Shown in pieces: positions 1-33,229 of a stretch of 33,229 nt of DNA. Made by a program: the position numbers and the translations under genes. How positions within the stretch are numbered: position 1 is the stretch's first letter; each line of letters starts with the position of its first letter. The stretch comes from an uncultured Aquitalea sp. (GTDB taxonomy: Bacteria; Pseudomonadota; Gammaproteobacteria; Burkholderiales; Chromobacteriaceae): assembly GCF_945957525.1 (NCBI RefSeq), contig NZ_CAMFLA010000031.1, positions 1-33,229 on the forward strand, given 5' to 3'. Under the pieces are notes generated by a model, which saw only the letters and a list, made by a program, of their open reading frames with translations, was not told where the DNA came from and made no database searches.

Positions 1-10
1 GCCAACCTTG
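1..10 (+). repeat. Truncated copy of the CTTCGGCCAACCTTG repeat word at the window edge
   Basis: The first ten bases, GCCAACCTTG, equal the right part of the 15-base word found complete at 31107-31121 and in both halves of the palindrome at 877-908. The left part would lie outside the window, so membership of the family cannot be confirmed here. Confidence 0.4.
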
Positions 11-241
11 GGCCGGGCTCTGTATGGGAGCTTATATATAGACAGGCGGCATGAGGAGCTGAGACGGATATCCTGTACTGAGCCTCCTCGAACTCCGTGG
101 GCGCGCTATCCGATGCGACCGGGAATCGCCCGGCATCGTCAGGGCTGCCGTTGGCTTGCTATGCTTCTCCTCTTTGTCGACGCCGCCATGCGCCTGCCAG
201 GCTGTCGGCGGCATCTCGACATGTATATAGAGGTATATGGT
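11..241 (+). other. Upstream region of the HAD phosphatase gene, with a hairpin
   Basis: No convincing gene is seen in this stretch. The frame of the downstream gene stays open back to position 8, but that extension (rich in Arg and Pro, no domain) looks non-coding. A stem can form at 111-138: CGATG pairs with CATCG and CCGGG with CCCGG, with a small bulge. An AT-rich segment (TTATATATA, 32-40) could hold promoter elements, but I cannot assign a -35/-10 pair with confidence. Confidence 0.35.
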
Positions 242-244
242 TTG

Positions 245-871
245 TTGACTGAACCGATCTGGATTTTCGATCTCGACGACACCCTGCACAACGCCAGCCG
301 GCGCATCTTCCCTTTTATCAGCGCACAGATGAACCGTTATATGGAAGAGCAGTTGGGGCTGGATGCGGAAACGGCCAGGCAGTTGCGTATTCGTTACTGG
401 CATCGCTACGGCGCGACGCTGAAAGGTTTGACCTTGCACCACGGGGTGGAGGCTGCGCACTTTCTGCGCGAAACGCACCCGGTATCGGAAATGCTACCGT
501 GGCTGGAGTGGGAAAAGTCGCTTGCCGACACCCTGCGTCGTCTGCCTGGCAAGAAGGTGCTGTTCTCTAACGGGCCGATTCACTATGTGGATGCATTGAC
601 CGAGCACATGCGCATATCACGCCACTTTCATGCTCGCTACGGCATGGAATCGGTGAGGCTGCTGCCCAAGCCCGCCCTGCGTTCTTTCCGACGCGTATTG
701 TCAAAAGAGGGACTGAACCCGGCGCACTGCGTCATGGTGGAGGATTCGCTGCCGAATCTGGCGGCGGCCAAGCGGCTGGGCATGAAGACGGTATGGCTGA
801 GTACGCAGTGCCGACTGCCTGCATATGTGGATCACCGCATCGGCAAGATCCGCGACTTGCTGCGTTTGTAG
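245..871 (+). CDS. HAD-superfamily pyrimidine 5'-nucleotidase
   Basis: Predicted cytosolic HAD phosphatase of the pyrimidine 5'-nucleotidase (Sdt1-like) type, which dephosphorylates pyrimidine nucleoside monophosphates in salvage or clean-up. With the chosen start the protein is 208 residues. HAD motif I is IFDLDDT (residues 7-13), where the first Asp is the nucleophile and the second the acid/base. Motif II is the SNGP segment, and the conserved Lys and motif III/IV are in KPALRSF and VEDSLPNLAAAK. The start is a TTG (245, or 242), chosen because AGAGG lies at 229-233 with good spacing and family proteins begin just before WIFDLDDT. An ATG at 221 lacks a good ribosome site. The gene converges on the Cds1-like gene, and a 32-base palindrome separates them. 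Family assignment is firm; the exact substrate is inferred. Confidence 0.88.
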   Translation: MTEPIWIFDLDDTLHNASRRIFPFISAQMNRYMEEQLGLDAETARQLRIRYWHRYGATLKGLTLHHGVEAAHFLRETHPVSEMLPWLEWEKSLADTLRRLPGKKVLFSNGPIHYVDALTEHMRISRHFHARYGMESVRLLPKPALRSFRRVLSKEGLNPAHCVMVEDSLPNLAAAKRLGMKTVWLSTQCRLPAYVDHRIGKIRDLLRL

Positions 872-876
872 TACGA

Positions 877-908
877 CCTTCGGCCAACCTTGCAAGGTTG
901 GCCGAAGG
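877..908. repeat. Perfect 32-base palindrome: inverted pair of the repeat word, probable bidirectional terminator
   Basis: Bases 877-892 (CCTTCGGCCAACCTTG) are exactly reverse-complementary to 893-908, with no spacer. Each half is a full copy of the word that recurs through the window. It sits 5 bases after the stop of the HAD gene and 12 bases before the stop of the convergent Cds1-like gene. A 16-bp stem there could stop transcription from both sides, although neither side has a long T run. Inverted pairs of uptake sequences serve as terminators in Neisseria, so the arrangement is suggestive. Confidence 0.8.
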
Positions 909-920
909 AATGGGGACGAC

Positions 921-1976
921 TTACCAACGCCCTTCATGGAAGAAACGGCGATAGCGTTCCACCCAGACATCGATGTCGTAGCCGTTGGCGGTCAGCCAGT
1001 CCCGATTGAAATAGCTGTTGAGGTAGCGATTGCCGTCGTCGCAAATGAGCGTGACGATGGAGCCGTGCCGCCCGTGGCGGATCATGTCGCTGATGAGTTC
1101 GCACGCGCCGAAGAAGTTGGTGCCGGTAGAGCCGCCGCACTTGCGCCCCAACACTTCTTCGAGGAAGTGGATGGCGGCATAGCTGGCAACGTTCTGGACG
1201 CGGATCACTTTATCAATGACGGTGGGAATGAAGGACGGCTCCACCCTCGGGCGACCAATGCCTTCCACGCCGGATCCCCCTTCGCAACGGCAGTCGGCAT
1301 TGCCGGTGTAGTAGCTGTCGTAGAAGACGGAGTTGTCCGGATCCACCACGCACACCTTGGTAGGCAGTTTCTGATAGCGGACATAGCGCCCGAAGGTGGC
1401 CGAGGTGCCACCGGTGCCTGCACCGCAGACAATCCACTCCGGTATCGGATTGGGTTCCAGCTCCATTTGCTTGAAGATGGTGTCGGCGATGTTGTTGTTG
1501 CCGCGCCAGTCGGTAGCCCTCTCCGCATAGGTGAACTGGTCCATGTAATGGCCCTTCAGTTCGTTGGCGAGGCGACGCGACTCATCGTAAATGGTGGCCG
1601 GATCGTCAACCAGATGGCAACGGCCACCGTAGAATTCGATGGCCTTGATCTTTTCGGCCGACGTGCCGCGCGGCATGACCGCGATAAACGGCAGGCCGAG
1701 CAAGCGGGCGAAGTAGGCTTCCGACACCGCCGTGCTGCCACTGGAGGCTTCGATGATGGTGGTATCGTAACGAATCCAGCCATTGCACAAACCGTACAAG
1801 AACAGTGATCGCGCCAGCCGGTGTTTGAGACTGCCGGTGGGATGCGTGGATTCGTCCTTGAAGTAAAGCTGGATCTGCGGCAAAGCCGGGATTTGCAGCG
1901 GGATGAGGTGAGTATCGCTGGACCGGTTGAAATCGGCCTCGATCTTGTGAATGGCCGTGGTTACCCAGTTGGACAT
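921..1976 (-). CDS. PLP-dependent cysteine synthase-family protein, Cds1-like L-cysteine desulfhydrase
   Basis: A 351-residue fold-type II PLP enzyme. The Schiff-base Lys is in GSLKHR (Lys51), followed by the ASSGST substrate/PLP loop (about residues 76-81) and the glycine-rich phosphate loop GAGTGGTSAT (about 190). Long runs such as the ERATDWRGNNNIA segment and GIGRPRVEPSF match what I remember of the mycobacterial Cds1 type, which breaks L-cysteine into pyruvate, ammonia and sulfide. They are less like CysK/CysM, which make cysteine from O-acetylserine. Function is therefore more likely cysteine degradation or sulfide production. The ATG at 1976 gives the family's usual N-terminus. The gene is monocistronic by context: it converges on the HAD gene and is preceded by the ompW terminator. 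Confidence 0.85.
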   Translation of the reverse strand: MSNWVTTAIHKIEADFNRSSDTHLIPLQIPALPQIQLYFKDESTHPTGSLKHRLARSLFLYGLCNGWIRYDTTIIEASSGSTAVSEAYFARLLGLPFIAVMPRGTSAEKIKAIEFYGGRCHLVDDPATIYDESRRLANELKGHYMDQFTYAERATDWRGNNNIADTIFKQMELEPNPIPEWIVCGAGTGGTSATFGRYVRYQKLPTKVCVVDPDNSVFYDSYYTGNADCRCEGGSGVEGIGRPRVEPSFIPTVIDKVIRVQNVASYAAIHFLEEVLGRKCGGSTGTNFFGACELISDMIRHGRHGSIVTLICDDGNRYLNSYFNRDWLTANGYDIDVWVERYRRFFHEGRW

Positions 1977-2035
1977 GACGCCACCGAATGGTTATGAATT
2001 AATAGCCAATCATTCTAACGCTACGCGCCGCAATA

Positions 2036-2062
2036 AAAAAAGCGCCCCGCAGGGCGCTTTTT
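2036..2062 (-). terminator. Rho-independent terminator of ompW
   Basis: GCGCCC (2042-2047) pairs with GGGCGC (2052-2057) around a CGCA loop, extended by A/T pairs and flanked by A and T runs on both sides. It lies about 20 bases after the ompW stop. The symmetry of the runs means it could also act on plus-strand transcripts. Confidence 0.9.
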
Positions 2063-2082
2063 GCATATCGCAGGTTCTGGAA

Positions 2083-2688
2083 TCAGAACTTGGTGCCGAT
2101 ACCCAGACCGAACACATACGGGTCGATGTGCAGGGTGCCCAAGTTGGCGCCGGAAGAAGCGACGCTAACGTCGGTCTTGATCCAGATCTTTTTCACGTCA
2201 ACGTTGATGAACAGGTTCTTGCCGATCGGGAAGTCGGCGCCCACTTGCAGGGCCGGACCGAAGCTGTTGCTCTTCACATCCAGGGAAGCGCCGCCGGCAG
2301 CCAGGCCAACATTGTAGAAGTGGGTGTAGTTCAGACCTGCGCCCACGTACGGACGGAAGGTAGCGCTATCCGGAGCGAAGTGGTATTGCAGGGTCAGGGT
2401 CGGCGGCAGAACGGATACTTTGCCCAGGTTGCCCAGCTTGCTGTCCACTTCGTGGCGGGAAGTACCCAGGATCAGCTCGGCGCCGATGTTGTTGGTGATC
2501 ATGTAGGTGAAGTCCAGCTCCGGAACGGTAGCGCTCTTCACGTCGGTGTTGATGGCGGACAGGGTGTTGTCGCTGCTGACGTCCGGGGCCACGTTGATAA
2601 CGCGGAAACGGGCCAGGATGTCGCCTTGGGCGGCGAAGGCGCTAGCAGAGATCAGACCGATGGCAGCAGCCAGTGCAAGCTTTTTCAT
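2083..2688 (-). CDS. ompW: OmpW-family outer membrane protein
   Basis: A 201-residue outer membrane protein of the OmpW family, an eight-stranded beta barrel with a hydrophobic lateral channel, linked in other bacteria to small hydrophobic solutes, stress and anaerobic adaptation. The N-terminus MKKLALAAAIGLISASAFA is a typical Sec signal peptide, cut before AQGD. The mature part alternates short beta segments (LTLQYHF, FRPYVGAGLNYTHF, GADFPIGKNLFINVDVKKIW) and ends in Phe, as expected for Bam-dependent insertion. The ATG at 2688 is preceded by TTGGAG with proper spacing; upstream in-frame codons are ignored because they come before the signal peptide. It is transcribed divergently from ubiD, with an inverted repeat in the shared upstream region, and is followed by a clear terminator. 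Confidence 0.92.
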   Translation of the reverse strand: MKKLALAAAIGLISASAFAAQGDILARFRVINVAPDVSSDNTLSAINTDVKSATVPELDFTYMITNNIGAELILGTSRHEVDSKLGNLGKVSVLPPTLTLQYHFAPDSATFRPYVGAGLNYTHFYNVGLAAGGASLDVKSNSFGPALQVGADFPIGKNLFINVDVKKIWIKTDVSVASSGANLGTLHIDPYVFGLGIGTKF

Positions 2689-2780
2689 TGTTTTCTCCAA
2701 GAGTGTTGGCAAGTTCAGAAGCGACGCAACCACCATCGTTGACTTTCTGCTATGGCGGCAGTAGCGTGCGACGTTCGAAC

Positions 2781-2802
2781 GGAGAGTAGCCGCATACTCT
2801 CC
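2781..2802. promoter_or_regulatory. Inverted repeat GGAGAGTA-N6-TACTCTCC in the ompW/ubiD divergent region
   Basis: Eight bases (2781-2788) are perfectly repeated in inverse orientation at 2795-2802 with six bases between. It lies 93 bases upstream of ompW and 31 bases upstream of ubiD. This size and symmetry suit a dimeric regulator operator, or a stem in the ubiD leader. No clear sigma70 promoter was found for either gene. Confidence 0.5.
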
Positions 2803-2833
2803 CCCAAACTTTGCTCCAGATCATGAAACAGTC

Positions 2834-4309
2834 ATGAAATATGCCGACTTGCGCGACTTTGTTGCCCAATTGGAACAACAAGGCGAATTAAAGCGAATCA
2901 GTGTTCCGGTCTCCCCCCGTCTGGAGATGACCGAGATCGGTGATCGCGTACTGAAGGCGGGTGGCCCCGCCTTGCTGTTTGAAACCCCGCAAACCGATGA
3001 TCGACGTTATGAATTTCCCGTTTTGGCCAATCTATTCGGCACACCCCGCCGCGTGGCGATGGGCATGGGCGCGGACGATGTGCTGGCCTTGCGGGAGATT
3101 GGCAAAACGCTGGCTTACCTGAAAGAACCCGAACCGCCCAAAGGCCTGAAGGACGCCTGGGACAAGCTGCCGCTGCTCAAGCAGGTACTGTCCATGGCGC
3201 CAAAAGTGGTCAGCAAGGCGCCGTGTCAGGAGGTGGTCTGGGAGGGCGAAGACGTGGATCTTTCCCGCTTGCCCATCCAGCACTGCTGGCCGGGCGATGT
3301 GGCGCCGTTGATTACCTGGGGCCTGACCGTCACTCGCGGGCCGAACAAGAAGCGCCAGAACCTGGGCATCTACCGGCAGCAGGTCATCGGCAAGAATCGG
3401 GTCATCATGCGCTGGCTGGCGCATCGCGGCGGCGCGCTGGATTACCGGGAATTCCGCCAGGCCAACCCCGCTGCGCCTTACCCGGTGGCCGTGGTGCTTG
3501 GCTGCGATCCGGCCACCATTCTCGGCGCGGTGACGCCGGTGCCCGACACCTTGTCCGAATACCAGTTTGCCGGCTTGCTGCGCGGCAGTCGCACCGAGCT
3601 GGTGCAGTGCCTGGGCAGCGATTTGCAAGTGCCGGCACGTGCAGAAATCGTGCTGGAAGGCCACATCCATCCTAACGACATGGCGTTGGAAGGCCCTTAC
3701 GGCGACCATACCGGCTATTACAACGAACAGGATCGCTTCCCGGTATTGACCATCGACCGCATCACCATGCGGGAAAAGCCGATGTACCACAGCACCTATA
3801 CCGGCAAGCCGCCCGACGAACCCGCTGTGCTGGGCGTGGCGCTGAACGAGGTGTTTGTGCCCATCTTGCAGAAGCAGTTTCCCGAAATCGTGGACTTCTA
3901 CCTGCCGCCGGAGGGCTGCAGCTACCGCATGGCGGTGATCAGCATCAAGAAGCAATACCCCGGCCATGCCAAACGCGTAATGATGGGCTGCTGGAGCTTC
4001 TTGCGGCAGTTCATGTACACCAAGTTCATCGTGGTGGTTGATGACGACGTCAACACCCGCGACTGGAAAGAAGTGATCTGGGCCATTACCACGCGCATGG
4101 ACCCGGTGCGCGACACCACGCTCATCGAAAACACGCCTATCGATTATCTGGACTTTGCCAGCCCGGTATCCGGACTGGGCGGCAAGATGGGGCTGGACGC
4201 TACCAACAAGATGCCCGGTGAAACCAGCCGGGAATGGGGCGTGCCCATTGTCATGGACAAGGCGGTGCAACAGAAGATTGATAGCCTCTGGACTGAGCTG
4301 GGCCTGTAA
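2834..4309 (+). CDS. ubiD: UbiD, 4-hydroxy-3-polyprenylbenzoate decarboxylase
   Basis: A 491-residue decarboxylase of the UbiD family, which removes the carboxyl group from 3-polyprenyl-4-hydroxybenzoate in ubiquinone synthesis using prenylated FMN supplied by UbiX. Full family length. Recognisable blocks are [10 protein letters not shown] at the start, [10 protein letters not shown] (about 146-155), the cofactor/metal segment NLGIYRQQV (176-184) with Arg181, RWLAHRGG (193-200), and [11 protein letters not shown] (286-296), whose Glu belongs to the acidic/arginine catalytic set of the family. The start ATG at 2834 has only a weak ribosome site, but the N-terminus matches the family. The gene stands alone, with yggL following after an 81-base gap. 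Confidence 0.97.
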
Positions 4310-4390
4310 ACCAACCATTCCGCCTTCAGGGTGGGCGCGAAGATGGCGTACTGTTATCATCGCGCGTTCGCAAATTTAGGAGTATCCCGC

Positions 4391-4750
4391 ATGAGCACCG
4401 TACGCAACCCCAATTCCGCCCAGCGCCTGAAGCGTCTCAAGATGCGTCAGCGCAAGAAAATGCGCGTCGGCGAATTCCGCGAGCTGGGTTTCCACCTGCT
4501 GGCCAATATCAAGGAAGGCGTGGAAACCGATCCAATGCTGGACGAGTGGCTGAATCGCATCGACGCTGCCGGCGTCAGCTTCGGCGGTCACTTTGACGGC
4601 CGCAACAGCCTGGAAGGCGTGGTCTTTCCGGTGGGAGAAACCGAAGTCACCGAAACGTTGCGCCAAGAGCTGGTGAGCTGGCTGGAGGCGCGCGCTGAAG
4701 TTGCCAAGGTGGAGGCCAGCGAGCTGATCGACCTCTGGCACGCCGCCTGA
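4391..4750 (+). CDS. yggL: YggL family (DUF469) 50S ribosome-associated protein
   Basis: A 119-residue basic-then-acidic protein. The N-terminal stretch RLKRLKMRQRKKMRVGEFRELGF closely follows the E. coli YggL start (RRLRKKMHIDEFQELGF), and the C-terminus VEASELIDLWHA matches its VRTSELFDVW end. YggL binds the 50S subunit; its exact role is not settled. Start ATG 4391 has TAGGAG at 4377-4382. An extra dozen or so N-terminal residues are present compared with E. coli. It is followed by a repeat word and a strong terminator, and converges on the DUF218 gene. Confidence 0.9.
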   Translation: MSTVRNPNSAQRLKRLKMRQRKKMRVGEFRELGFHLLANIKEGVETDPMLDEWLNRIDAAGVSFGGHFDGRNSLEGVVFPVGETEVTETLRQELVSWLEARAEVAKVEASELIDLWHAA

Positions 4751-4753
4751 TTG

Positions 4754-4765
4754 CTTCGGCAAACC
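4754..4765 (+). repeat. Copy of the repeat word (CTTCGGCAAACC) between yggL and its terminator
   Basis: This intergenic copy is of the A-variant of the CTTCGGC(C/A)AA family and starts 3 bases after the yggL stop codon. Because it lies outside any gene it cannot be explained by codon choice. Confidence 0.7.
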
Positions 4766-4770
4766 ATGAA

Positions 4771-4797
4771 AAACCGGCTTCGCGCCGGTTTTTTTAT
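4771..4797. terminator. Bidirectional rho-independent terminator between yggL and the DUF218 gene
   Basis: AAACCGGC (4771-4778) pairs with GCCGGTTT (4784-4791) around TTCGC, and T7 follows on the plus strand. On the minus strand the mirror gives a T run too. It serves two convergent genes whose stops are at 4750 and 4801. Confidence 0.92.
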
Positions 4798-4800
4798 TCA

Positions 4801-5400
4801 TCAGGAAATTTTGCGGAAAACGCGATAACCGATGTAAAGCCAGGTTTCGCGCGCCAGAAAGCGGATCTGGGTGCCGAAAGACAGATAGCGGCTGGAGGTA
4901 GTGGGCGCCGGGGCAGCCTTGAGCCCCAGGTCATGCGCCATCAGCACCGCGCGGCGCATGTGCATGGGATCGCTCACCAGCAGGAAGCTGCGGATGCCGA
5001 AAGGCTCGACCAGCTTTTGTGCGTTTTGCAGGTTTTCCCAAGTATTGCGCGACTGGTTTTCCGCCAGCATCACGGTCATCGGCACGCCTTGTTTCAGGGC
5101 GAAATCGCGACCGACATCCGCCTCGGTGGGATAGCCCGGCTCCGGTGTGCCGCCGGTAAAGACGATCCAGCGCACCTTGCCGGACTTGTAGAGCTGCACT
5201 GCGTGGTTGATGCGCTCCCGCAGCACGGGCGAGGGCTTGTTACCCCATGCCGCAGCGCCCAGCACCAGCGCCGCGTCGGCAGGCTGCTCTTCCGCCTCCG
5301 CCGCGTAATGCATGACGCCCCACGCCATCCACGCAAACCCCAGGCAAGCCATGAGGACGGCGAGCAGAAAACCCTTGAGCATGAGACGCAGATAAAGCAT
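4801..5400 (-). CDS. DUF218 (YdcF/SanA-like) membrane-anchored protein
   Basis: A 199-residue protein with one N-terminal membrane segment (about residues 8-30), then a DUF218 domain expected to face the periplasm. Family motifs are ALVLGAAAW (44-52), FTGGTPEPG (81-89), the AENQSRNTWEN block (113-123) and SDPMHMRRA (143-151). DUF218 proteins such as SanA, ElyC and YdcF are tied to envelope integrity and one is reported to bind S-adenosylmethionine; the biochemical role here is unknown. The start at 5400 is the ATG that places the membrane segment at the N-terminus. No strong ribosome site is seen, and ATG 5382 is an alternative. It is last in a three-gene minus-strand group. Confidence 0.82.
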   Translation of the reverse strand: MLYLRLMLKGFLLAVLMACLGFAWMAWGVMHYAAEAEEQPADAALVLGAAAWGNKPSPVLRERINHAVQLYKSGKVRWIVFTGGTPEPGYPTEADVGRDFALKQGVPMTVMLAENQSRNTWENLQNAQKLVEPFGIRSFLLVSDPMHMRRAVLMAHDLGLKAAPAPTTSSRYLSFGTQIRFLARETWLYIGYRVFRKIS

Positions 5401-5479
5401 GCGGCGGAATGAAAATGGCAATGAAATGAATACGGGATTGTAACCGCAAAGCCACCCTTTCGGCAGCTGTTGAACGTTG

Positions 5480-5935
5480 TCAGCTACCACGCCGTCGGTA
5501 CAGCAAAGCGTGCTCGGGCAGATATTCCGCCAGCGGCCCCTCGCGTATGTCCGCACCCAGCAATTGCTCTAGCGGCTTCAGGTAGGCATCCGCCTCGAAC
5601 CACTCATCCGGCCGCTCTACCCGACGCAAGCGCACCCGCTGCCTCCGGTAGCCATCGGGCTGATCCACCCGTTCCAGACTGTCCATCCGGGCCAACTGTT
5701 CGGCAGTCACCAGATACACCTCGCCGCTCACCGGAAAACCATGGCCAGGCTGCGCCACCAGCCAGGGCGAGTGGCGATCTCCCACCAGATACAAGGGGTA
5801 GGCCTCGCCAGTAACGAAATCACCCTCCAGCCGCAGCCCCGGATTGCTGCCGGCATTGGGGAAACCCGCCTTGAGCGTGCCAAAGACGAATACCGGCGTC
5901 AGGGCTAGCGCCTCCTTCGGCAAACCTTGTTCCAT
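5480..5935 (-). CDS. Gamma-glutamylcyclotransferase-like (GGCT/AIG2) protein
   Basis: A 151-residue protein of the gamma-glutamylcyclotransferase-like fold. It has the opening motif VFVFGTLKAG (15-24), which forms the 5-oxoproline cavity, and the catalytic Glu in MDSLE (Glu88), followed by DGYRRQ. The pattern is close to gamma-glutamylamine cyclotransferase and bacterial YtfP-like proteins, which cleave gamma-glutamyl compounds to release 5-oxoproline. Substrate is unknown. Start ATG 5935 is preceded by GAGGTG. It lies 30 bases after the small Cys-rich gene and probably shares its transcript. Its fifth to tenth codons contain a copy of the repeat word (5915-5929, minus-strand sense), encoding part of QGLPKE. 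Confidence 0.85.
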   Translation of the reverse strand: MEQGLPKEALALTPVFVFGTLKAGFPNAGSNPGLRLEGDFVTGEAYPLYLVGDRHSPWLVAQPGHGFPVSGEVYLVTAEQLARMDSLERVDQPDGYRRQRVRLRRVERPDEWFEADAYLKPLEQLLGADIREGPLAEYLPEHALLYRRRGS

Positions 5936-5965
5936 TGCGCCACCTCGCTACTGCACTTCCACAAT

Positions 5966-6334
5966 TTAACGGTAGCAATGATCCGGCAACACCGACAAGT
6001 TTCGCCCCGCCGCCACCCAACTATCGGAAACAGCCGCCCGCAAGGGCGCCAGCGATGGCAGGCGCGCCGCGTGATCCACCGGCAGGGTGTCCAGGCAACG
6101 CTCCCACAGTTCAAGCTGCGCATCGCCGCTGTCGTGCCACAGGGTGATGGCTTCCGCGCACTGCCGTCGCGTCAGCCGCCGCCACATGTCCTGCGGCGCG
6201 GCGCCACTGAGCAGCACCTTGCCGCCATACAGCTGGCAGGCGCGAACGCATAGCAAGTGACTGCGCCATTGGCTGGCACAACAATGGAAACAAAGCGGGG
6301 AGAGATCACACCACCAGGCAAGGATGCGGAACAT
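5966..6334 (-). CDS. Small Cys/Trp-rich protein of unknown function
   Basis: I do not recognise this 122-residue protein. The N-terminal third is rich in Cys, Trp and His: Cys9, Cys15, Cys18, Cys19, Cys29 and Cys33 occur in a C-x5-C-x2-CC-x9-C-x3-C spacing, which could bind a metal or an Fe-S cluster. The rest is a hydrophilic, probably helical segment without membrane spans. ATG 6334 is well supported by AAGGAG just upstream, so the gene is probably real. It has its own strong promoter with a 19-base palindrome at the transcription start, and heads a group with the gamma-glutamylcyclotransferase-like and DUF218 genes. Confidence 0.72.
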   Translation of the reverse strand: MFRILAWWCDLSPLCFHCCASQWRSHLLCVRACQLYGGKVLLSGAAPQDMWRRLTRRQCAEAITLWHDSGDAQLELWERCLDTLPVDHAARLPSLAPLRAAVSDSWVAAGRNLSVLPDHCYR

Positions 6335-6347
6335 GGCCAACTCCTTA

Positions 6348-6366
6348 ATTTGTGCACTGCACAAAT
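6348..6366. promoter_or_regulatory. 19-base perfect palindrome, probable operator of the Cys-rich gene
   Basis: ATTTGTGCA (6348-6356) and TGCACAAAT (6358-6366) are exact inverse copies around a single C. On the minus strand it starts two bases after the predicted -10 box and ends where the ribosome site begins. A bound repressor would therefore block the transcription start. The regulator is unknown; TGC/GCA-rich symmetry resembles several repressor sites. Confidence 0.7.
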
Positions 6367-6368
6367 CT

Positions 6369-6397
6369 TTTATACGCCTATGCCCGGTGCGACACAA
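6369..6397 (-). promoter_or_regulatory. Sigma70-type promoter for the Cys-rich gene group
   Basis: On the minus strand TTGTGT (6397-6392) and TATAAA (6374-6369) are separated by exactly 17 bases. The predicted start falls inside the palindrome at 6348-6366. It lies just after the aspA terminator, so the downstream genes have independent transcription. Confidence 0.65.
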
Positions 6398-6421
6398 GAC
6401 AGGAGAAATCGGGTCATGAAA

Positions 6422-6448
6422 ATGAAAAAAGGCCGGGGAAACCCGGCC
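6422..6448 (-). terminator. Rho-independent terminator of aspA
   Basis: On the minus strand GGCCGGG pairs with CCCGGCC (6442-6448 with 6431-6437) across a TTTC loop, followed by a T6 run. It begins 43 bases after the aspA stop. Confidence 0.93.
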
Positions 6449-6491
6449 AAGGACAGGAAAGCCGGTGCGGTTATGCACCGGACAGCAGAAA

Positions 6492-7895
6492 TCAATGCAG
6501 GAAGTGGCGTGGTTGCGTCAGCGCTTCGGGCAACAGCGCCTCGTCCAGCTGCGCCTTTTGCATCAGGCCGCGGGACAACACGATGTCGTACACGCTGCCG
6601 CCCTTGGCGTGCGCTTCGGCGGCGACGGCGGTGGCCGCTTCATAACCGATGATGGGATTGAGCGCGGTCACCAGGCCGATGGAATTGAGCACATCCTCGC
6701 GCAGCTTGTCGCGGTTGGCCGTGATGCCGGTAACGCAGTTGTCGGTCAGGGTGGCGCAGGCGTTGGCCAGATGGCTGACGCTGCGGAACAGGCTGTAGGC
6801 GATGACCGGCTCGAAGGCATTGAGTTGCAGTTGGCCGCCCTCCGCCGCCATGGTGATGGTCATGTCGTTGCCGATGACTTCGAAAGCCACCTGGTTCACC
6901 ACTTCGGGGATAACCGGATTGACCTTGCCCGGCATGATGGACGAGCCGGCCTGGCGCGCAGGCAGATTGATGTCGCTGATGCCGGCGCGCGGGCCGGAGG
7001 ACAGCAGGCGCAGGTCGTTGCAGGTTTTGGACAGTTTCACCGCCACGCGCTTGAGCACGCCCGACAGTTGCACGAAGGCGCCGCAGTCCTGGGTGGCTTC
7101 CACCAGATCCGGCGCGGTGATGAGGGCAAGGCCGGTGCCGGCGGCCAGATGGCGGCACACCAGCGGCGCGTAATCCGGATGCGCGGTGATGCCGGTGCCG
7201 ATGGCGGTGGCGCCGAGGTTGATTTCCAGCATCAGCGCGCGCGCTTCGCTCAGGCGCAGGATGTCTTCGCCCAACATGACCGCGTAGGTGCGGAATTCCT
7301 GGCCCAGGGTCATGGGCACGGCGTCCTGCAGCTGGGTGCGGCCCATCTTCAGCACATCGTCGAACTCGGCCGCCTTGGCGGCGAAAGCGTCGCGCAACAC
7401 GGTCATGGCCTGCTGCAGACGTTCCACGCCCCAGTAAGTGGCCAGACGCAGCGAGGTGGGATACACATCGTTGGTGCTCTGACCCATGTTGACGTGTTCG
7501 TTGGGATGCAGATGCGCATATTCGCCCTTGGCGTGACCCAGCAGTTCCAGCGCGCGATTGGCGATCACTTCGTTGGCGTTCATGTTGGTGGAAGTGCCGG
7601 CGCCGCCCTGGATGACGTCCACCACGAATTGATCATGCAGTTTGCCGGCGCTCAGCTCGTCGCAGGCAGCGGCGATGGCGGCGGCGCGTTTCTCGTCCAG
7701 CAGGCCCAGATCACGGTTGGCCAGCGCGGCGGCCTTCTTGATGGCGGCCAGCGCACGGATCAGATCGCCGTAACGGCCGATGGTCTGGCCGGTGATGGGG
7801 AAGTTCTCGACGGCGCGCAAGGTGTGCACGCCCCAGTAAACATTCGCCGGGACATCGCGGTTGCCAAGAAGATCGTGTTCGGTACGGGTGGACAT
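6492..7895 (-). CDS. aspA: Aspartate ammonia-lyase (aspartase)
   Basis: A 467-residue enzyme of the aspartase/fumarase superfamily, which converts L-aspartate to fumarate and ammonia in the cytosol. The order of signatures is GGAGTSTNMNANE (97-109), MGQSTNDVYPTS (137-148), the catalytic flexible loop GSSIMPGKVNP (317-327) with its base Ser, and NQVAFEV. The N-terminus (RTEHDLLG, then WGVHTLRA) is of the aspartase rather than the fumarase C type. Start ATG 7895 has GAAGG upstream. It is likely controlled by the LysR-family gene directly upstream: a T-N11-A palindrome and a promoter lie in the 134-base gap. A strong terminator follows. Confidence 0.96.
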   Translation of the reverse strand: MSTRTEHDLLGNRDVPANVYWGVHTLRAVENFPITGQTIGRYGDLIRALAAIKKAAALANRDLGLLDEKRAAAIAAACDELSAGKLHDQFVVDVIQGGAGTSTNMNANEVIANRALELLGHAKGEYAHLHPNEHVNMGQSTNDVYPTSLRLATYWGVERLQQAMTVLRDAFAAKAAEFDDVLKMGRTQLQDAVPMTLGQEFRTYAVMLGEDILRLSEARALMLEINLGATAIGTGITAHPDYAPLVCRHLAAGTGLALITAPDLVEATQDCGAFVQLSGVLKRVAVKLSKTCNDLRLLSSGPRAGISDINLPARQAGSSIMPGKVNPVIPEVVNQVAFEVIGNDMTITMAAEGGQLQLNAFEPVIAYSLFRSVSHLANACATLTDNCVTGITANRDKLREDVLNSIGLVTALNPIIGYEAATAVAAEAHAKGGSVYDIVLSRGLMQKAQLDEALLPEALTQPRHFLH

Positions 7896-7945
7896 GCTGT
7901 GCCTTCATCGGTTGCGCCGCCGGATTGGCGACGAGATGGAGGCAG

Positions 7946-7976
7946 ACTGTATGCCCGGACGAACCCGCCCGGCCAA
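7946..7976 (-). promoter_or_regulatory. Candidate aspA promoter
   Basis: On the minus strand TTGGCC (7976-7971) and TACAGT (7951-7946) are 19 bases apart. That is imperfect, as expected for an activator-dependent promoter. The predicted start near 7939 puts the LysR box centre at about -65. Confidence 0.45.
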
Positions 7977-7996
7977 TTCCGTTTCGGGATAGGGTC

Positions 7997-8011
7997 ATGC
8001 AAATTTTGCAT
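7997..8011. promoter_or_regulatory. LysR-type T-N11-A box upstream of aspA
   Basis: ATGCAAA (7997-8003) and TTTGCAT (8005-8011) form a perfect 15-base palindrome around one T, and T7998 to A8010 has the canonical T-N11-A spacing of LysR-type recognition sites. It lies between the stop of the LysR gene and the aspA start, so the simplest reading is control of aspA by the neighbouring LysR protein. Confidence 0.72.
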
Positions 8012-8029
8012 AACCTTGCCAAAACTGCG

Positions 8030-8941
8030 TCATGACACCGGCTGGTAGCGCGCCGACAAAAATGCCCAAAAGGCCTCCAGCTCTGGGCGGCTGCGCTTTC
8101 TGTCGCCGTAGAGACGCACTTCCATGTCCACCGTCCAGCCGCTCTCCGCCGCCGGCAGCAACTGGCCGGATCGCCGTTCCCGCGTGACCGAACTGTCGGG
8201 CAAAAACGCCACACCATGGCCTTCCAGCACCATATTCTTCAGACCTTCGGCCATATCGGTTTCGTAGCGCAGCGCCAGGCGGGCCGAGGCAGGCGCTTCA
8301 TCCAGGATGAGGTCGGTCATCAGACGGAAATAGGCATTGCTGGCATAACCGAGAAACGGTACCGCCGCCCCCGCACCGGGCAAGCAGAACAAAGGCTGCT
8401 TGTTCTCGCCCTTGCGACTGTACGGCCGCAGGGTTTCCACGCCGAGTTTCAGGCCGACATAACGAGGGTCGGTCAGCTCGATCGGCTGCTTGGGGTGGTG
8501 GTAACACATGAGAAAGTCGCTGCCGCCTTCCACAAAGGCCAGCAAGGCGTCATGCACATTGCTGGCCTGCAGTCGGCAAGCAGGTTGGCCGAAGCCGCGC
8601 TCTACCTCGCTCCACCACTTGGGAAAATAAGAAAACGACAGCGTATGCGGCACAGCAAAGCTGAGCGTGCCCTCAGGCAAAGGTTGCATACCGCGCAACT
8701 GCGCACGGGTGCTGTTGATCTGCGCCAGCATGGTGGCGGCTTGTTCGCGCAACAACTCTCCCGCCGCCGTCAGGCGGGTGGGATAGGTGGTACGGTCGAT
8801 CAGATCCGCCCCCAGCCAGCTTTCCAGCGATTTGATGCGGCGCGAGAATGCCGGCTGGGTAAGATGGCGGATTTCCGCCGCCCGCGTGAAGCTGCCGGTA
8901 TCAGCCAGCACCAGGAAGTCCTCAAGCCAACGCGTTTCCAT
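8030..8941 (-). CDS. LysR-family transcriptional regulator (HypT/YjiE-like), probable aspA regulator
   Basis: A 303-residue LysR-type regulator. The N-terminal winged helix-turn-helix is METRWLEDFLVLADTGSFTR through AAEIRHLTQPAFSRRIKSLE (residues 1-40), followed by the linker helix. The effector domain begins near residue 92 (GTLSFAVPHTLSFSYFP). The first residues and the AVPHTLS segment recall E. coli HypT (YjiE), a hypochlorite-responsive member, but a specific oxidant role cannot be claimed. No membrane segments. ATG 8941 has a weak purine-rich ribosome site. Same strand as aspA and 134 bases upstream; the gap carries a LysR-type box. The ligand is unknown. Confidence 0.88.
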   Translation of the reverse strand: METRWLEDFLVLADTGSFTRAAEIRHLTQPAFSRRIKSLESWLGADLIDRTTYPTRLTAAGELLREQAATMLAQINSTRAQLRGMQPLPEGTLSFAVPHTLSFSYFPKWWSEVERGFGQPACRLQASNVHDALLAFVEGGSDFLMCYHHPKQPIELTDPRYVGLKLGVETLRPYSRKGENKQPLFCLPGAGAAVPFLGYASNAYFRLMTDLILDEAPASARLALRYETDMAEGLKNMVLEGHGVAFLPDSSVTRERRSGQLLPAAESGWTVDMEVRLYGDRKRSRPELEAFWAFLSARYQPVS

Positions 8942-9095
8942 GATTGTGCCCCGCTCGCCGTACTAATAAGTAAAATGTTTAAAATAAAATCAAATCACGC
9001 GAAGCAATTGTGTAAACAACTCATTTCTTTGACTTTTTTCAAAGCCCAAGACCGAAGTCACTCTACAATGCTGCAAGCTTAAGAATTGTCTGACA

Positions 9096-10244
9096 ATGAG
9101 AATCACACACACTATCTGGCGCCGCGTGCTCGGTCTGATGCCCGGCGAGATAGCCGCCGATGAAACCGGCTGGCTGATCAGTCCACACCAGCACATGCCC
9201 CTGCTGCTGCAACGCAGGGCGATGATGCTGGTAAACCGGGTGCGCTTGTTCGCCTTCCTGTTTGCCGTGCTCACCCCGATGTGGATCGTGGTGGACATCC
9301 TGACCCTGCCCGATAGCCTGTGGCATCAGTTAGCGCTATTGCGCCTGTTCGCCACGCTGGCTTTCAGCGCGTTGGTGATGTGGAACCCACAGGACGGTCA
9401 GTTGCCCCGCGCCTATCAGGGCATGGCGGTGTTGTTCGCCATCCCGACGTTGTTCTACATCGGCTCGCATCTGATCATGGCCAGCCACCATTTGCAGGGC
9501 GCGTCCGCCGCGGTCGGCACCGGTTACGCCTTCCTGCCCTTTGTGCTGATGGCCGCGTTTGCCATCTTCCCGCTCACCCTGCTGGAAAACCTGGCCTTCG
9601 CCACGCCGGTGCTGGCGGCCTATGCGCTGGCCTGGGCGCTCAATTGGCAGGTAGCCAGCTGGCCTTCCTTTGGTGGCGAATTCTGGTTGCTGTCCTTGCT
9701 GGCGGCCGTGTCGTCGCTGGCCAGCATGAGCCAGCTGGCCTTTATCATCGCGCTGGTGGGCCAGACCATCCGCGACCCGCTCACCGGCGCGTTTTCTCGC
9801 CGCAGCGGTATCGAGATGCTGGAGCTGCAACTGGTGAACGCCGAGCGCGCCGGCGCGCCGCTGAGCGTGGCCTTCATCGACATCGATCACTTCAAGTCCA
9901 TCAATGACGAGCACGGCCACGCCGCCGGCGACAAGGTGCTGAAAAAGCTGACCCAGCAGATCGGACAGTGCATGCGACGCGGCGATGTACTGGTGCGGTG
10001 GGGCGGCGAGGAATTCTTGCTGCTGATGCCCGGCACTGATCTGGTACAAGCCTGGCAGGCGGTGAACCGGCTGCGCAACAACGGCTTCGGCCAACGTCCG
10101 GACGGCACGCCGCTGACCGCCAGCATTGGTTTGGCCGAACGGCTGGCGGACAAACTCAATCAGCGCCGGCCGCTGGTGGAGCTGGCCGACCAACGCATGT
10201 ATCAGGCCAAACAACAGGGCCGCGACCGGGTAATCAGTCGCTAG
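9096..10244 (+). CDS. Membrane-bound diguanylate cyclase (GGDEF domain)
   Basis: A 382-residue diguanylate cyclase, which makes cyclic di-GMP from two GTP. The N-terminal half has about six membrane helices (roughly 50-70, 80-97, 108-129, 144-160, 167-184 and 196-222), with no extracytoplasmic domain long enough to name, so it is an integral-membrane sensor of unknown input. The cytoplasmic GGDEF domain starts at RDPLTGAFSRR (226-236), has DIDHFKSINDEHGHAAGD (262-279) for metal/GTP binding, and the active-site variant GGEEF (303-307). An RxxD inhibitory site (Arg294-Asp297) is five residues before it, so product feedback is expected. ATG 9096 has no strong ribosome site. A TACAAT box at 9064-9069 may be its -10. 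Divergent from the LysR gene. Confidence 0.92.
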   Translation: MRITHTIWRRVLGLMPGEIAADETGWLISPHQHMPLLLQRRAMMLVNRVRLFAFLFAVLTPMWIVVDILTLPDSLWHQLALLRLFATLAFSALVMWNPQDGQLPRAYQGMAVLFAIPTLFYIGSHLIMASHHLQGASAAVGTGYAFLPFVLMAAFAIFPLTLLENLAFATPVLAAYALAWALNWQVASWPSFGGEFWLLSLLAAVSSLASMSQLAFIIALVGQTIRDPLTGAFSRRSGIEMLELQLVNAERAGAPLSVAFIDIDHFKSINDEHGHAAGDKVLKKLTQQIGQCMRRGDVLVRWGGEEFLLLMPGTDLVQAWQAVNRLRNNGFGQRPDGTPLTASIGLAERLADKLNQRRPLVELADQRMYQAKQQGRDRVISR

Positions 10245-10271
10245 CTCCGTCTTGCGTGCCGGCCGCTGCGT

Positions 10272-12170
10272 TCAGCGCTGCCCGGCTTCCTGCAGGGCCA
10301 CCCAGTCCTGGGTATGCGGCGCGGCGCGGAATTCATGCACCGCGCGCTGCATCAAGGCAAAGGCCGTCGGCGCATCCAGCCTGCGGCAAGCGTCGCCCAG
10401 TTCATTCATCAGCGCTTCCAGCTCCGCTTGCGGCAGGTGGTATTCCTGAGCGCGCAGGATGCGGGCGTGATCGGTCGGCAACACGTTGTCACCGATCAGC
10501 AGCTCCTCGTACAGCTTCTCACCCGGCCGCAGCCCGCTGAAGCGGATTTCTATATCCCCGCCCGGATGGCGCTCGTCGCGCACCTCCAGCCCCGACAGGT
10601 GCACCATGCGCCGCGCCAGATCGGCAATCTTCACTGGTTCGCCCATGTCCAGCACGAACACATCGCCGCCCTCGCCCATCGCGCCGGCCTGGATCACCAG
10701 TTGCGCCGCTTCCGGGATGGTCATGAAGTAACGAGTGATGTCCGGATGGGTGACGGTTACCGGCCCGCCGGCCTTGATTTGCTTCTTGAACAGCGGCACC
10801 ACCGAACCCGAACTGCCCAGTACATTGCCAAAACGCACCATGACGAAGCGGGTGCGGCTGCCGGCCGCATGACGGCTCTGCAGGGTAAGCTCCGCCAGCC
10901 GCTTGGTGGCGCCCATCACATTGGTGGGACGCACGGCCTTGTCGGTGGAGATCAGCACAAAGGTATCCACCCCACTGGCTTCAGCGGCACGGGCCGTGGT
11001 ATCGGTGCCGAAGGCGTTGTTGAGAATGCCCGCCACCGGATTGTGCTCCACCATCGGCACATGCTTGTAAGCGGCGGCGTGGTAGACGGTTTCCACCTTG
11101 AAGGCGCTGAGTATCTGGCACAGTCGCTCATAGTCGGTAACCGAACCCAGCACCGGCGTGCGCGGGATGTCCGGCGCCAGCGAGCCCAGTTCGTGATCGA
11201 TGGCGTATAGCGCGTATTCCGACAATTCAAACAGCACGATGCGCGACGGATTATTGCGTACGATCTGCCGCACCAGCTCGGAACCGATGGAGCCGCCGGC
11301 CCCGGTAACCATCACCACCCGTCCCTGGATGTTGCGCGCCAGCAATTCCTGCTTGGGCGGCACCGGATCGCGGCCGAGCAAGTCCTCGATTTCCACTTCC
11401 TTCAGTTCTTCCACCCGCGCTTCGCCGGACACCAGATCGGCCATGCCGGGCAGTCGCTTGATGGGTACGCGCAGGCTTTCCAGCGATTCGAGGATCTCCC
11501 GCTGGCGACCGCGGCTGACCGAGGGCATGGCCAACAGGATGCTCTTGGCTTCGGTTTCCTCGATCAGCAGCGGCAGGTCTTTGGGCGCATGTACCGATAG
11601 GCCGCGGAAGGTGCGCTTCCAGCTGTCGGGGTTGTCGTCCACAAAGGCCATCGGCCGGTACTCCTTGCCCGCCTGCAAAGCCAGCATCAGCTGCACCCCG
11701 GCCTGGCCCGCGCCGTAGATGATGACGTGCTCGCGCGGGGCATCTACTGCGTCCAGCCGGCGCACGATGCCGCGCAGCACGAAGCGGCTGCCGCCGATAT
11801 AGGCCATGGCGAACATCCAGAAGATGATGATGGACGAGCGGGGAAACGGCCCGATGCGGGCCATGACGATGACGGCGGTGAGCACCAGCACGGCGAGACT
11901 GACGCCGGTAAAAACGGTGTAGACGATCTTGTCGTCGAGGAATTTCAGCACCGCGCGGTACAAACCCAGCTTCACGAAGATGGGAATCACCCACAGCGGC
12001 GGCACGATGAAGATCCACAGATACGGGTCGAGTTTCGGGTCCCAGTAGCCGCCCAGCCTCAGCACCACGGCGCTCCACAGCGCCAGCGGCAGCAAAAGCG
12101 CGTCCATCAGCGCCAAGAGCGCCATCTTGTTGTGACGTGAAAAGGTCAGCAGTTTGTCTAGCATGTCCAT
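10272..12170 (-). CDS. Membrane nucleotide-sugar 4,6-dehydratase (WbpM/PglF/CapD type)
   Basis: A 632-residue protein of full WbpM/PglF length. Four N-terminal membrane helices (about 15-38, 50-72, 84-104, 111-128) are followed by a CoA-binding-like Rossmann domain (GAGQAG, 153-158) and the catalytic SDR domain (GAGGSIGSE, 290-298). The active site has STDK (408-411), and Met419 in VMGATKR stands where other SDRs have Tyr, a hallmark of this dehydratase group. The enzyme turns UDP-GlcNAc into the 4-keto-6-deoxy sugar on which the ArnB/PglE-like aminotransferase of the cluster can act. Start ATG 12170 (ATG 12164 also possible). Last gene of the glycan operon; a repeat word lies between it and the sugar transferase gene. 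Confidence 0.93.
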   Translation of the reverse strand: MDMLDKLLTFSRHNKMALLALMDALLLPLALWSAVVLRLGGYWDPKLDPYLWIFIVPPLWVIPIFVKLGLYRAVLKFLDDKIVYTVFTGVSLAVLVLTAVIVMARIGPFPRSSIIIFWMFAMAYIGGSRFVLRGIVRRLDAVDAPREHVIIYGAGQAGVQLMLALQAGKEYRPMAFVDDNPDSWKRTFRGLSVHAPKDLPLLIEETEAKSILLAMPSVSRGRQREILESLESLRVPIKRLPGMADLVSGEARVEELKEVEIEDLLGRDPVPPKQELLARNIQGRVVMVTGAGGSIGSELVRQIVRNNPSRIVLFELSEYALYAIDHELGSLAPDIPRTPVLGSVTDYERLCQILSAFKVETVYHAAAYKHVPMVEHNPVAGILNNAFGTDTTARAAEASGVDTFVLISTDKAVRPTNVMGATKRLAELTLQSRHAAGSRTRFVMVRFGNVLGSSGSVVPLFKKQIKAGGPVTVTHPDITRYFMTIPEAAQLVIQAGAMGEGGDVFVLDMGEPVKIADLARRMVHLSGLEVRDERHPGGDIEIRFSGLRPGEKLYEELLIGDNVLPTDHARILRAQEYHLPQAELEALMNELGDACRRLDAPTAFALMQRAVHEFRAAPHTQDWVALQEAGQR

Positions 12171-12193
12171 CCGTCGGGGCGGGCCCCGTCCTG

Positions 12194-12208
12194 CAAGGTT
12201 GGCCGAAG
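12194..12208 (-). repeat. Full-length intergenic copy of the repeat word (CTTCGGCCAACCTTG on the minus strand)
   Basis: CAAGGTTGGCCGAAG on the plus strand equals one complete half of the palindrome at 877-908. It stands in the 40-base gap between two operon genes, outside coding sequence. Confidence 0.75.
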
Positions 12209-12210
12209 CG

Positions 12211-12876
12211 TCAGCGCTTCACGATTTTCAGCAAGGTGGCGAAGATGATGCGCACATCCTCCGCCAGCGAATGCGTTTGGGCGTAACGCACGTAATAAGC
12301 CAGCTTTTCCGGTAGCACCTCGTCAATGTAGGCCTGCTCCGGGTCCGCCGCTTTGCCCAGTATCTCGTTCTCGTCGATCATGCGAATCGACGCCCAGTCG
12401 GTAATGCCCGGGCGCACCGACAGCACGATGTCCCGCACCTCATCCGGATAGTGGGCCACATACTTGGGCACCTCCGGACGCGGACCGACCAGGCTCATGT
12501 CGCCATACAGCACATCCAGCAACTGCGGCAGCTCGTCGATCTTGCTCTTGCGCAAGAAGCGGCCGGCGCCGGTAACGCGGCTGTCCGCGCCCACGGTGAG
12601 TTGCCCCTGGCGCTCGGTATTCACCTGCATGGTGCGGAATTTGTGAATGCGGAACAGACTGCCGCCGCGCCCCACCCTCACCTGCCGGAAAAACACCGGA
12701 CCGGGCGAATCCAGCTTGACCCACAGAGCCACCGCCAACAGCACCGGCGACAGCGCGACCAGCCCGGCCAGCGCCGCGCAGAAATCAAAACACCGCTTCA
12801 GCAGCCGGGAGCCATGCCCCGGCGGCTGGCAGCAAGGCGGCAACAAGGCCGGCTTGCCCTTGCCCTGCGCGCTCAT
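12211..12876 (-). CDS. Undecaprenyl-phosphate sugar-1-phosphate transferase (PglC-like)
   Basis: A 221-residue monotopic phosphoglycosyl transferase that would start glycan assembly by moving a sugar-1-phosphate from UDP-sugar to undecaprenyl phosphate at the inner membrane. It has a single re-entrant membrane helix (about 28-55), HKFRTM (79-83), the catalytic Asp-Glu pair in [15 protein letters not shown] (Asp114-Glu115) and MSLVGPRPE (127-135). Its small size, without extra membrane helices, matches PglC/WecP-like members. An additional N-terminal tail of about 25 residues is rich in Pro, Lys and Cys. The ATG overlaps the stop of the aminotransferase gene as ATGA (12873-12876), so translation is coupled. 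Confidence 0.93.
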
Positions 12877-14036
12877 GCGCCGAGGATCTCGCGCACGGCG
12901 GCGATGACGCGGGTCTGGTCGTCGTCGGTCATGCGGGTGTACAGCGGCAGGGTCACTTCCGCTTCAAATGCGGCGTCCGCCACCGGAAACTGCGCCGGCG
13001 TCAGCTGGTAGCCGTCGCGCCATACCGGGTGGCGATGCAGCGGGATGAAGTGCACCGAGCAGCCAATGCCCTTCTCCGCCATGCGAACGATGAAATCGTC
13101 GCGACTGATGCCGGCTTCCGGCTTGATGCGCACCGGGTAGAGGTGCCAGGCGTGGTGGTCGCCAGCATGGGCCGGGCGTGCCGGTAGGATCAGCGGCAGA
13201 TCGGCCAGCTCGCGGTCGAAGCGCGCGGCCATCGCTTCGCGGTGTTCACGGAAGCGGCGGATTTTCTTCAGCTGATGGATGCCCATGGCGGCGGCGGTGT
13301 CCGGCATATTGTATTTGAAGCCGGGTTCGATCACCTCGTAGAACCAGGCGGGCGTTTTGGACACGTAGCGGTCGAAGGCGTCTCGGCTGATGCCGTGCAG
13401 GCGCATCACCTTGCAGCGGGCGATGAGGTCCTTGTTGCGGGATACCACCATGCCGCCTTCGCCAGTGGTCATGGTCTTGTTGGCGTAAAAGCTGAACACG
13501 GTGACATCGGAATCCAGCGTGCCAATCAGCTTGCCCTTGTAGGTGGTGGGCAGCGCGTGCGCAGCGTCTTCCACCACTTTCAGGCCGTGTTCGCGGGCGA
13601 TGGCGAGAATCTCGTCCATCTCGCAGGCCAAACCGGCAAAGTGCACAGGCATGATGGCGCGCGTCTTGTCGGTGATGGCGGCGCGGATGGCGGCTGGACT
13701 GATATTGAAGGTGGCCGGGTCCACATCGACAAACACCGGGTCGGCCCCCAGATAGCGCACCACCTCAGCCGTGGCGGTGAAGGTATAGCTGGGCACGATC
13801 ACTTCGTCGCCAGCCTTAACGCCGATGGCTTCCAGCGCCAGATGCAGGCCGGCGGTAGCAGAGTTGACGGCGATGGCTTCCACGCCGCCGCCGATGAACT
13901 CGGCGAAGTCGGTTTCAAACTGGCGGGTTTTGGGGCCGGTGGTCACCCAGCCGGAGCGCAGCGCGGCAACCACTTCATTGATTTCGTCTTCGCCGATATC
14001 CGGCAGTGCAAAGGGCAGGAATTTTTGTTCGCTCAT
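12873..14036 (-). CDS. DegT/DnrJ/EryC1-family sugar aminotransferase (ArnB/PglE-like)
   Basis: A 387-residue PLP aminotransferase of the sugar type. Its start ([17 protein letters not shown]) and segments such as [22 protein letters not shown] and VPVHFAGL parallel ArnB. The PLP Lys is in [15 protein letters not shown] (Lys187), and the Asp that holds the pyridine nitrogen is in VVEDAAHA (Asp157). With the neighbouring 4,6-dehydratase it should aminate the C4 ketone of a UDP-4-keto-6-deoxy-HexNAc, giving a 4-amino sugar for the PglC-like transferase. Start ATG 14036 is chosen by family N-terminus; ATG 14051 adds five residues and neither has a strong ribosome site. Confidence 0.9.
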
Positions 14037-14122
14037 GGCATTGTTCTTCATTGACAAACTGCATTGTCCATCGTCCGCCGTCCCGGAAAACCGCCCCGGG
14101 CCACGGGCACTCTCATTCTGTT

Positions 14123-15214
14123 TCACGCTGGCAGCCTGGCCGACAACTGTTTGCCGAAGCGCTGGGTCGGCAACTCCACCCAGCGGTGAATGGCTTGCGC
14201 CAGGCACCAGGTAAGGGCAATGGCCGCCAGCGCCAGCAACCACCAGGGCAGGCCGTAGTCCGCCAGCCACTCCATCAATACATAGCCGACATTGGAATGG
14301 CAGACATACCAGGCGTAACTGATCGCCGCCACCTTCGCCAGCCCTTCGCGCTCCCACCAGGCGGGCCGCCACAAGGCCAGGCCAAACAGGCCGATGCCAA
14401 TCAGGTAGCTGGCATACAGCGCCGGGGAGTGCCAGCCGGTCAGCGCCACAAACAGCCCCAGCAGGCCAGCGACATGCAGCAGGGTCTCCAGTCGGCCTGC
14501 GGCTCCAGTCAGCCAGAAATAACACCAGCAGCCGGCAAACATCAGCGGGAAGTAGCACACCTCCGGCGCCAGATAGAATCTGCCGTACAGCCACCAGGTA
14601 GCGAAGGGTTCGGGAATCTCCAGCGACTCCGGCCCCAGCGCGATGACCGTCACCACCGGCAACAGGCACCACAGCGCGGGCTTGATCCGCCTTCCGCACA
14701 AGGCAAAGGCCGTGCCGACAAAGGCGTAGAACCACAACTCCACTTTCAGCGTCCACATTACCGGGTCGATGTTGCGGCCGCCCAGCATGTCCTGAAAGGC
14801 GATGCTGACATGACCCATCACATCCCGACGGGTGATGTCGTAGTCGGCTTCGGCCAACCACGCCGCCGTCCACAAGGCCAGCAGCGTCAATGCCAGCCCC
14901 ACCCAATAGGTGGGGTAGATGCGGAAGAAGCGGGTCAGCGCAAAGCGGGCCAGACTCATGCGCGACAGCGACAAGGGAATCAGCAGCCCGGAAATCATCA
15001 GGAACAACCCCACCCCCACCGCGCCAAGATTGAAGGGCAAGGCGAAAGAGGCACCATCGTACGCCTCCAGGGGCGGCATGTTGAGGATGTCGCTGATTCT
15101 TTCTCTTTGCAGCCAGAAGGTTTGCGTGAAATGAAACAGGATCACGCAGAGAATCGCCATACCGCGCAAGCCGTCGGCGAAACCGAAACGCAAGTGTTGC
15201 TTGTTGCTGCTCAT
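14123..15214 (-). CDS. Acyltransferase 3 family membrane protein (O-acyltransferase)
   Basis: A 363-residue integral membrane protein of the acyltransferase 3 family (OafA/NodX/WecH type) with about ten helices. The family opening is [18 protein letters not shown], where the conserved His is in LFHF, followed by [11 protein letters not shown] and [15 protein letters not shown]. Such proteins add O-acyl groups, often acetyl, to surface sugars, which fits a glycan locus. Start ATG 15214 is preferred because the protein then opens with a short cytosolic tail; ATG 15247 is possible. It could be mistaken for a polymerase because of the many helices, but the motifs are those of acyltransferases. 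Confidence 0.88.
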
Positions 15215-15295
15215 ACCGCTGGAAATCCTACCACTCCGGGCCGGCACCGATGCCGGCTCTCATCAAAAACAAAGCATATCGAGGACAGGCCGCTC

Positions 15296-15769
15296 TTAGC
15301 GACGGCGCTCGTCTTCGGCAAACCCCGCGCCCAGCTCGAAGTCAGCCGGGTTGTGGACAAATACGGCATCGTCCGTAGTACTGCTTGAGGCGCGCCGCCT
15401 TTTCACCGCCATTTCCACCAGCGTCAGCGGCAGAAACAGCAGCACGAACACCACGCCACCCAGCACGTGCCAGTGGGCCAGCGCCTTCAACCACGCCGGC
15501 GCGGGCTGCCCGCCGCCGCCGTATTTGTCCCAGTAAAACAGGCAACCGCAAAATAGGCCAAACCAGACCGCCAGCAAATAACGCTGCGCCAGCGTCCGTT
15601 CATGCCAACTGCACCAGCCATAGAGCGCAACGCAGACCGTGGCCAGCGCCGCGCCCCAGACAAAGCCGGCCTGCAGCAGCAGGGACATCAGCACCATGCT
15701 GAAGAAGAATGCGGCACAGCCCGCTGCCAGTTTCAGCAGCCACAGGCTGACTCGCAGCAGCGCGCGCAT
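15296..15769 (-). CDS. Small membrane protein of unknown function in the glycan operon
   Basis: A 157-residue protein that I cannot place in a family. It has about four hydrophobic helices (roughly 5-25, 28-50, 62-80, 98-118) and a hydrophilic, acidic C-terminal tail. ATG 15769 is three bases after the glycosyltransferase stop, so it belongs to the operon. It is too short for a Wzy polymerase. A copy of the repeat word lies in its last codons (15313-15324). Confidence 0.7.
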   Translation of the reverse strand: MRALLRVSLWLLKLAAGCAAFFFSMVLMSLLLQAGFVWGAALATVCVALYGWCSWHERTLAQRYLLAVWFGLFCGCLFYWDKYGGGGQPAPAWLKALAHWHVLGGVVFVLLFLPLTLVEMAVKRRRASSSTTDDAVFVHNPADFELGAGFAEDERRR

Positions 15770-15772
15770 GCC

Positions 15773-17008
15773 TCAGCCCCTCTCCAGCACGCCTTGCAGG
15801 AAGCGGCGCGCCAGCAGGCGATAATCATGATGCGCAAGAATGTACTGCCGGCCGGCCGCGCCCATTCGACCACGCTCGTTAGGCGTCAGGGCCACCATGC
15901 GACGCACGGCGCCGGCAATCGCGGCCGGGTCTTCCGCGCCCACGCTGATGCCTGCGCCCGCGTCCTTCACCATATCGTTGCCCGCTTCCACCGAGTGGAT
16001 CACCGGCTTGCCGGCCATCATGTAGTCGAACAGCTTGTTGGGATTGATGCCGAAGCGGTAGATGGGCAGCTTGCGCCAGCCGATGAACAGGCTGTCCATG
16101 CGCGCGAGGAAGGCTGGCACCGCGCGCTTGGGAATACTGGGCAGGAACACCACATTGTCCAGCGCCAGTTCGTCGGCGCGCTGTTGCAGCGCGGCCTTGT
16201 CCGGCCCGTCGCCCACCAGCACGAAGGTCACCGGCGCATCCTTCAGCTGCGCGGCGGCATCCAGCAGGAAATCCAGCGCATTGGCCAGGCCATGCCCGCC
16301 GGCATAGCCGATGAGGAAGCGCTTTTGCGCTTTCAGCTCGTCCAGCCGGGCGACATGCTCCGCCGGCAAGGCCGCAACAGCACCCTGCCACTCGTCCACG
16401 TCCACGCCGTTGGGAATCACCAGGTATTTTTCCGTCGTCATGCCGTGCTGCATCATGTAGTCGCGCGCACACGGCAGCATGGACACCACGGTATTCGCCT
16501 TGCGATAGCCGAAATCCTCCGCCCATTGCATCAGACGGATGAAGGGATGGCGCGGCGACATGCCGCCCACTTCCACCGGCGTCAGCGGCCACAGGTCATG
16601 CACTTCGTACACTAGCTTCGCGCCGGTCTTGCCGGCAATGAAGGCCGCCGGCACGGTGTCCAGCGGATAGGTGGACGAAGCAATCACCACATCCGGCTTC
16701 CACTCGCGCAGATAGCGGCCGGACAGACCCATCACCTTGCCCAGGAAACTGAAGATATTGATCACCCGCTTGATGCCATTGCCCGGATAAGCCGGCGTGC
16801 GGCACCAGGTGTAACGGATGCCGTCGATGTCCTCGTCCTGATACTTGTGCTTGAGTTCGGGATTGGTTTGCCGAAGGTGGGAGGTGTCCGCCGCCAGCAT
16901 GTTGACCTCGTGCCCGGCCTTCACCCATTCGCGGGCGAGATAGTAGGGACGGAATTCCATGCCGTGCCGGGGACTGCCGGCATAGTGGTTGATGTAGAGG
17001 ATGCGCAC
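15773..17008 (-). CDS. Family 4 glycosyltransferase (WbuB-like)
   Basis: A 411-residue GT-B fold glycosyltransferase. The N-terminal acceptor domain begins with MRILYINHYAGSPRHGMEFR, a signature of WbuB-like enzymes that transfer N-acetyl-fucosamine-type sugars. The donor domain has LIGYAGGHGLANALDFLL (about 256-273), LVGDGPDK, and the nucleotide-binding stretch NPNKLFDYMMAGKPVI (about 327-342). Cytosolic face of the inner membrane. The start codon is GTG at 17008, and the ribosome site is weak. The donor sugar cannot be read from sequence. Confidence 0.9.
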   Translation of the reverse strand: MRILYINHYAGSPRHGMEFRPYYLAREWVKAGHEVNMLAADTSHLRQTNPELKHKYQDEDIDGIRYTWCRTPAYPGNGIKRVINIFSFLGKVMGLSGRYLREWKPDVVIASSTYPLDTVPAAFIAGKTGAKLVYEVHDLWPLTPVEVGGMSPRHPFIRLMQWAEDFGYRKANTVVSMLPCARDYMMQHGMTTEKYLVIPNGVDVDEWQGAVAALPAEHVARLDELKAQKRFLIGYAGGHGLANALDFLLDAAAQLKDAPVTFVLVGDGPDKAALQQRADELALDNVVFLPSIPKRAVPAFLARMDSLFIGWRKLPIYRFGINPNKLFDYMMAGKPVIHSVEAGNDMVKDAGAGISVGAEDPAAIAGAVRRMVALTPNERGRMGAAGRQYILAHHDYRLLARRFLQGVLERG

Positions 17009-17040
17009 TTGGGTTCTGCTTGATGTAGAGTCCGGGCCGC

Positions 17041-17733
17041 TTACAGCAAGCTGGCCGCGATATTGATCATGAAAGCCAGCACCGTGGTGTTGAACAGGAA
17101 GGACAGCGTACAGTGCACGGTGCCGATGCGGCGCATGGCGCGGCTGCTGAAGCTGACATCCGCAGTCTGGCCGGAAGTGCCGATCACCACGGCAAAATAG
17201 AAAAAGTCGTTGTAGTCCGGCTCGCCGCCGCCGGGAAACTCCAGCCCGGGCGCGCCGTGGCGAAACAGCGCCACATAGTAGCGATGGGCGTAATGCAGGG
17301 CGAACATGGTCTGGGTAAACAGCCAGGAGGTGACAATGGTCAGCACCGACAGACTGATATGCGCCACGCGGGCCACGCCGTGCATGTCCTTGGCTACCGA
17401 CAACTCGGCCACGATGGACAGCAAACAGACAATGGACGCCACCACCACCAGCGCAAGGATGGCGGCCTCGCCTTCATCCTGCCGCGCCGCGCGGTGGCGG
17501 ATCTGATCGGTCTCCGCTCCCCACATCATGTGCATGGCCAGACCCAGATACAGCGCCGCCGCCGCATTCCAGCCGATCACACAGGCGGTCAGCGCGCGCA
17601 TGGGATAGAGCCAGGGCAACAACTGCGACAACAACAGTCCGAAGGCGAGGGAGACGAACAGCCGCGGACGGGTGCGGATCAGGTGCGCGACGCGGGCCAG
17701 CGGCCCGTGATGACGGCGAACTGCGTTGTCCAT
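17041..17733 (-). CDS. DUF1345 membrane protein
   Basis: A 230-residue membrane protein of the DUF1345 family, function not established. About five helices can be seen (roughly 25-42, 50-70, 92-112, 125-150, 205-228). The conserved segment DFFYFAVVIGTSGQTADV (about 175-192) resembles a potassium-channel pore loop followed by a filter-like TSG, a known feature of the family that does not prove channel activity. ATG 17733 has AAGGAG upstream. It lies between two glycosyltransferase genes on the same strand, yet has no obvious sugar role. Confidence 0.85.
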   Translation of the reverse strand: MDNAVRRHHGPLARVAHLIRTRPRLFVSLAFGLLLSQLLPWLYPMRALTACVIGWNAAAALYLGLAMHMMWGAETDQIRHRAARQDEGEAAILALVVVASIVCLLSIVAELSVAKDMHGVARVAHISLSVLTIVTSWLFTQTMFALHYAHRYYVALFRHGAPGLEFPGGGEPDYNDFFYFAVVIGTSGQTADVSFSSRAMRRIGTVHCTLSFLFNTTVLAFMINIAASLL

Positions 17734-17756
17734 GCCTTGCTTTCTCCTTGTCCGGT

Positions 17757-18857
17757 CTAGCCGGCCAGTTGTTGATACAAATCCACCAGCTTGCGGCCTT
17801 CCGCCGCCCAGCTGTATTTTCGCAAAACCGCCTGCTTGCCGGACTCGCCCAGCGCGCGCATGCGCTCTTCGTCGGCCATCAGTTCATTGATGGCGGAGGC
17901 GATGGCGGCTGGGTCTTGCGGGTCTACCAGCACGCCGCAGGCCGCGTCGTCGACAATCTCGCGCCAGACCGGAAAATCGCTGGCGATCACCGGGATGCCG
18001 GCCGCCATGTATTCGAACAGCTTGATAGGCAGCGCATCTACATAGTTGGGCGTGGGAAACAGCGTGACGAGGCCGATCTTGCTGCGCTCCAGCACATCCA
18101 CCACGCCCTGGCGCTCCAGCACGCCCAGATCGTTTACCTTGGCCCAGCCGGGCTGCTGCTCCAGCTCGGCGCGCAAATCGCTTTCGCTCCAGATACCGCA
18201 CAGGTTCAGGCGGGCATGCGTATCCGGCAGCGCGGCCACAATCGGTCCGATGCCGCGAATACGGCTGATGCCGCCCACATAGCACACCTCGTTGCGGCGG
18301 CTTTCCCAGGGCGTGTCGCGCACCAGTTCTTCCAGAATGGGGAAGTTGCACACATCCACTACGCGGCCGCCCAGTTTGGCGAAACGGTTGCGGATGTGCG
18401 GGGTGGACGTCACCACCGCGTCGAAGCGGCGCGCCGCCCAATCTTCCACGGTTTCGAAGCCGCCGGACACTGCCGGGCGCAGCATGCCGGGAATCCAGTG
18501 CTTGGCCAGAATCTGCCGCGGCATGTCCTCGTGCACGTCGTACACCACCTTGATGCCGGCCTGCTTGAGGCGCACGGCGGCGGGTATCAGCTCTGGGTCG
18601 TGAAAATGCACGATATCCGGACGCAAGGCCAGCGCAGCCTCGTAAACGCGCTTCACCGTGCCGGTCATGCGCGAGAAACGGCCGCCGCGCTTGGGGCCGA
18701 CATCATGAAAACGCACACCGTTGCGTATTTCCTCGCCCAGCCCGTCGGCCACGATCAGCGTCACCTCATGGCCGGCCGCCGCCAGCGTGCTGCATTCTTT
18801 CACGAAGATGCGGATATCGTGGCGCGGATGCGCGGAAGTGAGATGGGCTACTTTCAT
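17757..18857 (-). CDS. Glycosyltransferase, GT-B fold (family 4-like)
   Basis: A 366-residue glycosyltransferase. The N-terminal domain starts MKVAHLTSAHPRHDIRIFVK and includes PDIVHFHDPELIP and YDVHEDMPRQI. The donor-binding domain has CYVGGISRIRGIGPI and the conserved PIKLFEYMAAGIPVIASD. No membrane helix. ATG 18857 has an AGAGA ribosome site and gives the family N-terminus; a longer reading upstream is not supported. Next gene upstream is a GNAT acetyltransferase and next downstream is DUF1345. Donor and acceptor are unknown. Confidence 0.9.
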   Translation of the reverse strand: MKVAHLTSAHPRHDIRIFVKECSTLAAAGHEVTLIVADGLGEEIRNGVRFHDVGPKRGGRFSRMTGTVKRVYEAALALRPDIVHFHDPELIPAAVRLKQAGIKVVYDVHEDMPRQILAKHWIPGMLRPAVSGGFETVEDWAARRFDAVVTSTPHIRNRFAKLGGRVVDVCNFPILEELVRDTPWESRRNEVCYVGGISRIRGIGPIVAALPDTHARLNLCGIWSESDLRAELEQQPGWAKVNDLGVLERQGVVDVLERSKIGLVTLFPTPNYVDALPIKLFEYMAAGIPVIASDFPVWREIVDDAACGVLVDPQDPAAIASAINELMADEERMRALGESGKQAVLRKYSWAAEGRKLVDLYQQLAG

Positions 18858-18883
18858 GCTTTGATTCTCTGTCACTGGCCGCG

Positions 18884-19399
18884 TCAGACTGCCGGGCCTT
18901 GATAAAAAGCGGGATGGTAAACCACGTCGCCGTCGATAGCCGGGCCGCGCAGGCGACGGCAAAGAAAATATTCAGCCGGCACGCTGGGAAAACGCAATGC
19001 CGGATCAGCGGCAAAACCCAGTCGCCCGTAAAAGGCCGGCTCGCCCAACAGCACACAACCGTTGGCCCCTTGCTCGTCCAGCCAACCCAACGCGGCGCGC
19101 ACCAGCGCCGAACCCACGCCACGACCTTGCCGATCAGGCCGGACCGCCATGGGTCCCAGCCCGTACCAGCCGGCCGCGCCCTGTGCTGTCGTCACCGGCG
19201 ACAGCGCAAGATGGCCGATCACGCGGCAGGTCTCATCCGCCGCCACCAGCGACAGGCTCAATGCGCCGTCCCGATCCAGAGCCTGAATGATGGCGGCCTC
19301 GGTCTGCTGGCTATGCGGATGATGGCGAAACGCTTGCTCGGTGAGCGCCACCACCTGCTGACGCTCTGCGGGCGCTTCCAGCCGCACAGTGCAAGCCAT
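18884..19399 (-). CDS. GNAT-family N-acetyltransferase (YhbS-like)
   Basis: A 171-residue acetyl-CoA-dependent acetyltransferase. Motif A, the pyrophosphate-binding loop, is RQGRGVGSALV (about 90-100), preceded by the beta strand GLGPMAVRP and followed by GEPAFYGRLGFA, a hallmark of the YhbS-like subgroup. Substrate unknown: it could acetylate an amino sugar of the locus or a small molecule or protein with no link to it. ATG 19399 is preceded by AAGGA. It lies between two glycosyltransferase genes. Confidence 0.88.
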   Translation of the reverse strand: MACTVRLEAPAERQQVVALTEQAFRHHPHSQQTEAAIIQALDRDGALSLSLVAADETCRVIGHLALSPVTTAQGAAGWYGLGPMAVRPDRQGRGVGSALVRAALGWLDEQGANGCVLLGEPAFYGRLGFAADPALRFPSVPAEYFLCRRLRGPAIDGDVVYHPAFYQGPAV

Positions 19400-19440
19400 G
19401 CCGGTTTCCTTGTTCCTATCCAGGGCCTTGTCCCTCTTAT

Positions 19441-20496
19441 TCACAGCTCGCCATACAAGGCGGCGAAGCGGCGCATATTACTGTCATGCAACGCCTTTTG
19501 CGCCACCAACTGGCGGTTGGTGGCGGCGATGACCGCCAATTGCGCGTTGTCGTCCGCCTGCGTCATGGCGTCCATCAGGCTGTCGCCCAAGCGGTGCATG
19601 TCTTCCACGATCACGCCATTGAGGCCGTCTATCACCCATTCACCGTTGGCAGGCAGGTTGGACAGCACCGGCAGGCAGCCGTGACCCATGGCCTCCAGCA
19701 GGCTGATGCTGGTGGCGTCGGAGCGGGGCACGCTGACAAACAGGCGGGAGCGTGCGTACAGGCTGCCCAGCACCGCCGAAGAGACGAAGCCGGTAAATTC
19801 GACCCGCCGCAAACCCAGCCGCTCGGCCATGGTCTTCAGACTGTCGGTGGACTCTCCGCTGGCCGCCACGGTCAGCGACCAGTCGTCAAACCGCCCGGAA
19901 GCCTCCACCAGCGCCCAGGCTTGCAGGATGACGTCGATGCGATACAAGGGTTTGTGCAGGCGGCAGGACAGCACCTGTTTGTGCTTGGAGGCCATATCCG
20001 GGAGGGGCGGCAGGCTGTCCATGCCGAAATTCAACACGCTGATGCGGCAGTCTTCGCCGGCCAGCTCGCGAATGCGCGCCGCCATGTACAGCGAGTCGGA
20101 CGTGATCAGCCGCGCGGCCTTGAGATTGTCGCTCACCATGCGCCGCATCAAGGCGTTGCTGTCCGGCAGCAACAGGATGTCCGAGCCCCAACACGTCAGC
20201 ACCATCGGCGTCTTGCTGCCTTTCAGCGCGCGGCGCGCATGCCAGGCCACGCTATTGGCCTGATGCACATGCACCGCATCGGGCTGCGCTTCGGCCAACA
20301 GGCGGCGCAGGCGAGCGGCGGTGCCCAGCGCCTTGAGGCCGAAATCCACCCGCAGTACGCCGCGCAGGTTGGCGGGCCGGCGCTCGGCCGGCACCTCGCC
20401 GTTGCTGGCCAGCCAGATCTCGTCCACATGCGGAGCGATGCCGGCTAAATAGCGCCAGGTGTGCACGGAAGCGGAGCCGATCAGTAACAGCTTCAT
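19441..20496 (-). CDS. Glycosyltransferase, GT-B fold (family 4-like)
   Basis: A 351-residue glycosyltransferase. It begins MKLLLIGSASVHTWRYLAGI, with AVHVHQANSVAWHARRAL and VLTCWGSDILLLPDS in the first domain, and VEFTGFVSSAVLGSLYARSR and SISLLEAMGHGCLPVLS in the donor domain, where the Glu of LLEAMGHG corresponds to the family EX7E region. ATG 20496 overlaps the stop of the upstream aminotransferase (ATGA, 20493-20496) and has GAAGGA before it. Specificity unknown. Confidence 0.88.
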   Translation of the reverse strand: MKLLLIGSASVHTWRYLAGIAPHVDEIWLASNGEVPAERRPANLRGVLRVDFGLKALGTAARLRRLLAEAQPDAVHVHQANSVAWHARRALKGSKTPMVLTCWGSDILLLPDSNALMRRMVSDNLKAARLITSDSLYMAARIRELAGEDCRISVLNFGMDSLPPLPDMASKHKQVLSCRLHKPLYRIDVILQAWALVEASGRFDDWSLTVAASGESTDSLKTMAERLGLRRVEFTGFVSSAVLGSLYARSRLFVSVPRSDATSISLLEAMGHGCLPVLSNLPANGEWVIDGLNGVIVEDMHRLGDSLMDAMTQADDNAQLAVIAATNRQLVAQKALHDSNMRRFAALYGEL

Positions 20497-21719
20497 GCCT
20501 TGTTTTCCTTCAACAAACGCGTGAGCTCGGCAGTCAGCCGGCGCAGGCGGGCCGTCAACGCGGCATTGTCGGCCACTGCCACATTCATCGGCAGATTCAG
20601 CACCGTGGCGGCCAGTCGCTCGCCCTGCGGCGCATCGCCGGCCTGATAACCATGCCGCCAAGAACCGGCCGGGTGAATCACATCGTCGAACCACACGCCG
20701 ATGTTCAAGCCGCAAGCCTGGCTCAAACGCCGCGCCACAGCAGCCTTATCGGCCACCGCCATCGGCAGCGCGAAAGGGTAACGCACCCAATGGCAATCGC
20801 CTGGGGCAGCCTCCTGCCACAGCCGGATGCCGGGCACGGCGGACAGCGCCGCACGATAACGGTCGGCCAGGGCCCGTTTGTGCGCCAGAATGGCCGGCAG
20901 ATGGCGGAGTTGTTCTCGCACCAGCACGGCGGACAGCAGCGGCATGGCGCGCACGGGATGCGGCGCGCCTTCGCTCACTTCGGCGTCGGATGAACGGTAA
21001 ATCAGCCCAAGGCGGCGATACAGCGCCAGCGCCAGCCGGCCCAGCAGCGGCCAACGGGCGGAAAGCAAATGCCCCTTGAGCGTGGCCAGCAAACGCCATT
21101 GGTCAAGGCAGCTTACCTCCGGCAGGTCTCGCGCCGGCGCAGTCATGCCGGCCGGGAAAATCGCCAACCCGCCAATGCCGCCACTGAGATTCTTCGAATA
21201 CTCGAAACTGAAAAACGCCCCGTCGTGCCCCGTTCCCAGCATGGTGCCCTGCTGGCGCGAGGCAAAGCCATGGGCGGCGTCGTCGATGAAGGCCACTTTC
21301 GGCCAACGTTGGCGCAAGTCGGCCGGCACGCCGCAGGCCAGACCATAATTGTGCGGCACGATGACAGCGCGCACCGCCGGCGTCAGCGCCTCCTCCAGCA
21401 TTGCCCAGTCAAAGCCCAGCGTTTGGGCGCAGACATCGACAAAGCGCACTGTCGCGCCCAGCGCCGGAATCTGGTTGGGCACCACCACGCAGGTATAGGC
21501 TGGCACGATCACTTCGTCGCCCTTCCCCACACCCTGAGCCGACAGCAAGTCGCGCAAGGCGGCGCGACCGGTGTCGTACAAGCCGATGCGCGAGACATCC
21601 ACGCCAAACAGCGCCGCCAGTTCGGCGCGCAAGACGGCGCGCTGGCGGCGGCGGCCCGACAGCATGCCGGGCAGCGCGCGGGTGAGTTGCCACAGGGTGA
21701 GGGAGTTGGCGGTCAGCAT
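20493..21719 (-). CDS. DegT-like PLP aminotransferase, unassigned sugar
   Basis: A 408-residue PLP enzyme of the sugar aminotransferase fold, clearly different from the two other family members in the locus. It has IGLYDTGRAALRDLL (45-59), GDEVIVPAYTCVVVPN (67-82), the pyridine-binding Asp in FIDDAAHGF (Asp147) and the Schiff-base Lys in FSFEYSKNLSGGIGG (Lys176). The C-terminal half is more variable. It overlaps the hexapeptide acyltransferase gene by 7 bases upstream and the glycosyltransferase gene by 4 bases downstream, which suggests these three act on one amino sugar. The keto-sugar substrate is not evident. Confidence 0.85.
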   Translation of the reverse strand: MLTANSLTLWQLTRALPGMLSGRRRQRAVLRAELAALFGVDVSRIGLYDTGRAALRDLLSAQGVGKGDEVIVPAYTCVVVPNQIPALGATVRFVDVCAQTLGFDWAMLEEALTPAVRAVIVPHNYGLACGVPADLRQRWPKVAFIDDAAHGFASRQQGTMLGTGHDGAFFSFEYSKNLSGGIGGLAIFPAGMTAPARDLPEVSCLDQWRLLATLKGHLLSARWPLLGRLALALYRRLGLIYRSSDAEVSEGAPHPVRAMPLLSAVLVREQLRHLPAILAHKRALADRYRAALSAVPGIRLWQEAAPGDCHWVRYPFALPMAVADKAAVARRLSQACGLNIGVWFDDVIHPAGSWRHGYQAGDAPQGERLAATVLNLPMNVAVADNAALTARLRRLTAELTRLLKENKA

Positions 21720-22216
21720 AGGGGCTTTACCTTGAGGGCGGGGATGCCGGCATACAACCAGCCGCTTTCCAGCTGACCCTTGACCATGCTGCCGGCGCCC
21801 ACCACCTCGTTATCTTTGATCACCGCGCCGATCAGCACGTTGTCGCCGATGCTGATGTCGCCATCGACGTAATAGTCAGAAAAAGACACGTCGATCGACG
21901 CTTCCGGAATACCGTTGCCATGGCAGGAGAACATGCAACACGGCCCGATGGCGACGTTGTCGCCGATTTCCAGGCGATTGTTGGCGATCAGACAGTAATG
22001 ATAGGGCGCCAGATGGCTGCGCTTGCCCACGCGGAAAAAGCCGCGTTCGCCCAGCAGCACATCGCCGCCCCAGTAAAGGCGGGCATGTTCGCCCAGACAG
22101 ACGCCCTTGAGACGATTGATGCGGGTTGTCAGATTGACGCGCACGGTGGATGCGAGGCAAGCACTGCGAAAACACAAAAAGTGGGCTCGCACCCACAGGA
22201 AGATTCCTTTAAGCAC
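21713..22216 (-). CDS. Left-handed beta-helix (hexapeptide-repeat) acyltransferase
   Basis: A 167-residue acyltransferase with hexapeptide repeats over roughly residues 40-145, for example LEIGDNVAIGPCC, ISIGDNVLIGAVI and NEVVGAGSMV, ending in the common GIPALKVKP tail. Such trimeric enzymes transfer acetyl or other acyl groups to sugars. Start is GTG 22216 with GGAG at good spacing. It overlaps the flippase gene by 8 bases and the aminotransferase gene by 7. It could N-acylate the amino sugar made by the next gene, or O-acetylate the glycan. Confidence 0.85.
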   Translation of the reverse strand: MLKGIFLWVRAHFLCFRSACLASTVRVNLTTRINRLKGVCLGEHARLYWGGDVLLGERGFFRVGKRSHLAPYHYCLIANNRLEIGDNVAIGPCCMFSCHGNGIPEASIDVSFSDYYVDGDISIGDNVLIGAVIKDNEVVGAGSMVKGQLESGWLYAGIPALKVKPLC

Positions 22217-23498
22217 GGAGGTTCTCCAGCCGGCGACACAAGCGGAACACCCAGACGATATACACGATGTAATAAACCGATACCGTCACGGACAAGAGGC
22301 GAAACACATGATGCGCCTCCTCTCCTTGCCAATAGACCACGCCCAGCGAGCCGAGATTGACCGCCACGCCCAGCAGGGCGAACAGCAGCGATTGCCGCTG
22401 TCGCGACAAGACCATCGGCACCATGAAACAGGGCGCGGCAAGAAACATGCAGAAAAAAGAAGGCGTCAACATCCCGGCGATGCGGCCCGCGTCGCGCCAT
22501 TGTTCACCGAAGGCCAGCGCAAATAGCGGTTCGCCCCAGACGGCAATGACGACAAAAGGCAGGAAGGCGATGCCGCCCAGCACCAGCAAGGCCTTTTTGA
22601 GCAGCGGGCGCAGGCTCTGGTTCCTGGCGTGGGCTTCAGCCAGGTCGCGATACAACACCTGCGACACCGCCTGACCCAGCAAGGCGGCGGGCAGCTTGAG
22701 CACGCGCACCACCAGCCCGTAATGCCCCATCATTTCAGACGTGGCCAGGACGCCCAGCAGCTGGATCATCAAGGAATCCTGCAAGGCCACGACAAAGGCA
22801 TGCGGCGTATTCACCAGAGGAAATTCGCGATAACGCCGTACGACCAGCGCCATGCCGCCGGCGCGGGCAGTGCGCCACCAACCGGGTACAGAGCGCCAGT
22901 CGGCGCGGCTTTGCACCAGCCAGGAAGCGCCCTGCCCCGACAACTGGGCCAGCATCAAACCGAGGGCGCCGAGTTTACCGAAGCCGGCCGCCAGCTGGAC
23001 AACGATCAGTGTCGCCGATTGCCCCATGCGACCTTGCGCATTGGCGGCATAGCGACGCTGGCGGTTGTTCCAGTTGGTCCAGATCTGATTATTGGCGGCC
23101 AGCCAGATGCCCAGCGGCAGCAAGGGCAACCAGGGCGCCATCTCCGGCGCGTGCAGCCAGCCGGCGATCTGCGGGCCGATGGCGAATACCGGCAGGCACA
23201 GCACCAGCATCAACAAGGTATTGAGCGCCAGCGCCAGCACCATCAACCGGCTGGCGTCCGCCTCGTCCTCGGGCAGCACCACGGCCATGTCGTAGCGCCA
23301 GGTGGCGATCACCACCAGATTTGACAGCCAGGCGACAAACTGCGTCAGCGCGCCGAAATCGGCAGGCGTGTAGAGCCGCGTCAAAAGCGGCGTAAACAGC
23401 ACAGGGAAGAACTGCGCCACGGCGGCCCCGCCGGCCAGCGTGGCGACATTGCGGGCAAAACCGCCCGCTGTCAGCCTGCGCGCGAGCGTGCTGATCAC
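22209..23498 (-). CDS. wzx: Wzx-like oligosaccharide flippase
   Basis: A 429-residue integral membrane protein of the polysaccharide-transporter (MATE/MOP) family with about 12 helices. The N-terminus FARNVATLAGGAAVAQFFPV followed by TPLLTRLYTPADFG is typical of Wzx proteins, which flip undecaprenyl-diphosphate-linked oligosaccharides across the inner membrane. The start codon is GTG 23498, overlapping the wbpE stop as GTGA. Its presence shows that the glycan is assembled on a lipid carrier and exported by a flippase rather than an ABC transporter. Confidence 0.9.
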   Translation of the reverse strand: MISTLARRLTAGGFARNVATLAGGAAVAQFFPVLFTPLLTRLYTPADFGALTQFVAWLSNLVVIATWRYDMAVVLPEDEADASRLMVLALALNTLLMLVLCLPVFAIGPQIAGWLHAPEMAPWLPLLPLGIWLAANNQIWTNWNNRQRRYAANAQGRMGQSATLIVVQLAAGFGKLGALGLMLAQLSGQGASWLVQSRADWRSVPGWWRTARAGGMALVVRRYREFPLVNTPHAFVVALQDSLMIQLLGVLATSEMMGHYGLVVRVLKLPAALLGQAVSQVLYRDLAEAHARNQSLRPLLKKALLVLGGIAFLPFVVIAVWGEPLFALAFGEQWRDAGRIAGMLTPSFFCMFLAAPCFMVPMVLSRQRQSLLFALLGVAVNLGSLGVVYWQGEEAHHVFRLLSVTVSVYYIVYIVWVFRLCRRLENLRA

Positions 23499-24598
23499 GC
23501 TTGCGCCAGCGCCTGCTTCACGGCCGCCACGATGGCGTCCTGGGTGGCTTCATCCAGGAAGGGGTGCATCGGCAGGCTCATCACGCGACGGCCGGCGGCC
23601 TCGGCGTGCGGGAAACTGCCCTCGCCCAGCCCCAGATGGGCGAAGGCCGGTTGCAGATGCAGCGGAATCGGGTAATGCACCGCGGTGGGCACGCCGGCTT
23701 CCTGCAAGGCTTTCTGCACCGCTTCGCGCTGATCCACCTCGATGGTGTACTGAGCGTAAACGTGGCTGTTGCCTTCGGCGATCACCGGTACGCGGGCCAC
23801 ATCTTGCAGCAAGGCGCTGTAGCGCGCGCCAATGCGCTCGCGCGCCGCCACTTCGTCGGCGAAGCTCGGCAGCTTGGCCAGCAATACCGCAGCCTGGATG
23901 GTGTCGAGGCGACCATTGAGGCCGATCACCGGGTGATGGTAGCGGCGGTCCTGTCCGTGCAGGCGAATCTCGCGCATTTTCTTCGCCAGCTCATCGTCAT
24001 TGGTGAAGCAAGCGCCACCGTCGCCATAGCAACCCAGCGGCTTGCTGGGGAAGAAGCTGGTGCAACCGATAGTGGACAGGTTGCCGGACTTCTTGCCGTG
24101 CTGGCTGGCGCCAAAGCTTTGCGCACCGTCTTCGATCACCGCAATGCCGTGCCGGGCGGCAATGGCGTTGATGGCGCCGAAGTCCGCGCACTGACCGTAC
24201 AGGCTCACTGGCATGATGGCGCGGGTGCGCGGAGTGATGGCGGCTTCCAGCAGCGCCGGGTCCAGGTTGTAGCTGACCGGATCGATATCCACGAACACCG
24301 GCGTCGCGCCCAGCAGGGCGATCATCTCGCCGGTGGCGATGAAGGTGAACGGGGTGGTGATCACCTCGTCGCCGCGACCCACGCCCAGCGCCATCAGCGC
24401 TATCAGCAGGGCCTTGGTGCCGTCGCATACGCCGATGGCGTGCTTGACGCCGGCGTAGGCAGCCAGCTGCTGCTCCACCTCTTTCACTTCCGGGCCCATG
24501 ATGTACTGGCCGTGATCCAGCACCGCGTGGATGCGGGCGTCGATATCGGCTTTCAGATGCTGGTACTGCGCTTTCAGGTCGATGAACTGGATGCTCAT
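23495..24598 (-). CDS. wbpE: WbpE-like UDP-3-keto-sugar aminotransferase
   Basis: A 367-residue DegT-family PLP aminotransferase of the WbpE type: UDP-2-acetamido-2-deoxy-3-keto-glucuronate plus glutamate gives the 3-amino sugar. Signature regions are FIDLKAQYQHLKADID (5-20), GVCDGTKALLIAL (56-68), GDEVITTPFTFIATGE (76-91), IEDGAQSFG (155-163) and the PLP Lys in FFPSKPLGCYGDGG (Lys186). The FFPSKPLG stretch is characteristic of WbpE and related enzymes. It works in series with WbpA, WbpB and WbpD, all encoded upstream in the same operon. ATG 24598. Confidence 0.92.
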   Translation of the reverse strand: MSIQFIDLKAQYQHLKADIDARIHAVLDHGQYIMGPEVKEVEQQLAAYAGVKHAIGVCDGTKALLIALMALGVGRGDEVITTPFTFIATGEMIALLGATPVFVDIDPVSYNLDPALLEAAITPRTRAIMPVSLYGQCADFGAINAIAARHGIAVIEDGAQSFGASQHGKKSGNLSTIGCTSFFPSKPLGCYGDGGACFTNDDELAKKMREIRLHGQDRRYHHPVIGLNGRLDTIQAAVLLAKLPSFADEVAARERIGARYSALLQDVARVPVIAEGNSHVYAQYTIEVDQREAVQKALQEAGVPTAVHYPIPLHLQPAFAHLGLGEGSFPHAEAAGRRVMSLPMHPFLDEATQDAIVAAVKQALAQA

Positions 24599-24664
24599 GG
24601 AAACTCAATCCTTGCTGGTGCGGCGGCCGGATTTGCGCTCAGCCGCCGGAAAAAAGAGGCGGAC

Positions 24665-25231
<567 letters not shown>

Positions 25232-25254
25232 GCTGCCAGATCCTTAAATCAGAT

Positions 25255-25791
25255 TCAGTAAAACAGGAAGAACCCGTCGGCGAACCAGAACAGGCCCAGA
25301 GCGGCCACCGGCAGGGCGGCCAGCCACACTTGCTTGCGTTTGAACAGGCCGGCGATGGAAGAAATCAGGATCGCCACCTGCAGGAAAATCACTGCCATGC
25401 CGAAGGGCTTGCCTTGCCGCTGCGCCAGATCACGCTCCGCCTCCAGCTTGCGGGCCGCCTGTTCAATATCCTTGCGCTCCGCCGCATAGCGGTCGGCGCG
25501 CTGTCCGGCCTTGTCGATGGCTGCGCGATAGCGACCGCGGGCCGCATCGCCCGCCTGCGCCGGCAGGTTGTCCAACTCGAACTGAAGCCGCTCCCGCTCC
25601 ATGTCGTACAGATTGCCCTTGATGCCCTTGGCCTGGTAGTACGCCCACTGATCGGAAGCCTGCGCCTGCGCGATCACGCTGCGGGTGGAAAAGCCGCCGC
25701 CCTTGAAGGTGGATAGCGTGGCGCAGACGGCGAGAATCACCGTGGTCAGCGCCAGGTAGTTGAGCCAGGGGTCTTTCTTTTCTTCTGTCAT
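25255..25791 (-). CDS. DUF4337-like membrane protein
   Basis: A 178-residue protein resembling the DUF4337 family, function unknown. One helix lies near the N-terminus (about 11-28). The long charged middle part (about 55-125, rich in Arg, Glu, Ala and Gln) is likely a coiled coil, and two helices are at the C-terminus (about 129-147 and 155-175). The segment QASDQWAYYQAKGIKGNLY is the most distinctive part. It sits between wbpB and wbpD, splitting an otherwise complete sugar pathway, with no clear role there. ATG 25791 has a poor ribosome site. Confidence 0.78.
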   Translation of the reverse strand: MTEEKKDPWLNYLALTTVILAVCATLSTFKGGGFSTRSVIAQAQASDQWAYYQAKGIKGNLYDMERERLQFELDNLPAQAGDAARGRYRAAIDKAGQRADRYAAERKDIEQAARKLEAERDLAQRQGKPFGMAVIFLQVAILISSIAGLFKRKQVWLAALPVAALGLFWFADGFFLFY

Positions 25792-25924
25792 TAGTGTCTT
25801 GTCAGCCGTCGCGCCACGGTGACCGGACGCGACCGCGGATAACCAGGCCGGAATCCATCACGATGTCGCGCTTCTGCGGCGCACCTGTCGCAATGGTTTC
25901 CAGCCGCTGCAGGTTGAATCGGGA
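25792..25924 (-). other. Gap between wbpB and the DUF4337 gene with a coding-like tail
   Basis: After the wbpB stop the same frame stays open for about 40 codons, to a TGA at 25802-25804, with codon choice like the surrounding genes (read-through would give QRLETIATGAPQKRDIVMDS and more). Only a 19-codon reading from ATG 25858 would have a start, so I do not call a gene. It may be the remnant of a longer reading frame or chance in GC-rich DNA. Confidence 0.3.
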
Positions 25925-26989
25925 TCAGTAATCCAACGGCAGGCTGACGCGACGACCGTCGCGGGCCGACAGGTACATGGCGATGAGCAGCTCCAGCGAC
26001 TTCAGGCCTTCGCGACCATCGGTTTCCGGCTCGGCCTTGCCCTGCATCACATTGATTACGTTGTCGTAGTACAGCGGATGACCAAAGCCGTACACGCTGG
26101 TGGTGGCGTAGCTGGCGTTCTTGATCTCTTCGTCCATCGCGTGGCCTTCGGCAAACTCCCAGTGCTGGATCTCGTTCACCGCGACGCCGCCGACGCGCAC
26201 ACTGCCCTTCTCACCCAGAATCGTGATGGAGCCTTCCAGGTTCTTGGGGTAAGTGAGCATGGTGACATTCATGCTGCCCAGCGCGCCGGAGCGCCATTTG
26301 ACGCTGACAGTGCCGGTGTCTTCCACTTCGATGTTGCGCGCCAGCGTGGCCGTGTAGGCCTGCACGCTTTCCACCGGGCCGATCAGCCAGTCCAGCAAAT
26401 CCACATAATGGCTGGCCTGGTTCATGAATGCGCCGCCGTCGAATTCCCACGTGCCGCGCCAGCCGGCCGCATCGTAATACTCTTGCGGGCGGGTCCAGAA
26501 CACGTTGACGTTCACCATGTAAATCCGGCCAAAACGCTTTTCGGCTACCGCGCGCTTCAGCAGCTGCAGGGTGTCGTTGCGACGGTTTTGTTTCACCACG
26601 AACAGGCGCTTGCGGGCGCGATCGGCGGCTTTCACCATGGCAAGGCCATCTTCCCAGCGGGTGGCCATCGGCTTTTCCGTCATCACGTGAAAGCCGGCTT
26701 CGGAACACTCGATGCTCTGGGCCGGATGCAGGCCGGAGGGGGTGGTCAACACGATGATGTCGGCGTTGGTGCTGGCCAGCATGTCGGTGAGATTGCCGTG
26801 GCCGCGCGCGCCGGTGCGCTCGACGGCGGCCTTGAGGGCGGCCGGGTCAATGTCGCAGACATCCACCAGCTCGGCGCGGTCGGCGTGCTTTTCCAGCGAG
26901 CCGAAATGGTTGTTGGCGATACGGCCGCAACCTACCAGCGCGAAACGGATCTTGCGGTCGGTAATGGCGACATGATGTACGGTTTGCAT
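25925..26989 (-). CDS. wbpB: WbpB-like UDP-N-acetylglucosaminuronate 3-dehydrogenase
   Basis: A 354-residue Gfo/Idh/MocA oxidoreductase. The Rossmann motif is ALVGCGRIANNHF (17-29), EKPMA (105-109) contains the catalytic Lys106, and the substrate-binding block includes GGAFMNQASHYVDLL. It oxidises C3 of UDP-GlcNAc-uronate with NAD, giving the 3-keto sugar for WbpE. ATG 26989 has GGGAAG upstream. It follows wbpA after a gap holding a terminator-like hairpin. About 35 residues longer than the Pseudomonas protein as I recall it, mostly at the two ends. Confidence 0.92.
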   Translation of the reverse strand: MQTVHHVAITDRKIRFALVGCGRIANNHFGSLEKHADRAELVDVCDIDPAALKAAVERTGARGHGNLTDMLASTNADIIVLTTPSGLHPAQSIECSEAGFHVMTEKPMATRWEDGLAMVKAADRARKRLFVVKQNRRNDTLQLLKRAVAEKRFGRIYMVNVNVFWTRPQEYYDAAGWRGTWEFDGGAFMNQASHYVDLLDWLIGPVESVQAYTATLARNIEVEDTGTVSVKWRSGALGSMNVTMLTYPKNLEGSITILGEKGSVRVGGVAVNEIQHWEFAEGHAMDEEIKNASYATTSVYGFGHPLYYDNVINVMQGKAEPETDGREGLKSLELLIAMYLSARDGRRVSLPLDY

Positions 26990-27017
26990 GGGTTCTTCCC
27001 TTGTCTTTCAGAACGGC

Positions 27018-27039
27018 AAAAGGCGACCCCTGGGTCGCC
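27018..27039 (-). terminator. Terminator-like hairpin between wbpA and wbpB
   Basis: On the minus strand GGCGACC (27039-27033) pairs with GGTCGCC (27028-27022) across a four-base loop and is followed by TTTT. It is a short but proper intrinsic-terminator shape inside the operon, 23 bases after the wbpA stop, so it may reduce expression of the genes behind wbpA or stabilise the wbpA mRNA end. Confidence 0.6.
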
Positions 27040-27062
27040 CACTTGCAGTCAGGTCGCGGCGC

Positions 27063-28370
27063 TCAAGCCTTGACGATGTGATCGGCCGGTTCCAGATACT
27101 TGCCGCGGCTGTCCACGATCAACTGTGCATGCTGTTTCAGCTGCGCGTAGTCGAACTTGTCGTGGTCGGTAGCCAGCAGCACGCAATCGTAGGCGGCGAT
27201 GCTCTCTGCGGTCAGCGGCACGCTGGACAGCTCGAAGTGGTGCTCGCGCATCTTGGGGAACACCGGCACGTGCGGATCGCTGTAGGACACGTCCGCGCCC
27301 AGATCGCGCAGTTTTTCCATCAGGAACACCGACGGGCTTTCGCGCATGTCGTCCACGTTCTTCTTGTAGGCGATGCCCAGCACCAGCACGCGGCTGCCGT
27401 TGATGGCTTTCTTGCGCGTGTTCAGCGCGGCGGCCACCTTGCTCACCACCCAGTCCGGCATATTGCTGTTCACTTCGCCTGCCAGCTCGATGAAACGGGT
27501 ATTGACGCCGTATTCGCGGGCTTTCCAGGTGAGGTAGAACGGGTCGATCGGGATGCAGTGACCGCCCAGGCCCGGGCCCGGATAGTAGGGCACGAAGCCG
27601 AAAGGCTTGGTGGCGGCGGCGCGGATCACTTCGTGAATGTCGATGCCCATGCGGTCGGCGACGATCTTCATTTCGTTGACCAGGCCGATATTGACCGCGC
27701 GATGAATGTTTTCCAGCAGCTTGGTCATTTCAGCGGCGCGGGTGGAGGACACCGGCACCACTTTATCGATCACCGCGCCGTAGAGCGCCACACCGATTTC
27801 CTGGCAAGCCGGGGTCACGCCGCCGCACACCTTGGGAATGGTGCGGGTGGTGAAATTCGGATTGCCCGGGTCTTCGCGCTCCGGCGAGAACACCAGGAAG
27901 GCGTTGTCGCCCACCTTCAGGCCGCGCGATTCGATGCGCGGCAGCAGTTCTTCGTCGGTGGTGCCCGGATAGGTGGTGGACTCCAGCGACACCAGATGGC
28001 CTTCGCGCAGGAAGGGCACCAGGCTGTCGATGGTGTTGAGCACGAAGCTCAGATCCGGCTCGCGGTATTTGTTCAGCGGGGTCGGCACGCACAGAATCAG
28101 GGTGTCGGCTTCCGGCGCGCGGGAGAAATCGGTGGTGGCTTCAAAGCCGCGGGTCAGCGCGGTGGCGATACTGTCGCCGGAGATGTGCTCGATGTAGCTC
28201 TTGCCGGCCATCAGGGCGTCGACCTTGCTCTGGTCGATATCGAAGCCCAGCACTTTGTAGCCCACTTCGGCAAAACGCAGCATCAACGGCAGGCCGACAT
28301 AGCCCAGGCCCACGATGCCGATGACGGCGGATTTGTCCGCAATACGGTTAAGCAGTTGCTGCTTGATCAC
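27063..28370 (-). CDS. wbpA: WbpA-like UDP-N-acetyl-D-glucosamine 6-dehydrogenase
   Basis: A 435-residue nucleotide-sugar dehydrogenase that oxidises the C6 hydroxyl of UDP-GlcNAc in two NAD-dependent steps. The NAD-binding GLGYVGLP is at 21-28, [16 protein letters not shown] at 93-108, the Lys/Asn active-site helix at [15 protein letters not shown], and the catalytic Cys in [11 protein letters not shown] (Cys272). Start is a GTG at 28370; no in-frame ATG with a ribosome site lies nearby. First gene of the glycan operon, with a leader of about 145 bases from a good -10 box. WbpA, WbpB, WbpE and WbpD together complete UDP-GlcNAc(3NAc)A. Confidence 0.95.
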
Positions 28371-28581
28371 GATGGTAGTCCCAACAAAATGAAAATCGCG
28401 GAGAACCGGCGTCGGCCCGCCCTCCTGTAACTCTTGCCCAGCCAGGGCTGCGAGTCTGCGCTCGCCCGACCCGCTGTTCGCTGATCTTGCTCAAACACGG
28501 CGCACTGGCCGCGAAGGCGCACATTATACGCCTGCGCGGGGGGCCGTTGGCGTTACCAAACGTGACAACGCCGGACGGATT
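28371..28581 (-). promoter_or_regulatory. Promoter and leader region of the glycan operon
   Basis: A perfect -10 hexamer TATAAT is read on the minus strand at 28528-28523, but no good -35 is found at 16-18 bases. An inverted repeat GGCGTT-N12-AACGCC (28549-28572) is centred about 44 bases before the predicted start, where an activator would touch RNA polymerase. The same repeat could instead be a hairpin following the upstream gene, whose stop is at 28582. The leader lacks a recognisable ops/JUMPstart element. Confidence 0.5.
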
Positions 28582-29382
28582 TCACACCACCAGATGCCCC
28601 GCCGTGCTCTGGTTGGTCATCTTCAGGCGCTGCACGAACTCGCCAAACTCCAGGCCGAAACGGCCTTCCAGCTCGTCAGCGCGTTTTTTCAGCGCCTCCC
28701 ACTGGGTGAGCGTCGGGCTCTGACGGAAAGCCATCACCGCCACATTGCCGTGGCTGGCGGCCGGCAGTTCGATGACGCGGCCTTCAAACACCGTCAGCAG
28801 GCGGTCGATGAAGGCGTTGTAGCGCTTGTCTCCGCTCCACCAGTTGGCCACGAACACCCCCTTGGGGCTGAGCGCGTTGCGGCAGTCATCGAAAAACGAT
28901 TCCGTGGTCAAGGCGTCGACAATCTGCAGGCCGTCAAATCCGTCCACCAGAATGGCATCGGTGGAGCCGCGGAAAATCTTCACATAGTCCGCGCCGTCGG
29001 CCTCGACAATCTCGAAGAAGTCGCCTTCTTCGGGCAACTCGAAATAGGCGCGCGCCACGGCGATCACTTGCGGGTTGATATCCACCGCCACACTCACCGC
29101 GTCCGGCAGGTATTCGTCAATGAAGCGGGCGAAAGAACCGCCGCCAAGCCCGATTTGCAGGATGTGGCGCGGATCGTCGTTGAACAGCAGAAAACCCATC
29201 ATGGCGCGACTGTAAGACAGCACCAGATCTGCCGGCTCGTCCAGGCTCATCGAGCTCTGGATGGTTTCCGAGCCCAGATGCAGGGAGCGAATGCCGTCCG
29301 CTTCGGAAATTTCCACTTCCGGCATGTCTGCCACGGCGCCGCGCACGCGGCGGCGGAACGGATGCAAAGCCTTACGCGCCAC
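28582..29382 (-). CDS. Spermidine synthase-like (PABS-fold) methyltransferase-type protein
   Basis: A 266-residue protein with a spermidine-synthase-like Rossmann domain: [15 protein letters not shown] (74-88) for the nucleotide, [14 protein letters not shown] (98-111) and [11 protein letters not shown]. Where genuine aminopropyltransferases have the polyamine-site DSSDP-type motif, this one has [10 protein letters not shown] (145-154), so it may not make spermidine. Start is GTG 29382, which overlaps the ttcA stop by 11 bases and has GGGAGAGGG upstream; the first 20 residues are Arg-rich. Translation is probably coupled to ttcA. Confidence 0.82.
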
Positions 29383-30352
29383 AGCTGCCCTCTCCCGCCG
29401 GTTTGCGTGAATCCAGGATGCTGATGGTGCGGCGGCGCGGCGCTTCGGCCAACCCTTCGCCGTCTTCCGTCGGCGGCGTCGGATCGCGGAATTCTTCCTT
29501 GTCGAAAGCGGTATCGCCGCCTTCATAGGGGTTTTCACCGGTCTTGAGGCCGACAAAATCAAACAGGCCGGTATCGGCCAGATGCGAGGGCACCACGTTC
29601 TGCAAGGAGCGGAACAGGGTTTCCACCCGACCCGGGAAACGACGATCCCAATCGTTGACCATTTCCTTCACCACCTGCCGCTGCAGATTGGGCTGCGAGC
29701 CGCACAGATTGCACGGAATGATGGGGAATTCGCGCAATACGGCGTAGCGTTCGATGTCCTTCTCGCGGCAATAGGCCAGCGGGCGGATCACCATGTGGCG
29801 GCCGTCGTCGGACACCAGCTTGGGCGGCATGGCCTTGAGCTTGCCGCCGTAGAACATGTTCAGGAACAGAGTATGCAGGATGTCGTCGCGGTGGTGGCCC
29901 AGCGCAATCTTGGTGGCCCCCAGCTCGTCGGCCACGCGGTAGAGAATGCCGCGGCGCAAGCGCGAGCACAGGCTGCAGGTGGTTTTGCCTTCCGGCACCA
30001 GCCGCTTGACAATGGAATAGGTGTCTTCTTCGACGATGCGGTATTCCACGCCGATGGACGCGAGGTAGCCCGGCAACACGTCTTCCGGGAAGCCCGGTTG
30101 TTTCTGATCGAGATTGACGGCAACGATGGAAAAATCGATGGGCGCGGATTTTTGCAGGCCCAGCAGGATATCCAGCAGGGTGTAGCTGTCCTTGCCGCCC
30201 GAGAGGCAGACCATGACGCGGTCGCCCTCTTCGATCATGTTGAAATCGTTGATGGCGTCGCCCACATGGTGGCGCAGCCGCTTGGCGAGTTTATTGCCTT
30301 CAAAGACGGCTTTTTTGGCCTTCTCGTCGAGCACGGCGTTCTGTTCGGACAT
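29372..30352 (-). CDS. ttcA: TtcA, tRNA 2-thiocytidine(32) synthetase
   Basis: A 326-residue tRNA-thiolating enzyme that converts cytidine 32 in certain tRNAs to 2-thiocytidine, using ATP and an Fe-S cluster. The PP-loop SGGKDS is at 51-56. The cluster/sulfur cysteines are in [12 protein letters not shown] (Cys126 and Cys129) and PCNLCGSQ (Cys214 and Cys217). [21 protein letters not shown] is the conserved ATPase-side helix. The C-terminal 60 residues are variable and acidic. ATG 30352. Overlaps the downstream spermidine-synthase-like gene. Confidence 0.96.
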
Positions 30353-30372
30353 GAGGTACGGCTAAGAAATTG

Positions 30373-30397
30373 AAAAACAGGCGATTTTACTGTTTTT
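30373..30397. promoter_or_regulatory. Inverted repeat around the ttcA -10 box
   Basis: AAAAACAG (30373-30380) and CTGTTTTT (30390-30397) are perfect inverse copies separated by nine bases. On the minus strand the spacer contains TAAAAT (30389-30384), a likely -10 for ttcA with a start about 25 bases before the gene. A protein bound here would cover the promoter. Confidence 0.5.
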
Positions 30398-30564
30398 CCC
30401 CGTCGAAATCCATGCGAGATTCACGCTGATCGGGCGGGCGATGACGCCGGTCTGCGGCGTCTGGCCATGCCGGCGCGCGCTGGGCGCAGCGGACAAAACC
30501 ACCCGGTGAAGCCGAGCCAAGGCGCGCCAATGCCGGCAATAACCGGCGAGCGACAGGCAGACGC

Positions 30565-30590
30565 AAGGCCGGGCAGGGGAGACCGGCCTT
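30565..30590 (-). terminator. Hairpin at the end of the pteridine reductase-like gene
   Basis: AAGGCCGG (30565-30572) is the inverse of CCGGCCTT (30583-30590), with ten bases between. The stem includes the stop codon of the SDR gene. No T run follows on the minus strand, so it is a weak terminator or a 3'-end stabiliser. From here to 30398 I see no gene. Confidence 0.4.
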
Positions 30591-31338
30591 ACAGCACGAT
30601 GCTGCGACCGCCATCCACCGGCAGGATCTGCCCGGTAATGTAATGGGCGTCCAGCAACAGGAAAGCCACCGCCACCGCCAGATCATCCGGCACGCCGGTG
30701 CGTTGCAGGGGAATGCTGGCTTCGATGGCGGCGCGCTCGGCGACGTCAAAAGACGCTTCGCTCTCCGGCCACAGATTCACGCCCGGCGCCACGCCGTTGA
30801 CGCGCACCTGCGGCGCCAGCTCAATGGCCAGGCTGCGAATCAGCTGGGCATGACCGGCCTTGGCCAGGTTGTAAACCAGATGCCGCTTCATCGGTCGGTC
30901 CACATGGATATCGGCAATGCCGACGATCGCGCCGCGCCGGCGTTGCAATTCCGGCGCCAGCGCCTGGCTGAGAAACAGCGGCGCCTTGAGGTTGCTGCCC
31001 ATCAAATCCTGCCAGGCCGCCTCGTCCACCTCGCCCACTTCCGTCGGAAAAAAGCTGGACGCGTTGTTCACCAGGCAATCAATGCGTCCGAACGCCGCCA
31101 AGGCGTCTTCGGCCAACCTTGCCACGGCCGCCATATCCAGCAGATCAGCCTGCGCCAGCGCCGCAGAAGCCGGTCGCTTGGCATTGAGCTCGTCCGCCAA
31201 GGCCTGCGCCTCAGCCGCCGAGCCGCGGTAATGCAGCACCACGCGCAAACCGCGCTCATGCAGCCGGCGGGCAATGCCCGCGCCCACGCGCCGCGCCGCG
31301 CCAGTAACCAACACCACCCGTTCTTCACGAATGTCCAT
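30589..31338 (-). CDS. Pteridine reductase-like short-chain dehydrogenase (FolM/PTR1 type)
   Basis: A 249-residue SDR. The NADPH motif is TGAARRVG (12-19), the TGX3RXG form seen in pteridine reductases rather than the usual TGxxxGxG. NNASSFFPT follows, then an Asp in ADIHVD where classical SDRs have Ser, YNLAKAG (catalytic Tyr and Lys), and the final QILPVDGG. It probably reduces dihydropterins or dihydrofolate. ATG 31338 has GGAGG upstream and lies 11 bases after the stop of the secreted-protein gene, so the two are cotranscribed. A full copy of the repeat word is inside the gene at 31107-31121. Confidence 0.88.
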   Translation of the reverse strand: MDIREERVVLVTGAARRVGAGIARRLHERGLRVVLHYRGSAAEAQALADELNAKRPASAALAQADLLDMAAVARLAEDALAAFGRIDCLVNNASSFFPTEVGEVDEAAWQDLMGSNLKAPLFLSQALAPELQRRRGAIVGIADIHVDRPMKRHLVYNLAKAGHAQLIRSLAIELAPQVRVNGVAPGVNLWPESEASFDVAERAAIEASIPLQRTGVPDDLAVAVAFLLLDAHYITGQILPVDGGRSIVL

Positions 31339-31349
31339 CGCCGCCTCCG

Positions 31350-31871
31350 TCAACCCGCGCTCAGACAAGGCGCCAGCGTTGGCTGCCAGCCGGCGCGATC
31401 GGGCAGCGGAAACCGCGCCTGCAACTGTCCCTGGCGGCGCGTGGCGCCGTCCACTTGCAGCAGCAGCGCCATATGCGGCGGTTGCGCCAGCGTCAACAAC
31501 TTGCCGTCGCTTTCCCAACCGATGACAAACTGGCTCGCCGTGGCGTACCAGCCGGCAAAATGTTGCTCCTCCACCTTGCGCAAGCCTTCCAGCTTGAGCT
31601 GCAATTTGCGCTTTTCACCCAGACCGCCCGGGCCCTCGAAAGGTTTCGGATCCCACTTGAGCCCGGCGGGCAAAGCCATTTCCAGCCTCAGCTTATGGCC
31701 GCCGCCCAGGCAAGCCAGCTTCAATTCGACAGGAAAGCGCTGGCGTACCAGCACCAGCTCGCCCTTGAACGACACCTCCGGCTGCGCCGGCGGCGCAACG
31801 CTCTCCCCTTCGGCCAACGCCAGCGCAGGCATCAGCAAGACAAACGCCATACCACGGTAAAATCGGTTCAC
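31350..31871 (-). CDS. Predicted secreted protein of unknown function
   Basis: A 173-residue protein that I do not recognise. It begins with a signal peptide (NRFYRGMAFVLLMPALALA, cut before EGESV). The mature part is rich in beta-type stretches and Leu, and has two Cys (in LACLGG and LAPCLSAG) that could form a disulfide. Start is GTG 31871 with AGGAG five bases upstream; the long open frame before it is antisense to the methyltransferase gene and is rejected. Likely periplasmic. A TACAAT box (minus strand, 31918-31913) is a candidate -10. Confidence 0.75.
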   Translation of the reverse strand: MNRFYRGMAFVLLMPALALAEGESVAPPAQPEVSFKGELVLVRQRFPVELKLACLGGGHKLRLEMALPAGLKWDPKPFEGPGGLGEKRKLQLKLEGLRKVEEQHFAGWYATASQFVIGWESDGKLLTLAQPPHMALLLQVDGATRRQGQLQARFPLPDRAGWQPTLAPCLSAG

Positions 31872-31931
31872 CCTCTTCTCCTTGGACGCGGTTTCGCCCA
31901 CAATCGCCGCACATTGTAGCAGGATGCACCC

Positions 31932-33086
31932 ATGACCACCCTTCCCGCCCCCAGCGCCGACGCGCTGGCCACCAGCCAGGCTCTCTGTCGGCGCATTGCC
32001 GACGCCATTCGCGCCGAAGGCGGCTGGATTCCCTTTTCCCGTTATATGGAGTTGGCGCTGTACGCGCCAGGCCTGGGTTACTACTCGGCGGGCAGCTGCA
32101 AGCTGGGCAGCGCCGGGGACTTCACCACCGCGCCGGAGATGTCGCCCTTCTTCGGCCGCACGCTGGCCCGCCAGCTCGCGCAGATCCTGCCGCAAACCGC
32201 CGGCGACCTGTACGAATTCGGCGCCGGCACCGGCAAGCTCGCCATCGACATCCTGACCGAGCTGGAACGGCTTGACGCGCTGCCGCGGCGCTACGTCATC
32301 CTTGACCTGTCGGCCGACCTCATCGAGCGCCAGCAAAGCGCCATCCGTGCAGCGCTGCCGCACCTGGCCGCTCGCGTGGTGTGGCGCGACAGCCTGCCGG
32401 ATCAGATTGACGGCGTCGTCATCGGCAATGAAGTGTTGGACGCCATGCCGTGCGAGCTGCTGCACTGGACGCCCCAACCCATGCTGCGTGGCGTGACGCT
32501 GAACCCTGAAGGCGGCTTCCAATGGGAAGACCGACCGCCTACCGATACGCAACTGATCCGCCTGGCCGCCGACACCGGCGTTAACGACAGCGACTACACC
32601 AGCGAAATCAGCCTCGCCAATCGCGCCTTCATCCACACGCTGGCGTCCCGCCTGGCGCGCGGCGGCATCATCCTCATCGATTATGGCTACCCTGCGGCGG
32701 AGTACTACCATCCGCAACGCCATATGGGCACACTGATCGGCCATTACCGCCACCACACCGTGGACGACCCCTTCTATCTGCCCGGCCTGATGGACCTCAC
32801 CTGCCACGTGGACTTCACCGCCATCGCCCAATGCGGCATCGACGCCGGGCTGGACCTCATCGGCTACACCACCCAGGCGCAGTTCCTCGTCAATGCCGGC
32901 ATCACCCGGCTGCTGCAAGAACTGGACGCCGCCGACAGCGCCAGCTACCTGCCGCAAGCAGCCATGGTGCAGAAACTGCTGTCGATGCAGGAAATGGGCG
33001 AACTCTTCAAAGTGATCGGCTTCGGCAAACAGGTGGATATCCACTGGCAAGGCTTTCTGGATGGCGACCGCTGCCATACCCTGTGA
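31932..33086 (+). CDS. SAM-dependent methyltransferase, MidA/NDUFAF7 family (DUF185)
   Basis: A 384-residue class I methyltransferase of the family that includes mitochondrial MidA/NDUFAF7, a protein arginine methyltransferase for complex I assembly. Bacterial targets are not settled. The N-terminal block GGWIPFSRYMELALYAPGLGYYS and GDFTTAPEMSPFFG (63-76) are family hallmarks. The SAM loop is YEFGAGTGKLA (94-104), then GNEVLDAMPCELL and ILIDYGYPAAEYYHP. ATG 31932 with AGGA upstream. Divergent from the secreted-protein gene by 60 bases. A repeat word lies near its end at 33020-33030. Confidence 0.92.
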   Translation: MTTLPAPSADALATSQALCRRIADAIRAEGGWIPFSRYMELALYAPGLGYYSAGSCKLGSAGDFTTAPEMSPFFGRTLARQLAQILPQTAGDLYEFGAGTGKLAIDILTELERLDALPRRYVILDLSADLIERQQSAIRAALPHLAARVVWRDSLPDQIDGVVIGNEVLDAMPCELLHWTPQPMLRGVTLNPEGGFQWEDRPPTDTQLIRLAADTGVNDSDYTSEISLANRAFIHTLASRLARGGIILIDYGYPAAEYYHPQRHMGTLIGHYRHHTVDDPFYLPGLMDLTCHVDFTAIAQCGIDAGLDLIGYTTQAQFLVNAGITRLLQELDAADSASYLPQAAMVQKLLSMQEMGELFKVIGFGKQVDIHWQGFLDGDRCHTL

Positions 33087-33114
33087 CGCCCTGCTCAAAA
33101 GCCGGAGATAGTGG

Positions 33115-33143
33115 TTGACAGGGTAAAAAACGCTGCGTATAGT
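33115..33143 (+). promoter_or_regulatory. Strong sigma70 promoter of the tRNA gene
   Basis: TTGACA (33115-33120) matches the -35 consensus perfectly, and TATAGT (33138-33143) follows after exactly 17 bases. The tRNA begins 31 bases after the -10 box. Confidence 0.92.
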
Positions 33144-33174
33144 TCGCCACTCGGTGTGAACGCATCGAAAATGT

Positions 33175-33229
33175 GGCGAATTAGCTCAGTCGGTTAGAGC
33201 GACGGAATCATAATCCGCAGGTCCGGGGT
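33175..33229 (+). tRNA. tRNA-Met (anticodon CAU), 3' end cut by window edge
   Basis: The acceptor 5' strand GGCGAAT is followed by TA, D arm GCTCAGTCGGTTAGAGC, G, anticodon stem ACGGA with loop ATCATAA (anticodon CAT), TCCGC, variable loop AGGTC and the start of the T arm (CGGGGT). The body resembles betaproteobacterial elongator tRNA-Met; a lysidine-modified tRNA-Ile2 cannot be fully excluded. One mismatch (A-C) sits at the top of the anticodon stem. About 22 bases including the T loop and 3' acceptor strand lie outside the window. Confidence 0.93.

Follow-up and report, generated by a model that had tools for sequence, protein, structure and literature searches.

The 33,229-nucleotide contig of an uncultured Aquitalea sp. 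analysed here (the window) repeats a ten-base word, CTTCGGCMAA, which raises the question of what the word does; the first-pass annotation took it for a candidate DNA uptake sequence of a new dialect. All 18 copies counted there by eye are present and exact, and their positions hold except for one given as about 12198, which starts at 12199. The estimate of fewer than one copy by chance was also sound, as dinucleotide shuffles of the window contain 0.21 copies on average (maximum 2) and 0 of 100 shuffles reaches 18. Each of the near-matches noted near 10131, 21298 and 24741 departs from the word by one letter, the first base, and the window start, GCCAACCTTG, fits the truncated word proposed at position 1. 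A longer form of the word, CTTCGGCMAACCTTG, occurs five times, and the neisserial word GCCGTCTGAA was indeed not found in the window.

The copies lie both between and within genes. Between two convergent genes, a perfect inverted pair spans 878-907, with its left arm on the plus strand (878..887) and its right arm on the minus strand (898..907). The two copies described earlier as intergenic are so: an A variant at 4754..4763 (+), directly past a gene end at 4750, and the copy formerly placed at 12194, which is 12199..12208 (−), with called genes 10272-12170 and 12211-12876 on either side. Sense copies are found in the GFGQ frame in genes 8030-8941 (8585..8594, −) and 9126-10244 (10085..10094, +) and, as A variants, in genes 14123-15214 (14150..14159, −; RFGK frame), 15773-17008 (16867..16876, −; LRQT frame) and 31932-33086 (33020..33029, +; GFGK frame). 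Antisense copies take the LAEA frame in genes 14123-15214 (14848..14857, +), 19441-20496 (20289..20298, +) and 29372-30352 (29443..29452, +) and the LAED frame in gene 30589-31338 (31107..31116, +), while antisense A variants take the frames GLPK in gene 5480-5935 (5915..5924, +), FAED in gene 15296-15769 (15313..15322, +), FAEG in gene 25925-26989 (26146..26155, +) and FAEV in gene 27063-28370 (28265..28274, +). The copy at 31808..31817 (+) falls in no gene of the simple gene caller, and is probably coding (LAEG frame) because a minus-strand ORF reads ...ALAEGE... there.

The source genome is a deep branch of the genus that includes Aquitalea pelogenes. CTTCGGCMAA occurs 1,626 times in it (825 on one strand and 801 on the other) compared to 53 for the reversed word (33 and 20), and the 11-mer stands at 1,518 against 8, the top count among 399 genomes sampled from the order. 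The word density was determined as 0.52 per kb. All words were counted on a 433-kb sample, 10.7% of the genome, where the word, itself or its parts, heads the list of over-represented words at k = 8-12, as the uptake proposal had envisaged. In this sample, intact CTTCGGCCAAC is seen 129 times with 0.53 expected, its A variant 48 times, and every other one-letter variant at most 14 times. Codon-atypical genes are not depleted of the word, which counts against an uptake sequence: the quartile of least typical genes has 0.413 copies per kb and that of the most typical genes 0.366.

Intergenic inverted pairs such as that at 878-907 could suggest the site of an abundant DNA-binding protein, a terminator or a small mobile repeat unrelated to uptake. 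However, inverted pairs at gene ends, part of the pattern first described, proved rare: the 433-kb sample has 187 copies, and five pairs of them lie no more than 30 bases apart; most copies lie in genes, and a T run was not seen on the one side examined. Conservation around the word fades within about 13 bases in the same sample, and thus the word is not a copied element. We regard this group of explanations as unlikely.

De novo word counts in the relatives revealed genus-specific sister words with a common part, CGGCCAAC. All 13 genomes of genus set g10 carry TGCGGCCAAC (1,871-2,895 copies), both g4 genomes carry CTCGGCCAAC (1,940 and 1,590 copies), and TTCGGCCAAC-type words were found in g5, g6 and g9. 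With word-bearing status set by a cut-off chosen in the present analysis, 23 of the 61 Chromobacteriaceae genomes carry one of the three words, including 13/13 in g10, 2/2 in g4, 3/3 in g9, 2/2 in g5 (one borderline) and 1/10 in g1, at densities of 0.24-0.96 per kb across the genus sets. The 23 include G044, counted as word-bearing with 424 copies, which has one copy in the 32 kb examined and 7% contamination. None of the nine congeners searched has the word set; they hold about 20-fold fewer copies than the source genome, and CTG/CAG was not found within any of the three word types. As a positive control, the same counting was applied to five Neisseriaceae genomes and recovered wadDUS, AT-DUS and king/simDUS in three of them, and N. 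wadsworthii, taken for comparison, has 24 DUS copies in 40 kb. The rpoB tree covers 28 of the 61 family genomes.

Over-represented short words that differ from species to species include Chi and KOPS, and a recombination or chromosome-segregation signal, Chi-like (RecBCD/AddAB) or KOPS-like (FtsK), would also be frequent and intragenic. Such signals are strand-polar along the replichore, whereas local polarity was not found for this word: 85 of 166 adjacent pairs in the 433-kb sample point in the same direction and 81 do not, where a 75% polar signal predicts about 104 same-direction pairs (P = 0.002). Neighbours of the 10-mer TTCGGCMAAC are the same in 94 cases and different in 111, and a local test on stretches of five other genus sets gave no excess of same-direction neighbours. 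An apparent long run of plus copies on contig 1 did not stand; stretches of contig 1 are mixed, and the run is therefore an effect of how places are listed. The roughly 20-fold drop in the congeners would also be odd for a housekeeping signal, and a signal of this type is very unlikely here.

The varied reading frames noted in the first-pass annotation do differ, but not evenly, since of the 145 copies that are coding in the 433-kb sample one frame, antisense L/F-A-E, takes 90; the other 55 lie in other frames, so the word is not confined to one frame of common codon pairs, and up to 42 of the 187 copies fall outside called genes. Within its favourite frame the word overrides codon use tenfold: of 175 LAE occurrences in the source genome, 85 use TTG-GCC-GAA (8.4 expected), as against 1 of 83 in the congeners (3.5 expected), while in G033, a single-contig genome like G059, the excess sits at TTG-GCC-GAG instead (30 of 58, 1.3 expected). 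A by-product of codon pairs or protein composition, Leu-Ala-Glu being frequent, could draw on the preference for this frame and on the mild enrichment of FAE as TTT-GCC-GAA in the congeners too (5/11 compared to 1.5 expected), but these LAE counts for the three sources, with the copies in other frames and outside genes, mainly reject an origin in codon bias and make it extremely improbable.

A ComP-like minor pilin was looked for in the source genome, and a ComP ortholog was found. Four pilins match Pfam ComP_DUS, and all were compared against solved structures; only one of them has neisserial ComP (2m3k, 5hz7, 2nba; E ~2e-10) as its best matches. The strongest Pfam ComP_DUS match (contig 14, 81.5 bits) is not ComP, its best solved match being PilE 4noa, and a 1,277-aa ORF beside it was taken for PilY1. 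The two remaining pilins were rejected as ComP, as major pilins match them first. The source genome also encodes ComEC; among the word-bearing genomes, G057 and G058 of g10 have a weak ComEC match (19-23 bits), and the match of G044 is broken. A ComP profile scores at least 86 bits in all 23 word-bearing genomes. ComP is also present in 34 of the 61 family genomes with none of the three words, including the nine congeners, and therefore does not predict the word; 4 of the 61 have neither.

In the ComP tree, a 100/99 branch sets 53 ComP rows (six of them neisserial) apart from 14 other pilins. The tree includes 47 of the 61 family genomes, and places 17 of the 23 word-bearing genomes because of the omitted ones. 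G009, G014, G015, G025, G029, G032, G049, G050, G053 and G057 were either not collected or missed by the pilin pattern, which also missed neisserial G069, G295 and G324, and G030, G031, G044 and G054 were omitted because the extracted protein was not clearly an ortholog. Silvimonas G067 and Chitinimonas G068 (48-60 bits) served as other pilins, not as ComP rows. Family ComP rows mostly have two cysteines, with three in G000 and G059 and four in G042; five of the six neisserial rows have four, and G233 has two. The net charge of ComP does not follow word use and failed as its marker: it is +6 in the source genome, falls as low as −4 elsewhere among the word-bearing genomes and reaches +9 in word-less ones.

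The sister words, the ComP ortholog, ComEC, the codon override and the abundance support the candidate uptake sequence, and we consider it highly probable that CTTCGGC(C/A)AAC / GTT(G/T)GCCGAAG is a DUS-like uptake sequence recognised by ComP, on a new branch of dialects. The original phrase "new dialect" was too weak, as the words number at least three, none has the CTG core, and the nine congeners searched lack the present one. We infer binding of the word by ComP, word-dependent uptake and maintenance of the word by biased uptake. In this model a type IV pilus would carry the minor pilin ComP, which would prefer to bind free DNA bearing the word; the bound DNA would be pulled in, pass ComEC and then be recombined. 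Because incoming word-bearing DNA would be favoured, biased transformation would spread the word in the genome where protein constraint permits, mostly as L/F-A-E codons, and sister genera would rely on sister words built on the shared CGGCCAAC core.

Frye 2013 (PMC3630211) describes eight neisserial DUS dialects, read by ComP and all with a CTG core, and reports no obvious DUS among the Pseudogulbenkiania/Lutiella genomes tested and no ComP seen in C. violaceum; one of the present words may already appear in Table S1D of that paper, which gives 10-mers over-represented in Pseudogulbenkiania and Lutiella. The present word resembles the neisserial DUS in its length (10-12 bp), its occurrence on both strands and in and between genes, its genus-specific dialects, its ComP ortholog and its very many copies, which head the over-represented list in the 433-kb sample. 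Its reverse complement, AGGTTGGCCGAA, shares 9 of 12 positions with simDUS and mucDUS, but 1.8% of random words match DUS equally well, and this likeness, taken alone, is only suggestive. Unlike the DUS, the word sits in Chromobacteriaceae and lacks the CTG core, with CCG there in the ungapped alignment. Most neisserial ComP carries two disulfide bridges, and one of these ties the DD region; judged from cysteine counts, Chromobacteriaceae ComP would mostly have one cysteine pair in its outer part.

The Pasteurellaceae USS is likewise a genome-wide, strand-neutral repeated word, and one USS subtype has the core word AAGTGCGGT. Another core word, ACAAGCGGT, is quoted in PMC3630211. Neither was among the top over-represented words listed for the source genome, and the USS, alike in kind, is an unrelated word; its receptor is only a prediction, ComN/PpdA (PMC12616744).

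As to origin, we lean slightly towards the ComP/DUS self-recognition system being older than Neisseriaceae and present in the ancestor shared with Chromobacteriaceae. The CTG core, supposed to be indispensable, would have changed to CCG in one family, and several lineages (crown Aquitalea, Chromobacterium, g3 and perhaps g7) would have lost entire sets of about 1,600 words, whereas the source genome kept its own. If true, this would contradict and overturn the published account, in which the system appeared only once C. violaceum had split off, and an origin after the split from Chromobacterium is put in doubt, as is the universality of the CTG core. Sequence-specific uptake is best known in two bacterial families. 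One more family, in which three or more words occur together with matching ComP receptors, would offer natural variation in lock and key, and the code of ComP DNA reading would therefore be testable by swaps. Nine word-less congeners beside one genome of about 1,600 copies would give a direct view of the loss or gain of such a system.

The first-pass annotation had claimed 18 copies of a ten-base word in the window, and we recovered 18 exact occurrences of CTTCGGCMAA (M = C or A; 13 on the plus strand and 5 on the minus strand) against 0.21 expected. The claimed over-representation was also borne out in a 433-kb sample of the genome holding the window (G000; 4.05 Mb in 35 contigs, 100% complete and 0% contaminated), drawn from the window and from 20 stretches on 16 further contigs: at k = 8-12 the list is headed by the word or by parts of it, and every stretch carries 4 to 18 copies. 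Counts over the whole genome are 825 + 801 for CTTCGGCMAA and 33 + 20 for the reversed pattern used as control, and 1,518 versus 8 for the 11-mer CTTCGGCMAAC. The consensus from 245 copies of TTCGGCMAA is CTTCGGC(C 67%/A 33%)AAC followed by a weaker C and T, with no further conserved position beyond these in the 245 copies. The word is sharply defined, as intact CTTCGGCCAAC occurs 129 times in the 433-kb sample (0.53 expected) and its A variant 48 times, with each other one-letter variant present at most 14 times.

A survey of 61 Chromobacteriaceae genomes, in which CTTCGGCMAA and sister words found de novo in fetched stretches were counted, revealed dialects of the word among genera (coded g1-g10; G000 belongs to g1 with G007, matched to Aquitalea pelogenes). 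CTTCGGCMAA is abundant in G000 (1,626 copies), g6 (968), g5 (221 and 735), g9 (847, 206, and 724), and g8 (424), and the remaining family genomes hold 29-93 copies, often about twice the control. Genus g9 includes Pseudogulbenkiania ferrooxidans 2002, of which Lutiella nitroferrum 2002 is the older name. Sister words were found in both genomes of g4, which includes Crenobacter luteus (CTCGGCCAAC; 1,940 and 1,590 copies), and in all 13 of g10 (TGCGGCCAAC; 1,871 to 2,895 copies); CGGCCAAC is common to all three words. With a cut-off of one word above 200 copies and above six times its control, 23 of the 61 genomes are word-bearing, i.e. 22/22 in g4, g5, g6, g8, g9, and g10 combined and 1/10 in g1; the three words counted gave none among 19 Chromobacterium, four g3, and six g7 genomes. 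Likewise, de novo counts found no comparable word in 200 kb from three Aquitalea congeners, 80 kb from two Chromobacterium, 40 kb from a g3 genome, and 26 kb from a g7 genome. Two g7 genomes hold CTCGGCCAAC at four to five times the control (92 and 85 copies). Borderline word-bearing genomes are G046 (84% complete), G044 (80% complete, 7% contaminated; one copy within the 32 kb fetched), and G035 (matched to Crenobacter oryzisoli of g5), whose mix of 221 CTTCGGCMAA and 165 CTCGGCCAAC perhaps marks a genome in the course of changing dialect. In an even draw of 399 genomes across the order, which contained none from g5, g8, and g9, the 11-mer exceeds 41 copies only in G000 (1,518) and G037 (767). 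In an rpoB tree of 28 genomes, G000 is sister to seven congeners (100/100), their genus adjoins Chromobacterium, and mapping word presence requires at least three changes.

G000 encodes four pilins with a Pfam ComP_DUS match. Of these, the contig 9 protein (75207-75596) is the ComP ortholog, the only one whose best solved relatives are neisserial ComP, the receptor of the DNA uptake sequence (DUS) (2m3k at 2e-10, 5hz7, and 2nba); the other three, best matched by PilE or major pilins, were rejected. A profile built from nine such proteins, including two encoded by word-less congeners, matched solved ComP structures at 3e-17 to 1e-15 and 57 of the 61 family genomes at 82 bits or more, with four g3 genomes scoring only 58-61 bits. 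These 57 include every one of the 23 word-bearing genomes; the remaining 34 carry none of the three words. A pilin tree separates 53 ComP rows (47 family and six neisserial) from 14 other pilins by a 100/99 branch. Matches of at least 107 bits in 19/19 Chromobacterium, including C. amazonense (g2) by name, are at odds with a BLAST search reported in PMC3630211, which found no ComP in C. violaceum, a species not itself identified among our matches. The channel protein ComEC scores 342.7 bits in G000 and exceeds the cut-off in 57/61 family genomes; the four below it include three word-bearing ones (G044, G057, and G058). We also observed a ComP match with one internal TGA in the g7 genome G038 (C1:465063-465458), and a second, weaker profile match (113-121 bits) in the word-less Aquitalea congeners G003, G005, G007, and G008.

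As a positive control, the same de novo count on stretches of 40-102 kb from five Neisseriaceae genomes recovered published DUS from three, namely N. wadsworthii (wadDUS), G112 (AT-DUS), and G233 (king and sim DUS), and none from Snodgrassella alvi or G156, both of which match the ComP profile. S. alvi (G069; loci L287 and L304-L307) has a match of 99.8 bits and no dominant word in 80 kb, resembling Chromobacterium and crown Aquitalea. The outer part of ComP mostly has four cysteines in neisserial rows and two in chromobacterial rows; G233 (loci L281 and L292-L299) has two despite its king/sim DUS, scores highest of the neisserial genomes against the chromobacterial profile (123 bits), and is a possible intermediate.

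We take the word as a putative uptake sequence recognized by ComP on the pilus: ComP would bind it, DNA uptake would depend on it, and drive may spread it. The less likely alternative on sequence evidence, a site for another DNA-binding protein, would account less simply for both the dialects and the pattern of ComP occurrence. Codon bias, as a source of the frame preference, fares worse. A simple gene caller assigned 145 of 187 copies to genes, leaving 42 that lie outside genes or span a gene end (non-genic DNA being 14.7% of the sample); the 42 is an upper bound because the caller overlooked one or more likely genes, as at copy 31808. Among the coding copies, 90 lie antisense and read L/F-A-E, and each of the remaining five frames accounts for 3 to 21, in line with the several reading frames claimed earlier. 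Leu-Ala-Glu is written TTG-GCC-GAA in 85/175 cases in G000, and we reject codon bias because codon use predicts 8.4; the word overrides it. This excess is absent from Aquitalea congeners (1/83, 3.5 expected) and Chromobacterium (0/38, 1.9 expected), and in G033, whose own word ends in G, it shifts to TTG-GCC-GAG (30/58 versus 1.3). Congeners do write FAE as TTT-GCC-GAA in 5/11 cases versus 1.5, a small figure that favours codon bias. A Chi- or KOPS-like signal fails, as neighbouring copies in the sampled stretches share direction in just 85/166 pairs. Five inverted pairs lie at most 30 bases apart, four of them between genes. The intact word is kept in congener DNA at 0/10 distinct alignable places (12 entries, two duplicated), with a poor alignment around the site at three of the ten.

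Read from the opposite strand, the word is AGGTTGGCCGAA(G); it aligns without gaps to simDUS and mucDUS at 9/12 and AG-DUS at 8/12, with CCG at the neisserial CTG core, which, according to PMC12061091, all eight DUS dialects retain. Random words of the same make-up, with register and strand free, reach nine or more matches in 1.8% of cases, and taken alone this likeness is a weak sign of relation; combined with the orthology of ComP, it renders a common origin likely though not certain. PMC3630211 reports no obvious DUS in five genomes, including Lutiella nitroferrum 2002 and Pseudogulbenkiania NH8B, referring to its Table S1D, and PMC10715097 concerns Neisseriaceae words. Our literature search found no description of the present words, and six exact 10-mers searched as whole words, blind to longer strings and supplements, had no match.

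At the right edge of the window, an Rfam tRNA match (33175-33229) is truncated, and ARAGORN gave none. Judged from translations only, the gene run at 10272-28370 resembles a surface polysaccharide locus, with a predicted sugar dehydratase/epimerase, aminotransferases, glycosyltransferases, and a flippase.
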